This document shows, one piece after another, positions 1 to 64,000 of a stretch of DNA of 64,000 bases. The translations under genes and the position numbers were made by a program. Location of the stretch: positions 1 to 64,000 of the forward strand of contig JAGYJE010000005.1 in NCBI GenBank assembly GCA_018402305.1, read 5' to 3'. The notes beneath the pieces were generated by a model. The model did not search any database, was not told the origin of the DNA, and saw only the letters and a program-made list of their open reading frames with translations. Source of the stretch: Puniceicoccaceae bacterium (lineage in GTDB: Bacteria > Verrucomicrobiota > Verrucomicrobiia > Opitutales > Coraliomargaritaceae). The first letter of the stretch is position 1; each line of letters opens with the position of its first letter.

Positions 1-1
1 G

Positions 2-145
2 CTTCTCGGCAAGCTACAGCCACGCGCCACCGCTTGGAACCTCGAAACGGACACACCGATTGACATGACACCCTGGAAGAACGCCAAGTGGGCGAGCCTT
101 GGGTTGGTTATCGTGGTGCTGCTGATCTACGTGGCCTTTGCTTAG
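2..145 (+). CDS. Sodium/solute symporter (SSS family), C-terminal end only
   Basis: The last 47 codons of a gene that begins before the window. A hydrophilic stretch (LQPRATAWNLETDTPIDM, then TPWKNAKW) is followed by one hydrophobic helix (about 16 residues, LGLVIVVLLIYVAF) and a TAG stop. The pattern of a Trp-rich cytoplasmic linker followed by a final transmembrane helix at the extreme C-terminus is typical of sodium:sugar symporters of the SSS family. The substrate cannot be read from this piece. It converges on the broken pyrophosphatase gene with only 8 bp between them. Confidence 0.55.
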   Translation, partial: LLGKLQPRATAWNLETDTPIDMTPWKNAKWASLGLVIVVLLIYVAFA

Positions 146-153
146 AAACAACG

Positions 154-1790
154 CTAAGCGACGCCGAGTGTTTTCAGCATGCTGGCAATGTAGGGGATTA
201 GCTGCTTCTTGCGGCTGACGATACCGGACAGCTCATAGATGTTGCTCTGGCCACGCTGGGGGTAGTTGATGGCTGAGAGAATCTCATCATTACCGGCGAC
301 CACGAGCAGCGAGTCCTGCGTATTGATGTCCGTCACCATGAGAAAGCTAAAGTAGAGGTCTTCTTCCTTTCGAAAAGCCTCCAGTGCGGCGTCCAGTGCC
401 TCCTCGTTTTTCCAAAAGTTATCGAAACCAAGCTCTTCAATTTGCGAAACGGAGTAGCGGAGCTCACCCTCGTCGTAGAGTTTGCAGTCCGACCGGATGA
501 CCGCCTCCGGCGGGCTGTTGACCACGACGGAGCCCGCCGTAAAAATGATCTCCGAAAGGGCCTTCGCTTCGATACCCGCAATCGGAGCCAGCCAGTCGAG
601 CAGTTCTTTTTCCAGCGGCGTCGTGGTTGGGCTATTCAGCATCAGGGTGTCGGAGACGATCCCGGCCATCATGATGCCGGCGATGTTGGGTGCCGGCTCG
701 AGCCCCTGCGCGCGGAAAAGATCCGCCACAATCGAGCAGGTCGAACCCACCGGGCGATTGATAAAAAGGATCGGTTGGTCTGTCGGAATGTTGCCCAGCC
801 GGTGGTGATCCAGAATCTCCGTAATCTGGACCTCGCTGGCCCCGTTGACTGCCTGCCCGACCTCGTTGTGATCCACCAGAGCAATTCGCGTCTGACTGGG
901 TTTGAGGATGTCGCTCTTGGAGAAGACGCCAATGAGTTGTTTGGTATCATTGACCACCGCGTAGAGTGGGTCGTTATTTGTCGCGATGCGCCGCTTGACC
1001 GAGGCAATCCGGTCGTCCGCGCTAAAACAACTCACGTCCGGGGCGACCAAGCTGTCGATATGTGTAGCCGTGCGAATGATCCATGAGGTCGTCGCGGAGT
1101 CATAGGGACTGATGATCAGGCAAACATTGCGCTCCTTGGCCCGCGCCACGACCTCCTCATCGACCTCCAGATTCCCGGTGATGACAAGCATGCGCACGCC
1201 CAGTTGAAGACAGCGCTCCTGAATATCCCAGCGGTCGCCGACAATGATGATGCTGCGGTCCGACGGCAGGCCCTGCTCCTTGTGATTATTCCCGAACGAG
1301 CGGATGTCCATCGCACCGATGCGCACATAAAGATCCTCCAGTTGGTCGATCCGCTCGGCATGCAGCACTTGCGCGTGGAGCGAGTCGATAATCGATTGCA
1401 CCGTGGTTTGCACCCGGCGCATGGCCTTCGGTTCACGCGGCTTCGGGATGAAAAACTCACCTAATTGAAAGATGGAGATGAGCCCATCGATATGGCCATT
1501 CGCATCAACAACTGGGAGGGCGCGCACATCGTGGCGGTCACCCCAGCCTCCAGTGCCTCGATGCTAGTACCTGGCGACTGATGCGCATGCACCTTCGTCT
1601 GCGGTATGATATTCCACGGGTAATATCTCGATAAAGGGGTACCGGCGTTTTGGGCGCGTTCCAAAATGACATCACCAGTGTTATGGCCCGCGGCGGGCTG
1701 CCATGTATCTGGTCCGCCTGATCAAAGCCAGGTCAGAGCCGCGCTGAGCAGATCGCGTCGGCATCGGGGCTCGGCTAAAATGGGATGGTT
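154..1790 (-). pseudogene. Decayed family II (Mn-dependent) inorganic pyrophosphatase with CBS/DRTGG insert
   Basis: The 3' part (154-1527) is an intact 457-codon frame. It holds the end of a CBS domain (VRALPVVDANG), a DRTGG-like segment, a second CBS-like segment, the DHH-family motifs (ALVDHNEVGQ and ITEILDHHRLGNIP) and a DHHA2 domain. This is the layout of CBS-containing family II pyrophosphatases, which hydrolyse PPi to phosphate. The essential N-terminal metal motif is not in that frame. It survives as debris upstream: PDADAICSA is encoded at 1742-1768, and the first linker and CBS start (ILERAQNAGTPL, then RYYPWNIIPQTKV) lie in another frame at about 1540-1664. There are at least two frameshifts and an in-frame TGA after the PDADAICSA segment. 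The protein from the intact frame would lack half of the active site, so it is probably dead. Confidence 0.75.
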
Positions 1791-1953
1791 GGCTATTGCA
1801 CTGGATTATTTTTTGTCGTTGTAGGTAAACCGTAATTTGGGATTCCAGGCGATGTCAAATGTGGACCCGCTATAAAACCTGAAAATCCACTTTGGTCCGG
1901 GTTTTGGCAAGGATTGAAACCAGGCGCAGCGGGAATGCTGAGCTTCCATTATT

Positions 1954-2372
1954 TCAGTTGAGCTGTGGGAATGTCCGAATGTTGACAGTCAGGGTTCCCG
2001 TTAGTGGATCCACGGGAGCTTGACCGTCTTCCGGCCCAAGCTCTGTAGCTAAAACGTGACCATCGAGGCAGGGTAAATGCGTCCGTGGCCCAAGCCCCAA
2101 GGTGAATCCGGACCCCAGGTTCCGCTGGGCGACAACGCGCGTGTCCAAAGGAGAGGCGTTGTCGATGTCGGAGCGTTACCACTCACACCAATGGCGAAAT
2201 CGTAGCCCACGGGGACTTCTTGAACCCAGTCAGTGGCTGTTTGGAAGGCATTATCTCCATCCCGAAAACCGACGATAGCTGGAAGCAACTCGGTGTGAAG
2301 GCGACCGCGGACTGGACCTGGATGTTCAACCAAAACTGAGGCATCAAAAATGAAATCCACCTGTTTAGCCAA
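1954..2372 (-). pseudogene. Remnant of a PulG-like prepilin (H-X9-DG type) gene
   Basis: Two overlapping frames on the minus strand read as one protein once a single frameshift near 2060-2090 is repaired. The upstream frame gives VGYDFAIGVSG, TPLLWTRALSP and GTWGPDSPWG. The downstream frame continues with HLPCLDGHVLATELGPEDG and ends at a stop at 1954. The order 'TPLLWTR ... GTWGPDSPWG ... DGHV' resembles the C-terminal half of the prepilin-like proteins that are abundant in Verrucomicrobiota and Lentisphaerota. No N-terminal FTLLEL helix was found upstream, so the 5' half is lost or unrecognisable. The family call is tentative. Confidence 0.42.
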
Positions 2373-2399
2373 AAAAATCGCGACGCCCGCTTGCCGTCA

Positions 2400-3210
2400 C
2401 CAGAGAGACATTCAGCCCGCAACCATACGAGCGGCGGCAAGCGTCCGCGCACGCGGCCGCCTGAGGCTTCAATGGCGGGCATGAGCGAGACCGCGATCGA
2501 ACGTGCATGTCTGAAGAAGTTATTCCTTGATCGATCTACACTGGCGAACTCGCCAATCGGTGGAATCAGATCGCGCTAAGATAATTACAATCGCGATAGA
2601 TTTGGTGAGGAAGCCTGAATCAGGGTGAAACCTGAACGTGGGGTGTGTTTATTTTTCATAATTATATTCAGTGTTGGGATTCCAGCGGATTTAAGACCAC
2701 CGATTGCTAGTTACGAAACGTAGTTGCTTCTGGCTTCCCATGTTCAACCCTTTTGGATAAATTCATCTCGGAGCCTTATGTGATAGGCCGAGTCTCCTGG
2801 TGGACTGGGAAGGCGCGGGCTGGAAGCCCCCGCTCCGGTGGGTGACTCGAAAAGGGTGATTCCGCAGTGGCATTCAAAGATTGGAACACGCATGGATCTC
2901 CGGGAAGAGGAAGGGCATGGGATTCGATACTGGATCGTTTTCACCACGGAGGCACCGAGGCACGGAGGAGGGTGATTCACTTGCAATGACAACACGAGCC
3001 GTTTGAGCGCATCTGTCTCCTCAAAACCGCATCCCTGAAATTTCCCTGCATCTTAACCAACCCGACTCCGTGCCTCGGTGCCTCCAGCGTAAGCGGGTGG
3101 TAAAACTCAGAGCCGATAGCAGCAGTCCACTGAAAATAGCGAAGAACCTCATCCATCCACTAAAACCTCTGCGCCACTGCGCCTCTGCGCGAGACTGAAT
3201 TCTTCAAATG
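2400..3210. other. Gene-poor stretch with dispersed GC-rich repeats
   Basis: No credible gene was found. A perfect 20-bp inverted pair (GGAGGCACCGAGGCACGGAG at 2948-2967 and its reverse complement at 3066-3085) frames 98 bp. A related 'ctctgcgccactgcgcctctgcg' string follows at about 3167-3189. Such CACGGAGG/GCACCGAGG words are common intergenic repeats in planctomycete and verrucomicrobial genomes (from memory). A small hairpin (GCGGGCTGG/CCCCGC words) lies at about 2815-2835. The rest shows nothing recognisable. Confidence 0.5.
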
Positions 3211-3283
3211 TCGAGTTCCTAGCCATTTTTAATGCTCAAAATGAAGGCACTTATTCAGGTTGGGAAAAATTTGTTAGGCACCC
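3211..3283. repeat. Dispersed repeat, partial copy of the 108-bp element at 62,813
   Basis: These 73 bp match 62,848-62,920 with 68 identities by eye and no gaps. They start at TCGAGTTCCTAGCC and end at TTGTTAGGCACCC. Only the right end of the full element is here; the left inverted arm (TAACAAATTTTTTCC) is absent. The outer end abuts the truncated sulfatase-modifying-factor gene. Confidence 0.8.
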
Positions 3284-3679
3284 TTTCACCACGGAGGGAG
3301 GACTGAAGAGTGTCGGACTCTGGGTCGCTGAATGCGCCGCCCCGAATTGCGCGGTTGTTATTGCTGGGCACAATTGTATCAAGTATTTCCACCACGTTAC
3401 CGCCCTGGTCGAAGGTCCCGTAGTGGCTCGAGGAATTTGAGTAGGCGCCTACCTCGGTCAGCCCACGCTCTGTAGAGCCGTAGTTCGCGCTGTTATTCCC
3501 CCCTGGAGGGCTCTCTGCTGTCGGCGCAATGTCACTCTGCGTCGGATAACTCCAATAGCCGCTGCCGTTGGCGCCGGTAGGCGAACCGCTGTAATACGCC
3601 GCTTTATACCACTCGTCATCACTCGCTACGGCGACCCCACCGCTAGCCCACTCTGCCTGATGGCAGCCGAAGCAGTTGA
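3255..3679 (-). pseudogene. Fragment of a formylglycine-generating-enzyme/SUMF1-like domain protein
   Basis: A continuous minus-strand frame without a start encodes the C-terminal core of an FGE-sulfatase (SUMF1-like) domain: DDEWYKAAYY, GSGYWSYPTQ, GLTEVGAYSNSSSHYGTFDQ, GGNVVEILDT, then RAIRGGAFSD. In the usual family order these lead into a closing GFRVA-type strand. That strand is missing: after LQSSLRGE the frame enters the dispersed repeat at 3283 and stops at 3255. The 5' side is also lost, with an in-frame TAA just upstream of FGCHQAEWASG. It is therefore an internal fragment truncated at both ends and unlikely to be expressed. Family members include sulfatase activators but also many secreted proteins of unknown role. 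Confidence 0.75.
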
Positions 3680-3773
3680 TTTAAGAAGGCAATGCAAGGA
3701 AAAAGCTGGTTCTTCGCGAGAAATCTGCCTGAACCAACGGACAATACATGAGTCAATAAGCCTCAATGAGCAC

Positions 3774-3818
3774 AAAAAATCCCCTCAAGCCCTTGTTTTA
3801 GGCGGTTTGAGAGGATTT
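3774..3818 (-). terminator. Rho-independent terminator of tRNA-His
   Basis: On the minus strand AATCCTCTCAA pairs with TTGAGGGGATT across a loop of about 18 nt, followed by TTTTTTG. It lies about 57 bp beyond the tRNA 3' end. Confidence 0.75.
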
Positions 3819-3874
3819 GAATGTCGGCCTTATTTTATGACTCTGCCGCTTTGCAAGTTCGCGGCTGGAAAAAA

Positions 3875-3955
<81 letters not shown>

Positions 3956-4151
3956 TACTTGCTCTGGAACTTGCTCTGAAACATGCTCTGAAAACCTTCG
4001 CCCTGAGGCGTTCATCGCAAAGAGGAAGGATGCTCTGCGTCCCTGCATTCTTGTCAATAGCTTGTTCGTTTTTTTTTTGAGTGATGCTCGATCCGTTAAA
4101 TTGCGCTTTGCAACTTGGGCGGAGAGTTGTTCTGGTGGAGCTCTTTTCTTC

Positions 4152-6785
4152 ATGAGGCTTTTCTCAACAAATGACTGCGGGTGCACCGTTCTTTGCCTAT
4201 TGGCGCTTGGCTTTGGGCTGCCGCTTGGGGCCCAGGTGCCTTTGTCGGTTGACCGTATCGCCGAAGTCGAGGTGAGCGATTCGATTCAGCGCGACTGGCA
4301 GACCGCGGCGGCGGAACGTGCTCAGGAGTCGGGTCTGGCCAGCGTGGCTGAAACGATCTACCGGGGCTTGCTTGGTCGCGCCGATACGCTTAGCGCGGCT
4401 CAGATGACCTCGCTGAGGCTGGGCCTGGCAAAAGCTTTGATCGGCCAGGGCCGCTTTGCGGCGGCCCGCTCGGAATTGGAATCAATTGCACAGGCGCAGC
4501 GGGATTCGCGACAGGGTCTCTATTTGGCTATTTCGATTTATGGTGAGGGACGCGGTCGCATCGACCTGGAGGGGTTCCGCCGTGCGCTGGGTGCCGTCTC
4601 GGTGGAGGCGTTGCCGGTCGAGGATCAGGCCTGGTATTCCTTTGCGGAAGCCTTGGATGCTGAGTCAAGGGGCGAGGTGGATGCGGCTCAGGAGGCCTTT
4701 AGTCGAGCGGCGGCGAAGGCGGGCAGCGAGCGATTGCGCTGGCACTTTGAGAGTTTGGCCCTCCGGCAGGAGGTCGTATCCGGGCCCACCGATGAGTCAA
4801 TGCTCCCTGAACTAAGTGCGCGCTTGCGTTCTTTGGAGGGGGAATCAGCCGCCTTTCCCTTTGTCCGGGAGTATGCGGTTTTGCTGCACCGGCTCGGGCG
4901 CATAAATGAAGCTGTTGGCGCTATCGATCGCGAGCTGGCCAACACATCCGCGGGCTATGGGGCGCAGCAGCGCGAGCAACTGCGGCTGCTCAAGGCACTC
5001 ATCCTGGGTGCTGATTCAGTGACTGGCCGGGCGGCCCTCAAGGAACTCATCCGCACCGGTCAGAGTCGTGATGCGATGGGGATCGCTTTGCAATTGCTGG
5101 CACGAGCCCCCGGACAGGACGAAGATTTGTTTGAGTTTTTGAAAGTCATCATCTCACGGACAGAGCCGCATCCCTTACTTGGCCAGATGTATTATTTGCG
5201 CAGCCAGCTGGCATTGCGCTTACCCAATGATGCGGAGATGGTTGCTTTGGCCGAGCGTGATGCCCGCACACTGCTGGAACAGTTTCCCGGTCTGAGTTCA
5301 ATCACTAACGTCTATCGATTACTTGCCTTTGCGGCCCTCAACCGGGAGCCGCCCCAGTATCGAGCGGCCGCCGACTTTCTTGTCCAGCTGCGTGATCAAA
5401 TGGAGCAGCCGGGCGATTTGATCGGCTTGAACCAGTTGATCGGGGATTGTTATTTTCTGAATGGTGACTTCGCTAACGCGGTGGATTTCTACAGCGTTGC
5501 ACGTAGCCGGCAGCTCAGCTCGGATGCGGGGTCGGCGCTCTTCATGCGCCTGGTCACGGCGCAGGTCCGGTCGGGCGCATTGGACGCGGCGATGCAATTG
5601 ATTGATGCAGTGGACTTTGTCGGGACTATTAACGAAGAGGATCGCTGGCGGGCGGAATGGAATGTGGCACAAGCCTTGCAGATGGCTGGTTTGATTGAAC
5701 CGGCACTGCGCCGGGTGCGCCTGCTTCTGGATGAAAAGACCAGTGGTTTGGTGGATACGCTTTTGGATATTCGCCTACGTTGGCTGGAGGCGTACCTTTC
5801 GCTCGAAGCCGGGGAGGTTGAGGGCTTGAGCGCTCGTATCTCGCGTCTTCTTGCGCGCCTTGAATCGCTTCCGGAAGGGGCGCTCGGAGAGGCTTCCTTT
5901 CGCCTGCTTTTAACAGAGATTCGCTTACTTCGGGGGAATGCATTGATACGCTCGGGGGAGGCGAGTCTCGGGATTGAGGAACTGAAAAGCCTCCGTGAAG
6001 CCTTTGTGGAGACGGCGGCTGCCCAGCGCTCGTATTTGATTGAAGCCGCTTACCACGGGGAGGCGGGCGCTTACGACGCGGCGCAGGAAACGCTTTTGGC
6101 ACTCGTTGAGCGCTACCCGGCGAGTCGGCTCGCGGCTCAGGCGCTTTACGAGGCGGCGCTCTACTGCGAGCGCCGGGGGGCCGATTTTTTCCCGGCGGCG
6201 ATCATTTTGCAGAATGATCTCGCCGAGCAATACCCGCAGGATCCGCTGTATTACCATGCACGCCTCAAGCAGGGCAATTTACTGCGGTCGATGAATGACT
6301 TTACCGGGGCTCAGATTGTTTATGAGAATTTGATTAACCAGTTCCCCGCTCACGAGTTGCGCTATTTGGCCGAACTTTCCCGGGCGGATTGTTTGCTTGC
6401 GCTCGCCGGGAACGAAGCGACCGAGCTCGTCGATGCGATTGCCCAACTGGAGCGCTTATTGGATCTGCCGAATCTGTCGATCGACTTTCAGGCGGAGGCT
6501 TCCTACAAATGGGCCTTCGCCCTGGCGCGGGCCGAAGAAAGCGCCAAAGCGAAGGAAGTCCTTTCCTTGAGCGTTGCGCGACTTCTAGACCCCGAGCAAA
6601 CGCAAACGCTGGGGCCGTCTGGGCGGTATTGGATGGCTCGCTCCATGCTTCGTCTCGGCGAGCTATTGGAGGCGGAGCAATTAACTGAGGAATCGCGGAA
6701 GATGTACCGCGAGATGATTCATTACAACTTACCGGGTCGACATATAGCAATCGCCCGCCTCGACCGATTAATGGAACTCGATTAA
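4152..6785 (+). CDS. Large exported TPR-repeat protein of the first ExbB/ExbD operon
   Basis: A protein of 877 residues. The start at 4152 was chosen because it opens a clean signal peptide (hydrophobic LCLLALGFGLPLGAQ, cleavage probably after AQ) and has GGAG upstream; a TTG further upstream would put unrelated residues in front of it. The mature part is almost entirely helical TPR-like repeats (for example VAETIYRGLLGRADTL, GQGRFAAARSELESIA, YPASRLAAQALYEAA, QYPQDPLYYHARLKQGNLL). A periplasmic scaffold comparable to YbgF/BamD-type TPR proteins is likely. It is 21 bp upstream of an ExbB homologue and has a shorter-range counterpart at 50,293 beside a second ExbB/ExbD set. The molecular role is unknown; the link to energised envelope transport is inferred from position. 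Confidence 0.8.
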   Translation: MRLFSTNDCGCTVLCLLALGFGLPLGAQVPLSVDRIAEVEVSDSIQRDWQTAAAERAQESGLASVAETIYRGLLGRADTLSAAQMTSLRLGLAKALIGQGRFAAARSELESIAQAQRDSRQGLYLAISIYGEGRGRIDLEGFRRALGAVSVEALPVEDQAWYSFAEALDAESRGEVDAAQEAFSRAAAKAGSERLRWHFESLALRQEVVSGPTDESMLPELSARLRSLEGESAAFPFVREYAVLLHRLGRINEAVGAIDRELANTSAGYGAQQREQLRLLKALILGADSVTGRAALKELIRTGQSRDAMGIALQLLARAPGQDEDLFEFLKVIISRTEPHPLLGQMYYLRSQLALRLPNDAEMVALAERDARTLLEQFPGLSSITNVYRLLAFAALNREPPQYRAAADFLVQLRDQMEQPGDLIGLNQLIGDCYFLNGDFANAVDFYSVARSRQLSSDAGSALFMRLVTAQVRSGALDAAMQLIDAVDFVGTINEEDRWRAEWNVAQALQMAGLIEPALRRVRLLLDEKTSGLVDTLLDIRLRWLEAYLSLEAGEVEGLSARISRLLARLESLPEGALGEASFRLLLTEIRLLRGNALIRSGEASLGIEELKSLREAFVETAAAQRSYLIEAAYHGEAGAYDAAQETLLALVERYPASRLAAQALYEAALYCERRGADFFPAAIILQNDLAEQYPQDPLYYHARLKQGNLLRSMNDFTGAQIVYENLINQFPAHELRYLAELSRADCLLALAGNEATELVDAIAQLERLLDLPNLSIDFQAEASYKWAFALARAEESAKAKEVLSLSVARLLDPEQTQTLGPSGRYWMARSMLRLGELLEAEQLTEESRKMYREMIHYNLPGRHIAIARLDRLMELD

Positions 6786-6806
6786 AGAAATCCGAAAGGT
6801 TCACTT

Positions 6807-7457
6807 ATGGAATACTTCAATAACAATTTCATCCTGCAGGGAGGGCCGGTCATGTATCCGCTGCTCTTTATCAGCGTGCTCGGCTTTATCCTCTTTATCG
6901 AGCGGTCCCTTTATTTGCATAAAGGGCAAATTGGCACGCAGGATTTTCTTGGCGGGATTAAGAATTTGGTGGGGAAGGGGCGTCTTGTCGAAGCTTTGAC
7001 GCTCTGTGAAGACACGCCTGGGCCGATGGCGCGCATTGTGAAATCGGCACTGCTGCACTATGGGGAGTCCCGCGAGTCGATTCGTGCGGCTATTCAATCG
7101 GCGGCTATTGTGGAGATACCCAGCTTGGAGCGGCGCATCGGCACGATTGCCGCCCTTGCCCGGGTCGCCCCGCTACTTGGTTTTTTGGGCACGCTTGTGG
7201 CGGCGCTGCAAGTGCTCTACGGGCTGGAGTCCTTTAATGGAGACAGCGGGCTTATGAGCCGGTATCTGGCTCAGGCTCTGATTACTTCAGCGACTGGCCT
7301 CGGCATCTCAATCATGGCTCTGCTGGCCTTTCATTTTCTTTCCGGGCGGGTCCGTGCATTGGTTCAGGAGTTTGAATGGCTGGGGCATGAAATTCACGAG
7401 TTCCTGAGCGCGGAAATACCGGCAAAATCGAATGGTGAGGGGGCGGCTAAATCGTGA
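6807..7457 (+). CDS. MotA/TolQ/ExbB family proton-channel protein
   Basis: A 216-residue inner-membrane protein. It has an N-terminal helix (PVMYPLLFISVLGFILFIER) and a cytoplasmic loop with the family sequence VEIPSLERRIGTIAALARVAPLLGFLGT. A conserved TM pair follows (LITSATGLGISIMALLAFHFL). The APLLGFLGT and ITSATGLGIS motifs are diagnostic for the ExbB/TolQ/MotA channel family, which with an ExbD partner converts proton flow into motion of a TonB-like protein. The stop overlaps the next gene by 4 bp, implying translational coupling to the ExbD-like partner. Confidence 0.9.
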   Translation: MEYFNNNFILQGGPVMYPLLFISVLGFILFIERSLYLHKGQIGTQDFLGGIKNLVGKGRLVEALTLCEDTPGPMARIVKSALLHYGESRESIRAAIQSAAIVEIPSLERRIGTIAALARVAPLLGFLGTLVAALQVLYGLESFNGDSGLMSRYLAQALITSATGLGISIMALLAFHFLSGRVRALVQEFEWLGHEIHEFLSAEIPAKSNGEGAAKS

Positions 7458-8002
7458 ATATAAAGCTGAATACGGCTCAGGAGAAAAACCAGGCGATCGG
7501 AGCCTACACCCAACCACTTGGGCTGGCCGCCTATTTGAAGCGGCCTGTAGTTCGATTGGACGCAGTTCCAGTTCTGGATTTGATGGTCATCGGCCTGATC
7601 TTCGGGCTTCTCTTTACCCGTTTTGTCATGGTTCCGGGAATGGAGGTTGATCTGCCGGACTCAGCCATGCAGATGCAGCCCAGCACGCGTCCTGTCAGTG
7701 TCTTGACGATTGGCAATCGGGGCATGCTCCTCTTCGACGGCGTCGTCTTTGAGATGGACACGATTGGGCAGGGCTTTGCCAGCCACATGCGCCAACGCGC
7801 ACGCGACGAAGTAGTGCTGCTCGTCAAAACCGAGGGCTCGATGAACTTGCAGCGTTTTCTTGCTCTCTGCCATATGGCGCAGGAAGCCGGTTTCGTTCAG
7901 GTCCAGATTGCGGGGGAGCACGTTCCTGGCGCGCAAGAACGCCTTTCAATTAGCGAGGGACTTGAAATTGAAGGCGATAGTGACTTCCTTTCTGTGAATT
8001 AA
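7454..8002 (+). CDS. ExbD/TolR-like biopolymer transport protein
   Basis: A protein of 182 residues with a GTG start that overlaps the ExbB stop (GTGA). After a cytoplasmic N-terminus comes LDAVPVLDLMVIGLIFGLLF, a single TM helix carrying an Asp at the channel-facing position. The periplasmic part (VDLPDSAMQMQP, then VVLLVKTEGSMNLQRFLALCHMAQEAGF) resembles the ExbD domain, where the second strand is usually VxIxaD. The sequence is more divergent than the two ExbD copies at 55,266 and 55,686, so the family call rests on topology, the TM Asp and gene order. Confidence 0.75.
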   Translation: MNIKLNTAQEKNQAIGAYTQPLGLAAYLKRPVVRLDAVPVLDLMVIGLIFGLLFTRFVMVPGMEVDLPDSAMQMQPSTRPVSVLTIGNRGMLLFDGVVFEMDTIGQGFASHMRQRARDEVVLLVKTEGSMNLQRFLALCHMAQEAGFVQVQIAGEHVPGAQERLSISEGLEIEGDSDFLSVN

Positions 8003-8797
8003 ATGGGTTTCCGCCAAACAGATGCTACACTGAGTGACGCACAGCAGGCGATGGCTGCAAAACAGTTGGCCAATGGCTCCGGCAAGGGCGTGCTGTCTTC
8101 CGTGTTGCGGCTCTCTCTTATTTTGGGCGTCTGTCTGCATGTGCTTGGATTCTTGTTTTTTCGCATCGATTCGGATCCATTGCCGGAGCGCTCCGAGGGC
8201 AATGCCTTTGTTCAGTTTGTCTCATCCAACCGTCTGGGCTCAAGCGAGGCACTCGAAGAGCAAGCAGAACTCCTTGATACAGCGCCGCTTTTTCTGCCTG
8301 GTCAATGGAATGCGGCGCACAACTTGCGCGCGCCGGCCCGCAATCTTGCGCTGCAGCGTTTTCCCTTTTATGAACCTCAAATCGACGTGCGGGCAGAGCT
8401 GCAACCGGAGCGCACGCCAATCGGAGAGCGTTTTGATGCCACCGAACCCTTCGAGTTGCTGGCCCTGCGTTACTGGGATTTGTTTCAGGGGTTCGGTGAG
8501 CGTTCCCGGCCCGTGCCCGAACTCCGAGCGACGGGCTCTTTCGCTGAGATTCGCCGGGTGGGGGAGTATTCTGTGGTAACGCGGCCGGTAGAGCTTGAGT
8601 GGACCGCTTCAGAACTCGCCAATCCGGTCACCTTCACCCTGCGGATGGAAGCAGCCGGTCGTGCGGCAGGTCCACCCGTTTTGCACGCTAGTTCTGGAAA
8701 TGGGGATTTCGACGCGGAGGCGGAGCGCTGGCTAAATCGCACGGGCAATACGGCCGCCTGGTCAGCCGGCCTCTACCGAATACGGTTCTACCCCTGA
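8003..8797 (+). CDS. Probable TonB-like energy transducer
   Basis: A protein of 264 residues beginning directly after the preceding stop (TAA ATG). Alternative start: Met17, just before the hydrophobic segment VLRLSLILGVCLHVLGFLFF, which would be an N-terminal membrane anchor. The long periplasmic part has no Pro/Lys-rich spacer typical of TonB. It does end in a small alpha/beta stretch (VTFTLRMEAAGRAAGPPVLH, DFDAEAERWLNR, LYRIRFYP) that resembles a TonB C-terminal domain. Its position after ExbB and ExbD supports the transducer role; sequence evidence alone is weak. Confidence 0.5.
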   Translation: MGFRQTDATLSDAQQAMAAKQLANGSGKGVLSSVLRLSLILGVCLHVLGFLFFRIDSDPLPERSEGNAFVQFVSSNRLGSSEALEEQAELLDTAPLFLPGQWNAAHNLRAPARNLALQRFPFYEPQIDVRAELQPERTPIGERFDATEPFELLALRYWDLFQGFGERSRPVPELRATGSFAEIRRVGEYSVVTRPVELEWTASELANPVTFTLRMEAAGRAAGPPVLHASSGNGDFDAEAERWLNRTGNTAAWSAGLYRIRFYP

Positions 8798-8801
8798 TCT
8801 T

Positions 8802-9290
8802 ATGGAAAACCAGTCAATCAACAGTGATGCAGCAATGCTGGAGCAATTGGAAACCTTGACCCAGTCCTGGGAGCAGCGGCCGTCATGGGATGCGTATTTT
8901 ATGGCGACGGCCTTGCTCATGGCATCGCGCTCGAGTTGCCAGCGACTCAATGTCGGCTGCGTCATTGTTTCGGGAGGTTCGCAAAAGAACCGAATTGTGG
9001 CGGCGGGCTACAATGGATTTTTACCGGGAGCTCCCCACACCTCACGGGTGCGCGACGGCCACGAGCTGGCTACCGTCCATGCGGAGCAGAATGCCGTGAG
9101 CGATGCCGCACGTCGTGGCGTTTCCCTGGACGGCGCGACAACCTATATTACGCACTTCCCCTGCATCAACTGCGCTAAAATTCTCGCAGCTGCTGGCATT
9201 CGCTTTATAAAATACCACCGCGATTATCGTAATGATGAGTTGGTGAAAAACCTGCTGGAAGAAAGTGGTGTCCACCTCGAACAGCTCTAG
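8802..9290 (+). CDS. dCMP deaminase family zinc protein
   Basis: A 162-residue protein of the cytidine/deoxycytidylate deaminase fold. The zinc site is complete: HAEQNAV (His93, Glu95 as proton shuttle) and PCINCAKIL (Cys121, Cys124). RLNVGCVIV and AAGYNGFLPGAPH match dCMP deaminases of the ComEB type, which convert dCMP to dUMP for dTTP synthesis. It starts 4 bp after the TonB-like gene, so it is probably co-transcribed with an envelope operon to which it has no obvious functional tie. Confidence 0.88.
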   Translation: MENQSINSDAAMLEQLETLTQSWEQRPSWDAYFMATALLMASRSSCQRLNVGCVIVSGGSQKNRIVAAGYNGFLPGAPHTSRVRDGHELATVHAEQNAVSDAARRGVSLDGATTYITHFPCINCAKILAAAGIRFIKYHRDYRNDELVKNLLEESGVHLEQL

Positions 9291-9418
9291 TCCGCACCGT
9301 GCTTCGTGGAAGGCCCCGGACTTACGGAAACGCTTTGGCATGCTCTTTGCTTAGGTGCTGACATGCGTCCGTTCACGACCTCAAAATTACATTGGCCAGT
9401 GGCCCGGCCTCCCGTCTA

Positions 9419-10267
9419 ATGCCTCGTCTGAAGCAGTTTTTGGTAGTCACCGATCTGGACGCCACCTTACTCGATTCTACCTATTCCTGGGCAGCGGCTG
9501 AACCGGCCCTCCGGCAGCTGCGCGCGCAAGGCGTTCCCGTGGTGCTGAACTCGAGCAAGACCCTGGCTGAAATGGAGGCTTTGGCCACCGCCCTGGATTT
9601 GAACAGTCCGATTGTTGCGGAAAACGGTGGCCTCGTCGCACTGCCGCGCGGCAATGGGCACATGCCCGGCTGCTTGTTGGACGACTCCTTGGCGTACTCC
9701 ATCGACATACGGGGTCTGCCCCGCCAGACCCTGCTTCAGGCGGCCCATGCCTTGCGGGTCGGGGAAGGCTATCGTTTCAAAGGGTTTGCCGATTGGTCGA
9801 CTGCAGAGCTGGCCGAGCTGACAGGCCTGTCTGCCAAACAGGCCGAGGCCTCCGGTAACCGGCTTGCGACCGAGCCGATCCTCTGGGAGGATACCGAAGT
9901 CAACCGCCTGCACTTCGCCAAAGCACTCGCCAGGCAGGGTATTCGAATGCTGCGGGGAGGGCATTTCTGGCATCTCATGGGCGATGCCGACAAAGCAGAC
10001 GGCGTCCAGGCAGTTCGTGCTTTTTACGAAGCGAAGGCGCCCGAAACTGCCTGGCAGGTGCTGGCCTTGGGCGACAGTGCCAATGATACCGCTATGCTGG
10101 AGGCTGCCGACATCGCTGTTGTCATACCGCATGCGGAGGGCCCGCGTATCGACCCTAAGGGCGTGCGCGTGGTGCATGCGCCCTATCCAGCCAGCGCTGG
10201 ATGGAATGCAGCAATCTTATCGATTCTAGAAGCGCCCGGCGAACCTGACACGCGCGGCGCTCTTTAA
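9419..10267 (+). CDS. HAD-IIB phosphatase, glucosyl/mannosyl-3-phosphoglycerate phosphatase-like
   Basis: A protein of 282 residues. The ATG at 9419 is preferred over a TTG at 9392 because the fold starts at LKQFLVVTDLDATLL. All HAD motifs are present: I, TDLDATLLDS (nucleophile Asp in DxDxT); II, VVLNSSKT; III, KADGVQAVRAF (Lys); IV, LALGDSANDTAML. The cap region (GYRFKGFADWSTAELAELTG) is characteristic of mannosyl-3-phosphoglycerate phosphatases (MpgP), and the same family includes GpgP. The next gene, 38 bp downstream, carries a glucosyl-3-phosphoglycerate synthase-like domain. The likely product is therefore glucosylglycerate, a compatible solute, formed by removal of phosphate. Whether the sugar is glucose or mannose is inferred from the neighbour. 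Confidence 0.82.
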   Translation: MPRLKQFLVVTDLDATLLDSTYSWAAAEPALRQLRAQGVPVVLNSSKTLAEMEALATALDLNSPIVAENGGLVALPRGNGHMPGCLLDDSLAYSIDIRGLPRQTLLQAAHALRVGEGYRFKGFADWSTAELAELTGLSAKQAEASGNRLATEPILWEDTEVNRLHFAKALARQGIRMLRGGHFWHLMGDADKADGVQAVRAFYEAKAPETAWQVLALGDSANDTAMLEAADIAVVIPHAEGPRIDPKGVRVVHAPYPASAGWNAAILSILEAPGEPDTRGAL

Positions 10268-10304
10268 CTATTTAGCCATTTAACGAAACGAACGACGACT
10301 GATT

Positions 10305-13289
10305 ATGGGGGATTTTCATCAACACGGGCTCATTACCACTCTGCACCAGCTAAATAGCCGGCCGCTGGAAAAACTGGAGGCGGACCTAATGCAGTTTCGC
10401 AAGCATCGACCCATGGCGCTGATTCTGCCCTCGCTTTATTCAGAGCTGCAGATGCCTGCGCTTTCCTCGATTCTCGACGAAATTGCGGAGGTGCCCTACC
10501 TGGACCAAATTGTGGTGGGGCTTGACCGGGCAAAGGAGGCCGAATACCGCCATGCCCTCGAATTCTTCGGAGCGCTGCCCCAGCGGCCCCATGTGCTTTG
10601 GAATGACGGTCCACGCCTGCGCAAAATAGATGCCCTGCTGGCTGAGAAAGGGCTGGCTCCGAAAGAGGCGGGGAAGGGGCGCAATGTCTGGTATCTGTTC
10701 GGCTATGTGCTTGCTTCCGGTAAGGCAAAGGCGGTGGCGCTACACGACTGCGATATTACGACCTATAAACGGGAACTTCTTGCGCGCTTGATTTACCCGG
10801 TGGCCAACCCGTCTTTCAGTTATAAATTCTGTAAGGGTTTCTATGCTCGCGTCGCCAATAATTCGATGAATGGGCGGGTCTGCCGTTTGCTCGTGACACC
10901 CCTCATCCGTGCGCTGAAAAAAGTTTGTGGGCCCAACGACTACCTCGACTACCTCGACAGTTTTCGTTACCCTCTGGCCGGCGAGTTTTCCATGCAGCTC
11001 GACGTCATTGAGGATATCCGCATTCCGTCGGACTGGGGGCTCGAGATGGGGGTCCTTTCCGAAATGCAGCGTAACTATTCGACCAACCAAATCTGCCAGG
11101 TGGATGTCGCGGATGTCTACGACCACAAACACCAGGAGCTCTCGCTCGAGGATCGCACGCGCGGGCTCTCCAAAATGAGCTGCGACATCACCAAATCGCT
11201 CTACCGCAAGATGGCCACGCAGGGGCAGGTTTTTTCGCATGAGCATGTGCGCACGATTAAGGCGGCCTATTACCGAATCGCGCTCGATCTCGTCGATAGC
11301 TATCACAGTGATGCCATGATTAACGGTCTGAAATACGACCGCCATACAGAGGGTGAGGCCGTTGAGGTCTTTGCGGAAAACATTCTCAATGCCGGGGAGG
11401 AATTTCTTGATCCCAGCAGGTCCATGGACGTGCCCTTTATGCCGAGCTGGAAGCGGGTGATTTCGGCGGTCCCTGACATTCTCCACCAGCTTCGGGGGGC
11501 CGTGGAGGAAGACCGCCTTGAATTTGGCTCTGAGGTCCTCATCGGCCCCTCGCGCCATCCGAAGGCCCAGCGTACGCGCGAGCGTGTGAGCTTGCACGTG
11601 AAGGAGATTTATGGAGAGGAGGATGCCGAGGAGATCACCGAGGATCTGATGGAGGCCGCCAATATGTCGGAGCCTACTGCGCCAATCGCTCTGGGAACGA
11701 GCAAGTGGGATCAGTCTGATGCTTTTATAATTACCTATGGAAACTCTATCGTCCGGGAAGGGCGCTCACCGCTGCGCGAACTCAACAGCTTCCTTGTTCG
11801 TGAGCTGAAATCGACCTTCAGTGGTGTTCATATCCTGCCCTTTAATCCCTACAGCTCCGACGATGGCTTTTCGGTGATTGATTACACCGCTGTCGATCCG
11901 GCCCTCGGCTCGTGGGAGGATATTGCTGCGATTGAAAGCGAGTTTACGGTCATGGCTGACCTGGTGATTAATCACTGCTCACGCGAATCGTCTTGGTTTA
12001 AAAACTTTCTCAAAAATAAGGCTCCCGGGCGAGGTTATTTCATTGACGGCCTTGAATTTGAGGATCTGTCGCAGGTCGTCCGCCCACGCAGCACACCGCT
12101 GCTCACTGAAGTCGAAACAGTCGACGGGGTGCGGCAGGTTTGGTGCACCTTCGGTGAGGATCAAATTGACCTGAATTATCGTAACCCCGACGTCCTACTT
12201 GAGATCGTCCGCATCGTCCGTTTCTACATTGAACAGGGTGTCCGCTACTTCCGCTTGGATGCCATTGCCTTTCTTTGGAAGGAATCCGGCACCACCTGCG
12301 TCCACTTGCCAAAGACACACGAGCTCATCAAGCTGCTGCGGCTCGTTATTGAGAGTCTGGAGCCCAGCGCGGTCATTATCACAGAAACCAACGTTCCCAA
12401 CCGTGAAAACCTAAGTTATTTTGGTAATGATAATGAGGCGCATCTCATCTATAATTTTTCGCTGCCTCCTCTCCTTCTCCATGCGGTGCTGAGTGGTGAC
12501 TCCCGCCACCTGAAGACTTGGATGATGTCGATGCCACCCGCCCGACGTGGACGGGCCTATCTTAACTTCATTGCCTCGCACGACGGCATCGGGCTGCGGC
12601 CTGCAGAAGGCCTCCTCTCCGAAAATGAGTTGGACGGTTTGCTCGAGACCATTCGTGATGGCGGTGGAGAGATCTCTATGCGGCGCATGCCAAACGGAGC
12701 TCTCGAACCCTACGAAGCCAATGTTTCCCTCTACAGCGCGATGGAACGGCCGATCGGCCGGGGCGTGGATGGCATGCAGCGGGCCCGCTTTATCTGCGCC
12801 CACACAATCATGCTCGCGATGGAAGGGCTTCCAGCCATTTACATCCACAGTATGCTTGGCACGGAAAATGATCGCGAGGGAATGGCGCGCAGTGGGCGCG
12901 AGCGAAGTATTAACCGCCATCAGTGGCATGCGGACGAACTGGAAGCGGCGCTGGGCGATCCAGACAAACACCACCGGGCGATCTTTGAGGAAATGAAGCG
13001 CCTTATCGAGATCCGACGACAGCAGCCAGCCTTCCACCCGAATGCCACGCAATACACATTGCATTTCTCCAACGCAATCTTCGCCTTCTGGCGGGAGAGC
13101 TTGGATCGAAACCAAAGTATTTTCGCGCTGCACAATGTCTCCGCAGAAAAGCAGACGATTCCCCTCGTGGAGTTGAACCTGATCGCCACGGAGTCCTGGA
13201 GAGACCTGCTCAGTGGGGCCGCCTACACAAATCTGGAGGCCGTCATCGAGTTGGAGCCCTACGGTTGTGCCTGGATCACCAATCAATAG
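10305..13289 (+). CDS. Fusion protein: GT81-like glucosyl-3-phosphoglycerate synthase + GH13_18 phosphorylase
   Basis: A 994-residue protein without a signal peptide, so cytoplasmic. Residues ~35-400 form a GT-A glycosyltransferase like GpgS (GT81): LPSLYSELQMPALSSILDEI, the metal-binding VALHDCDI, YPLAGEFSM and DWGLEMGVLSEM. Residues ~465-990 form a GH13 (alpha/beta)8 domain of the sucrose-phosphorylase subfamily (GH13_18): VHILPFNPYSSDDGFSVIDY, ADLVINHCS, nucleophile Asp652 in YFRLDAIAF, acid/base Glu694 in IITETNVPN, and Asp760 in ASHDGIGLRP. Subfamily members phosphorolyse sucrose, glucosylglycerol or glucosylglycerate. Given the attached synthase and the GpgP-like neighbour, glucosylglycerate phosphorolysis is the best guess. 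One polypeptide would then carry both synthesis and recycling of the solute. Confidence 0.85.
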   Translation: MGDFHQHGLITTLHQLNSRPLEKLEADLMQFRKHRPMALILPSLYSELQMPALSSILDEIAEVPYLDQIVVGLDRAKEAEYRHALEFFGALPQRPHVLWNDGPRLRKIDALLAEKGLAPKEAGKGRNVWYLFGYVLASGKAKAVALHDCDITTYKRELLARLIYPVANPSFSYKFCKGFYARVANNSMNGRVCRLLVTPLIRALKKVCGPNDYLDYLDSFRYPLAGEFSMQLDVIEDIRIPSDWGLEMGVLSEMQRNYSTNQICQVDVADVYDHKHQELSLEDRTRGLSKMSCDITKSLYRKMATQGQVFSHEHVRTIKAAYYRIALDLVDSYHSDAMINGLKYDRHTEGEAVEVFAENILNAGEEFLDPSRSMDVPFMPSWKRVISAVPDILHQLRGAVEEDRLEFGSEVLIGPSRHPKAQRTRERVSLHVKEIYGEEDAEEITEDLMEAANMSEPTAPIALGTSKWDQSDAFIITYGNSIVREGRSPLRELNSFLVRELKSTFSGVHILPFNPYSSDDGFSVIDYTAVDPALGSWEDIAAIESEFTVMADLVINHCSRESSWFKNFLKNKAPGRGYFIDGLEFEDLSQVVRPRSTPLLTEVETVDGVRQVWCTFGEDQIDLNYRNPDVLLEIVRIVRFYIEQGVRYFRLDAIAFLWKESGTTCVHLPKTHELIKLLRLVIESLEPSAVIITETNVPNRENLSYFGNDNEAHLIYNFSLPPLLLHAVLSGDSRHLKTWMMSMPPARRGRAYLNFIASHDGIGLRPAEGLLSENELDGLLETIRDGGGEISMRRMPNGALEPYEANVSLYSAMERPIGRGVDGMQRARFICAHTIMLAMEGLPAIYIHSMLGTENDREGMARSGRERSINRHQWHADELEAALGDPDKHHRAIFEEMKRLIEIRRQQPAFHPNATQYTLHFSNAIFAFWRESLDRNQSIFALHNVSAEKQTIPLVELNLIATESWRDLLSGAAYTNLEAVIELEPYGCAWITNQ

Positions 13290-13297
13290 GCATAAAA

Positions 13298-13324
13298 AAA
13301 AGGCCCCGCCGAGGCGGGGCCTTT
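13298..13324. terminator. Bidirectional intrinsic terminator
   Basis: GGCCCCGCC pairs with GGCGGGGCC around a tiny loop, flanked by A-run and T-run (AAAA...CCTTT). It lies 9 bp after the fusion gene and about 100 bp after rpmB on the other strand, so it could serve both. Confidence 0.85.
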
Positions 13325-13350
13325 AAACTATTTAAATGACCAGCGGATTT

Positions 13351-13424
13351 GCTCAGTGGCTCAGTGGCTCAGTGGCTCGTCGGCTTGTTGGTCGGTCGGT
13401 TGTTTGGCCAGTTTGGCCAGTTTG
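13351..13424. repeat. Short tandem repeats between convergent genes
   Basis: Three copies of the 8-mer GCTCAGTG, then short GGTC iterations, then two copies of TTTGGCCAG, all within 74 bp downstream of rpmB. They look like slippage products with no coding content. Confidence 0.7.
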
Positions 13425-13426
13425 AT

Positions 13427-13657
13427 TTAAGCCTTGGTGACCTTGCCGGCCTTGATCGCCTTTACGGAGACCCAAAGGCGTTTCACTTGTCCGCTCGGCA
13501 GTTTAACCCGAATACGCTGCACATTCGGCCTGAACTTCCGGCGGGTGTTCTTAACGAGAGACGTGCCGATACCACCACTCTTCTTAGTGAGACCTTTACG
13601 GATGATGCGGCCGCCTTTGACGGGCCGTTTTCCAGTGATTGCGCAAATTCGTGCCAT
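13427..13657 (-). CDS. rpmB: 50S ribosomal protein bL28
   Basis: A 76-residue basic protein of normal family length, starting MARICAITGKRP and containing KNTRRKFRPNVQRIRVKLP and GQVKRLWVSVKAIKAGKVTK, the bL28 signature. It belongs to the large ribosomal subunit. It has no CxxC zinc pair, so it is the zinc-free form. It stands alone here, without rpmG or radC beside it. Confidence 0.96.
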   Translation of the reverse strand: MARICAITGKRPVKGGRIIRKGLTKKSGGIGTSLVKNTRRKFRPNVQRIRVKLPSGQVKRLWVSVKAIKAGKVTKA

Positions 13658-13805
13658 GTGGGTTCCTTGATTTGTAAATTAAAGACGGGAAAGTATGGCT
13701 TGGGGCCGAGCAAGCAAGCGTTTTTTCGGGAAATTTTCATATGCCTTTCCTGTGTGGCGGGTTTTTAGGTTCCGAGGGTCGGGGTGGTGACCTTCGCTTG
13801 TTTCT

Positions 13806-14019
13806 TCATTGGTTCCTCACGATTTCAAAGCTACCATAGAGCGGAAAAGGTCCATTGCTCACCACATCGAGTTCGCCGGTGAAAACTCCGGTCCCATCTG
13901 CTCTGAAATCCAGACTGAAGTAGAAAATATTTTGAAAACCTTCTAAGGCTAAGCCAAGAAATCCTCGCTCAATCTGCGGGGTCCATAAGTAGGCCAAGAT
14001 AGTTCCGGGATTTCCATTA
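13806..14019 (-). pseudogene. Out-of-frame tail of the cyclophilin gene
   Basis: Directly downstream of the cyclophilin stop, the +1 frame stays open for about 70 codons and has the look of a real beta-rich domain (GTILAYLWTPQIERGFLGLA, FYFSLDFRADGTGVFTGELD, PLYGSFEIVRNQ). Related verrucomicrobial cyclophilins carry such C-terminal extensions (from memory). The piece probably belonged to the same protein before a one-base shift near 14,020, or it results from a sequencing error. Confidence 0.5.
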
Positions 14020-14604
14020 TCCAATACGTAGGATCTCGACTGAGTGCATCTGCACCGTGCCTCCGGGTAGCGCTCCGATAGCCTCAACGACCGCCATTCC
14101 CTCCACGACCCTGCCGAAAACAGAGTGCTTTCGGTCCAAAAACGGGGCAGCACCCAGAGTGATAAAAAACTGACTGCCGTTCGTATCGCCGCCAGAGTTT
14201 GCCATCGAAAGCACACCCGCGGCATCGTGGAACAAATCCGGGTGGAACTCGTCGGAAATTTTATAACCGGGGTCGCCCGAAAGAGTGTTACTGGGGGAGC
14301 CCATTTGGATGACAAAGCCAGGTTCCGCTCGGGGGATGCGCAAGCCATCATAAAATGGAGTCGTCTCAACCGCTCCGGTATTGAAATTAACCCAAGCCTG
14401 AGAGCCCTCCGCCAAACCCACAAAATTGGCTACGGTCATCGGGACTTTATCAAAATGCAGTTGAGCGTAGAAAGTGCCTTCCGATGAATTGAACCGGGCA
14501 TACAATCCGTCTGCTGTTGGGGCCGCCATCAACTGTGGAGACGTCGACGAAAGAGTGAAAAACAAACTGACGAAACTCAGAAGAATTTGACACCGGCATC
14601 GCAT
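14017..14604 (-). CDS. Exported peptidyl-prolyl cis-trans isomerase (cyclophilin type)
   Basis: The start at 14,604 (MRCRCQILLSFVSLFFTL) gives a signal peptide; a longer frame to 14,670 adds unrelated residues. The mature domain has the cyclophilin core: FYAQLHFDKVPMTVANFVGL, TPFYDGLRIPRAEPGFVIQ, GVLSMANSGGDTNGSQFFIT and HSVFGRVVEGMAVVEAI. It should catalyse proline isomerisation in the periplasm. The stop after VEILRIG matches the end of the catalytic domain, so the enzyme could be active even though the downstream extension is out of frame. Confidence 0.88.
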   Translation of the reverse strand: MRCRCQILLSFVSLFFTLSSTSPQLMAAPTADGLYARFNSSEGTFYAQLHFDKVPMTVANFVGLAEGSQAWVNFNTGAVETTPFYDGLRIPRAEPGFVIQMGSPSNTLSGDPGYKISDEFHPDLFHDAAGVLSMANSGGDTNGSQFFITLGAAPFLDRKHSVFGRVVEGMAVVEAIGALPGGTVQMHSVEILRIG

Positions 14605-14774
14605 AAACAACAGTGGTGCTGAATTAGCAGAAATTAAGCTGTCAACGGCCTTTATGGGATTAAGTGTCATGACTTGTAGCTGAGGAATTTTCCGACACCC
14701 ACCACGTTCAGTAAAGCCAAAAGGCGACCCTCCGCTCTTGACGCGGGTTGGAGCGGATCGATCTGGGTAGCCGC

Positions 14775-15539
14775 CTAAACCACAGCGTGGACCGCGGTCT
14801 GGATGGCGGCTTCCTGGAGGTTTGTAAGTTCGGCGATGCCTTTGCTGCCGAGGTCGAGGAGGGTATTCATTTCCTGGCGGGTGAAGGTGGCTTCCTCTCC
14901 GGAGCTTTGGATTTCGACGTAGCGGCCGGTGCCGGTCATGACGAGGTTGGCATCGACGGTGGCGGCTTTGTCCTCAAGGTAGTTAAGGTCGAGCACGGGT
15001 ACGTCTTGATAGACGCCCACGGAGACGGCAGCGATGGAGTCGTTAAACGGGTTTTCGGCCAGCTTGCCGGCGGCGAGCAGTTTGCGCACGGCGATTTGCG
15101 CGGCGACGTAGGCACCGGTGATGGAGGCGGTGCGGGTGCCGCCGTCGGCCTGGAGGACATCGCAATCGATCCAGAGGGTCTTGCCGGTGAGTTTTTTCAG
15201 GTCGAAGACGGCGCGCAGGGAGCGGCCGATGAGGCGCTGGATCTCGATGGTGCGGCCGTCCGCTTTACCGCGGCTGATATCGCGCTGTTTGCGCTCCAGC
15301 GTGCTGTAGGGGAGCATGGAGTATTCAGCGGTCATCCAGCCGCCTTCCACCTTTTGAGCGCGCATCCAGCCGGGCACCCGCTCGTCAACGGCGGCGGCGC
15401 AGATGACGCGGGTTTCCCCGAAGCTCACCAGCACGGAGCCGAGGGCATGGGGGGCGATTCCGGTTTCGAAGCGGACCTTGCGAAGTTGATCGGTGGCGCG
15501 TCCATCGGGACGGGTGAAGGTTGTCTCTCTTTCTGGCAT
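14775..15539 (-). CDS. rph: Ribonuclease PH
   Basis: Starting at MPERETTFTRPDGR gives 254 residues, close to the usual length; an upstream frame of 13 more codons is not needed. Family sequences: TRPDGRATDQLRKVRFETG, SVLVSFGETRVICAA, YSMLPYSTLERKQRD, RTIEIQRLIGRSLRA, LWIDCDVLQADGGTRTASIT and LDLNYLEDKAATVDANLVMT. The Arg pair that binds phosphate (RLIGRSLR) and the catalytic Asp region (DLNYLEDK) are present. It trims tRNA 3' ends phosphorolytically in the cytoplasm. Confidence 0.95.
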   Translation of the reverse strand: MPERETTFTRPDGRATDQLRKVRFETGIAPHALGSVLVSFGETRVICAAAVDERVPGWMRAQKVEGGWMTAEYSMLPYSTLERKQRDISRGKADGRTIEIQRLIGRSLRAVFDLKKLTGKTLWIDCDVLQADGGTRTASITGAYVAAQIAVRKLLAAGKLAENPFNDSIAAVSVGVYQDVPVLDLNYLEDKAATVDANLVMTGTGRYVEIQSSGEEATFTRQEMNTLLDLGSKGIAELTNLQEAAIQTAVHAVV

Positions 15540-15741
15540 GCGCGGATACAGTCGGACTTCAGGCCGTCTGACAATCACGAAGCGGGTCTTTTTTCAAGGC
15601 GGTGCGGCGCTTTTGTGAAGTTGGGTGAAAGGGAGCTTCGGAATGGAAGATGGACCGTTAGTCAAGCGGCGCGGCCGCGGACGCGCGATGCACAAATGAA
15701 TTTGAGGATTCCGGCTTGCCGATTCGGGACGATGGCCCATT

Positions 15742-16692
15742 GTGCCGACTATGTCTGCAGTCAATAACCCGTTCACCTCAAAGAAGCGCTGGATCAGTAG
15801 CGCCGCGATCAGCATGGTTTTTTTCGCCGCCTATTTTGTGCTTCGGGCACTACCGGATGCGCAGTGCGGCTTTTTACTCTACGAAGAAATCGTCAATGAG
15901 AACGGTGAAGTGGAGCTCTGTGCGACCAACCACGCCGGCTTTCTCGATCTGACGCGCCTGAAGTACCCGATTGAGGCCACGCTGGAAACGGAGGAACCGC
16001 TGCAATCGGGGCGGCTTTCAAACGTCAGTCTGGAGCTTAAGACGAAGGGAGGCATGACCATTGCGCCGCACGAACTGGCGGTTACGCATACGGAAAAAAT
16101 GCACCTCATGGTGATCGATCCCTCGCTGGAGGACTACCATCACCTGCACCCCGAGCCGGATGGGATCGATGGCCGCTACCGCTTCGACTTTGAGCCAAAA
16201 CGCGCGGGCGATTACACCGTGTTTACTGAGATTGTCCCGGTGCGGAGTCGGCGGCAGGCCATCGCGGTCTCGCAGATGGAGGTGCCGGGCGCTCCGGACG
16301 AGCTGCGTTTTAAACGCTCTACGAAGAGTGTGGTCGATGGAATGCACTTTGAACTAAAGGGGGTGCCGGAGACGCTGCGGACCGGTCGGGATTACCGCTT
16401 GGAGCTCTATGTCAAAGACGGCACGGGAGCACCCGCCGAATTGGAGTTGGTGATGGGGGCGAAGGGGCACATGGTGGCCTTCGATGCCGGGCGGAAGGGC
16501 TTTGCCCACATGCATCCCATCGATACAATTGTAGCCGCGCGGACGGCCGGTCTCTCGCTCGGTGCCGAGCCGGACGACTCGTTGGACTTCATGTTCAACG
16601 TGCCGAATCCGGGTTGGTATCGCCTGTTTGCGCAGATTCAGATAAACGGCGAAGCGGTCTTCGGGCGCTTTGACGTCAAAGTAGAGGGCTAG
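15742..16692 (+). CDS. Membrane-anchored protein with YtkA/FixH-like beta domains, His/Met rich
   Basis: A 316-residue protein with one N-terminal helix (ISMVFFAAYFVLRALPD) and an extracytoplasmic part of two Ig-like repeats. The first contains HTEKMHLMVIDPSLEDYHHLHPEP, the second GAKGHMVAFDAGRKGFAHMHP. The paired 'HxMxVI..DYxHxHP' arrangement resembles YtkA-like or FixH-like domains and soluble copper-handling proteins, where the His/Met clusters bind metal. No partner genes for copper or cytochrome oxidase are adjacent. Metal binding is an inference; the true role is unknown. Confidence 0.55.
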   Translation: MPTMSAVNNPFTSKKRWISSAAISMVFFAAYFVLRALPDAQCGFLLYEEIVNENGEVELCATNHAGFLDLTRLKYPIEATLETEEPLQSGRLSNVSLELKTKGGMTIAPHELAVTHTEKMHLMVIDPSLEDYHHLHPEPDGIDGRYRFDFEPKRAGDYTVFTEIVPVRSRRQAIAVSQMEVPGAPDELRFKRSTKSVVDGMHFELKGVPETLRTGRDYRLELYVKDGTGAPAELELVMGAKGHMVAFDAGRKGFAHMHPIDTIVAARTAGLSLGAEPDDSLDFMFNVPNPGWYRLFAQIQINGEAVFGRFDVKVEG

Positions 16693-16711
16693 CGCGAAAG
16701 AGGATTCAGGT

Positions 16712-17260
16712 ATGGAGGATTTGGAAAGCTTTAAAGAAGCCCGACTGAAGATGGACCCGACAGCTCGCAAGTTGAGCAGTGGTCAGTGGCAGCAGGCCTA
16801 CGAGGCCCACCTGCGGGCTAAAGAGCGCGTGCATGGTGGGCGCCGTGAGCGTTCAGACGGGGCAAGCGCGTCGAAAGAAGCGCGCGGCCACTCAGGTGTC
16901 AGACCGCGTCGCGGGGCGTCTGGTCGGGTGGGAGGGGGCCTCGGTCCGCTACGGCGGCAAGTGCGTGAGCAAACCGGCTACGCAGACCTCCGGCTCGTTG
17001 TTGACCTTTTGGCTTGGGTAGCGATTGCCCTTGTTGTGCTGAAGGCGCTCGTGCCGCTCTTTTTTAATTCACCGATCCCGGTTTCGCTGCTTGCCCTGCT
17101 CAATGCGCTGATTGGAGTGATCGCCGTGATCGCCGGGCGGTTGCTGGTGCACATGCTAATTGATATTCCGGACATCGCGCTCTATCGCCTGGAGCATAGG
17201 GCTGAGCCTGATTTCGGAAATGCAGAGGAGGCCTTCGAGGCTACCAGAGAGGCCAAATGA
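16712..17260 (+). CDS. Hypothetical protein with two C-terminal transmembrane helices
   Basis: A 182-residue protein with a charged, Arg/Gly-rich N-terminal half (REARGHSGVRPRRGASGR-like) and two hydrophobic helices (LLAWVAIALVVLKALVPLFF and LLALLNALIGVIAVIAGRLL). A short acidic tail follows. It begins 20 bp after the preceding gene and probably shares its transcript. No family is recognised. Confidence 0.65.
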   Translation: MEDLESFKEARLKMDPTARKLSSGQWQQAYEAHLRAKERVHGGRRERSDGASASKEARGHSGVRPRRGASGRVGGGLGPLRRQVREQTGYADLRLVVDLLAWVAIALVVLKALVPLFFNSPIPVSLLALLNALIGVIAVIAGRLLVHMLIDIPDIALYRLEHRAEPDFGNAEEAFEATREAK

Positions 17261-17315
17261 GGATTGGCTTTGAAAAGACTCGCCTTGAAAGAATCTGCTT
17301 TCACCGTCTCCGCGT

Positions 17316-18125
17316 ATGAATCGAATTGAAAAAGCCTTTGCCTGTGCACGTGAAGCCAACCGTGCCGCCTTTGTCGGCTATCTCTGTGCGGGGGACCCCG
17401 ACTTTGAGAGCTCGCTGGAAGCCTGTCGGGCGGTTATCGAAACGGGCGTGGACATTCTCGAACTCGGCGTGCCGTTCTCCGACCCGCTCGCTGACGGCCT
17501 GACGAATCAACTTGCCGCGCAGCGGGCCATCGAAGGTGGGGCGAACAGCGAGCGCGTGCTCGACCTCGTGCGGGCGGTGCGGGCCTTCAGTGAGGTGCCG
17601 ATCGTCTTTTATACCTACTATAATCTCGTCTTCGCCCAAGGCAGCGAGGCCTATGCCGAAAATGCGAAAGCGGCCGGAGTCGATGGTATTCTGACGCTTG
17701 ATTTGCCCCCCGAGGAGGCGGCAGCGCATCTGCAGGCCTGCGCCCGGCATGGCCTGAAAACGGTGTTCATCGTCGCGCCAACCACGCCGGAGAGTCGCCT
17801 TGAAATCATCTGCCGAGCCACCACCGGCTTCGTTTACTACGTCTCCCGCGAGGGTGTGACCGGGGAGCAGGCCTCCATGTCTGAGGGCATTCAGCGCAAT
17901 GTCGAAGCGATCAAAGGGCATACCGATTTACCGGTCGTCGTGGGCTTCGGCATCTCCAACGCTGGTCATGTGCAAACCGTAGCCCAGGCTGCTGACGGCG
18001 TCGTGGTGGGCAGCGCAATCGTCAACTGCATCGCAGAGAATCCGGATGATCCCGCAGCGATCTCCGCAGCGCTTCGTAAGAAGATGACGTCGCTGCTGGA
18101 AGGCAACGCGCTGGGGAAGGGCTGA
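17316..18125 (+). CDS. trpA: Tryptophan synthase alpha chain
   Basis: A protein of 269 residues, the usual length. It cleaves indole-3-glycerol phosphate to indole and glyceraldehyde-3-phosphate. The catalytic Glu49 and Asp60 sit in DILELGVPFSDPLADG at the same numbering as the well-studied enterobacterial enzyme. FVYYVSREGVTGEQ, the phosphate-binding VVGFGISN and DGVVVGSAIV are also present. No trpB or other trp gene lies next to it, so the pathway is split in this genome. Confidence 0.96.
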   Translation: MNRIEKAFACAREANRAAFVGYLCAGDPDFESSLEACRAVIETGVDILELGVPFSDPLADGLTNQLAAQRAIEGGANSERVLDLVRAVRAFSEVPIVFYTYYNLVFAQGSEAYAENAKAAGVDGILTLDLPPEEAAAHLQACARHGLKTVFIVAPTTPESRLEIICRATTGFVYYVSREGVTGEQASMSEGIQRNVEAIKGHTDLPVVVGFGISNAGHVQTVAQAADGVVVGSAIVNCIAENPDDPAAISAALRKKMTSLLEGNALGKG

Positions 18126-18197
18126 CGGGTGCGAAACCAAGCTTCTTCCCCTCGGGGGAAGGAGGCTGGTATTTTGGAGAGCAGGTTAATGAGCCAC

Positions 18198-18307
18198 ACT
18201 GGGAGCGGCTGCTTCAGCTGCCGCAGGGTGCTTGGTGAGTTTAAACAAGTATCTGCCGACTACGAACTACTGGACACGAGTCGGCAGCTGAAGCAGCCGT
18301 TCCCAGT
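18198..18307. repeat. 110-bp element with 26-bp inverted ends
   Basis: The arm at 18,198-18,223 (starts ACTGGGAGCGGCTGCTTCAG) is the reverse complement of 18,282-18,307 with one mismatch. The 58 bp between them contain no gene. It sits between the convergent trpA and hemE genes. It could be a palindromic intergenic repeat or a bidirectional terminator, though there is no T-run beside it. Confidence 0.75.
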
Positions 18308-18396
18308 TAGCCCAAAGCAGGCGGGCACCCCTCCACCACGCTGCGCACGGTCCCCCTCTCCTCGGAGAGGTGAGGAATTATGGGGGGTGGGGCGAG

Positions 18397-19428
18397 CTAA
18401 GCCTTCGCCCGGCCGGTGACGACCTCCATGAGGGCTTCAACGCATTCGATTTTGGCGCTGGGGATCATGCCGTGGCCAAGGTTAAAGATGAAACCTGGTT
18501 GGGAGCCGGCATCGCTTAGCACCCGCTGCGCTTCGCGGCGGGTGATCTCCGGGGTCGTGGTGAGGATGGCAGGGTCGAGATTACCCTGCAGGGCTGCCCC
18601 GTGGCCAATGCTCTGGCGCATGCGGCGGAGATTCATCGTCCAATCCAAACTGAGAACCCTCGCGCCGGTATGGATCAAATCCGGGGCTCTGTGGCCCATG
18701 CCTTTGGCGTAAAGGATGACGGGGACGCGCCCCTTCAAAGCGCTGATAATGCGATGAATCCAGCGCAGCGACCAGGCCTCGTACTGCGTGGCGGGGCAGA
18801 TCGCGCCCCAGGAGTCAAAGATTTGCAGGGCGTCGGCACCGGCATCGATCTGCATGTGCAGATAGTCGACAATGGCATCAGTCAATTTCTGCATGAGTTT
18901 TTCGAAGCGTGCCGGCTGCGCCCAGGCGAGTTGCTTGATCGCCACGTAGTCCTTGGCCGAACCGCCCTCGACCATGTAGCAGGCAAGGGTCCAGGGCGAT
19001 CCACAAAAGCCGAGCAGGGCGGTTTCCTCGCTCAGTTTCGAGCGGGTCAGGCGGAGTGCGTCGGCCACGTAGCCAAGTTTCTCCGTTATGCCCGTGGCGT
19101 CGAGGGCTTCAATCTTCTCTGCCGTATCGAGCAGGTAATCCATCCCGATGCCCCCCTGATCGCGAAAGTGGTAGCCCTGGCCCAGTGCCTCCGGGATGAC
19201 GAGGATGTCCGAGAAAATGATCGCGGCATCGAGGGGAAAGCGCCGCATCGGCTGGAGGGTGACCTCGGTGGCCAACTCCGGCGTGCGCACCATGGTGACG
19301 AAGTCGTGTTGCGTTTTCAGCTCCCGGTATTCGGGGAGATAGCGCCCCGCCTGGCGCATGAGCCAGATCGGCGGGCGGTCGACGGGTTGTTGGTTGGCGG
19401 CGGCGAGGAAACGTTGGCGTGGTGTCAT
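18397..19428 (-). CDS. hemE: Uroporphyrinogen decarboxylase
   Basis: Starting at 19,428 (MTPRQRFLAAANQQPVDRPP) gives 343 residues, the family norm. An open frame continues 59 codons upstream but there it translates a tandem repeat and is not part of the protein. The signature PPIWLMRQAGRYLPEYRE and the second motif GFCGSPWTLACYMVEGG are intact. The enzyme decarboxylates uroporphyrinogen III to coproporphyrinogen III, the substrate of HemF encoded just upstream on the same strand. The two genes together make a small haem operon. Confidence 0.95.
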   Translation of the reverse strand: MTPRQRFLAAANQQPVDRPPIWLMRQAGRYLPEYRELKTQHDFVTMVRTPELATEVTLQPMRRFPLDAAIIFSDILVIPEALGQGYHFRDQGGIGMDYLLDTAEKIEALDATGITEKLGYVADALRLTRSKLSEETALLGFCGSPWTLACYMVEGGSAKDYVAIKQLAWAQPARFEKLMQKLTDAIVDYLHMQIDAGADALQIFDSWGAICPATQYEAWSLRWIHRIISALKGRVPVILYAKGMGHRAPDLIHTGARVLSLDWTMNLRRMRQSIGHGAALQGNLDPAILTTTPEITRREAQRVLSDAGSQPGFIFNLGHGMIPSAKIECVEALMEVVTGRAKA

Positions 19429-19436
19429 GTTTTTGG

Positions 19437-19602
19437 AGGGATGAGAGCTGAAACCTGAGTGATTTTTGAGGGATGAAACCTGAGTGATTTTTGAGGGATG
19501 AAACCTGAGTGATTTTTGAGGGATGAAACCTGAGACCTGAAACCTGAGTGATTTTTGAGGCCTGAAACCTGAGACCTGAAGCCTGAGTGATTTTTCAGGC
19601 CT
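19437..19602. repeat. Minisatellite between hemF and hemE
   Basis: A 25-bp unit (AAACCTGAGTGATTTTTGAG plus GGATG) recurs with exact spacing at 19,451, 19,476, 19,501 and 19,526. It is followed by degenerate units around 19,540-19,600 (ACCTGAAACCTGAG words). The period is not a multiple of three. It fills almost all the DNA between the two haem genes. Confidence 0.85.
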
Positions 19603-19611
19603 CACCCCTCA

Positions 19612-20526
19612 TCATCCCTCAACCCAGTCCTGTGGTTTGAGGAAGACCTCATACAGCTCGGCTTCGGGGCTGCCGGGTTCAGGGTGGTAGTCGTAGTCCC
19701 ATCGGACGAGTGGGGGGAGCGACATGAGGATGGATTCGGTGCGGCCTTTGGATTGCAGGCCAAAGAGGGTGCCCCGGTCGTAAACGAGGTTGAACTCGAC
19801 GTAGCGGCCGCGCCGGTAGAGTTGAAATTGGCGCTGTGCTTCGGTATGGGGAGTCGTCTTTCGGCGGGCCACGATGGGTTGGTAGGCGGGCAGGAAATGG
19901 TCGCCCACGGAGCGCATGAAGGCGAAGGCCTGCGTAAAACCACCCTCGGTGTAGTCGTCAAAAAAGATGCCGCCGATGCCGCGCGGCTCCTCCCGGTGGG
20001 GGAGGTAGAAATACTCGTCGCAGACCTGTTTGAGCCTAGGGTAGAGCGCCTCGCCGAAGGGCTCGCAGGCGGTGCGGGCCGTGCGGTGCCAATGGATGGC
20101 GTCCTCGCGCCGCCCGTAATAGGGCGTGAGATCAAAGCCGCCGCCGAACCACCAGATCGGCTCTCCGTCTTTCGGCTCGGCGCAGAAGAAGCGCACGTTC
20201 ATATGGGTCGTCGGCACGTGCGGGTTGCGCGGATGCACCACCAGCGAGACACCCATCGCACGGAAGCCTGCCCCGGCCAGTTGTGGTCGGGTGGCAGTGG
20301 CCGAGGGTGGGAGGCCTTTGCCCTCCACGTCGGAAAAGTTGATGCCCGCTTTCTCAAAAACCGCTCCGCCTTCCAACACGCGGGAGCGTCCGCCGCCGCC
20401 TTCCTCGCGCGTCCAGCTGTCTTCGGAGAATCGGGCTCCTTTGTCCTCGGATTCAAGTGCGCGGCAGATAGAGTCTTGCAGTTCGAGCAAGTAGGTGCGG
20501 ACTTTTTCTGATTGTGCGGTTTGCAT
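19612..20526 (-). CDS. hemF: Oxygen-dependent coproporphyrinogen III oxidase
   Basis: A protein of 304 residues, typical length. The family core is present: [85 protein letters not shown] and [17 protein letters not shown]. It converts coproporphyrinogen III to protoporphyrinogen IX using O2, which implies an aerobic lifestyle. It is upstream of hemE on the same strand, separated by the minisatellite. Confidence 0.96.
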
Positions 20527-20579
20527 GGATCGCGAATGTTGGCTGAGTCGATGGCATTCGACAAGCCCCGGAAAGTAAA

Positions 20580-21473
20580 ATGATACATCTCCAAAACCTT
20601 CCCGAATCTGTCTTCATCTTCGGCTGCGGCTACGTGGGCACCGCCTTGACGCGCTATTTAATAGATCAAGGTGTGCGCGTTGGCGCACTCACCCGCAATC
20701 CGGACAAGGTCGCGGGGTTGCGAACGCTCGGTCTGGCCGAAGTCATCGAGGCCGAGCTTGATTCGAATAACTGGCACAGCCAAATCGAGGGTCGCTATGC
20801 GGCGGTTGTCAATTGCGTCAGCTCGGCCGGGGGCGGCCTCGAAGGCTATCGAAAGTCCTACGTGGACGGCCAGCGCTCGATTCTTGAGTGGGCGAAGACG
20901 CAGGCCATCGGAACCTATGTCTACACCAGCAGTACCTCGGTCTATCCGCAGGACGGGGGGGAGACGGTGGACGAAACCGCTGACACGAGCGCCGCGCCCC
21001 CGACCGGCCAAGTCATCCTGGAATCCGAGGCGATACTTGAGTCTGCGGCGTTTCTCAAGCGCTGGTATGTCCTGCGCCTTGCGGGCATCTACGGGCCGGG
21101 GCGGCATTACCTCTTGGATCAGCTGCTGGCGGGCGCCTGCGAGATCCCCGGCGCGGGAGACCACGCGCTCAACATGATCCACCTTGACGATAGCGTCTCA
21201 GCGATTTGCGCCGCACTGAGCAGTCGGGCGGCATCCGGGATTTACAACATCGCCGACGATGGACCCGCCACCAAAGCGGAGGTCCTGACTCACCTCGCGG
21301 AAAGCCTCGGTTTGCCCGAGCCGACCTTTAATCCCGAGATCGTCTCAGAACGCTTAAAGCGGCGGGGTGGGCACATGCCGAACCGCTTCGTAAGCAACGC
21401 AAAAGCAAAAGCGGCGCTCGCGTGGGCCCCGAAATATTCCAGCTACCGCGAGGGCTATGCCGCGCTGGCCTAA
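20580..21473 (+). CDS. NAD(P)-binding epimerase/SDR, YeeZ-like
   Basis: A protein of 297 residues with an N-terminal Rossmann motif ([20 protein letters not shown]) followed by LTRNPDKV. The middle ([16 protein letters not shown]) holds the position of the SDR Ser, and [11 protein letters not shown] follows. The GCGYVG form and the overall length match YeeZ-type uncharacterised NAD-dependent epimerases. The C-terminus ([20 protein letters not shown]) is also typical. The substrate is unknown. It is divergent from hemF and its stop overlaps the truncated amylase gene by 4 bp. Confidence 0.8.
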
Positions 21474-22195
21474 CGCGCCTGTGCTACCGAATTCCGGCCC
21501 GCAAGGGCAGACGACGAACCGTCTCTGCGAGCGATTCGAAAGAGCTGGATGCTTTCGGGGGCGGCCTCTATGACGGCACTGGGAAGGGACTCGTGCCAAG
21601 AAAGCTCGACCGCCCGATCCGCATCTGAGCGCTCAGCATCCAGACCGAGGGAGATGGGGTCCCCATCGTAGACCTCGCCGAAGAGAATGAGTCGCTCCGA
21701 GCGTTCCGGGCCGAGCCGAGCGCGAAGGCGCTCGGTGAAGGCATCCCAAAAGGCATGGTCGACGTGCTTGACCGTGTCGATGCGCAGGCCATCGACCCCA
21801 ATGGTCTCAATGTAGAAAGCGTAGATCTCGACAAAATCGTCCACCAGGGCATCAGCATCATTGGAATCGAATGCGGAATACCAGACGTTGCGAACGGGCG
21901 GTGTAATCCAAATCGCAGAAATACCGAGGCGGTTGAAGTAGCCCGCCTCAAGCGCCAACTCCAAACCGCGAAAGTCGCCGCCGTGATAGAGATCCACCTC
22001 ACTTTGAGTCGGATCGTAGAGATTTGGGTCGCCGCCGCTGGGACGGTTGTTTGCCGGGTCGCCGTCGTGAAAGCGATCGAGGAGCGCGAAATAGATGATG
22101 TCCTCGCTCCAGGGCCGACTCAGGCTCGATGGCAGCGCGAGGGCACTGGCCGCGAGTAATGAAAGGCAAAGGACCGAGCTGAAGGATGCGTTCAC
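21470..22195 (-). pseudogene. Internally deleted GH13 alpha-amylase-like gene
   Basis: A 241-codon open frame with a GTG start overlapping the upstream GH13 stop (GTGA). It keeps a signal peptide and the GH13 beginning (DIIYFALLDRFHDGDPANN, ISAIWITPPVRNVWYSAFD). It then jumps to the nucleophile region (VGVDGLRIDTVKHV) and acid/base region (LILFGEVYDGD). The B domain and the D-x-x-x-NH region, normally more than 100 residues, are missing at about SAFDSND. After GDPISLG the tail is unrelated and ends early, without the NHD region. With two of the four GH13 conserved regions lost it should be inactive, though it remains translatable. Confidence 0.7.
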
Positions 22196-23994
22196 GGAGC
22201 AATTCCAAATACGGCGGCACTGAGGCGGGGTAAGCGGCGGGCGCTGGCGCTTGAATCGGTGCTGTGGAGCAGCGTCAGCTCCTTGAGATAGTCGCCGTCC
22301 AGGCGGACCTCACCCTCACCGCGGTTCACGACCACGACCAGGCGCTGGTCATCCAGGCTTCGTTCAAAAGCCAGGAAATGGGCGTCATCACGGGTTTCCA
22401 GCACGGTGAATTCGCCGCGGCGAAGAGCAGCGTGCGCGTGCCGCAGGGCCAGCGTGCTTTGATAGGCCTGAAATATCTCAGCGTCGAAACCCGCGGGCTG
22501 CGGTTCGGAGCGGGAATGGCCATCGGGGCGAACCAATTGCGGGGCAAAGTCCATCTCCGGCCACCAGGTGGGCATGCGGTCGTCCGGATCATCGGCCCCA
22601 TACATGCCCGCCTCCGTGCCATAATAAATCATGGGCGCACCGACATAGGTGGCTTGAAAGAGGGCGACCATTTTCCAAAGGCGTCGCCCGTCCGCATCCG
22701 GTGCGTCGATACGGTAGCCCGGGGTGCGGGCGTTAACACGTTCCCCGTCGTCGTAGTCGAACCAATCGGTATTTTTGTAATGCTCCCAGGAATCGCGGTT
22801 GACGATGGCCGAGGCCACCCGCTGGGTATCGTGGGAGTCGACCAGATTTTGCAGAATCGCGGCGGCTTCCGACGAGCGGGCGGTGCGTTCCGCGTCGAGT
22901 CGCGCCACAAATTCCGAGGGAGTGATGTTGCCATCGATCAGCCAGCCCTTAATTGGGATGGCGAAGCCACGGTAGTTCATGGCCGATCCGAAATGGGTGC
23001 GTTCCAGATAGTCCGCCGAGCTGCCCCAGATCTCCGCGCTGGTGAAGACCTCCGGGTTGATTTCGCGGATGAAGGCATGCCACTCGCGCCAGAAACCGTC
23101 CGGCACCTCTTCGGCCACATCGAGCCGCCAGCCGTCGATACCATCGCTCGGGTCGCCGTCTCCATTCGGATCCATCCAGCGGCGCGTGGCATTGAAAACA
23201 TAGCGCTTTGGCCCGGGTGCGAGTGTTTGCCCCGAGGAGTCGTTGGCGAACTCGGGCAAACTTTTAAAGCCATACCAGCCGTGGTAGTCGAATTCGTTGC
23301 GGGCGGTGCGGGGATCGTCGAATTCGATAATGTTATACCACTGGGCGTAGCGGGATTTTTGGAATTTTTCGCGAATGTCCTTGAAAGCAAAGAAACTCCG
23401 CCCCGTGTGATTCCAGACCCCGTCGATGATGACGCGGATGCCCCGCGCCTTGGCTTGCTCCAGCATTTCCAGAAACAGCTTATCGGCAGCGGTCCATTCC
23501 CAGGTCCGCGGGTTGCTGCTTTCTGTCGCGATGATGGCGAGGTCCCCCTCAGGATCGGGGCCGAAGTAGGGGTCGATATGGTGAAAGGAACTGCCGTCGT
23601 ATTTGTGCAGTGATTCCGCATAGAAGACCGGGTTGAAATAGATGCCCGTGACCCCGAGTTCCTGGAGATAATCCAGACGGTCAATCACGCCTTGAATATC
23701 CCCGCCATAGCGTCGCCGGTAGACCGTATCATAAAAGTGCGGACTCATTTCCTTTTCCCAATCGGCCCGAGCATACCAGTCCGCCGTCCAATCCATGATG
23801 GACCAATTCGGCGAAACATGGTGCGGGTCGTCCAGCGAGGCCCGGGTTGGATCGTTGCTCGGATCGCCATTGGCGAAGCGCTCCGGGAAGATTTGATACC
23901 AGACCACATCCTTCGCCCAATCGGGCGTGCGCGGCGCCGCCACGGCAGCGAGGGGGAGGACACAAAACAGTATATAAAGTTTGATTGCGAACAT
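22192..23994 (-). CDS. Exported GH13 alpha-amylase/neopullulanase-like enzyme
   Basis: Starting at 23,994 (MFAIKLYILFCVLPLAAVAA) gives 600 residues with a signal peptide. The GH13 barrel is complete: VVWYQIFPERFANGDPSND, VTGIYFNPVFYAESLHKYD, VIIDGVWNHTG, nucleophile Asp292 in DGWRLDVAEEV, acid/base Glu321 in TSAEIWG, and Asp389 in LVDSHDTQR. The C-terminal beta domain includes FLAFERSLDDQRLVVVVNR. The 'FNPVF...SLHKYD' form is shared with cyclomaltodextrinases, neopullulanases and maltogenic amylases. It likely cuts alpha-1,4 (perhaps alpha-1,6) bonds of maltodextrins in the periplasm. A putative operator lies 61 bp upstream. The deleted amylase gene follows with a 4-bp overlap. Confidence 0.88.
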   Translation of the reverse strand: MFAIKLYILFCVLPLAAVAAPRTPDWAKDVVWYQIFPERFANGDPSNDPTRASLDDPHHVSPNWSIMDWTADWYARADWEKEMSPHFYDTVYRRRYGGDIQGVIDRLDYLQELGVTGIYFNPVFYAESLHKYDGSSFHHIDPYFGPDPEGDLAIIATESSNPRTWEWTAADKLFLEMLEQAKARGIRVIIDGVWNHTGRSFFAFKDIREKFQKSRYAQWYNIIEFDDPRTARNEFDYHGWYGFKSLPEFANDSSGQTLAPGPKRYVFNATRRWMDPNGDGDPSDGIDGWRLDVAEEVPDGFWREWHAFIREINPEVFTSAEIWGSSADYLERTHFGSAMNYRGFAIPIKGWLIDGNITPSEFVARLDAERTARSSEAAAILQNLVDSHDTQRVASAIVNRDSWEHYKNTDWFDYDDGERVNARTPGYRIDAPDADGRRLWKMVALFQATYVGAPMIYYGTEAGMYGADDPDDRMPTWWPEMDFAPQLVRPDGHSRSEPQPAGFDAEIFQAYQSTLALRHAHAALRRGEFTVLETRDDAHFLAFERSLDDQRLVVVVNRGEGEVRLDGDYLKELTLLHSTDSSASARRLPRLSAAVFGIAP

Positions 23995-24054
23995 GATCTC
24001 CTCGAAGTGAAGCAGACCGCAGCGAAATTGTCCAAATTCATTGCCCATGCGGCT

Positions 24055-24069
24055 GCTGAACAGTTGAAC
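24055..24069. promoter_or_regulatory. Putative LacI-family operator (site 1)
   Basis: GCTGAACAGTTGAAC; on the minus strand GTTCAACTGTTCAGC. It keeps the left half GTTCAAC and the central GT of the shared palindrome but has a weaker right half. It is 61 bp upstream of the GH13 start at 23,994. Confidence 0.55.
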
Positions 24070-24196
24070 GGAGGTTTTACCGAATAGCCGGACAATTGGA
24101 CTCGATCCTAAGCCGCCCCCCAGTTGCCTGTTCCTTCGCGGTCACGAAAAACCAACGACTGAGTTGTGCACTTAACACTGATCTGAAAAATAAAAA

Positions 24197-24397
24197 ATGA
24201 AAGTCCGAGACATATTGAGGCTACTGGCTGATGATGGCTGGGAGACGGTTCGGACCAAGGGGAGTCACAGGCAGATGAAGCACCCCCGGAAGAAGGGGAC
24301 CGTCACGGTTGCAGGTAAACGAAGTCTTGAGATTCCGGTCGGAACGCTTAAGAGTATTTATAAACAAGCTCAGATAGAAGGAAGGGAAGAAAAATGA
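24197..24397 (+). CDS. hicA: HicA-family mRNA interferase toxin
   Basis: A 66-residue protein with the double-stranded-RNA-binding-like HicA fold: VRDILRLLADDGWETVRTKG, then SHRQMKHPRKKGTVTVAGK, where the His of GSHRQ is the catalytic residue of the family, then EIPVGTLKSIYKQAQI. HicA toxins cleave mRNA. Its stop overlaps the hicB start by 4 bp (ATGA), the usual toxin-first order. Confidence 0.93.
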   Translation: MKVRDILRLLADDGWETVRTKGSHRQMKHPRKKGTVTVAGKRSLEIPVGTLKSIYKQAQIEGREEK

Positions 24398-24609
24398 AAT
24401 ATGCCGTCGTCATCGAGAGAGGAGATAGCTCCTTCGGGGCTTATGTCCCTGATTTACCTGGTTGTGTCGCCGTTGGAGAGACTCGCGAGGAAGCGATGAA
24501 CCTGATTCGCGAAGCGATCGAATTCCACTTGGAGGGCATGAAAGAAGATGGTGAGGGGATGCCTGAGCCCCACTCGGAAGCAGAGTATGTCGATGTGCTG
24601 ACCGCCTGA
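24394..24609 (+). CDS. hicB: HicB-family antitoxin
   Basis: A 71-residue protein starting MKYAVVIERGDSSFGAYVPD, followed by PGCVAVGETREEAMNLIREA and EFHLEGMKEDGE: the partial RNase H fold of HicB. It is the short form, lacking the C-terminal ribbon-helix-helix or HTH domain, so how the pair is autoregulated is not apparent. It neutralises HicA by direct binding (family knowledge). Confidence 0.92.
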   Translation: MKYAVVIERGDSSFGAYVPDLPGCVAVGETREEAMNLIREAIEFHLEGMKEDGEGMPEPHSEAEYVDVLTA

Positions 24610-24779
24610 TTCAGATCCAGTCGCTGGTGGTCAATTCCGTTCGCTCGTTCCTCGCTCACTTCATGCCACAGCTCACCGATATGCCAGAGAGTAACAATTA
24701 GGACACCCATTCGTTGACCCGAATTTTCCCTTCAACCTCAATTTGGTAGTCGTGAACTGCGTTTACTGGGTTCAAGGGC

Positions 24780-27700
24780 CTATTCCTCGACCAACTCCAC
24801 CCGGTAGAAGGACTGCTCCTGATCGAGGGTATCTTGAAGGGTCAGCACATTGTCCCCGGACTGGGCGGTAAAGGTGGTGACTTCTGGCCAAATTTCTGCG
24901 CCGATATCCGTGGACTTCCGCAGCCGATAGGTTTTCCCCGGCACCACGGGAAGATTCAGTTCCAGGGTTTCTCCGTTCACGATCCCCGAATCCAGGGTGA
25001 AAGACCGCTGGGGATCGAGACGGGCAAACGTTCCTTTGGATTCGGTGTCCATCAGGGCTTCCACCGGGAAGGCCATAAATTCGGCTGGTTCAAGATCCAT
25101 GTTCCCGTTCCCGTCCGGTGACTGACTGCCGATCACGCCGTCCACATCGGTCTGATAGGCCACCGCCGCAAGAAAGAGGTTGTCCGGCCTTTGGCCGAAG
25201 GCCTCCACCAGATCGAGGACGCCCTCCATGCGACCGCCCCCCTGATTATCGCGCCAGGACTCCGCACTTTCGGGACTGTTAAACCAGCTGATATAGTCGT
25301 TGTCGGACTCCGCGGCCAGGTAGGGCGCACCGGCCGGGTGGGCGGTATTCCCTGCTTTAGCCCAGGGGGCGGGGACCGATGCTGTGGATTCCAGGCGGTC
25401 GGAAACAAAAATCATATGATCGTTTGTTCCGCCTCCGGAGGGGGTCCAGGTTCCGACATACAGAAGGGTGCCCCGGACGGCGGCGTAGATTTTCATCCCC
25501 GGATTGTCCACCAGATACCCCGCCGGATCCTCTGGATCCCCGAGCACGAATCCCGGGGGCGTGGCGGGGGTGGTGACCAACACGGCGGCGGTGCGGGCGG
25601 AGGCCCCACCTTCATTTTCCGCGCGGACATCATAGCTGTGAGTGGTTTGCTGACTTAGACCGCTGTCGGTGAAGCTCGGATCCTTGGAAGTGCCAATGTC
25701 CTGATTGTCCCGGTAGATCCGGTACAGATCGGCGCCGGTTACGGCCTGCCATTGGATGCGGACCGTGGAGTCGCTGAGTGCTTCGGCGACCATTCCTGTG
25801 GGCATACCAGGGGCGGCTGGCGGGGCCGGGGTGGTGGCCGTGGCGGGCGGAGAGGGGGAAGAGTCGCCGTTAGAATTAAAGGCGGTCACCTCATAGGCGT
25901 ACTGCGTCTCCGGGAACAGCCCGGTGTCGGTGAAAAATCGTCCGGTCTGTTCCGCCACCGGATCGCCGTCCCGCAGCACCCGGTAGCCCTCCGCGCCGGC
26001 CACGGTGTTCCAGGACAGCTCCACCGAGGTGCTGCTGACCGCAGTCGCGGAGAGGGCGTCCGGGGTTTCGGGTGGGGAGGTGACCGCGCCGTCATCCTCC
26101 ACAAATACGTGCTGAATCTCCGACCGGTGCAGGTTTCCTTTGCTGTCTTCCGCCTCGATGTAGTAGTCGAGCAGTTTTCCGCGGAAGCCGGGAACGGAGC
26201 TGTTTGTGATGTGTACCACGTAATAATCCGCCAGTTCCGGCGGGGTGATAAAATAATTGATTTCCCCGTGATTGGCGGCGGCATTCAGGGAGGCCTGGTC
26301 GTTGGGCAGGGCCCGTTTGGTCATGGGAATGGAGATCCAGTCCCCCACACCCGCGCCACCTGCATAGAGTTCATTCGCGTTGTCCGCCAGCGGGTTGACG
26401 CCGTCCTCGTCCAGCCGAACCTTCAGGGTGACCGAGTCCACCCCGCTCACATCATAAGCATGGGTCCAGATGTAGAACTCCGAGGGCATCTTTTTCAGGT
26501 AGCTGGTGTTGCCACCGGGAATACTGTTGAACCATCCAAAGGTATAGCCGCCCGGATTGTAAGGGAAGCGCTGGGGCTTGAGCACGGTGGGCGGGGTGCG
26601 GTCGTTTTCGCGGCGGGCCGGGGTCATCCAGGGCTGAAGTTTTTGGATGGCGCGGGTGGTGGCGAGGGCGGGTTTGACCTCGTCGTCGTTGCCGAGGCCG
26701 CCGTAGTAGTTGAAGCCCGAGTCGAGACCTTTCAGGTAAATGTGCCAGGCCAGCTCGACATCGTTGGGCGCGGTCCAGGAGCCGTCCCAGTCGTAGGGAG
26801 CCTGAATTTTCCAGGCCTCGACCGAGCCGCCCTCATCGCGCAGAATCTGCTCGGCGGTCTCCACCCAGTTGGCCCCGGTGACGACGGGTGCCCAGCTCCA
26901 GAATTTGAGGGCGAAGCCGGGGGTCTCCATATCGACGAGGGTTCCCGGGTAGACGCTCTCACTGCCGGGAGCGGCCAATGGGGGCTCAATCCATTTCAGG
27001 AAATAGGGGGATCCGTAGTCGCTTTCCGGGAAGATCCACGCTCCGTCCTCAATGTGGGCCATGGGGGCGTTGGCGCCGTGGGCGTTAACGAAATCCTGCG
27101 GGGTGGTGGGCACATAGCCGGCGTTGGCCGAATCGTTAAAGAGTTGTGGGGTGGCCTCAAACCAAGAGCTGGAGCCGCCGCCCCAGGCATTGTCGCCGTC
27201 GGTGGAGGGCATGACCAGGACCGGGCGATTCGGGTCGGTGGCGTGGGGGGCGATGTGGTCGCTGATTTTGCCGATCCCCTCGTTGGAGTAGCCGTAGCGG
27301 TAGCTGAGCACGTCGTCCGAGGGCACGGCGATCATGGATTTTTCCGCCCCGGTCTCCGGGTTCACGTATTTGACCCGATGGAGTTGGTAGGCGTAGGGCG
27401 CTACATTCCAGGCCGCATTTCCGGGGTTGGGCTCGGCATACCACCAACCGGAGCTGGGGGAGGGCCCGAGGAGGTCGGCTTTATTGGGCGGGCTGGAGAA
27501 GATGTTGTAGTTGCCCGCTTCGAGATCGAACTGGTCGAAATAGGTCGGGCAGGTGCGGCTGATGTGGTGGCTGGGGACGATGACCCATTCATAGCCCTCA
27601 TCGACCAGCACATCCACGATGTGACGCGAGTAGGCCATTTCGGTGGGGAAGAAGCCCTTGGAGTGGTCGCTCAGGTCCGCGTTGCCGCCCCAGGCCTTCC

Positions 27701-28289
27701 ACCAGGCCTGTTTCAGGATCTGGATTTCCTTGCGGAGCACTTCTTTGGGGATGAGGGGTGCCAGGGAGTGGTGATAGGTGAAGCCGACCAGATCCAGGCG
27801 CGTGCTGCCAGCGGGCGTCGTCCACTGCCGGGCTTCCGAATTACCCCCGTTCCAGTTGCCGCCGTAGCCGAGGTGGCCGCCCCCGCCGAGCTGGCGGATG
27901 TTGTCGATCAGCGAGCCGGAGTAACTCATTGCGAATCCACCCCGGTTATCGAAAGAGGTCAACGAATTGCGCGGGCCGGACTGGTAGGCATTGCGGCGGT
28001 CGTCTTTGCCGAAGATGTCCTCCAGATTGTTTTCCGGGTGCTTGGAGCCACTGCCGTCGTAGGAGCGGTTGAACTTGAGGCTGATCGAGTCCCAGGCGTA
28101 TTCGGCGCGCTCGGTCTGGCCGCCGTTGCTGTTCCACTCCGGCCAGTAAAGCGGCTGGTGGTTGTGCCAGAAGCGGGAGACGTTGACGTTGTTGTTGGCG
28201 GCGAGGAAGGGGCTCGTTGCCCAGATGAGGCTGAGCAGGAGCAGCGCCATAAGGATGCTTCGGAAGTCGGGGTCGGATCGGGATGTCAT
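24780..28289 (-). CDS. Secreted GH57-like glycosidase with two FN3 domains
   Basis: A protein of 1,169 residues. The signal peptide is MALLLLSLIWATSPFLAANN. The catalytic part (~30-560) has GH57 landmarks: RFWHNHQPLYWPEW (the HxHQP region), GFFPTEMAYS with nucleophile candidate Glu217, and MPSTDGDNAWGGG with Asp364/Asp366 as acid/base candidates. Two fibronectin type III modules lie at about 740-910 (VELSWNTVAGAEGYRVLRDG and VRIQWQAVTGADLYRIYRDN). The C-terminal ~250 residues are beta-rich and end in LRKSTDIGAEIWPEV, then SFYRVELVEE, the closing module shared with its neighbours. GH57 enzymes act on starch, pullulan and glycogen. A putative operator lies 47 bp upstream. The exact specificity is unknown. 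Confidence 0.82.
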   Translation of the reverse strand: MTSRSDPDFRSILMALLLLSLIWATSPFLAANNNVNVSRFWHNHQPLYWPEWNSNGGQTERAEYAWDSISLKFNRSYDGSGSKHPENNLEDIFGKDDRRNAYQSGPRNSLTSFDNRGGFAMSYSGSLIDNIRQLGGGGHLGYGGNWNGGNSEARQWTTPAGSTRLDLVGFTYHHSLAPLIPKEVLRKEIQILKQAWWKAWGGNADLSDHSKGFFPTEMAYSRHIVDVLVDEGYEWVIVPSHHISRTCPTYFDQFDLEAGNYNIFSSPPNKADLLGPSPSSGWWYAEPNPGNAAWNVAPYAYQLHRVKYVNPETGAEKSMIAVPSDDVLSYRYGYSNEGIGKISDHIAPHATDPNRPVLVMPSTDGDNAWGGGSSSWFEATPQLFNDSANAGYVPTTPQDFVNAHGANAPMAHIEDGAWIFPESDYGSPYFLKWIEPPLAAPGSESVYPGTLVDMETPGFALKFWSWAPVVTGANWVETAEQILRDEGGSVEAWKIQAPYDWDGSWTAPNDVELAWHIYLKGLDSGFNYYGGLGNDDEVKPALATTRAIQKLQPWMTPARRENDRTPPTVLKPQRFPYNPGGYTFGWFNSIPGGNTSYLKKMPSEFYIWTHAYDVSGVDSVTLKVRLDEDGVNPLADNANELYAGGAGVGDWISIPMTKRALPNDQASLNAAANHGEINYFITPPELADYYVVHITNSSVPGFRGKLLDYYIEAEDSKGNLHRSEIQHVFVEDDGAVTSPPETPDALSATAVSSTSVELSWNTVAGAEGYRVLRDGDPVAEQTGRFFTDTGLFPETQYAYEVTAFNSNGDSSPSPPATATTPAPPAAPGMPTGMVAEALSDSTVRIQWQAVTGADLYRIYRDNQDIGTSKDPSFTDSGLSQQTTHSYDVRAENEGGASARTAAVLVTTPATPPGFVLGDPEDPAGYLVDNPGMKIYAAVRGTLLYVGTWTPSGGGTNDHMIFVSDRLESTASVPAPWAKAGNTAHPAGAPYLAAESDNDYISWFNSPESAESWRDNQGGGRMEGVLDLVEAFGQRPDNLFLAAVAYQTDVDGVIGSQSPDGNGNMDLEPAEFMAFPVEALMDTESKGTFARLDPQRSFTLDSGIVNGETLELNLPVVPGKTYRLRKSTDIGAEIWPEVTTFTAQSGDNVLTLQDTLDQEQSFYRVELVEE

Positions 28290-28335
28290 GAGGCGTAGTA
28301 TCCAGATGGATCGCCGCGAGGCCAGAGCCGTGGTC

Positions 28336-28350
28336 GCTTGACGGTTGAAC
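28336..28350. promoter_or_regulatory. Putative LacI-family operator (site 2)
   Basis: GCTTGACGGTTGAAC; on the minus strand GTTCAACCGTCAAGC. It lies 47 bp upstream of the GH57 gene start at 28,289. Confidence 0.65.
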
Positions 28351-28364
28351 CAGTTCTTGTCTAC

Positions 28365-28394
28365 GTAGCGACACGACTGTCGTCGCGTCGCTAC
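28365..28394. repeat. Strong hairpin in the GH13/GH57 spacer
   Basis: GTAGCGACACGAC pairs with GTCGCGTCGCTAC over a 4-nt loop (12 of 13 pairs). It lies between the 3' end of the GH13 gene at 28,417 and the operator of the GH57 gene. It may end transcription or protect the upstream mRNA; there is no T-run. Confidence 0.6.
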
Positions 28395-28416
28395 GGGTGG
28401 GCGGTTGGTGGTTAAT

Positions 28417-31400
28417 TTACTCGACCACGATCCGATAGAATTTCTGATCCTCGGAGGGGGTTGGCTCGGTCCAGGTGCCGGAGGTGAGGCCGATGTCGGC
28501 GGTCGTCCACGAGGGGGCGGTCAAATCGGTCTTGCTTTGAATGGCGTAGGTTTTTCCGGATACGGGGTCCCAGGTGAGGGTGACATCGCCGTTCTTCCCG
28601 ATGGTATTGGAAGCGACTTCAAAGCGCGATGCGGCGCTGAGCGGGTTGCTGCCGGCGGCGTGTTCGTCGGCGTTGCTCTGGCCATCGCCGTCGTCGTCGG
28701 CGCTGCCGTCGAGCAGGGCGACGGTCTGGCTGACTGGGCTGGTCGGCCCGCTGTTGGCAGTGAAGTCGGGGTTGACGGCTTTGACCTCGATCGAGACGGT
28801 GTCGCCCTCGGCGGCGCTGACGGTGTGGCTGCTTTGCTCGGTGATGAAGGTCCCGGCGGGTGCGCCGTTGACGAAGACGCTGACTTCATAGGACGGAACG
28901 ACGCCGCCGTCGTCGGCGGGCAAGCTTTCCCAGTTGAAGCTGACGCTGTCTCCGATGGCGTAGGCGAAGGTGTTGGGCATTTCCGGTTGCTGGGGCGCAA
29001 TGATTGGTGCGGTCACGTCGTAGACCTTCAAAAACTGCGCCTCGAAGGGTGCGGTCTCCCAGGTGGCCTCATCGGCGGGCACCGGATTTAGCGAAACGAA
29101 GATGCCGTCGTTGCGGATGTCTTGTCCGTCGCGACCGGAGGCGCCCCATAGCCAATCGTCGCGGCGGCCGGGGAACTCGTTGAAGCGACCGGTGTAGGCG
29201 GCGATGTTTTTGGCATTGTAGCTGCGGCCCGGATCGATGCCAAGCTGGTCGGCGAGGCCGGAGGGGATACCGAAGGTGTCGGCGGATGTCGCGTCGCGGT
29301 TCAGGTTGACGAAGCCGATGACCACATCCTGCTCGGCAACGGGGGCGTTGGGCTCGGTGTATTTGGCCACGGCGTGGATTTCGTCGCGGGGTTGATCATC
29401 GGCCTGGCGGTTGAGGAACCAGCGGTTGTTAGAGCGCAGGGCGGGGCTGAATTGCCGCGCCTTGCCGATGGCGGAATAGACCGGGTAGAGGTGCTGCACG
29501 CCGAGGTCGTTAGTGTCCCAGGCGGTCCACTGCGGCTGCATGGAGTTCCACTTTTTGAAGTGGGGGATGTTCTTGCCGAAGTTCAGCTCGTAGTAGTCCC
29601 AAGAGCCCTGCGGCAGTGTCTCCTGCACCTTTTGGGCGGCACCGATTTCCTGGCCATACATGATCATGGGCACGCCGTCGTTGGCGCTGGCGGCGGCGTA
29701 GCGGATGAGGGGCTGCCAGGGGTCGGCCCAGGGCTCTTCGTCGTGGGAGAGATTGTTGAGTAGGACAAGGCTATCGCCATAGGCATCGCGTCGGGACTCG
29801 AAAATACCGCGGTAGCCCTGTGTGGTGGTGGCATCTTTGAAGGGAAAGACGATGTTTTCGTTGAGAATGGCAAAGTGGCGGCTGGAGCGGTAGGTGACTT
29901 GTTCGCCGTCGAGGCTCTCGCTCATGAAGACGAAATTCCATTTTGCGGAGTGGGTGCGGTTAATAATATACTCCATGGCCTGCGGCGGGAGTCCCTGTCC
30001 GAAGTCTTTGCGGAGCCCGTCAATGCCCGCGCGGTCGAGGGTGGTACGGGTTTCGGCGTCGCCGTCTGCGGGCGTGGAGTTGAACCCCCGGTGGCCGGAT
30101 TGTTCGATCCAGTAGGGCAGGACCTCGCCAAAGTAGCGCCAGACGTCGATGGTTTCCGGCCCCATGGAGTCGTAGAACATAAGGTCGTCCTCGTTGCGCA
30201 CGATCGCGCGGCTGGTTTCGGCGTCGGGGTAGCCGGTGACCAGGGTGGAGTAGTTGCCGAAGTAAACATCGCGCACGTCATTCCACTTGCCGAAGTCGTT
30301 GCGGTCGGGGGCCACGGCCAGACCGGCGGCGGACTGGGCGGGTGCGGAGTAGGCGGCCGGACCCTCGCCGCCGTTGGTGGAGAAGAACTGCGGCACCCGG
30401 TCGCGCATGAGGTCGCCCGGCTGCCAGCCGTCGGGGTTGCCGGCCGGGGCGAAGAGTTCGACCCCCTTTTCGGCCAGCACGACGTCCGGTGCGGTGTGGT
30501 TGAAGGGGAAGTCGAGCATCAGGTTGACCCCGGCGGTATCCGATGCTGCGGCAAAGTTTTGGAAGGCCTGCATGGCGGCGGCGTAGTTATCCGGGTTACT
30601 GACCGGATCCGTCAGGCCCCCGTTGTATTGCGCGGAGTAGAGGGGGTTGATTTCCCAGAAATTGCGAATGGAGTAGGGGCTGCCCGGATCGTAGGCGCTG
30701 CCTGTGGCCGGATCGGTTTCCCGTCCGTCGAGGCCCTGCGGGTGGAAGGGCTGGAACCAGATCCAGTTGAGCCCGAGATTGTTCAGCCAATCCAGGTTGA
30801 CCCGGGCGTTGGGATCGTGCAGATCCTCGAAGGTGCCCCGCTCGGCAAAGCTGGGCCCGGTGGCGTTGGCGTTGGTGACGTGGAGCTCATACATCGTCAT
30901 ATCGCGGGCGAGGGTCGGTGCCACCACCACGGCGAGGTCGCGGATGCCCTGATCCCGGAGCCAGGTCCACTCGGTGTCGCCGTCGTTCTTATAGCGGGCG
31001 GTCACGCGGTAGGCCCCGGTTTTTTCGACCGGCAAGGTAAGGGTGTAGTTGCCGCTGCCATCCGGTGCCATGGCATGGGCCTGGAAATAGCTGTCGGTAT
31101 CGGCAAGGGTGATCGTGTTGCCGTCCGGCGGAATGATGCCGTCTTCGATGCCGTCGCCGTCCCAGTCGTCGTCGGCGCGGTCGCGGTTGTTCAGGTTGGT
31201 GAAAATCTGGACGTCGGTGGCGCTGGGAACGCCGGGGTCGAGGACGAGTTCGAGCTGGGGAAAGTCGAGGTCACGGACCTCGTCGATGTAGAAGTTAAGG
31301 GTGGCATAGTTTGCGTTAGTGCCGTTGGCGGAGAGGGAGGCGGAACCGGATGAGGAGGTCGGCCCCACGGCAAAGCTATAGGGGGCCGCCTCGGCGTCGG

Positions 31401-31845
31401 CCTGGAGAAGGGACTTGGCATTGCCCTGATCCTCGCCGGATTCGGTGCCTTTGTAGAGGTAGGTGTTGTCGCGGTTGTCGAAGGTAACGAAGAAGTAATA
31501 CTGCACTTGAGCCCCGACATCGGAGGGCAGGCTCAGGTCGGCCTTCCAGAATTGGAGACTGCCAGCGTCGTTATTGAAGCCCAAGCTTATCGACTGCCAG
31601 ACCCCGTCGTTGATCCTGTAGTAAAAGGTGCCGCCGGTCTGGTTGGCACCCTCGAATTTGTTGACGCCCTGGTAGAAGGTGGCAGCGGTGTTGATCCCGG
31701 GGAATAGCGGGTCGCGCATGGTCGTGCCGCCGAGTTCGGCGCGGGCGTCGGACGGTGTGTGCCAGATATCCTCGAACTGGGCAAAAGCCGAGGTCGCGCT
31801 GAAGAGGGTAACAAGGAGGAGAAAGATACGGAGGTGCGGAATCAT
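28417..31845 (-). CDS. Secreted multidomain GH13 enzyme
   Basis: A protein of 1,142 residues with signal peptide MIPHLRIFLLLVTLFSATSA. N-terminal beta modules (~25-300) include FYYRINDGVWQSISLGFNND and a starch-binding-like segment. The GH13 barrel covers ~320-850: MTMYELHVTNANATGPSFAE, NWIWFQPFHPQGLDG, LMLDFPFNHTAPD, nucleophile Asp614 in IDGLRKDFGQG, acid/base Glu643 in FMSESLDG and Asp702 in NLSHDEEPW. RKD replaces the common RxD-hydrophobic form, marking a divergent subfamily. After an FN3-like region (~940-1040) comes an acidic TSP3-like calcium motif (DDDGDGQSNADEHAAGSNP) and a closing module. An operator lies 132 bp upstream, and the gene forms its own unit. Confidence 0.85.
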   Translation of the reverse strand: MIPHLRIFLLLVTLFSATSAFAQFEDIWHTPSDARAELGGTTMRDPLFPGINTAATFYQGVNKFEGANQTGGTFYYRINDGVWQSISLGFNNDAGSLQFWKADLSLPSDVGAQVQYYFFVTFDNRDNTYLYKGTESGEDQGNAKSLLQADAEAAPYSFAVGPTSSSGSASLSANGTNANYATLNFYIDEVRDLDFPQLELVLDPGVPSATDVQIFTNLNNRDRADDDWDGDGIEDGIIPPDGNTITLADTDSYFQAHAMAPDGSGNYTLTLPVEKTGAYRVTARYKNDGDTEWTWLRDQGIRDLAVVVAPTLARDMTMYELHVTNANATGPSFAERGTFEDLHDPNARVNLDWLNNLGLNWIWFQPFHPQGLDGRETDPATGSAYDPGSPYSIRNFWEINPLYSAQYNGGLTDPVSNPDNYAAAMQAFQNFAAASDTAGVNLMLDFPFNHTAPDVVLAEKGVELFAPAGNPDGWQPGDLMRDRVPQFFSTNGGEGPAAYSAPAQSAAGLAVAPDRNDFGKWNDVRDVYFGNYSTLVTGYPDAETSRAIVRNEDDLMFYDSMGPETIDVWRYFGEVLPYWIEQSGHRGFNSTPADGDAETRTTLDRAGIDGLRKDFGQGLPPQAMEYIINRTHSAKWNFVFMSESLDGEQVTYRSSRHFAILNENIVFPFKDATTTQGYRGIFESRRDAYGDSLVLLNNLSHDEEPWADPWQPLIRYAAASANDGVPMIMYGQEIGAAQKVQETLPQGSWDYYELNFGKNIPHFKKWNSMQPQWTAWDTNDLGVQHLYPVYSAIGKARQFSPALRSNNRWFLNRQADDQPRDEIHAVAKYTEPNAPVAEQDVVIGFVNLNRDATSADTFGIPSGLADQLGIDPGRSYNAKNIAAYTGRFNEFPGRRDDWLWGASGRDGQDIRNDGIFVSLNPVPADEATWETAPFEAQFLKVYDVTAPIIAPQQPEMPNTFAYAIGDSVSFNWESLPADDGGVVPSYEVSVFVNGAPAGTFITEQSSHTVSAAEGDTVSIEVKAVNPDFTANSGPTSPVSQTVALLDGSADDDGDGQSNADEHAAGSNPLSAASRFEVASNTIGKNGDVTLTWDPVSGKTYAIQSKTDLTAPSWTTADIGLTSGTWTEPTPSEDQKFYRIVVE

Positions 31846-31976
31846 AAGACGTTTAGGGGGAATGGGGGAAGAGGTGGGGGCAGGTTGCCAATGTCTTTTC
31901 GAGGTGACGGCAGCAAGCCAGTTGCAGAAACTAAATGTAAGCTATTCGAGTTGTGTGCTTTCTCAGGTAAAATCTC

Positions 31977-31991
31977 GTTCAACGGTCAAAT
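31977..31991. promoter_or_regulatory. Putative LacI-family operator (site 3)
   Basis: GTTCAACGGTCAAAT, 132 bp upstream of the GH13 gene start at 31,845. The right half is CAAAT rather than GAAT but keeps the central GT. Confidence 0.65.
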
Positions 31992-32016
31992 GCAGGGTTG
32001 TCTTTGGTAGCGATGC

Positions 32017-32037
32017 GGGCATGCGCTAGCGCAGCCC
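32017..32037. repeat. Hairpin after the giant GH13-GH57 gene
   Basis: GGGC-A-TGCGC pairs with GCGCA-GCCC around TA, 20 bp beyond the stop of the 2,840-residue gene (minus strand). It is a possible 3'-end structure without a T-run on that strand. Confidence 0.5.
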
Positions 32038-32056
32038 CTACGTTTTTACGATTGAA

Positions 32057-35000
32057 TCAGTTGCCGAGTTCCACGCGGACGCGGTAGAAGCGCTTGTCCT
32101 CGGTTTGGGGATGGGTGCCGGTCAGGCTGCCGTCGTCGGTCCATTGCATGAGGCTGCCGTCGCCGGCGATGCCGGTTTGGACGGGAGTCCAGAGGGAGAG
32201 GTTATCGCTGACCTCAATGGTGTAGAGTCGTCCTTCAATGCTCTGGAACCGGAGGGTGATATCGCTGGCGGGCGTCTGGCCCAGATTAACGGCGTAGATG
32301 GAGGGGACATTCGGATTGGTGCCGAAGATGAACTCCTGCCAGTTGTTCAGGCCGTCTCCGTCGGGGTCGGCGGTGGGATCGGCGGCGGTGGCATCGCCGA
32401 AGTGGAGTGTTTCCCACCAGTCGGGGAGTTCATCGCCATCGCTGTCCAGATTCTGGTTGGCGGTGGCACGCAGCTCCAGTCCGAGGCTGAACTGTCCGCT
32501 GCCGCTGAATTCCAGTTGCTGGGTTTGGGCCTGGTTGCGAAGCGGGACGGTATCGAAGGCATCGGCTGGGTCATCGGTCGCGTCGGACACCCAGGAGGCA
32601 TTGAAGCTGCCTCCCGCGTAGTGGATTCTGGCGGCCACGTTATCGTAAGGTCCTTCCGTGGCCACTTGCACGTAGCTCCCGGAGTTGGTCGCTGCGGTCA
32701 GGTGACTTTGCCCGGAGATAAGCAGTTGCTCCAAGTCGGGAGAGAGGCCGAAGCGCACGAAGAGGGTGCCCAGTGAGGCATCGAGATCGTAGAGGGCTTG
32801 CAAGGTATTGTCCTCCTCGTCGGCCAGCGTGATGGTCTTGCTCACCAGTCCATCGCCCGAGGTGAAGGTCCAGCCGGTCTGCCCGCCGGGTGCGGCAACG
32901 GCGGTGTAGGGGGCATTCACGTAGGCGCTGCTTCCGGTACCGGCGGCGAACCAGTCCTTGAAGGCGGAGGTGCGACGGGCGGTGCCGTTGGTGGCTCCTT
33001 CGAGGTCGTTGGGGCCATCGGCGAAGGCGAGCAAGTTCCCGGTGGTCTGGAAGACCCGGCCGGTATCGGGGTCACGGGTCCAGGAGGCCAGAAGCCGGCC
33101 ACCGAGGCGGTCGAAGACGGCGAAGACCCGGCGGTTGTAGAGGAGATAATTGTCATTCCCATCGAGCGTTAGATCGGAGACCGTGGCCACGGCTCCGGTC
33201 AGGGAGTCGGCGGTTGCGGCCCAGCTGGCCACGGAGGCATAGACGGCGGCATGGCGGAAGTGGGCCTGAGCGGTGGCGGCGAAATCGGAGAGCGACTCAT
33301 AGCCGCTGGCCGGGTTGATATACTGGCCGGTCGAGAACTTGCGCAGGTCCAGCGAGGACTGGTTGTGGAAGGCGGTGGTGAAGAGCGCCGCCCCGGCGGT
33401 GGCGTGGGCCAGCGTGCCCAGTTTGGTGAGCGGGTCAATGGGTGCGACCGCCTGCCAGGCTCCATTGGCCAGCCCGTCGCTGGCGATTCGGCCGAAGGCT
33501 TGCGGGAGTGGACTGCCCGGGCTGCGCTCGAAAATCTTGCCCGCGAGACCCTCCCGGTTGGCGTTGCCGAAATACCAGTTGTCGTAAGAGCCTTGGGAGG
33601 CGTATTGGATGAAATTCTTGGAACGCAGCGGGAGGTCGCCCGGACTGCCGCGGTCGACTGCGAACCAATTGCGGGCCACGATCTCGCTCGGAGTGGTGAT
33701 TTCGATCCATGGTCGGTTGGCATACCAACGGAGATTCCGCTGGTAGGCTTCCGCATCCTCGAGGTCGGTGAAGTCGTCCATCGAGCTGAGTAGAATGACG
33801 ACTTGCTGCTGCTCGCCGCTGCGGGATTTCCGGCTCAGAAGGCGGCGGATCTGAAGGGGGGCGCCGCCGTCGGTATTATCGAAGCGGAACTGGCTCAGAT
33901 CGTCGGCAATATTAAGTGTATTCAATCCGTGGATACGGTTGATCCGGTAACCATTGTCGCCGAGGGCTTCGGTGCGTCCGAACCAGCCCTCGATGTGCTC
34001 GCGCTGATCGAGCAGGGTATGGGTGAATCCGAGATCGCGGACACGGGAAAGGGTGGCATCGTCCGCCGAGCGCTCGGGCAGGTAGAACACCCCGGTCGAG
34101 GGGGCCACGCCGTAGATTCCCGCCAGGATATGATGGGCGGTCTCGATATTGTCGGCATCGAAGCCGATGGTGGTGTAGTTCGGGATATGTCCGGCGAAGG
34201 TGGTGCCCAGGAGGTCGAGGTGCCCCTTGTTCGCCAGTCCGGCGAGGGTGAGGTTGAAGGACGGGCCGTCACGCCAAGGCTTACCGAGCGAGGGGTCAAC
34301 GGACGCCCACTGGATGGCGCTGGCCAGTGTGGGGGTAATAGCCAGAGCCAGTGGGGCCTGGAAGACCTCATGGGCCAGGGCAAGGCGGTGGTAACCCGCA
34401 CCGGCATCGTCGTTAATTTTATCCTGGATTTCATGTCCGGGCACCAATGCCTGGTTGCCTTCGGTGAGAAGCACGAGTTTCGCGCTCTGGTTGTCCGCCG
34501 GACGATTTGCGGCTGAGATCCAGCTTTTCAGGATATCCTCACGCCCGGCTTGGGAGAAAAAGTTGTCCTCCACGATCCGGTCGTCGTAGATGCTGTCGCG
34601 AAGATCGCTGCGGCCTCCGAGATCGCCCGCACCCGGAGGATTGTTTCCGGTGCCGGGCCGGGTGGTGTAAACCTGGAAATTCAGCTGTCCGAAATCAGCG
34701 CCCAGCCAGCCGCCTTCCAGTAAAGCCTCACGGGAGATGGCGAATTCAACGGCGTCCAGTTCGCTGTTGAAGTAAGCGCCGAGGAAGCCCCTGGGGTGAT
34801 CCTGGTCGTAAACCGCCACACCGTTGCCGTCGAAAAGATTGCCGCCGAAGTTATCGGTATTGTTGGCCGGATCGCTATCGACATAGACCCGTCCGTTGGC
34901 GCTGTCGTAAACCGCCACCACGGTGCGCCAGCGCATATCGGTCAGTGTATCCACCTCGTCGGGAAGCACGCGTTCGCCCACACCGGGGTTGGCGTTGATG

Positions 35001-38000
35001 ACCACATAGATGTTGAGCCCGTCCACCTCGGCGAAGGGCCGGAGGTCGTCGAAGTCGAGCCGGAAGTAAACCGCATCGTCACCGCCGACCACCGAATCGC
35101 CACCGTCGCGGGCGTAGAAGGCGATGATGTCGCGGGAGCTGTCGGCCCCGTCGAAACCGGGGAAGAGATCGCCGCCCTGGTTGTTGAAGCCGTCCCCTTC
35201 GTATTCATCGAGGGCGATGAGGTCACTGCGTTTCCAATCGGCGAACTCCTGGAAATAGGTGACGCCGTTGACCGTGCCGATGGACGGGCCGGGGCCGATG
35301 ATGATTTGCTCGTCGGGGGGGGTGCCCGGGACCACGACGGAGCGCGGGTCGGTGCCTGCGTTGAAATGGTCGATATTGGTGATGCCGTCGCCGGTCAGGT
35401 CGGCGAGCGGACCGTTGTCGGGGTTGCCGGGCTCACCGGTTCTCCAATTATAGACGCCATCGTCGAGCGGATCGAAGCCGTAGCGCACTTTCCAGCCGTC
35501 GGGCAGGCCGTCGCCGATGGTGTCGCGGCGGAGCGGGTCGGTTTCGGTGAAGAGGATTCGGGGCCAGCCCTCGGCATCCTGAAGTGCGCCGCTGCCGTCG
35601 GCGGCGTAATCGGCCAGGAGCGCGGCGTAGTCGAGGGCGCGGGAGCGGATCTGGCGCGGGTCGGGCGCATCCCAATCGAGGGCCGATGGATCGAGCCGGT
35701 TGTAATGGAACCAGGGGCCGTAGGGGTCGGTGTAGTCGACGGGTGTGCGGTCGCCGTTTTCGGCGAGGAGAAAGACATCGACGCGACCGTTACGATTGGC
35801 ATCGGACTGTCCGTCGCTGAGACCGTCGCCGATGGTATCTGGATTGTTGGGGTCGGTTTCGAGGAAGACAGCGTTGCCCGGCAGCGCGTCGTCGTCGACG
35901 CGGGAGGTGTTGTAAAAGGTGGGGACATTGGGATGCTCCAGGATTTGGTCTACTTTTCCGGATCCATTGAGCAGGCCGATATCGACGCGTCCGTTGCGAT
36001 TCCAGTCCTCTTCGTGGTCTTCCAGACCATCGTCGTCGGTATCGGCCTTCACGGGGTCGGTCACGCTGCCGGCGATCAGGTCCGTGCGTCCGAGGAGCAG
36101 GTCGTAGCGGGGGAAGCCGTTGTTGTCGGTGGTATTGAAAACCGGCGGGTCGAGGTCGGGCAGGAAATTGGCAAAGCCGTCGCCGTCGGTATCGGTGGTG
36201 GTATCGGTGGCGGTCGGGTCGATGGGACCGCTGAGGCCGACTTGCAAGCCGTCGGAGAGCAGGCTGCCATCTGATGCTGGCTGCACCGCGCTGGTTTTAC
36301 CGGAGAGGAACCAGAGGTGGACCTCGCCGTTGGTCCAGGTTTCCGGATTACCTTCCGGGAGAGGAATGGACACGTTTTCCAGGGCGTCGGGAATGCCGTC
36401 GTCGTCGCTGTCGCCGGAACCATCCAGTTCGACGAGTTGCCGGAAGACAACCCGGGCGTTGCGCACCACGCTGTTGGTTTCCGCCTCACGGGTTACGGTG
36501 GCAGTCATCCGGTATTGTCCCTCGGCGATGTCCGACCAGACGTAGTCGTAGAAGCGGACATCACCCTCGAGCACCGGATTCGGGTTATCGATGGTGCTGG
36601 GACGCAGGGTCAGGGCACCCGTGAAAGCCTCCGGCGCGAAGTTGAACGCTAGGTTGAGGGAGTCGATATTGTTGCCCGTCTTGACCCGAACCATAAACTG
36701 GCGGTCCTCAGGGGTGGGTGAGGCAAGGCTTGGCAGCACGATCTCGACCGGACGGCCGTCGGAATCGATTTCCAGGGGATTGACGATATCGACGAGGGGC
36801 GGCGGAGGCGTGGGGAAGGCGCGAACGAAGCGTCGGCTCGTCAGGGTTGGGGCTCCCTCGCGCAGCAAGGTCACCTCGATACCGTGCAGCCATTCCGGAT
36901 CTCCGTTGAAAAGGTTGGGGAGGCTGAGGGCGAGGGCATGGAAATCGGAGGTTTCATCGAAAACAATGGAATACCCCTCCCGGTTCTGGGCGACACCTTG
37001 GCCGACGAAGCTGCCGCTTTCCTGCGAATAGATGCGGATGGTGAAATTCTCGATCAGTTGCTCGGCGGAAAGACCATCGGCCAGGCTCTTGGAGAAATAG
37101 GCCTTGAAGGTGTATCCGGGGCCGACGACATCGCCGTCGTTCTGCGGCCAGCCGACGAGGAGTCGAGTGTCGGGGCCGGCCGTGTTGACGCTGCGGCTGA
37201 GGGTGGTGAAGTGCCCGTCGACATCCGAGAGTCCATCGGTCCATTGACCCCTCGGGGTGGAACTGATCTCGACGAGGCGCACGCGGATGGTGGCGTTACC
37301 CGTTGGCGGGATCAGGTCGTAGTTGAAGCGCCATTCCCGGGGGAAGTTGCTCTGGATCGCGGCGGTGGGCGTGACCGAACGCGCCTGGATCCACGAGTCG
37401 CCCAAGTCGTCATCCCAGACTCCGTTTCCGTTGATGTCCTCAAAGGGCTCGCCCGGATCCCACTCCCCGTTGCGGTCGACATCGGTGAATGGCTCGAAGC
37501 CGGCGCCATTACCGTTGAGGGAGCCGGTCGCGGCGTCGTCATTGCCCGGATCGGTATCGACGATGTGATACCACACTTCCGACACCGTGGCATCGGAGCG
37601 CACGACGAGTCCGTATTGCTGGCCGCCCACCGTATCGCCGTCGTTGGCCGGGAAGCGAATTTCGCCCGTAGGCCTCTCGTTGTCGTAGTAGAAGGGCTGG
37701 GTGAAGGTGTTGAAAATCGAAGCCCGTCCCCCGCGGTCGAGGTAGGCGCGGCCACGCAGGACATGGAAGCCTTCCGCCAGGCCGGTGCGCACTTCGCCGT
37801 AGTCGTTGTGCACGTGGTAGGGCGCGGTGGTCGCGTCAAAGGCGTCGATGTCGAAGAGCGTCAGCATGTTGCGCTTGAAGTCGACCGCTCCCGGATCGCT
37901 GGGGAAGACGCTCCCGACCGGTAGGCCGTTGACCGTGTCGCGGTAGATGCCGATTTTATAGCGCAGCTCGCTGCCTTCGGCCGGTTTCGGGATCGAGGCA

Positions 38001-40579
38001 CTGCCCCACCAGTCGTTGGAGCCGGCGTCGTCGTTGTGCTGGAAGCCCATCGAGGCCACCCGGGTCGAGCCGATACCCTCGCCCCCGGCGCCTTCCGGAT
38101 TGCTGCCGTCGAGGGTGTAGTAAAAGACCATCTTGAAGCCCTCGCCGACGCTGTTCGTCTTCGCCCAGACGGTCAGCGTGCTGCCGGTATCCGCAAACTG
38201 GGGATCGCCCACGCCAGGATCGGCCGGATCATCACCGCCGACCGTTCCGTCGGGATCGTGGAAAAGGAAGGACGCGACGGTGCCGCCGAAGCTGTTGAAA
38301 TCGGCGTTGGCACCGTCCGGTCCGTCCACGATCGTAAAGGTGCCTGAGCCAACTGTGGTCTGGTAGGTTTCCGCACCGGTCGAACCGATCTGATTGCGCG
38401 TCGAATCGACGGCCGCGAACTTTTCCGGAAATTGCCGGTGGCGGAATGTGGTCGCTTCGTAGCCGAGGAAGGTGTCGGTCGCGATGGCGGGGGGATTGTC
38501 CCGCAGGTCCCCACTCTGGGGGCCGATTCCGAGATGGGAGTTGATATCGATGCCGCCGTTGAGCTTGAGCTGCACGCTTTCGGTTGAGCCGTCGGTGTAG
38601 ACGGCAAAGCGCAGGTTCGACCCGTCGGTGATGCGCGGCAATGTGGTCTGGTAAGTGAAGGGGAGGGGCGTTTCACCTGCGGGATATCCACGGTTGGGCA
38701 AGCCGAGCGGGTTGAACTCCGGATCGCCGTCGGGGCCGTCGCGGCGGGTCACGCGGACCTGGCCGACCGCTTCGCCGCCTTCATAGATCGCGACGGTCGG
38801 GCCCCCGGCGTTTTGCCAGAGGTTGGAGGGATCCGGACTCTTCCACGAAAAAGCGAAGTAGCCGCCGGGGGGGACGATGACGTTGCCGGCGGCGATCTCC
38901 GAAGCCCAGACGAAAAAACCGCCGCCATAAGTGGAGTAGTTGTACAGATAGGCATCGGGACCTCCGGGCACGGAGGGAAAAGTGGTGGGGATGGAGCGGG
39001 CTTGCCCGTTGGCAAAATTGTCGTTCATCATGAATAGGAGAACGGTGCCGTCGGGATCGCTCATGCCTGGATTCTCGCGCTTGTCGCGGCGCTCGTAGGC
39101 GACGACGTCGCCATCCGACCATCGACCGATTTGTTCGCCACGGGCAAAGTCCTGACGGATCTTGAGCAGGTTGGGCAGGCGGAGGTCGCCAAACTGACCA
39201 AGGAAGGCATTATTGGCGTGGCGTGGGAAGGCACCGCCCGACTCGCCGAGCGTCTCCGCCTTGTAATAGCCGTCGGTGTAGACGTTGGGGATTCCGCGGC
39301 GGGTCAGGTAAAAGGCGTGCTGGAGTTCCCGGCGGCTGGCGAAGTCGTCGTCGTGACTCTGGGCAAAGGAGATGGCCGTGGCGTCGTTGAAGGCGGGGTG
39401 TCCGCTCCAACCAGGTGCGTCGAGGCCATTGAGCCCGGAAGAGGGGTTGCCCAGCCGGTTGTTCATCTCACGGTGGAGGGGAGCGTCGAGCAAACGCATC
39501 CCTGCATCGATGTATTCCTGATAACCCGGGGGCGATCCAAGGTGTTCGCCGAAAACGAGGGCGTCGTCGCGCGGCACCGCGGAATTGAAAACCGTATCGC
39601 GGTGGTTGTCCCAGTCAGAAAAGCCCCGGGTCAGATTAAATTGGACCTGCACCTGCCCGAGGTAGCCGGCGTTGGAGCCATCCTTGTCCCCGGACTGCTG
39701 GCCGAAAAAGTAGGACGGCACATGTTTGACCGCGTCGAGTCGAAGGCCGTCGGCCTTGGTGGTGTCCATCTTCCAGCGCACGGCCCGGAGGAGCATGGCG
39801 TTGACATCCTCGCGGTAAAAATCCTCGTTCTGCGCGAGGATGGCCTCGGTAATGCCATTGTCCGGACCGAAGCCGACATACTGACCGTCGCCAGCGGCGT
39901 GCGACGTGCCCGATGCACCCGGCAGGTAGGCATAATATTCGGGGTTTTCCGGATGACGGAGGAAGTTGATCTTCGGATGGGTATCTCCCTCGCTGCGCCC
40001 GAAATTGGCATTGGGTGTTTCGTGGGCGATATCGATCAAATCGGCCAGACCAAGGTGCTGCACCTGCCACTGGTCGCCCCAGTTTCGCGTATTGTCCCAC
40101 TTGCGGTAAAAGCCCTCTTCGGTGACGCGGAGGTGGAAATCTTCCGGCACCATACCGGGATAGACATCGATGGGCGTGTTCTCATTAAACCCCGGCACGT
40201 CGAAGGCCCGGTGGTTCATGATGTTGTCGAAATAGACCCGAAAGCCGAAACGGTGGGCGGTCTCCACCAGACGCAGTAAATCATCCATCGTCCCGTAGCG
40301 GGTGCGGACGGTGCCGCGCTGGTCGATGTTGCCCAGGTCGAATGGATCCCAAAGGTCGTAACCGGCCGACATCGCGCCGCTGCCCTTGGTGGGGGGCGGC
40401 AGCCAGAGCGAGGAGTAGCCCGCTTCGGCCAGCTCCGGCATCTTTTGTGTGATCTCCTGCCAGTCGGTATTGAAATACTGCAGCATGGCCTCTGCGGAGG
40501 CGCTTTTCGCAAGCAAGAGCGAAGCAAGCAGAAGGAAACCGTGCAAAAAAGCGCATCGAGGTAGGGGAAGGGGGTGCAT
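32057..40579 (-). CDS. Giant secreted amylase: GH13 + calcium-repeat region + GH57-like domain
   Basis: A protein of 2,840 residues. The start at 40,579 (MHPLPLPRCAFLHGFLLLAS) opens a signal peptide; the 60 upstream open codons overlap the operator. An alpha-amylase-type GH13 lies at ~30-500: RVYFDNIMNHRAFD, nucleophile Asp282 in DGLRLDAVKHV, Glu345 in LVFGEHLGSPPG and Asp410 in AQSHDDDFAS. Beta-rich modules follow to ~1390. Acidic TSP3-like repeats (DTDGDGFANFLPD, DTDDDGLEDHEED, NRNGRVDVF) occupy ~1390-1735. A GH57-like domain at ~2040-2300 has LDLLGTTFAGHIPNY, candidate nucleophile Glu2169 in VFYLPERSADD, and VVILLSSMDDFTDLED, then WIEITTPSEI. Another TSP3 motif (DSDGDELPDWWETL) and the shared closing module end the chain. 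It probably degrades starch or pullulan at the cell surface. The GH57 call rests on motifs only. Confidence 0.82.
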   Translation of the reverse strand: MHPLPLPRCAFLHGFLLLASLLLAKSASAEAMLQYFNTDWQEITQKMPELAEAGYSSLWLPPPTKGSGAMSAGYDLWDPFDLGNIDQRGTVRTRYGTMDDLLRLVETAHRFGFRVYFDNIMNHRAFDVPGFNENTPIDVYPGMVPEDFHLRVTEEGFYRKWDNTRNWGDQWQVQHLGLADLIDIAHETPNANFGRSEGDTHPKINFLRHPENPEYYAYLPGASGTSHAAGDGQYVGFGPDNGITEAILAQNEDFYREDVNAMLLRAVRWKMDTTKADGLRLDAVKHVPSYFFGQQSGDKDGSNAGYLGQVQVQFNLTRGFSDWDNHRDTVFNSAVPRDDALVFGEHLGSPPGYQEYIDAGMRLLDAPLHREMNNRLGNPSSGLNGLDAPGWSGHPAFNDATAISFAQSHDDDFASRRELQHAFYLTRRGIPNVYTDGYYKAETLGESGGAFPRHANNAFLGQFGDLRLPNLLKIRQDFARGEQIGRWSDGDVVAYERRDKRENPGMSDPDGTVLLFMMNDNFANGQARSIPTTFPSVPGGPDAYLYNYSTYGGGFFVWASEIAAGNVIVPPGGYFAFSWKSPDPSNLWQNAGGPTVAIYEGGEAVGQVRVTRRDGPDGDPEFNPLGLPNRGYPAGETPLPFTYQTTLPRITDGSNLRFAVYTDGSTESVQLKLNGGIDINSHLGIGPQSGDLRDNPPAIATDTFLGYEATTFRHRQFPEKFAAVDSTRNQIGSTGAETYQTTVGSGTFTIVDGPDGANADFNSFGGTVASFLFHDPDGTVGGDDPADPGVGDPQFADTGSTLTVWAKTNSVGEGFKMVFYYTLDGSNPEGAGGEGIGSTRVASMGFQHNDDAGSNDWWGSASIPKPAEGSELRYKIGIYRDTVNGLPVGSVFPSDPGAVDFKRNMLTLFDIDAFDATTAPYHVHNDYGEVRTGLAEGFHVLRGRAYLDRGGRASIFNTFTQPFYYDNERPTGEIRFPANDGDTVGGQQYGLVVRSDATVSEVWYHIVDTDPGNDDAATGSLNGNGAGFEPFTDVDRNGEWDPGEPFEDINGNGVWDDDLGDSWIQARSVTPTAAIQSNFPREWRFNYDLIPPTGNATIRVRLVEISSTPRGQWTDGLSDVDGHFTTLSRSVNTAGPDTRLLVGWPQNDGDVVGPGYTFKAYFSKSLADGLSAEQLIENFTIRIYSQESGSFVGQGVAQNREGYSIVFDETSDFHALALSLPNLFNGDPEWLHGIEVTLLREGAPTLTSRRFVRAFPTPPPPLVDIVNPLEIDSDGRPVEIVLPSLASPTPEDRQFMVRVKTGNNIDSLNLAFNFAPEAFTGALTLRPSTIDNPNPVLEGDVRFYDYVWSDIAEGQYRMTATVTREAETNSVVRNARVVFRQLVELDGSGDSDDDGIPDALENVSIPLPEGNPETWTNGEVHLWFLSGKTSAVQPASDGSLLSDGLQVGLSGPIDPTATDTTTDTDGDGFANFLPDLDPPVFNTTDNNGFPRYDLLLGRTDLIAGSVTDPVKADTDDDGLEDHEEDWNRNGRVDIGLLNGSGKVDQILEHPNVPTFYNTSRVDDDALPGNAVFLETDPNNPDTIGDGLSDGQSDANRNGRVDVFLLAENGDRTPVDYTDPYGPWFHYNRLDPSALDWDAPDPRQIRSRALDYAALLADYAADGSGALQDAEGWPRILFTETDPLRRDTIGDGLPDGWKVRYGFDPLDDGVYNWRTGEPGNPDNGPLADLTGDGITNIDHFNAGTDPRSVVVPGTPPDEQIIIGPGPSIGTVNGVTYFQEFADWKRSDLIALDEYEGDGFNNQGGDLFPGFDGADSSRDIIAFYARDGGDSVVGGDDAVYFRLDFDDLRPFAEVDGLNIYVVINANPGVGERVLPDEVDTLTDMRWRTVVAVYDSANGRVYVDSDPANNTDNFGGNLFDGNGVAVYDQDHPRGFLGAYFNSELDAVEFAISREALLEGGWLGADFGQLNFQVYTTRPGTGNNPPGAGDLGGRSDLRDSIYDDRIVEDNFFSQAGREDILKSWISAANRPADNQSAKLVLLTEGNQALVPGHEIQDKINDDAGAGYHRLALAHEVFQAPLALAITPTLASAIQWASVDPSLGKPWRDGPSFNLTLAGLANKGHLDLLGTTFAGHIPNYTTIGFDADNIETAHHILAGIYGVAPSTGVFYLPERSADDATLSRVRDLGFTHTLLDQREHIEGWFGRTEALGDNGYRINRIHGLNTLNIADDLSQFRFDNTDGGAPLQIRRLLSRKSRSGEQQQVVILLSSMDDFTDLEDAEAYQRNLRWYANRPWIEITTPSEIVARNWFAVDRGSPGDLPLRSKNFIQYASQGSYDNWYFGNANREGLAGKIFERSPGSPLPQAFGRIASDGLANGAWQAVAPIDPLTKLGTLAHATAGAALFTTAFHNQSSLDLRKFSTGQYINPASGYESLSDFAATAQAHFRHAAVYASVASWAATADSLTGAVATVSDLTLDGNDNYLLYNRRVFAVFDRLGGRLLASWTRDPDTGRVFQTTGNLLAFADGPNDLEGATNGTARRTSAFKDWFAAGTGSSAYVNAPYTAVAAPGGQTGWTFTSGDGLVSKTITLADEEDNTLQALYDLDASLGTLFVRFGLSPDLEQLLISGQSHLTAATNSGSYVQVATEGPYDNVAARIHYAGGSFNASWVSDATDDPADAFDTVPLRNQAQTQQLEFSGSGQFSLGLELRATANQNLDSDGDELPDWWETLHFGDATAADPTADPDGDGLNNWQEFIFGTNPNVPSIYAVNLGQTPASDITLRFQSIEGRLYTIEVSDNLSLWTPVQTGIAGDGSLMQWTDDGSLTGTHPQTEDKRFYRVRVELGN

Positions 40580-40662
40580 TGTGAGGGGCAGCCTGTGGCT
40601 GCAATGGGTTTCTAAGATGTGTGAATCTAAACGACAATTCCGAGAGATAAAGGGCAGGGGTC

Positions 40663-40677
40663 GTTCAACAGTCGAAT
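40663..40677. promoter_or_regulatory. Putative LacI-family operator (site 4), divergent promoter
   Basis: GTTCAACAGTCGAAT, with near-perfect dyad symmetry GTTC.AC.GT.GAAT. It lies 84 bp upstream of the giant amylase and 48 bp upstream of the lacI-type gene, so it could serve both and provide autoregulation. Confidence 0.78.
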
Positions 40678-40724
40678 AGGGTATTGCGTTGCTCTGCGCC
40701 TCGGAATAGATTTGAGTTCCTAAG

Positions 40725-41771
40725 ATGTCGAATACTCCACGAGACGGCCGCCCAAACATGCAACAAATCGCGGATCATGTGAAGGTAAGCAAATCTTCGG
40801 TTTCCCTGGCCTTACGCAATGATCCGCGTATCCCGGAAGCGACTCGGCTTCGCATTCAAAAAGTCGCGGAGGCCATGGGCTACCGGCGCAACCCGGTGGT
40901 CGATTCCCTGATGACCCAACTTCGGGCCGGGCGTCAGCCCGCATTCCGTGCGAATCTGGCCTTGATCAACTGTTCCCAACTGAATGATTTGACCCAGAAC
41001 CACACCTTTCGCCGTCTTCGGGAGGGGGTCCTGCGAAGGGGGGAGCAACTCGGCTACGGTGTTGAGGAGTTCTGGCTGGAGCAGCCCGACATGCGCCCGC
41101 AGCGACTCAAGCAAATCCTCGAGGCGCGCGGTATTCGCGGGCTTCTTTTGATAGCCGCGCTACGCCCGGATACGATTGATGAAAGCTACGAAGACTTTTG
41201 GTATGACTTCGCCTGTGCGGTGATTGGTGTGACGCACCTGAAGAATCAATTGAATTGCTCGACGAACGATCAATATTTGACCGCGCGCCGGGCCACGGAA
41301 AAATGTTTGGAATTGGGTTACCGGCGACCGCTTTTGGTCGTGCCCGAGGCGGACGAAGTTCTCCTGGAGGATCGATTCAGCGCCGGTTTTTATAGCGTAC
41401 ATCGGCATCTGGCAAAAAAGGATTGGTTGAGCTACCTGCCGCTGGACGTGGACCGGATGGACCGAGTCGTCGCCCGCGTGCGCAAACTGGCGCCCGATGT
41501 GATTATCACTAACCGCGACGAGGTTTATCCCGCGCTCATCGGCGCGGGGATCTCGGTGCCCGCGGAGATTGGGCTCGTTCACCTCGATTGGCATGCCGAT
41601 CTGACTCAATGGGCGGGCATGCGACAGAACAACCGCGTGGTCGGCAGCGCGGGGGTGGATCTCGTGGCCGGGCAGCTGCAGAAAAACGAGTTCGGCTCGC
41701 AGGAGTTCCCCAAGGTTATCCAGATCGAAAGCGTGTGGATCGACGGGCCGAGCGTGCGGGGGGCAACGTAG
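40725..41771 (+). CDS. LacI-family transcriptional regulator, likely controller of the alpha-glucan regulon
   Basis: A protein of 348 residues. The HTH is at the N-terminus (MQQIADHVKVSKSSVSLALR), followed by the hinge-type segment IQKVAEAMGYRRNPVVDSLM. The rest resembles a periplasmic-binding-protein-like effector domain (IRGLLLIAALRPDTIDESYE, CLELGYRRPLLVVPEADE, DVIITNRDEVYPALIGAGIS, EIGLVHLDWHADLTQWAGM). Proteins of this family bind palindromic operators and respond to sugars. It is the only such regulator in the window and lies amid nine copies of one palindrome. It is therefore the best candidate to bind them; a maltose-type effector is an inference. Confidence 0.88.
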   Translation: MSNTPRDGRPNMQQIADHVKVSKSSVSLALRNDPRIPEATRLRIQKVAEAMGYRRNPVVDSLMTQLRAGRQPAFRANLALINCSQLNDLTQNHTFRRLREGVLRRGEQLGYGVEEFWLEQPDMRPQRLKQILEARGIRGLLLIAALRPDTIDESYEDFWYDFACAVIGVTHLKNQLNCSTNDQYLTARRATEKCLELGYRRPLLVVPEADEVLLEDRFSAGFYSVHRHLAKKDWLSYLPLDVDRMDRVVARVRKLAPDVIITNRDEVYPALIGAGISVPAEIGLVHLDWHADLTQWAGMRQNNRVVGSAGVDLVAGQLQKNEFGSQEFPKVIQIESVWIDGPSVRGAT

Positions 41772-41781
41772 TCGGGCTGAT

Positions 41782-42522
41782 TCATCGCCCGACAGATGCG
41801 GGACAGAGCAGAGTATCGGTCGTGACGGCTGGCGGTTGAAAGAAAAAATCGAGAAGCCCACTATTGAAGTCATATGCCTCCAGAGTAATCAGGCCACTTT
41901 TGCCGGTGGTCTTATCGATAAATTGTATTTTCCTTGGGTTCCAGCCGTGCGGGCCCTTCGGGAAACGCTCCAGATAGTCTATAGTGCGAATGACCCGTTG
42001 CTCGCGGCTTGAGTGGTCGACCAGCCGGATTTGTTTAATGATCTTTGGGGCGTCCCCTGCCGGCGGGGGATTTAAAGCGGGGACAACGTCAATCCACTGG
42101 ATGTCGAGCGAGAAGCCCTCAAAAAGGGGGTGCGTCCGGTTGAAGCTGCCGGGTCGCAAGTGGTATTCCGGGTTGAGAGCCAGCAGGTCCAGTAGGTAGG
42201 CGGCGGCATCCGCACCGGCCAGCGTGCGCACGGTCTTCCGGTCGGGCAGATCCTCCGCGAGCACGATTTTGCCGTCAGCGAAATAGGTGGTGACCGTCGT
42301 TTGCCCATCCGGCGCCTGCACCGAGGTGCGAATTTGCTTCTGACCTTTGGTCGCCTGCGAAATGCTGAGGGTGCGGCCATCGGCAGACATTTCACCGTGC
42401 ACCCGTATGGAGCGAACCGGCTCTGCGAGTTGCGCGGCAACGGGCGTTGCAAGCTCGATAATCAGTAAAAGTGGAGCGCTCCAGACAAGGTATTGGTGAG
42501 AACGGGAAGGCAGGGGGCACAT
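41782..42522 (-). CDS. Exported protein of unknown function
   Basis: A 246-residue protein with a signal peptide (YLVWSAPLLLIIELATPVAA) and a mature part rich in beta-strands: VHGEMSADGRTLSISQATKG, TTYFADGKIVLAEDLPDRKT and KIIKQIRLVDHSSREQRVIR. No family is recognised; parts resemble outer-membrane lipoprotein-sorting folds but without a lipobox. It is convergent with the lacI-type gene (10 bp apart). No copy of the operator precedes it. Confidence 0.6.
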   Translation of the reverse strand: MCPLPSRSHQYLVWSAPLLLIIELATPVAAQLAEPVRSIRVHGEMSADGRTLSISQATKGQKQIRTSVQAPDGQTTVTTYFADGKIVLAEDLPDRKTVRTLAGADAAAYLLDLLALNPEYHLRPGSFNRTHPLFEGFSLDIQWIDVVPALNPPPAGDAPKIIKQIRLVDHSSREQRVIRTIDYLERFPKGPHGWNPRKIQFIDKTTGKSGLITLEAYDFNSGLLDFFFQPPAVTTDTLLCPASVGR

Positions 42523-42574
42523 GGGAGGCTAAGAAGGGGGGCTTAGAAATTGAGTGGGATGGCACTCAACGAAA

Positions 42575-42602
42575 AGGTCGCTGACATTCCCGCCAGCGAC
42601 CT
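42575..42602. terminator. Intrinsic terminator-like hairpin
   Basis: AGGTCGCTG pairs with CAGCGACCT around a 10-nt loop. GAAAA lies on its left flank, giving TTTTC on the minus strand, and CGTTT on its right. It lies 38 bp after the PEP-CTERM gene (minus strand). Confidence 0.75.
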
Positions 42603-42640
42603 CGTTTAAACGTGTGAGGCCAACCTGCGCCCTCTGCTGC

Positions 42641-43249
42641 CTAACGGCGGCGACGAAGGGAGAGCAGGCCCAGGGCGCCGACAATGAGCCCGTAGGCGCT
42701 TGGTTCGGGGATAACCGTGAAGTCAGCTGTGTAATTGCTGCCGCCTACGTTGTCGAAGATGGGGTTGCCCGCGTCGACGCCGTTGGTCGTGATGCTGGCG
42801 AAGACTTCGATTTTGTAATTACCGGCACTGAAAGAACTGAGCGAGATACTCGCGGCACCGTCGGAGCCATTTGCACCTTCAACATTCGTCCCCCATTGCT
42901 GATCGCCCGACACGCTGTTGACGCTGTCGACCTGAAAGGAATAGCTGACCGAACTAAAGGAGGGTGTCACAGGCCGGTTGCCTGCCTCATAGATGACATA
43001 AGAGATAAGCGCACCGGTGACGTCGGTTCCGTTGTTTTTGAAGCTCTTTAATTGCCCTCCGATCGTGATGGAGTCGGAAAGGTCGAAACTTCCCAGATTC
43101 GCTCCATTAAAATCGGGGTTTACTGTCACAGCGTTGAGGTCATAAAAAGTCGATTCAACGATGGCGAAGGAATCGAAGATTCCGGAGCCACTAAAAAGCG
43201 ATGCACCCGAAAAGAGGGAGCTCGCGAGGAGTATGTGTAGTTTTTTCAT
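42641..43249 (-). CDS. PEP-CTERM sorted exported protein
   Basis: A 202-residue protein with an N-terminal signal (MKKLHILLASSLFSGASLFS) and a C-terminal sorting tail: VIPEPSAYGLIVGALGLLSL followed by RRRR. The tail is PEP motif, TM helix and Arg cluster, which is recognised by exosortase for processing and surface export. The body is a small beta domain (SITIGGQLKSFKNNG, FSAGNYKIEVFASITTNG) of unknown function. An operator lies 84 bp upstream. A surface role in glucan binding is inferred only from co-regulation. Confidence 0.82.
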   Translation of the reverse strand: MKKLHILLASSLFSGASLFSGSGIFDSFAIVESTFYDLNAVTVNPDFNGANLGSFDLSDSITIGGQLKSFKNNGTDVTGALISYVIYEAGNRPVTPSFSSVSYSFQVDSVNSVSGDQQWGTNVEGANGSDGAASISLSSFSAGNYKIEVFASITTNGVDAGNPIFDNVGGSNYTADFTVIPEPSAYGLIVGALGLLSLRRRR

Positions 43250-43332
43250 GGTTACAGATGCAGGGTTAAGGGTTAAGCGAATTAGCGATGGTGGAGATTG
43301 AATTGTCCATGTCGTTCTTAAAGCGTTGACAC

Positions 43333-43347
43333 GTTCAACAGTAGAAT
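43333..43347. promoter_or_regulatory. Putative LacI-family operator (site 5)
   Basis: GTTCAACAGTAGAAT; dyad GTTC.AC.GT.GAAT. It lies 84 bp upstream of the PEP-CTERM gene start at 43,249 and 31 bp past the end of the next one. Confidence 0.78.
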
Positions 43348-43378
43348 GGGGCGGAGAACTTCGAATTGTTTGGTCGCT

Positions 43379-44155
43379 TCAGCGGCGACGAACAGCGATC
43401 CAGAGCATGGCAGCCCAACCGAGGATAAGAGCGTAGGTGCCCGGCTCGGGGACGACGCTGACGTCGAGGTTGTTGAAGTAGAGGTTGTTTTGATCTCCGG
43501 CGTCGGTATCGGAGACGTAAAACTCGAAATTGTCGATAGAGGCCGCAATGCCGGTCACCTCACCGCTGAAGAGCGTGCCCTGAAAGCCTTGCGACGACGT
43601 TCGGTTGATTTGATAGGAGAGGGCGTTGGGCGAGGTTACGAGGAGGAGGACATTGATGACGGCATCATTACCCCCGTAATTGTAACCGGCGCCAGCACCC
43701 GGATTGAGGGTTGCGTTGGCACTTGAGACAGCGCCCCCATTGCCGATATTGAAATTGAAAATGCTGTCGCCCGCCGTGCGCAGATTGAAGCCCTTGTTGC
43801 CGTTATCGAAATTAACAGCCATCTGGAAGCTGAACTGATCGTTGACGCCAAGGGCCGATCCGAAGGAGCGGACCGCGGTCGAGAAGGCGGCGTTGGGGTT
43901 GGCGAACATCCCGAAGGCATTGCCGCCCGTATTGATGTTGCCAGCGCCCGATGTGGAGTCGCCCAAAAAGTTGCCACCGAAGAGGGTCGAACCGTCGCCG
44001 TTGTTGTTGAGGCTCCAGTCTGCGAAACCCGTGCCCTGATTGCTGCCGTCGGTCCAGCCGGAACCGGCATAGTTGGCCGCGTTATCGGACGCGGTCAGGG
44101 CGAAGGCGCCGCTGGCGCTGAGAAGGGCGGAGAGAAAAAGGGCCGTTTTCTTCAT
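43379..44155 (-). CDS. PEP-CTERM sorted exported protein, paralogue of the 56,184 protein
   Basis: A 258-residue protein with signal peptide (MKKTALFLSALLSASGAFAL) and sorting tail VVPEPGTYALILGWAAMLWI followed by AVRRR. The body (SGWTDGSNQGTGFADWSL, GGNAFGMFANPNAAFSTAVR, FGSALGVNDQFSFQMAVNFD) is a jelly-roll-like domain. It aligns by eye with the secreted protein at 56,184 (SDGWTTGDNGGRGFGEWRL, GRAFGIFANGIGFEETVAFR, RPLGVGDVFSMRFEFDGF). An operator lies 92 bp upstream. It may be a carbohydrate-binding or surface display protein; function unknown. Confidence 0.82.
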   Translation of the reverse strand: MKKTALFLSALLSASGAFALTASDNAANYAGSGWTDGSNQGTGFADWSLNNNGDGSTLFGGNFLGDSTSGAGNINTGGNAFGMFANPNAAFSTAVRSFGSALGVNDQFSFQMAVNFDNGNKGFNLRTAGDSIFNFNIGNGGAVSSANATLNPGAGAGYNYGGNDAVINVLLLVTSPNALSYQINRTSSQGFQGTLFSGEVTGIAASIDNFEFYVSDTDAGDQNNLYFNNLDVSVVPEPGTYALILGWAAMLWIAVRRR

Positions 44156-44246
44156 GAGGTTGCTGAGTAGGGTTTTACTAGGGGGTGTTAATAGACTTGA
44201 TCATGTGAATGTTTGCAGAAAGTTCACAAAAACCAAGGGGTTCTGC

Positions 44247-44261
44247 ATTCTACAGTTGAAT
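44247..44261. promoter_or_regulatory. Putative LacI-family operator (site 6)
   Basis: ATTCTACAGTTGAAT; reverse complement ATTCAACTGTAGAAT. This is the most symmetric copy (ATTC.AC.GT.GAAT). It lies 92 bp upstream of the PEP-CTERM gene at 44,155. Confidence 0.8.
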
Positions 44262-44275
44262 TGATTGGTTCCGGC

Positions 44276-45421
44276 TTAGAAAAATCCGAGATTCGGCCCA
44301 TCGAGGCGCTTTGGGTAGCCGTCCGACTCGATCGTCTGCCGCTCCGCCTGGGAAAACTCCTTGAGTTTGAAAACGGGTAGAATGGGGCGACCCTCGGCGG
44401 TGGTTACGTAGTCCACTCCCCGTTCCTGGATAAAGAGGTAGCTGGCAAATTCGCCTCCCGGAATCTCGCCAATGATGACGCTGATATCCTGAGGCTCGTT
44501 TGGTTTCAATCGAAACCAGTCGCCGACGGTCAGCTTTGGAAGGTATTGTGAGACCGGCGGGCCGCTTTGCTGAGGCGCTTCCCGGGGTTCCCATCTGCCC
44601 GGGTTGGATTCCGTGAACCCGGCGGAGAGCACGGTCTTGCTGTCCACGGCGACGATGAGGATGTCGTCGGCGGTCCCGACGAAGCGAAATTCGCCCCCCT
44701 CGGCCGAGCGGAATTTGCCCTGATAGACGGCGACCCACTGACTGGGCTCGACGAGGCTTTCCACCCCGTAAGCGCGCGGTGCTTCGTCGGCACTCATCAA
44801 AGGTATGTAGAAGTGGGTGGCATAGAGCTTTTGTGGCGCATTAAAAAACTTTCGGAATTGGCGCAGGTCGAAATTACGGAGGAAGCTCTTTCCCGCCTCC
44901 ATCCACCCTTCATTAGGGGGACTTTCCCTATAGCGGTCCTGTTTGAAATCGATAAAGGTTCCCTCCAGCGCGCCGACGAGGGGCGAAGTGTTTCCAAAGA
45001 GCGTGGCAAAGCCGGATTCCCCGCCCGCGCCGCCGCCGAGTCCGCCGCCCACGTTTCCGGCATCTCCGCGGGCTTTGATTGAGGTGTCGCCCGGAGTCGG
45101 CTGCGGCACGTCAATGTTGGGCAGGTTCAGGTCGGAGGGTTGATCAACCGAAATCGGCACCTGCGAGCTGATGGCTGTGGAGCGCTGGGAACGCATCGTT
45201 TGCAGTTTGTATGCGCGTTGCTTGGGCTCTATCGCCTCGGGGGGCGCAACGACTTCGATTTCCACAGCCTCCTCGGTGAGTATGGAGAAAATTTTCCAGC
45301 TGCCAATGATCACGCCCACGATCAGGTGGAGCGTCAGGCTCCCGAGAAGAATCAGCACGAGCGGCCGTTTGAGAAGCCGCTGCGTTCTTGAGGAAGGGGG
45401 GGGCGGGGTATCGTTTGTCAT
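44276..45421 (-). CDS. TonB-like membrane protein with a large periplasmic domain
   Basis: A 381-residue protein. The N-terminus has one membrane helix (PLVLILLGSLTLHLIVGVII) preceded by Pro and basic residues. Next comes VEIEVVAPPEAIEPKQRAYK and a Pro/Gly-rich spacer (LPNIDVPQPTPGDTS, GGGLGGGAGGESG), the layout of TonB or its relatives. The C-terminal ~200 residues (FYIPLMSADEAPRAYGVE, YQGKFRSAEGGEFRFVGTAD, DDILIVAVDSKTVLS) look like a PA14-type sugar-binding beta domain and not a classical TonB end. It is divergent from the GH13/ExbB/ExbD operon and shares operator site 7 with it, so it is the probable transducer or coupling partner of that system. Confidence 0.6.
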   Translation of the reverse strand: MTNDTPPPPSSRTQRLLKRPLVLILLGSLTLHLIVGVIIGSWKIFSILTEEAVEIEVVAPPEAIEPKQRAYKLQTMRSQRSTAISSQVPISVDQPSDLNLPNIDVPQPTPGDTSIKARGDAGNVGGGLGGGAGGESGFATLFGNTSPLVGALEGTFIDFKQDRYRESPPNEGWMEAGKSFLRNFDLRQFRKFFNAPQKLYATHFYIPLMSADEAPRAYGVESLVEPSQWVAVYQGKFRSAEGGEFRFVGTADDILIVAVDSKTVLSAGFTESNPGRWEPREAPQQSGPPVSQYLPKLTVGDWFRLKPNEPQDISVIIGEIPGGEFASYLFIQERGVDYVTTAEGRPILPVFKLKEFSQAERQTIESDGYPKRLDGPNLGFF

Positions 45422-45468
45422 TTAGGACTACCATAGCGCCTCGCTTTAAAAACCCAAACCCCCTTTTT

Positions 45469-45483
45469 GTTCAACTGTCCAAC
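45469..45483. promoter_or_regulatory. Putative LacI-family operator (site 7), divergent promoter
   Basis: GTTCAACTGTCCAAC, 48 bp from the TonB-like gene (minus) and 78 bp from the GH13 operon (plus). It is identical to site 8. Confidence 0.78.
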
Positions 45484-45560
45484 AGGGGAGGCTTAGCGAT
45501 TGCCCGAAGAATCGTTCTACTCGCAACCACCTCGCCATTGTTGAACCCTTTATTTACACC

Positions 45561-48500
45561 ATGATTTCCCGTATTTTTGTCTCCGCTTCTTTCCTCCTGT
45601 GCTCGCTGGCTACGGGGTCGGCGGCCCCCATATCTATCGAGATACCGGTTGCCCGGACCAGCGAGGAGGCGCGTTTGTATGTGGCACTCGACGCCGGCCC
45701 CGGATTCGGTTCGAGCGTAGTTCGCCTGCCTAATGAGGGGCGACTCTTTCTTCCCTTCCAAGCCGACGTTTTGGTTGAAGTTGCGGGCGAGTCGGTCGTG
45801 GCGGCCTGGCGCTATGCCGACTTCCAGTGGCAGCCAGTTCCCGGTCTGATAGCCGGGTTCCAGCGGGATGCAGATCGTTTGCATCTAAAACTCTCCGCAA
45901 GCAGTCAGACCGACCGGGTGCGCAAGCTTCAGTGGTTTGTCAACGGACCGTCGGGTGAGCTGGCCATTGACAAAACCCACGTGCAGCGCAGCGGCGGCGA
46001 GGCCTACCTGCCCCACTATCACACAATTGACGCTGACGGAGGACTCACACTGCGCGGTCGATTCGGCGACCCGCAAAGCAGGATCCGTATTTACCAAATG
46101 CTACCGCGTCTCTTCGGCAACACCAATGAGCGCCGCAAGGTAAACGGGACGATCAAGGAAAATGGGAGCGGCAAGTTCAGCGACCTGAGTCCCGAGGTTT
46201 TGGCCGAGCTGAGCGCCTATGGCTACAGTCACATCTGGCTGACGGGGGTATTGCAGCAAGCGACCTCGACTGACTACAGCGAGGTCGGGCAGCCCGCCGA
46301 CGATCCGGATTTGCTCAAGGGGATCGCCGGAAGCCCGTATGCGATCCGGGATTATTTCGATGTTTCGCCGGATTACGCGGACGACCCCGCACAGCGTCTG
46401 GACGAATTCAGAGCTCTCACTGAGCGCATGGAGGCGGCCGGGTTGAAGGCCGTGATTGATTTTGTGCCGAATCACGTGGCGCGCAGCTACGGCTCGGACA
46501 TTCGGCCGGAGTTGGCCTTTGGCGTGAGCGACCGGAAGTCCGCGTTTTTTGATCCGCGGAACAATTTCTTTTATCTGACCGAGGAGGTCGTCGCCGACGC
46601 GGCTCCCCTGCGTCTGCCCACAGTGGACCCGCAAAGCGGGAAAGTCGTCAACGAGACGGCACGCCTGGTGGGCAAAGCCGACGGGTTTTTTCTGCCGGAA
46701 AAAGCGCACGGGCGGGTCACTGGAAACAACGTGGTGAGCTGGCGGCCCTCGGAGGGCGACTGGTATGAAACCGTAAAGCTGAACTACGGCTACGACTTCT
46801 TAAACCCGGATCGGCAACCCGAATATCCCAGTGCGGTTACGCCCCGTAAAACGATCCCGGACACTTGGATGAAGATGGACTCGATCATCGCCTACTGGCA
46901 GGAGAACGGGGTCGACGGCTTCCGGGTGGACATGGCGCACATGGTGCCACCCGAGTTCTGGAAATGGTTGATCCACCGCGCCCGCGAGCGCGACGCGGAC
47001 GTCTTCTTCTACGCCGAGGCTTACGACGACGATCCGGCCAAGGTGGCCAGTCGCGAGCCGGTTTTCAAGCCCAGCGACAACGTCATGCTGCTGCTTCTCG
47101 ATGCGGGCTTTGATGCAGCGTATGACGATCCCGGATACGACACACTGGAGCATCTTTATAATGGAGTCGCCTGGGCCAATGACCTGCAGCGGGTGCAGGA
47201 AGACCTCGGCCCCATGTTTTTTGATCGCGCCGTGCGGTATACGGAAAACCACGACGAAATCAGGCTGGCGCATCCTGCAACATGGGGCGGGCAAGGTATG
47301 CAAGTTGGGCGGCCTGTCACGGCCACACTCTTCGGGCTGTCGAGAGGGCCGGTCATGGTTTACCATGGTCAAGAGGTTGGTGAACCAGCGCTCGGGCGAG
47401 AAGGCTTTGGTGGCGACGATCAGCGCACGACGATTTTTGACTACTGGTCGATGCCCGAATTCAATAAGTGGTGGAACGATGGCCGAATCGACGGAGCCGG
47501 CCTAAGTGAGGCCCAGAAAGCGCTGCGTGCCTGGTATAGCCGATTGTTGCACCTGCAAAAAGAACCCGCCTTCGCTCAGGGTAACTTTATTCCGCTGAAT
47601 GCGGCCAACGAGGCCAATCCGTTTTTTGGCAAGGTTGAAGATACGGGACCCTCCGGACATTGGTTTTTCGCTTACCTGCGGGTGGACCCTGAGACCCGCA
47701 GTTCGTATTTGGTGACCAGTAATTTCCATGCAGACACGACCCTGCGGCATCTGCGAATCCGGTTGCCGGCAAATGCTGTGGCTGCACTGGATCTTGAGGC
47801 GGCAGCCGATATGTGGATCGTGCTTGGCGATCAGCTGGCGACGGATGGTCAGCCCCCGCGCGCAATACCTGTGGCGGAGGCCCTGCGGGAGGGCATCTAT
47901 CTGGATAATCTCAAGCCCTTGTCGGCTTATTATTGGAAGCTCGAGCTTGTCTCCGAAGTTCCTGCGGGCACTGTGGTGAGCCCCAAGCTCCCGACCGGTG
48001 CCGCCTTTTTGGGCGCGCCGCCATTGCTGCGCCTGCAAGCGGGAGCGACTGCGGAGATCGATCTGCGCCGCTACGGTAATCCGGGGACGACCCACCGCTT
48101 CGCCACCGCTTCGGTTCCCGGCATCGCTGTCTCGATTGATCATTTAAACCACCGACTCTATCTTCGGGTTGATCGTGATGCACGCGGTCTCCAGCGGGTG
48201 CCGCTTCGGTTGGAAGCCTTGGACGGCGGCAGCACGATTCAGAGCAGTCTTCCGGTCGCCATCGATGCGGTGCCCGTGCACACATTCGAACTGGGGGGCT
48301 GGCAGGACGCCGGGCGTGTTTCCGTGGTCGGTAACTTCAACGATTGGAATGCAGGCGCGCAACCGTTGGAGCGAGTGGAGGATGGGTGGCGCACCCGGGT
48401 TCCACTCAGGGCGGGCCAGTATGACTACAAATACGTGATCGACGGCCATTGGATGCCCGATCCCGGCAATCCCCAAACCGGCCCGGACGGGCACGGCGGG

Positions 48501-50303
48501 AGCAACAGCCTGCTCACGATCGAGGGAAGCCAGGCAACGGCACCAGTCCTCTTTGTCAGCAGTGTCGATACGGACATGGTGCGGGTGGAAGCGGCCCCGT
48601 CTCCGGTCAAGGTCATCGCGGAAGCGCTTCCCGATTCCGGCGCTATCATTGATTTACCGGTGAGCATGCGGGGCTCCAGTATCGAAGTGGCGACCGCGTC
48701 GGCACCAAATGGTGCGCTTGTTCGGGTGATCGCCGAAGGAGCGGACGGGCAGGTGGGTTTGCCCGCCATCGCGTTTGCGGGGTGCGTCCAAGGCGACATC
48801 TGGCAGGATGATATCATTTACTACGCATTTACTGACCGCTTCTATGATGGCGATCCCTCCAATACGGTAAAGGTGGACAATCCCGAAGTATTGGAAATGG
48901 CCAATTATTTTGGCGGGGATTTCCAGGGAATTGAAGCGAAGTTACGAGAAGGCTATTTTGATGAACTGGGTGTGAATGTGCTTTGGCTGGCACCGCTCAA
49001 CGAAAACCCCGGCGATACCTGGGCCGAGTATCTGCCGCCTTACCGGCACTACACCGGTTACCACGGCTACTGGCCTGTGTCGCGTTTTGGAGTGGAGCCG
49101 AGGTTCGGCGGCGAAAGTGGTCTTCGCTCCCTGATCGATGCGGCGAAGGGAAGGGACCTCAAAGTGTTGGCCGACCTTGTCTTGAAACATGTGCACAGCA
49201 CGAATCCCATTCGTAGCGAGCGCCCCGAGCTGTTTGGGCAACTCGAACTCAGCGACGGCAGCCGAAATCTGCGCCGTTGGAATGACCGACCCTTTACCAC
49301 CTGGTTTGAGCCGTTTTTGCCTGCCTTTGACTTCCGTAATCCCGAAAGCATCGACTTCCTCCTTGAAGACGCTACTTACTGGATCGAGCAATACGGTCTT
49401 GACGGGTATCGGCTCGATGCGGTGAAACACATCCGCCCCGACTTCTGGTGGCGGTTCCGTAGCCGGATGCGGGATGCCTTCCCGGATGCCAACCACTACT
49501 TCGTGGGTGAGACGTTTCAGGATCGCGCAGGGATCTCTGCCTTTGTCGGTCCCAATATGCTGGACGGGCAATTCGACTTTCCTCTCTACGACGTCATTAT
49601 ACCCACCTTTGCTCAGGGGAATACTGGCTTTGATGTATTGGAAAACGCACTGCGCCAATCCGAAGAAAGCTACGGACGTAGCGTGCGCATGTCGCCGCTG
49701 CTGGGTAATCACGATAAACCCCGTTTTATGGCCTATGCCGATGGCGACCTGCCCGACCCGCAGGAGCCCGACGAGGAAGAAGTGGGCTGGAGTCGAAATA
49801 TCGTGGTCGACAATCCAGAGGCCTACGATAAACTGAAGATGGCAATGACCTTTCTCATGACGATTGATGGAGTGCCGATGATATACTACGGTGACGAGAT
49901 CGGAATGACCGGAGCGGGCGATCCCGACAACCGCCGTATGATGCGCTTCGGCGATGCGGTTTCGGAGCCCGAAGCTGCGGTGCGCACGCATTTTTCAAAG
50001 CTGGCCCATGCCCGTCGTGCCCACCCCGCGCTCTATTTGGGCAGTCGGCGGGTCCTGGAGGCAGCCGAGCACCGGTATGCGTATCTGCGTGCTCATGTAA
50101 GCGATCGTGCGCTGGTGGCCTTCAACCGCTCTGCCGAGGTGGTCACTTACCACTTCGATTTATCTCCGGAGATCGGGGACGCCTCTCTGACGGATATTAT
50201 CTCGGGCGCAACGCTCGAAGTGCGCGACGGGCAAGCCCGTTTTGAATTGGAGCCGATGCAATCGGCAGTCTTCCTAAACAAAGAGGCCGCCGATGGGAGA
50301 TAG
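45561..50303 (+). CDS. Secreted tandem-GH13 amylase with central CBM48
   Basis: A 1,580-residue protein with signal peptide (MISRIFVSASFLLCSLATGS). First GH13 barrel, ~170-720: KAVIDFVPNHVARSYG, Asp457 in VDGFRVDMAHM, Glu486 in FFYAEAYDDD, Asp565 in YTENHDEIRL. A CBM48/AMPK-type glycogen-binding module at ~900-990 contains VSVVGNFNDWNAGAQPLERV and YDYKYVIDGHWMPDPGN. Second GH13, ~1090-1575: IIYYAFTDRFYDGDPSNTV, Asp1286 in DGYRLDAVKHI, Glu1317 in YFVGETFQD, Asp1385 in LLGNHDKPRF. Both active sites look complete, so both halves may act on alpha-glucans, perhaps with different specificity. First gene of the operon that continues with TPR and ExbB/ExbD genes; the stop overlaps the next start. Confidence 0.9.
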   Translation: MISRIFVSASFLLCSLATGSAAPISIEIPVARTSEEARLYVALDAGPGFGSSVVRLPNEGRLFLPFQADVLVEVAGESVVAAWRYADFQWQPVPGLIAGFQRDADRLHLKLSASSQTDRVRKLQWFVNGPSGELAIDKTHVQRSGGEAYLPHYHTIDADGGLTLRGRFGDPQSRIRIYQMLPRLFGNTNERRKVNGTIKENGSGKFSDLSPEVLAELSAYGYSHIWLTGVLQQATSTDYSEVGQPADDPDLLKGIAGSPYAIRDYFDVSPDYADDPAQRLDEFRALTERMEAAGLKAVIDFVPNHVARSYGSDIRPELAFGVSDRKSAFFDPRNNFFYLTEEVVADAAPLRLPTVDPQSGKVVNETARLVGKADGFFLPEKAHGRVTGNNVVSWRPSEGDWYETVKLNYGYDFLNPDRQPEYPSAVTPRKTIPDTWMKMDSIIAYWQENGVDGFRVDMAHMVPPEFWKWLIHRARERDADVFFYAEAYDDDPAKVASREPVFKPSDNVMLLLLDAGFDAAYDDPGYDTLEHLYNGVAWANDLQRVQEDLGPMFFDRAVRYTENHDEIRLAHPATWGGQGMQVGRPVTATLFGLSRGPVMVYHGQEVGEPALGREGFGGDDQRTTIFDYWSMPEFNKWWNDGRIDGAGLSEAQKALRAWYSRLLHLQKEPAFAQGNFIPLNAANEANPFFGKVEDTGPSGHWFFAYLRVDPETRSSYLVTSNFHADTTLRHLRIRLPANAVAALDLEAAADMWIVLGDQLATDGQPPRAIPVAEALREGIYLDNLKPLSAYYWKLELVSEVPAGTVVSPKLPTGAAFLGAPPLLRLQAGATAEIDLRRYGNPGTTHRFATASVPGIAVSIDHLNHRLYLRVDRDARGLQRVPLRLEALDGGSTIQSSLPVAIDAVPVHTFELGGWQDAGRVSVVGNFNDWNAGAQPLERVEDGWRTRVPLRAGQYDYKYVIDGHWMPDPGNPQTGPDGHGGSNSLLTIEGSQATAPVLFVSSVDTDMVRVEAAPSPVKVIAEALPDSGAIIDLPVSMRGSSIEVATASAPNGALVRVIAEGADGQVGLPAIAFAGCVQGDIWQDDIIYYAFTDRFYDGDPSNTVKVDNPEVLEMANYFGGDFQGIEAKLREGYFDELGVNVLWLAPLNENPGDTWAEYLPPYRHYTGYHGYWPVSRFGVEPRFGGESGLRSLIDAAKGRDLKVLADLVLKHVHSTNPIRSERPELFGQLELSDGSRNLRRWNDRPFTTWFEPFLPAFDFRNPESIDFLLEDATYWIEQYGLDGYRLDAVKHIRPDFWWRFRSRMRDAFPDANHYFVGETFQDRAGISAFVGPNMLDGQFDFPLYDVIIPTFAQGNTGFDVLENALRQSEESYGRSVRMSPLLGNHDKPRFMAYADGDLPDPQEPDEEEVGWSRNIVVDNPEAYDKLKMAMTFLMTIDGVPMIYYGDEIGMTGAGDPDNRRMMRFGDAVSEPEAAVRTHFSKLAHARRAHPALYLGSRRVLEAAEHRYAYLRAHVSDRALVAFNRSAEVVTYHFDLSPEIGDASLTDIISGATLEVRDGQARFELEPMQSAVFLNKEAADGR

Positions 50304-53300
50304 GGGCCGAGTCGGTTTGATTTTGGTCACCTGGCTTTTCGCGGGCTGCTTGCTCGCGTTCACTGCGCGCGCGGAACCACAGGTCACCAATTTCCCCGAG
50401 CTCGACTTACTCGGGCTCGGGGAGCGGGTCGATGCAGCCTATCCGGGTAATCCCGCCGAGGCGATTCCCTACATGGAGGAGATCCGGGGGCGACTTCGTG
50501 GCGCAGCGAGTGAGCAGTATCGAGGCATCTATCGGGAGAACCTCTATCGCCTGGGCCTGGCGCACATGCTGTGGTTTCAGATCTCGGGCGAGCCAGCGCA
50601 CTTGCTTGCCGGCATTCCCTATTGGGACGAGTTTCTAATCGAGTTCATCAGCGACGAACGTCACCCCCTGGCTCTTTTGAACCGTGCCGACAGCTATTAC
50701 GGTGCGGAGGATTGGAGTGCGGCGGTTGATGGCTACCGGCATGTCCTGCAACTCTACGCCCTGCAACTGGATGATGCGGAACTGTTGGGCCTGCTCCAAC
50801 GCCTGGTCGTGGCCGCCGGGGAATCGGGGCGGACCAGCGAAATAAGGGAAACGCTCGAGCGGTTTCTCGATCCTGAATTTGGTTCGGAGCTGCGCTTGTT
50901 TGCATTGAACTCGCTGTTTGATGAAGCACTGGCCGCCAACGATTTGCCGGAGTTGCTGAAACTTGTCGGCACGATCAACCAAGACCGGCGCTTCCGCTAT
51001 GATCTCGGGGTCAACCTTCGCCTGATCAATATCGGCGACCGCTTTGAGCAGGATGAACGCTACCTCGAAGCGAGTTTGCTCTACTCGATGGTCCTTCCGG
51101 TTGAGGAAATTCTGACCGCTGTGGAGGATCGCCTGATTGATGTGGAGGAACGCCTTTTTCGAAAGGTCTACATCGCCTCGCAAGAGCCGGAACTGCTGCG
51201 TGAGCGCGATGAACTGCGCGCCGAGCGGGCGAGGATCGCCGATGCGCCCCGCTATACCGCCAACTTGCGCTGGCGGGAAGCCCGGGTACGCCAGCTCATG
51301 GGGCGAATTTACGAGGCGTATTTCGGTTTTCTTCGTCTGATTCGCGAATACCCGCAGCACACCCACATCGAGCAATTTCGCTATGCCGCCTTTCTTCAGG
51401 CGCTGGAGTGCGGCTACCGCGAGGAAGCGACGCTTTTGGCCGAGGAATACCTCGCGACACCTGCCTATGTTCAGTTTGAAAAACCGATTGCGGCGCGTCT
51501 GGCTCAGCTCTACGAGTCGGCTGGCGCGGTGATCAAGTTGGCGGAGCTGGCGGATAATTTTCTGCATCGTTTTCCCTACGACCCGGTGGCGTCACAGATG
51601 GCGCATTCGCTCGGCCACGTTTCCTTCCGGGCGGGCGAAACGGCGCGCATTTTGGATACCTTCCCATACTGGGCAGAGGCGTATCCCGACGGCTCATTCA
51701 TCGACAGCGTCCAATATTGGTCGGGGATGACTTATCTATTTATCGGTGATTTTGCTTCGGCCCTGACGTCCTTTGAAGACCTGATCGAACGGCAACCGGG
51801 GAGCGTCTATTTCAAGGAGGCCAAGTTCCGGCGTGGGGTGGCTGTCTTTGGGATGGGCGACTATGCCCAGGCAAGGATGCTCTTTACCCGGTGGCTGGAG
51901 GACTCGCAGGGCCATCCGCTCGAGCCGGAGGCACATGTTTTTCTGGGTGACCTCGATGCAATGGATGCGGAGGTAGAGGGAGCGCTGGAGCACTACGAGA
52001 AGGTCGAAGCACTGGGCGGCAGCCAGGCTTTAATTGATCATGCCTATTTCGAGTCGGCAGCCCTCCTGCAGGCCAATCGGCGGTTCGATGCCTTGTTTGA
52101 CTTACTGGAGCGTTATCTCGACACCTATCCGGAAGCGGCCGCTGGCGCGGAGGCGGTTTTACGCCTTGCCGAAGCTGACTTAGAGAACGGGGATATTGCA
52201 TCATCGTTTGAGCGTTACCGCGATGGAATTCGGCGATTCGGGAATCGATCCGAGTCGGACAGCGTCGACCAGCTGTTGGATGCCTGGTGGACATCGGACC
52301 GCGAGATACGGGCGAGGCATGAAGCGACCACTGCCTTTATTGACCAGCTTCTCAAAGACTCCCCGTTCCGCAGTCAGTTGCTTTATGATCGTGTCGCGCA
52401 GATTAAATATTTCCAGGAAAATGCCTCGATTCCCCGGGAGCTTCAGGAAGCGCTGACGATTCGGCAGCCGCTCTACGAAAAACTGGTCGAGAAAACACCC
52501 CGCGATCCAGAACGAACCGGGCCAGTGCTGGAAGCTGAGGCGTTCCCGCTTCTGCTGGCCTGGGAAGCTGAAGTGAAAGGGCAATTGGCACAGCTGCCCG
52601 AAGAAAGGCCGGCCATCGCCTTCCAACGAATGCGTGAGTCCGCGCTGGAGGCAGCCCGGGAGACGCTCGCACTGCGCCTTCTCCGAATATTGAATTTGAG
52701 AGCGGGGCACGAGGTCAGCCCCGCGCAGCTAGGGCCCGCTGAGGAAGCAGTTGGCAGCCCGGCGACGCTCGTCTGGATCGCTCAAATCAAGGGCAAGTCG
52801 GATCGACTGGCCGCACGGATGCTATTGCGTAATTTGATCCAGACCAAGCCCGCCTCCGATTCGATACCGGATGCACTCTTCCTGTTGGCCAGCTTGGAAA
52901 TGGAGGAGGGCTACTTTGATATGGCGGTGGATTTGTATGATCGGATTTTAGAAGAATACTTTGGCAGTCCCCGTGCGCCGGCCGCGGCTATGCAGCGCGG
53001 GGAGGCGTTACGTTTGGCGCGACGCTACGAAGACGCGATGGAGGCTTACTCGATGGTCCTCAATCAACGCGAGTGGCGAGGTGAAATTTGGGCTGAGGCC
53101 ACCTTTAAAATAGGGCTCTGTTTCCTGGCGGCCAATGAGACGGAGAAAGCACAGGGCTTTTTTGAGCGGACCTACCTGGCCTACAGTGGCTATCCCGAGT
53201 GGGCGGCGAAAGCCGTCATGGAAAGCGCTGACCTGCTTCTTGCCAATGGAGATCGGCAATCGGCTAAGGAAACCTATCAGTTTTTTCTCGACACCGCCAG

Positions 53301-53361
53301 TTCCATAGACTCGCCGTTTCACTCCGTAATCGTTCAAAAAATGGAGGCTTTGTCATTGTGA
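50293..53361 (+). CDS. Large exported TPR-repeat protein of the glucan operon
   Basis: A 1,022-residue protein with signal peptide (VGLILVTWLFAGCLLAFTAR). It is almost wholly made of TPR-like helical pairs (LLNRADSYYGAEDWSAAVDG, SLGHVSFRAGETARILDTFP, ALTSFEDLIERQPGSVYFKE, GYFDMAVDLYDRILEEYFGS). It overlaps the GH13 gene by 11 bp and the next gene by 4 bp, implying tight coupling. It corresponds in position and type to the TPR protein at 4,152. A periplasmic scaffold linking outer-membrane glucan capture to the ExbB/ExbD motor is an inference. Confidence 0.82.
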   Translation: MGDRGRVGLILVTWLFAGCLLAFTARAEPQVTNFPELDLLGLGERVDAAYPGNPAEAIPYMEEIRGRLRGAASEQYRGIYRENLYRLGLAHMLWFQISGEPAHLLAGIPYWDEFLIEFISDERHPLALLNRADSYYGAEDWSAAVDGYRHVLQLYALQLDDAELLGLLQRLVVAAGESGRTSEIRETLERFLDPEFGSELRLFALNSLFDEALAANDLPELLKLVGTINQDRRFRYDLGVNLRLINIGDRFEQDERYLEASLLYSMVLPVEEILTAVEDRLIDVEERLFRKVYIASQEPELLRERDELRAERARIADAPRYTANLRWREARVRQLMGRIYEAYFGFLRLIREYPQHTHIEQFRYAAFLQALECGYREEATLLAEEYLATPAYVQFEKPIAARLAQLYESAGAVIKLAELADNFLHRFPYDPVASQMAHSLGHVSFRAGETARILDTFPYWAEAYPDGSFIDSVQYWSGMTYLFIGDFASALTSFEDLIERQPGSVYFKEAKFRRGVAVFGMGDYAQARMLFTRWLEDSQGHPLEPEAHVFLGDLDAMDAEVEGALEHYEKVEALGGSQALIDHAYFESAALLQANRRFDALFDLLERYLDTYPEAAAGAEAVLRLAEADLENGDIASSFERYRDGIRRFGNRSESDSVDQLLDAWWTSDREIRARHEATTAFIDQLLKDSPFRSQLLYDRVAQIKYFQENASIPRELQEALTIRQPLYEKLVEKTPRDPERTGPVLEAEAFPLLLAWEAEVKGQLAQLPEERPAIAFQRMRESALEAARETLALRLLRILNLRAGHEVSPAQLGPAEEAVGSPATLVWIAQIKGKSDRLAARMLLRNLIQTKPASDSIPDALFLLASLEMEEGYFDMAVDLYDRILEEYFGSPRAPAAAMQRGEALRLARRYEDAMEAYSMVLNQREWRGEIWAEATFKIGLCFLAANETEKAQGFFERTYLAYSGYPEWAAKAVMESADLLLANGDRQSAKETYQFFLDTASSIDSPFHSVIVQKMEALSL

Positions 53362-54428
53362 AAGCACGCACTCATCTTCTCTCCGTGAGCCTGATCTGTT
53401 TGCTCGTCGGAAGCCTAATGCCGGTTTGCGCAATCGCTGCGGAGTTCCCCGTGCGTTTGCAGTATCCAACGCGGACTGTTGACATTATTCTAACCGGGCT
53501 GGAAGGGGGTTCTATCGTTTTTCGCCCGGTTGAGCGCGACACCGGAGGGCGGGCCTTCCTGGCCATCCCGGATCTTTTGCGGGAGGATGTTGCAGTTGAA
53601 TTTATTTTCCCCAAGGCTTTTAACGACGCAATCAAGGAGGTAGGGCAGGGCAGAGCGGCTCAAGCCTTGCCAACCCTTGGTCAATACGTCGAACCGCTGA
53701 CCGAATATCTGGCGATGAGCGAAATCCCTGGAAACATGGTGCCGGTGGTCATCGCCTATTTGGATGCATTAGCGGCTGCTGCTGAATGGAAGAAGGCGAC
53801 CGAGGTTGCGCTCCAAATTCCGCTGGCGGACGCGCCCCCGGTAGCGCTCGACCGGGCGGGTGAACTCGTGCTCGCTCTTGATAGTGCCGGCGAGGCCGCC
53901 CTGACCGAGCGCCTGCAACGGAAGCTGTTCGGTCTTCGTGATCTAGACCTGCCGAAACTGCAAAGTCTCATGGCGCTGGCAAATGAATGGCGGCGGCGTG
54001 GGAATTATCTGCGGGCGTTTGAACTGTATCGGAAGGTTCAGGGGATCGAAAGTCCGCTTCGCGTTGAAGCGCGGCTTTGGGTCGCCTATAGCAGTTTCTA
54101 TCTAGGGCACGAAGTCATTCCCGAAGTCTTTCTTGAGGTGCTCCCCGAGATGGAAGTGGACAGCGAAGGGTATCCGCTTTGCGAATTGATCAAGGCGCGG
54201 ATGCGCGTCCGCGAGGGCGATTTTCCCGCTGCCATGCGTGCGGCCGCCATGGCCCGCGTCTATGCCGATCCCACGGATCCCTTCTATGCAGAGTTGCTCC
54301 ACATTGTAGCCACGCTCTACACAGAGTTGAGCATCACCGAAGCTGCTCAGACCGCACACCAAGAGCTGATTCTGCTTTTCCCGAATACGACGTGGGCCGC
54401 CAAAAGCCGGGAACTACTGACACATTAA
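53358..54428 (+). CDS. Exported helical-repeat protein
   Basis: A 356-residue protein. The GTG start overlaps the preceding stop (GTGA). Signal peptide LLSVSLICLLVGSLMPVCAI. The N-terminal ~75 residues form a small beta segment (VDIILTGLEGGSIVFRPVER); the rest is TPR-like (ALPTLGQYVEPLTEYLAMSE, RRRGNYLRAFELYRKVQGIE, LLHIVATLYTELSITEAAQT). No named family. It lies 17 bp upstream of ExbB and probably works with the preceding TPR protein in the envelope. Confidence 0.72.
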   Translation: MKARTHLLSVSLICLLVGSLMPVCAIAAEFPVRLQYPTRTVDIILTGLEGGSIVFRPVERDTGGRAFLAIPDLLREDVAVEFIFPKAFNDAIKEVGQGRAAQALPTLGQYVEPLTEYLAMSEIPGNMVPVVIAYLDALAAAAEWKKATEVALQIPLADAPPVALDRAGELVLALDSAGEAALTERLQRKLFGLRDLDLPKLQSLMALANEWRRRGNYLRAFELYRKVQGIESPLRVEARLWVAYSSFYLGHEVIPEVFLEVLPEMEVDSEGYPLCELIKARMRVREGDFPAAMRAAAMARVYADPTDPFYAELLHIVATLYTELSITEAAQTAHQELILLFPNTTWAAKSRELLTH

Positions 54429-54445
54429 AAACCACCCTCAACACT

Positions 54446-55225
54446 ATGAAGACAATGAGAACCCCGAAAAATCAACTAGCCGCAAAGGCCCTCATCCTGA
54501 CTCTGCTGAGCCTGAGCGGGAGCCGCCTGATTGCGCAATCCGAAACTGTCGCTGAGGTCGCACCCGCCGAAGACGTCATTACCCTTTGGACAATGTTCCA
54601 GCAGGGTGGTTGGGCGATGTATCCCCTGCTTGCCTTTTCCGTGGCCCTGGTTGGCCTGGCGGGCTACTGTGCTATGCTCATCCGCGAGAAACGATTCGTC
54701 CAACCGGAAGCACTGGACGACCTTCGGGCAGCTATTCGCGAGGGCGATGCGGAGGCTGGCCAACGCGCCTGTGAAGCCCATCCTGGCTACATGACCGATG
54801 TTCTCAAAGCAGGCTTCGGCGCGGTGCAGGATGGGTATGCCACACCGGCTGCGGTTAACGAGGCCCTTGAGGAGCGTGCCAGCAAAGTCCTCGCGTCGCC
54901 CCTTGTATTTGTGCAATACCTACAAGTCATTGCGTCCGTTTCGCCCATGATGGGGCTCCTCGGAACGGTTAGTGGTATGGTCAAAGCCTTTCGCAATATT
55001 GCCGCGCAGGGGCTGGGCAAACCGGAGCTTTTGGCCAACAACATTTCAGAGGCATTGGTCACCACCGCCACGGGTTTGCTCATTGCGATCCCTGCCCTCA
55101 TGGCTTATTTCTTCTTTAAAAACAAATACACGGCTGCTTCATCGGGTATCTACGAGTGTGTTGGTTCACTCACCCGACTCATGACGAAGCATGGAATGAT
55201 CAAAGACGATTCAAAAGCCGCCTGA
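54446..55225 (+). CDS. MotA/TolQ/ExbB family proton-channel protein
   Basis: Starting at ATG 54,446 gives 259 residues; a longer frame reaches into the preceding gene and is rejected. An N-terminal signal-like segment (ALILTLLSLSGSRLIAQ) precedes the usual three helices: GGWAMYPLLAFSVALVGLAG, a pair around SVSPMMGLLGTVSGMVKAF, and EALVTTATGLLIAIPALMAY. The last two are the family diagnostic. Paired with two ExbD genes, so it likely energises glucan transport. The N-terminal extension before the first helix is common in ExbB homologues of non-enteric bacteria. Confidence 0.93.
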   Translation: MKTMRTPKNQLAAKALILTLLSLSGSRLIAQSETVAEVAPAEDVITLWTMFQQGGWAMYPLLAFSVALVGLAGYCAMLIREKRFVQPEALDDLRAAIREGDAEAGQRACEAHPGYMTDVLKAGFGAVQDGYATPAAVNEALEERASKVLASPLVFVQYLQVIASVSPMMGLLGTVSGMVKAFRNIAAQGLGKPELLANNISEALVTTATGLLIAIPALMAYFFFKNKYTAASSGIYECVGSLTRLMTKHGMIKDDSKAA

Positions 55226-55265
55226 TCGCCACACCATAAACCTCTTTGACTAAAAAAAACCTCTA

Positions 55266-55676
55266 ATGAAACCAATCGCCCAGGAAGCTAGCACGGATCT
55301 GCCGGATCTGACTCCCATGATCGATATCGTGTTTTTGCTGATCGTTTTCTTCATGACAGTGGCGAACATGCAGGTCTTGGAGCGGGTTCCCATCGATGTG
55401 CCCATCGCTGAGGCGGCGACTCTTCCGGAGGACCGTGGCGGGCGGATCATCGTCACAGTGAAAGAGGACGGCACGGTGTTTTTCGGCCCCCGATCCGTGC
55501 TCATGGAGGACCTGGCCGCTTTGATCGAGCAGGGGAAGGGCGCGAACCTCGGCATAAAAGTCTACGTGCGGGCCGATGCCAATGTCCCCTTCAAAGAGGT
55601 CCGCGAGGTCTTTGCGGCGGCGGCCGAGGGCGGCGTCCCCAATGTTGTCTTTGCCACTTTTCAGAGCGATAAATAA
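55266..55676 (+). CDS. ExbD/TolR family protein (first copy)
   Basis: A 136-residue protein with the ExbD hallmark DLTPMIDIVFLLIVFFMTVA, where the TM Asp takes part in proton conduction. It is followed by VPIDVPIAEAATLPEDRGGR and the periplasmic fold IIVTVKEDGTVFFGPRSVLM, then IKVYVRADANVPFKEVREVF. It lies 41 bp after ExbB. Confidence 0.95.
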   Translation: MKPIAQEASTDLPDLTPMIDIVFLLIVFFMTVANMQVLERVPIDVPIAEAATLPEDRGGRIIVTVKEDGTVFFGPRSVLMEDLAALIEQGKGANLGIKVYVRADANVPFKEVREVFAAAAEGGVPNVVFATFQSDK

Positions 55677-55685
55677 CTACTTCCC

Positions 55686-56117
55686 GTGAGAGTTAAACGA
55701 TTAAAAATCCCCGAGGACCGCGTCGATTTGACACCGATGATCGACATCGTCTTCCTCCTCCTTATCTATTTCATGGTGACCACCACAATCGTAAAAGAGG
55801 AGGCGGATCTTGGGGTAAAATTGCCCTCCAGCATGGCGGCTCCACCCGACACTCCGCTACCCGAGCAGCACTACATCGACATTCTGATCGATGGCACTGT
55901 TTTGCTCAACGGGATGCCGATGGATAATCCCAACCAGCGCTCGCTGCCCAATCTGACCCGGACTCTTGCCCAGATCAAACAGTCTTCCGACCGCGCCGGA
56001 TTAAAGACACTCGTGATCATTCAACCCGATGCGGAAACCTATCAGCAAAGCGTGGTGAATGTGCTCAATGCCCTGAAAGAAGTTGGCATACGCTCGATCT
56101 CATTCGGAGAGGGCTAG
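55686..56117 (+). CDS. ExbD/TolR family protein (second copy)
   Basis: A 143-residue protein with a GTG start. DLTPMIDIVFLLLIYFMVTT gives the TM helix with the conserved Asp; LGVKLPSSMAAPPDTPLPEQ and VIIQPDAETYQQSVVNVLNA form the periplasmic part. Two different ExbD subunits beside one ExbB suggest a mixed ExbD dimer in the motor, since ExbB pentamers house an ExbD dimer (family knowledge). Operator site 8 follows 4 bp after the stop. Confidence 0.94.
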   Translation: MRVKRLKIPEDRVDLTPMIDIVFLLLIYFMVTTTIVKEEADLGVKLPSSMAAPPDTPLPEQHYIDILIDGTVLLNGMPMDNPNQRSLPNLTRTLAQIKQSSDRAGLKTLVIIQPDAETYQQSVVNVLNALKEVGIRSISFGEG

Positions 56118-56120
56118 GCG

Positions 56121-56135
56121 GTTCAACTGTCCAAC
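56121..56135. promoter_or_regulatory. Putative LacI-family operator (site 8)
   Basis: GTTCAACTGTCCAAC, 49 bp upstream of the secreted-protein/malQ/MFS genes. It allows a second promoter inside the plus-strand cluster. Confidence 0.75.
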
Positions 56136-56183
56136 AGGCTGTGGAGTGCGACGAAATTCTGTTTTTGCTTTGCTCCGACAATC

Positions 56184-57026
56184 TTGAAAAAATACCTCAC
56201 AGAACCACCCCGCTTCAGGCATCTTTGGCTTGTCATACTTCCGCTGCTAGCCTGCGGGCAGAGCTACATTGCCTCCGAGGATGAGGCATTCTACGATGCT
56301 TATTCCGACGGATGGACGACCGGCGATAACGGCGGGCGCGGCTTCGGCGAGTGGCGTTTACTGGCGCCCGAATATCTTTCGGAGAACGCGGAGCGGTATG
56401 CCGGATTTTTCATTGCGGACGCATCCGTCGAAGCGGATCTGACTAGAAGTGCCCGCGAGGGTCGAGCCTTTGGTATCTTTGCGAACGGGATCGGCTTTGA
56501 GGAAACGGTCGCTTTTCGCTCTTTTGATCGGCCTCTGGGGGTCGGGGATGTATTCTCCATGCGTTTTGAATTTGATGGCTTTGCCAAGAAATTTGAGAGC
56601 GATTCAGGGGAGGGTGTCAGCTCCGTGGGTGTGGCGTTGAGAACCAGTTCCGAAGTGGAGGACCTGAAGGCGCTGGCGCGGGGCCGCGCGGTCGTTCTTG
56701 CCGTGATCGAGGGCTTGAGCACTTACCAGATCCTCGATGCGGACGGTCGCCACAACACCCGGGTCTTTCTCGATACAGCAGGTGTGGAACTTGGCTTCAC
56801 CCTGCGCGATGAAGGGCGCTACGATTTGCAAATTACAAGGCTAAGCGATCAGGTTGCGCACCATTTCGAAGGACGGCGCTTGCTTACGGAAAGCGCCGCC
56901 AAGGACCCGGAGCCGACGGTTGGAAGTAGTCCACAGGCTTTTGCGATTTTCAACCTGAATGGCGGACGGCACAACGTCTACTCGGGAGCTTTTCAAATCT
57001 CCAGGAAGGAGCGCAACACACCATGA
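56184..57026 (+). CDS. Secreted jelly-roll-like protein related to the PEP-CTERM protein at 43,379
   Basis: A 280-residue protein with a TTG start, chosen because MKKYLTEPPRFRHLWLVILP gives a signal peptide. The body parallels the 43,379 product (SDGWTTGDNGGRGFGEWRL, AFGIFANGIGFEETVAFRS, YDLQITRLSDQ) but has no PEP-CTERM tail, ending in FQISRKERNTP. It overlaps malQ by 4 bp (ATGA). It may be the periplasmic or released form of a surface glucan-binding family; function unknown. Confidence 0.68.
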   Translation: MKKYLTEPPRFRHLWLVILPLLACGQSYIASEDEAFYDAYSDGWTTGDNGGRGFGEWRLLAPEYLSENAERYAGFFIADASVEADLTRSAREGRAFGIFANGIGFEETVAFRSFDRPLGVGDVFSMRFEFDGFAKKFESDSGEGVSSVGVALRTSSEVEDLKALARGRAVVLAVIEGLSTYQILDADGRHNTRVFLDTAGVELGFTLRDEGRYDLQITRLSDQVAHHFEGRRLLTESAAKDPEPTVGSSPQAFAIFNLNGGRHNVYSGAFQISRKERNTP

Positions 57027-58618
57027 GGGAGGCAGCGATACCTTCGCTTTTTAACCGGGATTGTGGTATTCTGCTGCATCCCTCTTCCTTGCCCTGCGAA
57101 TTCGGGATTGGCGATTTCGGACCCTGCGCATTACGCTGGCTCGACCAATTGGCTGCGAATTGGCAAAACCTTTGGCAGATATTGCCGCTAAATCCGGCGG
57201 GCTACGGGGATTCGCCGTATCAAAGCCTTTCCGCGTTCGCGGCGAATAATGCCTTCCTCAGTCCAGAGGCGCTCCATGAGTCGGGCTTGATTAACGACGT
57301 TGAGCTGGAATCGCTGCGTCTCCCAAATGGATTCCCGGTGGATTATGCGGCCGTCTATGCCAACAAACTTGAGCTGGCGGCGCGGGCCGCCCGTCGGTTT
57401 TTTGGCTTGGATAAGCAAGATCCCCAGCGCCTCGCCTTTGCTGATTTCCTGCGCGGCGAAGCCGATTGGCTTGAGCCATTTGCACTCTTCAGCGCACTTA
57501 AATCAAAATTCGGGGGTGTGGCGTGGACGCGATGGCCCAGGGCTTATCGTGATAGAAACCCAGAGGTGCTGGAGGCGGCAAAGGTTGAGTTGGCCGAGGA
57601 CATCCAGCGGATCTATTTCGAGCAATTTCACCTCTCCAAACAATGGAGGCGCGTGCGCTGGCGTGCCGAGGAATTGGGCATCCGCATTATCGGCGATCTA
57701 CCTATCTTCGTCGCCCATGACAGTGTCGATGTCTGGTGTCGCCCCGAGCTCTTTCGATTGTCCGCCGATGGGAACCCCCGGGTTGTGGCGGGTGTACCTC
57801 CGGATTATTTTTCCTCCACAGGTCAGCTTTGGGGGAATCCCCTTTACGATTGGGAAGCCCATGGCGCGACAGATTTCAGCTGGTGGCGCGCCCGCCTGCG
57901 GAAGGTGCTGGACTGGGTGGATATCGTTCGGATCGACCATTTTCGCGGTTTTGACGCTTGTTGGGAGATTCCCGGCGAGGCGGCGACCGCGATGAACGGT
58001 CGGTGGGTTCCCGCACCAGGGTGGAAGCTTTTTGAGGCCTTCGCCGCCGACCTCGGCTACCCACTCCCGGTTATCGCTGAAGACCTTGGGGTCATCACGC
58101 CGGAGGTGGTGGCACTGCGCGATGCCTTTCATCTGCCGGGCCTGCGCATCGAGCAGTTCGCTTTTGGCTCCGACGCGATGAAGGATACCTTTTTGCCTGA
58201 CTCCTACGATGGCAACTGCGTCGCCTACACAGGAACGCACGACAATGACACCGTAATCGGCTGGTTCAATAGTCAACCGGGAATCGACAGTACGCGAGAT
58301 GCGCAGGCAATTGAGGAAGAGCGGGTGGCGGCGTTGGCCTATTTCGGGGGTGATGGCTCGCGTATCCATTGGGATTTCATTGAAAAGCTTTATCATTCTG
58401 CGGCGGGCGCTGCACTCATGCCAGTGCAGGATATACTTGGCCTTGGTTCCGAGGCGCGCATGAATACCCCGGGCACGGCTTCGGGGAGTTGGGGCTGGCG
58501 AATCACCGACGAGTCTGCTTTGCAATCTGCCCTCGCACTTCTTAGCGCCGTAACCGTTGCCTCGGGGCGTGGTTTGGCTGCAGAACCAGTCGTCCAATCA
58601 ATATCCGGGCCCCCCTGA
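57023..58618 (+). CDS. malQ: 4-alpha-glucanotransferase (amylomaltase, GH77)
   Basis: A 531-residue protein of typical bacterial GH77 length with no signal peptide, so cytoplasmic. Motifs: GILLHPSSLPCEFGIGDFG, WQILPLNPAGYGDSPYQSLS, IRIIGDLPIFVAHDSVDVW, nucleophile Asp in DIVRIDHFRGF, acid/base Glu in LPVIAEDLGVIT, and GTHDNDTVIGWF. It disproportionates imported maltodextrins, making longer chains for phosphorylase and releasing glucose. Its place between the secreted protein and the MFS transporter fits intracellular processing of imported oligosaccharides. Confidence 0.96.
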   Translation: MREAAIPSLFNRDCGILLHPSSLPCEFGIGDFGPCALRWLDQLAANWQNLWQILPLNPAGYGDSPYQSLSAFAANNAFLSPEALHESGLINDVELESLRLPNGFPVDYAAVYANKLELAARAARRFFGLDKQDPQRLAFADFLRGEADWLEPFALFSALKSKFGGVAWTRWPRAYRDRNPEVLEAAKVELAEDIQRIYFEQFHLSKQWRRVRWRAEELGIRIIGDLPIFVAHDSVDVWCRPELFRLSADGNPRVVAGVPPDYFSSTGQLWGNPLYDWEAHGATDFSWWRARLRKVLDWVDIVRIDHFRGFDACWEIPGEAATAMNGRWVPAPGWKLFEAFAADLGYPLPVIAEDLGVITPEVVALRDAFHLPGLRIEQFAFGSDAMKDTFLPDSYDGNCVAYTGTHDNDTVIGWFNSQPGIDSTRDAQAIEEERVAALAYFGGDGSRIHWDFIEKLYHSAAGAALMPVQDILGLGSEARMNTPGTASGSWGWRITDESALQSALALLSAVTVASGRGLAAEPVVQSISGPP

Positions 58619-58657
58619 TTTATTGTCTGTTTTCCCTAACCCCATAAAAAAAATCAA

Positions 58658-60430
58658 ATGAAGAAGCCTAACTTATCTTTTTGGCAAATTTGGAACATGA
58701 GCTTCGGCTTTTTTGGTATTCAGTTCGGATTCGCTCTGCAGAACGCCAATGTAAGCCGGATATTCGAGACGCTCGGAGCGGATCTCAAAGCCATTCCCAT
58801 CCTCTGGATCGCGGCCCCCTTGACGGGCCTCATCGTGCAGCCGATTGTCGGTTATTTCAGCGACCGCACCTGGTGTCGCCTGGGGCGGCGCCGTCCGTAT
58901 TTCCTAGTCGGGGCGATCTGTGCCTCGATCGCTCTCCTGATCATGCCGAATTCGCCCGTGCTCTGGATCGCAGCCGGGATGCTTTGGATCATGGATGCCT
59001 CGATCAATGTGTCGATGGAGCCATTTCGGGCGTTCGTCGGCGATCAGTTGCCCTCCGAGCAGCGCACGCGGGGTTTTGCCATGCAGAGCTTTTTCATCGG
59101 TGCCGGTTCGGTCATTGCCTCGGCGTTGCCCTACATGCTGACCAATTGGTTCGGTGTCTCCAACGTCGCTCCCGAGGGAGTCATTCCGGACTCGGTAAAA
59201 TGGTCCTTCTACTGCGGCGCGGTGGTCTTTCTGTTGGCGGTGCTTTGGACAGTTTACAAAAGCCGCGAATACAGCCCGGAAGAACTCGCAGCCTTCGAGG
59301 GGAAAAAGCCGGTCGAGGATGCGGCCGAGGTGCGTGCACGTCTCGATAGTGAATCGAGCTCCGCGAATGAGCGGATGCGACGTCAATCGGCCCATGGTCC
59401 GCTTTTTCTCATTGGAGGGCTCGTTCTTTCGGCGCTGGTCTACGTTCTTGGATGGGAGAAGGAGCTGTTCATTGTGACCGGGGGCTTCTGCGCGCTCGGT
59501 CTGCTTTTACTCGTTGCGACTGCCCTCCAGAAAAAAGGGATCCGCTCAAACGGTTTGGTCGTTGTGATGGACGATCTCTATGCGATGCCGAAGACCATGA
59601 AGCAGTTGGCCATTGTCCAATTCTTTTCCTGGTTTGCCCTGTTTTCGATGTGGATCTACACAACTGCCGGCGTCACCAGCCACCTTTACGACATGCGACT
59701 AACGGCCGCCGAAGTCACGACCTTGCAGCAAACTGCGGCATCGATGGGGGCAGGCGATGCGTCTGCCGACTGGGGCTCCGCCTACGCCGGTGTGGTCCGC
59801 GACCTCGAGGCCTACCGTGGAGAGATCGCCGGAGGGGCCGAATCGGTTGTCAGCAGCATGCGGACCGTTAATTTCTTCATCACCCACGGGACAGCCGTGG
59901 GGCTCTCGGATGCTATGCGCGAGCGCCTTCTGCATGTTCAGCAAGAATACAATACCGGTGCGGACTGGGTGGGGATCGCTTTCGCGGTCTATAACGGTTT
60001 CGCTGCCCTCATTGCCTTTGCGCTGCCGGTCGTCGCAAAGTGGACAAGCCGGAAGGTAACCCATGCGCTCGCGCTTCTTATCGGAGCGCTGGGCTTGGTC
60101 TCCGTTTATTTCCTGCCTGGGCCCAACTGGATGATTCTCTCGATGCTCGGCGTGGGCGTAGCCTGGGCGAGCATTCTTTCGATGCCTTATGCGATCCTCT
60201 CGGGTGCGGTGCCTGGTGAAAAAATGGGACTCTACATGGGCATCTTCAATTTCTTCATCGTCTTACCGCAGATGCTGGCGGCCAGTATCCTCGGTGTCCT
60301 TGTGCAAGGACTGTTTGGCGGCGAGGCAGTGCTCGCGCTTATTCTCGGCGGTTTAACCTGGATTGTGGCGGCTGTGCTGACGCTCTTTGTTGACGATGTC
60401 GATACCCTTGGGCAAGCGGCTCGTAGTTGA
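58658..60430 (+). CDS. MFS transporter, probable maltose/maltodextrin:H+ symporter
   Basis: A 590-residue multi-pass protein. The beginning (SFWQIWNMSFGFFGIQFGFA, LQNANVSRIFETLGAD) and LTGLIVQPIVGYFSDRTWCR, then LGRRRPYFLVGA match the GPH/SUC-like MFS group, which includes sucrose and maltose carriers. A long hydrophilic stretch at ~200-250 and another at ~350-410 separate helix groups, so it is larger than the ~450-residue norm. Helices at the C-terminus include MLAASILGVLVQGLFGGEAV. It follows malQ by 39 bp and should bring the products of the secreted amylases across the inner membrane. Confidence 0.87.
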   Translation: MKKPNLSFWQIWNMSFGFFGIQFGFALQNANVSRIFETLGADLKAIPILWIAAPLTGLIVQPIVGYFSDRTWCRLGRRRPYFLVGAICASIALLIMPNSPVLWIAAGMLWIMDASINVSMEPFRAFVGDQLPSEQRTRGFAMQSFFIGAGSVIASALPYMLTNWFGVSNVAPEGVIPDSVKWSFYCGAVVFLLAVLWTVYKSREYSPEELAAFEGKKPVEDAAEVRARLDSESSSANERMRRQSAHGPLFLIGGLVLSALVYVLGWEKELFIVTGGFCALGLLLLVATALQKKGIRSNGLVVVMDDLYAMPKTMKQLAIVQFFSWFALFSMWIYTTAGVTSHLYDMRLTAAEVTTLQQTAASMGAGDASADWGSAYAGVVRDLEAYRGEIAGGAESVVSSMRTVNFFITHGTAVGLSDAMRERLLHVQQEYNTGADWVGIAFAVYNGFAALIAFALPVVAKWTSRKVTHALALLIGALGLVSVYFLPGPNWMILSMLGVGVAWASILSMPYAILSGAVPGEKMGLYMGIFNFFIVLPQMLAASILGVLVQGLFGGEAVLALILGGLTWIVAAVLTLFVDDVDTLGQAARS

Positions 60431-60473
60431 TTAATTCTGTAGCCAAACGCCTTTGCGTTTTGACCGGTCAAGT

Positions 60474-61085
60474 TCACCAGGTCTTGGGATCATCCTCAGC
60501 TTCGTCCTTGCGCCAATCCTTGCCGTCTGGACCACGCGACCAAACGATAACCGTATCGCCAATCCACACTTGATCGTCCTCCGGATTATCGAGGTGAATT
60601 TCGAGAAAACGGGGAATGCGGCCGTCGTTGTTCACGTCCAACTTAAACTTGTAGGGATTACCCCAGGGGTCGACGATATGGCCATCGATGATTTTTTCGT
60701 CAGGGAAGGGAGCGAAGGGGACTCGTTGCGGGTTGCGTGCACGCCCGTCGGCATCGTAGCCCGGTTCTCCTTTAAACATGCTGGTAATGAAATCCCATAC
60801 CTGCTCACCATCTGAAAACTCCGCGTCTTTACCCCAATCCTCTTGGCCAGGGGTGTTGCTGCCGAAGATCTTTCCGTTTGTCGTGGGCCATTGACCATAG
60901 GTCGCGTAATAAAGGCCGAAGGCGTTCTTGATAGTGCGCGCATCGGCAGTTGCTTCGGCGATTAAAGCCCCATCACGGACTTTTGAGACCGCCGGGATCA
61001 ATATAGCGACGAGAAGTCCCACAACTGCCAGAGTGACGAGCAACTCAAGTAGGGTGAACCCGCGGGCTAGAGGCTTTTCAAGCAT
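60474..61085 (-). CDS. Type IV-type prepilin / GspG-like pseudopilin
   Basis: A 203-residue protein from ATG 61,085. The prepilin signature is GFTLLELLVTLAVVGLLVAI (cleavage before F, Glu at +5), followed by LIPAVSKVRDGALIAEATAD. The C-terminal part (IVDPWGNPYKFKLDVNNDGR, then VWSRGPDGKDW) is the calcium-binding GspG-like fold. No other secretion gene is near. An exact match to the operator left half lies 48 bp upstream, suggesting it is co-regulated with the amylases and may help secrete them through a type II system or form a surface pilus. Confidence 0.88.
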   Translation of the reverse strand: MLEKPLARGFTLLELLVTLAVVGLLVAILIPAVSKVRDGALIAEATADARTIKNAFGLYYATYGQWPTTNGKIFGSNTPGQEDWGKDAEFSDGEQVWDFITSMFKGEPGYDADGRARNPQRVPFAPFPDEKIIDGHIVDPWGNPYKFKLDVNNDGRIPRFLEIHLDNPEDDQVWIGDTVIVWSRGPDGKDWRKDEAEDDPKTW

Positions 61086-61132
61086 GGTCAAAGGTTAATC
61101 AAAGCCATCATTGACTGGCAAGGACGCAACTC

Positions 61133-61147
61133 ATTGGACAGTTGAAC
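61133..61147. promoter_or_regulatory. Putative LacI-family operator (site 9)
   Basis: ATTGGACAGTTGAAC; reverse complement GTTCAACTGTCCAAT, one base different from sites 7 and 8. It lies 48 bp upstream of the pseudopilin start. Confidence 0.72.
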
Positions 61148-61231
61148 TTTTCGCTGATTTATGCAGCCACGAAGGCGGCGGGCCGGTTCACTTTTCGCAC
61201 TTGTTCGTTACAACCGCTTTTGGTGCCGCAG

Positions 61232-62737
61232 CTAGCCGATCTCTTCGACGCCGACCTCGACGCGGCGGCCGTTGATGGTTAGGCCGTATTTCCTCTGCAG
61301 ACCAGAGTTGCTCTCGGCGGGTGCCGGTGCGGGTGCGGCCTTGGGCGTTTCCGTCGCTACCGCTACGGTGGTCGGCTTGGGGCCTTCGCCTTTGAGGTGC
61401 TTTTCCAACTGGGGCGGGAACATGGCGTGGATCACGCAGTGCGCGTCGTCGCTGGGGAAGTTCTTTGCTTTGAGTTCCTTGCGCAGGTCATCCATGTGCT
61501 GGTGCACAGCACCGGGTGCTTCGACCGGGCGGCAGGTGATGGGCTCTTTCTTGGCCTGCTTGGCGGCGAGCTGCTGCACCTCCGGATCGACCGGGGCGGG
61601 GCAGCGGCCGTAATAGCCGAGCGCGATGTCGGCGGCTTGCGGAGAGATCTGCTTCCAGCGACCAAACTTGACGTTGAGAAAGGCCTGCATGCCGACGATT
61701 TGCGAGGTCGGGGTGACCAGCGGGATCCAACCAAGGGCTTCGCGGACGACCGGGATCTCGCGGAACACCTCCTCGAACTTGTCCTCCATCTTCTGATCCT
61801 TTAACTGCGTACGGAAGTTGGACAGCATCCCACCTGGCACTTGATACTCCAGCGTATCGACGTCGATGACCTCGTTTTTATGGCTGGTGAAATCGCCCAG
61901 TTCGGCGTAGGCCTTTTCAAGGTGCGTCCGCATTTCCCGGAGCGAGGCGCGTTGGGCCTCAGACACCTCAGGGCAGCGCGGGTGGCCTTGTAACAGTGCC
62001 AGCATACGAGTCGTATCGGGCTGGCCCGTCCCATTGGCGAAGGGAGAAATGGACAAATCGATCGCATCGACCCCCGCATCGATGGCCGCCATGTAAGTGC
62101 TCGCTCCGAGACCGGCCGTGTCGTGGGTGTGGATCCAAACGGGGATTTTGACCGTTTTCTTTAATCCGTCGATGATGGCGAAGGCTTCCATCGGGGGAAT
62201 GAGTCCGGCCATGTCCTTAAGCACAATCGCATTGGCCCCCATCCTCTCGAGTTCGACACCCATTTCGATAAACTTGGCCACGGTGTGCACGGGGCTGCTT
62301 GTGTAGCAAATCGTGCCATGCGCCTGCGCGCCGGCCGCTTTGGCCGCATCCATGGCGCACTTCATGTTTCGCGTGTCATTCAGCGCATCGAAAATACGGA
62401 AAATGTTCATCCCGTGGTCGGCGCTCGTCTTAATGAAGGCCGTCACCACATCGTCGGGAAAGTGTTTATACTGAACAATGTTTTGGCCGCGCAGCAGCAT
62501 CATGTGCGGGGTCTTCGGGCAGGCCTTCTTCAGTGCGTCGAGCCGGTCAAAGGGAAACTCGTCGAGGAAGCGCAGCCCGGAGTCAATCGTGGCACCGCCC
62601 CAGGTCTCTAGGGCGCCGAAGCCCCAGTTGTCGAGTGCTTCGCAGATCGGCAGCATTTGCTCCGTCCGCATTCGAGTCGCAGCGAGACTTTGGTGGCCAT
62701 CGCGCAAGACATTATTGTTAAGCTGAACTGATCTCAT
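61232..62737 (-). CDS. Oxaloacetate decarboxylase alpha / pyruvate carboxylase B-type carboxyltransferase
   Basis: A 501-residue protein. The carboxyltransferase TIM barrel (~1-300) has NNVLRDGHQSLAATRMRT with the metal Asp, ALETWGGATIDSGLRFL, IFRIFDALNDTRNM, NAIVLKDMAGL (Lys) and VWIHTHDTAGLG with the metal-binding His pair. The conserved helical domain follows (FTSHKNEVIDVDTLEYQVPG, PLVTPTSQIVGMQAFLNVKF). A Pro/Ala linker leads to KYGLTINGRRVEVGVEEIG, where the chain ends; the biotinyl domain with its MKM lysine is missing. In related systems it is supplied by a separate subunit. It transfers carboxyl groups between oxaloacetate or pyruvate and biotin. No partner genes are beside it. Confidence 0.88.
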   Translation of the reverse strand: MRSVQLNNNVLRDGHQSLAATRMRTEQMLPICEALDNWGFGALETWGGATIDSGLRFLDEFPFDRLDALKKACPKTPHMMLLRGQNIVQYKHFPDDVVTAFIKTSADHGMNIFRIFDALNDTRNMKCAMDAAKAAGAQAHGTICYTSSPVHTVAKFIEMGVELERMGANAIVLKDMAGLIPPMEAFAIIDGLKKTVKIPVWIHTHDTAGLGASTYMAAIDAGVDAIDLSISPFANGTGQPDTTRMLALLQGHPRCPEVSEAQRASLREMRTHLEKAYAELGDFTSHKNEVIDVDTLEYQVPGGMLSNFRTQLKDQKMEDKFEEVFREIPVVREALGWIPLVTPTSQIVGMQAFLNVKFGRWKQISPQAADIALGYYGRCPAPVDPEVQQLAAKQAKKEPITCRPVEAPGAVHQHMDDLRKELKAKNFPSDDAHCVIHAMFPPQLEKHLKGEGPKPTTVAVATETPKAAPAPAPAESNSGLQRKYGLTINGRRVEVGVEEIG

Positions 62738-62812
62738 GGTAAAACTGAATAAGTTCTTCTATTGGATTTCAGGGCCATTTGGCAAGGCTTTTCTCACAAA
62801 TCTTCTGAACTT

Positions 62813-62920
62813 GGGTGCATAACAAATTTTTTCCAAAATTGCTCTGGTCGAGTTCCTAGCCATTTTTAATGCCCAAAATGAAGGCATTTATTCCTGTTGG
62901 AAAAAATTTGTTAGGCACCC
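62813..62920. mobile_element. 108-bp MITE-like element
   Basis: Terminal inverted repeats of 24 bp (left 62,813-62,836, right 62,897-62,920) agree at 23 positions; a 17-bp block (TAACAAATTTTTTCCAA and its complement) is perfect. The 60-bp interior has no gene. The right 73 bp recur at 3,211-3,283. It fits a non-autonomous transposon derivative. No clear target duplication was seen by eye. Confidence 0.72.
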
Positions 62921-62971
62921 CCCGAACTTCGGCGCCAGGCTTCGGTTTGGGCGTTTCGGGCTAGCTTCTTG

Positions 62972-64000
62972 TCAATATCCGCGAATCGGAGCGAGCCATT
63001 TCTCACAGACCTCCAGGCTGAGGCCTTTGCGGCTTGCGTAGTCTGCCATCTGGTCCTTGTCGATTGGGCCGACTTGGAAGTATTTGGCTTCGGGGTGGGC
63101 GAAGTAGAGTCCGGATACGGCCGAGCCGGGGTTCATGGCAAAGCTGCTGGTGAGGGTCGCGCCGGTGTTGGCTTCGGCGTCGAGCAGGTCCCAAATAATC
63201 TGCTTCTCGGTGTGGTCGGGCTGACTGGGATAGCCGGCGGCCGGGCGAATTCCGCGATACTTTTCTTTGATCAGGGCTTCGTTGTCGAGGTGCTCGTCGG
63301 GTGCGTAGCCCCAAATCTCTTTGCGCACAAGCTTGTGGCAGTATTCGGCGAGGGCTTCGGCGAAGCGGTCACCGAGGGCTTTAACCATGATCGAATTGTA
63401 GTCGTCATTGGCGTCCTCAAACTCCTTGGCAAAGGTATCCACACCCTCGATACAGCAGACGAAAGCACCGCAGGCGTCGCTCAGGCCGCTTTCTTTGGGT
63501 GCGACGAAGTCGCTCAGGGCGTAGTAGGTATCACTGCCCGCTTTTTTCTTTTGCTGGCGGAGTGTGTGGAGGGTGTGGACGCGCTCACCGGTTTCCGGGT
63601 GGTAAAGCTCAATGTCGTCACCCACCGAGTTGGCGGGAAGCAAGCCGACGGCGCAGCGGGCGCGAAAACGCCTCTCTTTGAGAATGCGCTCCAGCAGCTC
63701 CTGAGCATCGGCATAGATGCTGCGGGCCTGTTCACCATACTTCTTGTGTTCAAGAATCTTCGGGTAGACTCCCTTGAGTTCCCAGGTCCAGAAGAGGGGG
63801 GAGTAATCAAAGTGGGCGGCGATGGTTTCCAGATCGACCTGGTCATTGACGGTGAGGCCCATTTTCCTGGGGGCCACCAGATCCGTCTTTTTCCAACCGG
63901 GGGCAAAGCGTTTTTGCCGCGCCTCTTTGAGCGGGATCAGTTCCGTGTCGGCCTGTCCGGCGGCGAAGCGTTCGCGGCGTTTTTGGTGGTCGGCTTCGAG
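62972..64000 (-). CDS. metH: Cobalamin-dependent methionine synthase, C-terminal part
   Basis: The last 342 codons of a gene that runs off the window; the frame is open to base 64,000. The sequence is the AdoMet-binding reactivation domain: [100 protein letters not shown] and [20 protein letters not shown]. The RPAAGYP motif is diagnostic for MetH. The domain regenerates methylcobalamin from inactive cob(II)alamin using AdoMet. The full protein transfers a methyl group from methyltetrahydrofolate to homocysteine. Confidence 0.96.

Follow-up and report, generated by a model that had tools for sequence, protein, structure and literature searches.

A palindrome repeated among predicted alpha-glucan genes

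In a 64,000-nucleotide stretch of Puniceicoccaceae DNA (the window), a first-pass annotation had pointed to nine copies of one 15-bp palindrome as a candidate alpha-glucan regulon of a LacI-type protein, which raised the question of whether these sites are genuine and, if so, which protein would bind them. All nine palindromes were present (9/9), eight of them far above chance and one, at 28336, marginal. Searching for RTTCAACNGTNGAAY with at most 2 mismatches gave 17 strand-wise matches, corresponding to nine places of which 8 were found on both strands, against 3.54 ± 2.23 matches (maximum 10) in 100 shuffles. Leave-one-out matrix scoring gave at most 0.03 expected matches per 64 kb for 8/9 sites and 0.87 per 64 kb for the weak 28336 site, a procedure that is not fully independent because the 45469 and 56121 sites have an identical 15-mer. 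The sequence GTTCAAC-N-GT, described as common to all sites, is found in 8/9, with 44247 reading ATTCAAC; a further exact GTTCAAC-N-GT, without the right half, lies at 26523. All nine sites have an odd C-N-G centre, and not the even palindrome with central CG that is typical of the LacI family. The observation that the first 24 kb holds no convincing copy stands, because the best matrix score there is 9.25, and no site was found by the matrix for the GH13 gene at 10305-13289 inside the window.

The sites lie close upstream of genes, as annotated, with recomputed gaps of 46-131 bases rather than 47-132 bp; the short-gap group is real, comprising 5/9 sites at 46-48 bases and not about half at 47-49 bp. 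Individual window scores (15.1-23.3) were calculated against a 58.7% G+C background and later scores, including those for relatives, against 55%, so the two sets differ by up to ~1 bit. The predicted operator at 24055..24069 (score 20.3) precedes a secreted, cyclomaltodextrinase-like GH13 enzyme gene (22192..23994, minus strand; PF00128, 4.5e-46), its gap being measured from the start at 23994, picked at a signal-like peptide, and not from the longer ORF start at 24048. A weak candidate operator at 28336..28350 (15.1) precedes the gene for a secreted GH57 protein with fn3 (24780..28289, minus; PF03065 5.6e-13, PF00041 1.3e-12; signal-like N-terminus by eye), and another predicted operator at 31977..31991 (19.7) that for a 1,142-aa secreted protein weakly resembling GlgX (28417..31845, minus; TIGR02100 17.3 bits, under cut-off). 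The highest score (23.3) belongs to 40663..40677, which is 47 bases, and not 48 bp, upstream of lacI; it may serve both lacI and the gene for a giant secreted GH13 protein (32057..40579, minus; PF00128 1.3e-13), because it lies between these divergent genes (likely GH13 start, signal-like, at 40579). Predicted operators at 43333..43347 (22.7) and 44247..44261 (20.7) precede genes for PEP-CTERM-like proteins of 202 aa (42641..43249, minus; C-terminal PEP tail by eye) and 258 aa (43379..44155, minus; NF038126 26.5 bits, under the cut-off of 50; PEP tail by eye).

The predicted operator at 45469..45483 (22.0) lies in the divergent promoter region of a 381-aa protein gene (44276..45421, minus) and a 1,580-aa GH13 protein gene (45561..50303, plus; PF00128 1.5e-53, PF16561 2.9e-10). 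The 381-aa protein gave no match in family searches; it is TonB-like by eye and by context a probable ExbB/ExbD partner, with ExbB and/or ExbD matches adjoining 8/10 of its distant homologs. TPR, 356-aa, ExbB, ExbD and ExbD genes are encoded at 50293..56117 (plus; PF13174, PF01618 and PF02472 twice), the 356-aa protein having no family match. Further predicted operators lie at 56121..56135 (20.4), before a 280-aa gene (protein without family match) of an operon with malQ (GH77) and an MFS transporter gene (56184..60430, plus; PF02446 5.4e-161, PF07690 1.2e-25), and at 61133..61147 (20.7), before a lone pseudopilin gene (60474..61085, minus; TIGR02532 27.8 bits, cut-off 16.3; GspG model 52 bits, under its cut-off of 88.85).

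Good sites were concentrated in this locus. In the organism's own genome 7 of the 11 matches to RTTNNACNGTNNAAY fell inside a 29-kb part of the window (reversed-pattern control, 5), and the best of 18 sites scored outside the window reached 16.3, compared with 17.8-21.7 for eight window sites.

The LacI-type protein and its promoter

The predicted binder is a 348-aa LacI-type regulator (40725..41771, plus strand) with an N-terminal LacI-type HTH (PF00356, 40.1 bits; cut-off 27). Its C-terminal, periplasmic-binding-protein-like effector core was recognised by sequence in a 339-position profile built from 13 orthologs together with 6 paralogs, which matches LacI-family chains of the PDB nearly end to end (5ysz, 2-313; 1efa, 4-311); the single protein gave no match to effector-domain Pfam models at 0.001. 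Orthologs occur in 15/43 family genomes, own included, and their recognition and hinge region is almost constant, G020 excepted. A site was found upstream of 14/15 orthologs (own included; 13/14 in relatives) and of 0/11 paralogs, a pattern that predicts autoregulation. In 12 relatives the lacI promoters have two or three sites each; low scores were obtained for the lacI promoters of G020 (10.7) and G009 (12.8).

The sites could instead belong to another regulator, either a LacI paralog encoded elsewhere or a member of another family, with the linked lacI as a mere target. The own genome does contain 10 LacI-family matches in total, and strong sites occur in G003 (pattern matches with core scores of 20.5, 17.2 and 17.1), a genome with no close full-length ortholog, having contig-edge fragments only, one of them 58% alike over the HTH. 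The best of these G003 matches lies between genes unlike any in the window. Against this explanation, the 381-aa protein is found at ortholog level in 11/43 genomes and all of these (11/11) also have a lacI ortholog; none of the 11 paralogs has the upstream site; and the best pattern matches scored in three of the four ortholog-free genomes, G003 being the exception, reached 17.6, 16.6 and 16.9. We regard another regulator as quite improbable.

Conservation of the sites in relatives

The window-derived matrix found 51 sites scoring at least 15 on the lacI contigs of 14 relatives (352,122 bases), against ~1.2 expected under a random-sequence model (derived from scoring at 58.7% G+C) and a mean of 1.45 (maximum 17) for 500 column-permuted matrices. 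On these lacI-bearing contigs 31/39 target promoter regions scored at least 15, compared with 4/99 starts belonging to genes with no relation to those of the window, and 1000 permuted matrices applied to the target promoter regions gave a mean of 0.16 and a maximum of 15 (vs 31 real); in these counts, and in the comparisons of 43333 and 56121 below, GH13-1580 proteins under 45% identity and LacI proteins under 50% were classed as 'other', and genes starting outside the segment were dropped. The motif is conserved with lacI orthologs and with most orthologous target genes, some on other contigs, as in G042 where the 381-aa/GH13-1580 promoter site and lacI are on different contigs. Invariance of the AC-N-GT core in relatives is partly imposed, because the matrix forces AC-N-GT.

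Conservation differed between targets. The 45469 site is the best conserved, scoring 19.0-21.9 in 9/9 relatives at loci picked by 381-aa homology with the promoter on the contig (G020 has a 381-aa ortholog whose promoter is off its contig, and is outside this count). Counterparts of 43333 scored 15.5-21.8 before 202-aa homologs in 10 relatives and those of 56121 were weakly conserved: six relatives gave 5.6-16.0 upstream of their 280-aa homolog. Both ranges, like the site contexts in G003, G020 and L008, draw partly on a biased set of other fetched regions, 36/37 selected by pattern match and G012 by a lacI remnant. Lone pseudopilin-type genes adjoin sites also in L008 and G001:C99. On lacI contigs, counterparts of 44247 before the 258-aa PEP-CTERM-like gene were kept in some relatives, and five of these promoters missed the threshold of 15, scoring under 13. 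Clear counterparts of 31977 and 28336 were not found in relatives, and 24055 had none scoring at least 12.5 there before the cyclomaltodextrinase-like gene. Window-type MalQ occurs in 6/22 genomes, all 6 with lacI, and a second MalQ type had no site above 8.5 among 19 loci scored (25 of 28 MalQ matches were scored). Three contigs chosen by MalQ, reported apart, gave 0/3 at 15 or above (14.8, 10.7 and 5.6).

Some leads were rejected. Raw pattern counts in relatives were discarded because some genomes (G001, G003, G004 and G005) fall below the reversed control. Related sites precede glycogen phosphorylase genes in G007, G010 and G001, and this gene was excluded as a regulon member because G012, without an ortholog, also has such a site (15.9) and the own glgP scores only 8.7. 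An odd operator as the rule of this LacI subfamily is at most hinted at: among the upstream regions of 69 paralogs, 5 held an odd AC-N-GT palindrome and 5 an even one centred on C|G (three AC|GT), and 20 paralog genes had any odd palindrome (16.0 ± 3.5 shuffled) and 15 any even one (15.9).

Chance or repeat-derived palindromes of no regulatory meaning might be suspected from the 28336 site, which alone is within chance, and from isolated good matches at unrelated places, such as a 20.6 site within a coding ORF of G020. For the set, this explanation is excluded by the shuffles, permuted matrices, homology-picked promoters and paralog controls and is contradicted by conservation before orthologous genes, leaving it barely credible.

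Proposed regulation

The concentration in this locus and the motif before orthologous genes in relatives are best read as a candidate alpha-glucan LacI regulon. Recurrence of the word before the same genes in relatives makes it very probable that one LacI-type switch docks at these sites; we put at roughly 0.84 the probability that they are operators through which the 40725-41771 protein controls a starch/maltodextrin regulon as well as its own gene. A dimer of this protein would read the odd palindrome (ideal GTTCAAC-N-GTTGAAC, core AAC-N-GTT) a short distance ahead of start codons, and would regulate lacI itself together with the secreted GH13/GH57 enzymes, the PEP-CTERM-like proteins, the TonB-like protein, malQ with the MFS transporter and the lone pseudopilin. 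Binding would repress these targets and a malto-oligosaccharide would release the protein.

Repression by occlusion is put forward as a predicted step only, because inspection of 40500-45700 revealed no sigma-70-like promoter that overlaps a site. This would suit a linked LacI-type protein that binds and activates, or mixes activation with repression, as would the multiple sites in lacI promoters of relatives, which allow more complex control. Such a mode is nevertheless unlikely, as most LacI-family members are repressors. The gaps measured here also fit the 30-140 range from the start codon into which >75% of LacI-family sites fall in the parts of a 2014 survey used here (PMC4052901).

The operator reading would supply a regulator, a motif and a regulon for a phylum of polysaccharide degraders, would tie the 381-aa, 280-aa, 246-aa and PEP-CTERM-like proteins and the pseudopilin to starch use, and would make the motif usable for finding further members. 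A literature search named no prior regulon of this kind among the matches listed, and 'verrucomicrob' is absent from the survey text used here (PMC4052901).

Comparison with known systems

In this locus, none of the 28 window ORFs scanned matched SusC/SusD or TonB-receptor Pfam families. In the Sus systems of Bacteroidetes a single locus brings together secreted amylases, energising components of the ExbB/ExbD type and a regulator dedicated to it; the present locus shares this arrangement but has a LacI-type regulator. It is possible, though we would sooner doubt it, that Puniceicoccaceae-like Verrucomicrobiota have a hitherto undescribed machine for capturing starch, made up of giant secreted amylases, a pseudopilin and PEP-CTERM-like proteins at the surface, in which power comes through a TonB-like protein with TPR/ExbB/ExbD/ExbD in place of SusCD and a LacI subfamily with an AC-N-GT operator core split by one base switches all parts as a unit.

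The same parts of the survey bear out the annotated oddity of the palindrome: 1251/1303 LacI-family operators were even and 4% odd, so the 40725 protein would be a non-canonical member, and 72% of surveyed members were predicted to be autoregulated (PMC4052901). Odd operators are known there for LacR, GalR and EbgR, which likewise have one base separating the half-sites but control other genes and have cores of 17, 19 or 21 bp rather than 15 (PMC4052901). Among the LacI-type maltose/maltodextrin regulators named in it, MalR, MdxR and MalI (PMC4052901), the likeness lies in the LacI-family HTH, the predicted autoregulated control of malto-oligosaccharide genes and sites just upstream of start codons. 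The 40725 protein is nonetheless far under the cut-off of the MalI subfamily model (NF007449, 22.4 vs 310 bits), and, unlike those of all three, its predicted regulon adds giant secreted enzymes, PEP-CTERM-like proteins, a TonB-like protein and a pseudopilin.

Results

Nine copies of a 15-bp odd palindrome, at 24055, 28336, 31977, 40663, 43333, 44247, 45469, 56121 and 61133, had been proposed by the first-pass annotation as sites of the LacI-type regulator gene at 40725-41771 (lacI), and all nine were found at these coordinates. The shared GTTCAAC-N-GT held for eight, the site at 44247 having ATTCAAC; the claimed clustering of about half near start codons stood (five of nine at 46-48 bases), with the distances corrected to 46-131 bases from the nearest start, not 47-132. 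The proposed consensus, with up to two mismatches, gave 17 strand-wise matches against a shuffle mean of 3.54 and maximum of 10 (100 shuffles). With a symmetrised 17-column matrix made from the nine sites, these scored 15.1-23.3, the runner-up place in the window scoring 10.0. On leave-one-out scoring eight of the nine stood at no more than 0.03 expected hits per 64 kb, and the site at 28336, at 0.87 per 64 kb, was weak alone. The site at 40663 also faces the giant GH13 gene (32057-40579), whose likely start is 40579 (signal-like peptide). A second TPR/ExbB gene set with a 994-aa GH13 gene (4062-13289) has no operator-like site.

In the source genome (3,125,301 bases, 76 contigs, 90% complete; the window is C45:1-64000), RTTNNACNGTNNAAY occurred at 11 places, 7 of them within 31977-61147, and its reversal at 5. 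A pattern admitting all letters of the nine sites, which these match by construction, occurred at 20 places (11 besides the nine) versus 8 for its reversal. When only the 15 core columns were scored, the window gave 17.8-21.7 for eight sites and 15.5 for 28336; the highest of 18 scored sites elsewhere in the genome (pattern matches and picks from listed matches, rather than a full matrix scan) reached 16.3. Because the reversed pattern was commoner than the real one in G001, G003, G004 and G005, raw pattern counts are unconvincing alone. The best scored pattern matches were 17.6, 16.6 and 16.9 in the ortholog-free genomes G004, G012 and G021, and G001, with a lacI ortholog, had five sites of at least 18.9. 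G003, whose related LacI genes are contig-edge fragments only, was an exception, with 20.5, 17.2 and 17.1. This genome, which has no close full-length lacI ortholog, also carries a 21.6-score site (C273, locus L105, 3553) between two genes without window homologs.

Of 43 family genomes searched, 15 carried the lacI gene or an ortholog, namely the source genome and 14 others, where identity was 57-75%; the next best protein stood at 38%. Of the two named relatives, L008 (a Verrucomicrobia MAG) is apparently the same assembly as G055, and L009 (Puniceicoccaceae) the same as G009; the later analyses of relatives used the G055 and G009 versions only. The ortholog of G049 (L158) has a TAG stop close to its C-terminal end. 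On the lacI contigs of the 14 relatives (352,122 bases), the window-only matrix gave 51 matches of at least 15, against about 1.2 expected under a random-sequence model and a mean of 1.45 (maximum 17) for 500 permuted matrices. Target homologs on these contigs had 39 distinct promoter regions, of which 31 reached 15 and 35 reached 12.5; a score of 15 was also attained at 4 of 99 starts that lack a window homolog and at 2 of 51 that belong to other window homologs. As the relatives are mutually related, these counts are not independent events. None of 1000 permuted matrices got to 31 (mean 0.16, maximum 15). The eight target promoters below 15 were five of PEP-CTERM258, one 280-aa leader (14.7) and lacI of G009 and G020.

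A site of at least 12.5 lay within 260 bases upstream in 14 of 15 lacI orthologs, source genome included, and 13 of the 15 had such a site beginning 59-77 bases ahead of the first aligned codon. The 11 LacI paralogs examined had no site of 12.5 within those 260 bases (best 9.7). Two or three sites were present in the lacI promoter of 12 of 14 relatives, with spacings of, for example, 32 or 46 plus about 121 bases. Three operator-like sites each were seen in G042, G044, G048, G049, G050, G051 and G008, and five of these seven had spacings of about 46 and 121-124 bases; the window has one. Upstream of LacI paralogs in a wider set, odd AC-N-GT palindromes were noted at L020, L022, L211, L222 and L251 and even AC|GT palindromes at L021, L231 and L249, the half-site CTTTAC being common to L020 (extra central base) and L021 (without it).

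The most constant target was the divergent promoter of the 381-aa and GH13-1580 genes. Ten relatives had an ortholog-level 381-aa protein, and in all nine with the promoter on the contig it scored 19.0-21.9, including G042, where it and lacI lie on separate contigs; none of ten distant 381-aa homolog loci had a site above 11.7. Window-type MalQ (64-67% identity) occurred in the source genome and five relatives, every one with a lacI ortholog, and none of 19 scored loci of a second MalQ type (about 40-47% identity) had a site above 8.5. Since the best sites before window-type malQ or its operon ranged from 20.0 (source genome), 18.3 (G007), 17.6 (G008) and 16.0 (G044 and G048) down to 14.8 (G001), 10.7 (G005) and 5.6 (G009), this target is conserved in part only. 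Glycogen phosphorylase promoters (L144, L147, L153) have a similar site in common, also present in G012, without the regulator.

In the eight relatives with contigs long enough (G001, G005, G008, G042, G044, G048, G050, G055), the lacI-side sites are followed by the giant GH13, 1,142-aa and GH13 genes, in this order and all on the same strand. In the window the 1,142-aa gene (31977), the GH13 gene (24055) and the GH57 gene (28336) each have a separate site, with no clear counterparts found in the relatives, and these may be local additions. The nearest matches, in G055 (15.7) and G008 (13.3), fall within the giant GH13 ORF, at its 3' end and 249 bases ahead of the 1,142-aa ORF, where coding conservation could be their cause.

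Discussion

We consider it probable, at roughly 0.84, that the nine sites are operators of the linked LacI-type protein in an autoregulated starch regulon, a confidence slightly lowered by two further good matches in G003. Proteins of this type usually act by repression that a malto-oligosaccharide relieves, and the lacI protein would be predicted to act likewise. A lone pseudopilin-type gene adjoins an operator-like site in three genomes (window 60474-61091; L008 12595-13362; L078 3254-3706), which suggests a pilus-like part in starch use. Two exosortase-family genes on another contig of the source genome (C56) fit the PEP-CTERM-like proteins of the regulon.

The lacI protein has a LacI HTH, its family profile aligns almost end to end with solved LacI-family chains, and it falls far under the cut-off of the MalI model. 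The motif is a split form, AAC-N-GTT, of a CG-centred operator core, AACGTT. The annotation's view that an odd palindrome is unusual for the family agrees with the parts of a 2014 survey drawn on here, where 1251 of 1303 LacI-type motifs were even and 4% odd, and where 72% of members were autoregulated (PMC4052901). On the HTH, the profile match, the score below the MalI cut-off and the rarity of odd motifs in those parts of the survey, the lacI protein would be a non-canonical LacI-family regulator with an unusually surface-oriented regulon.
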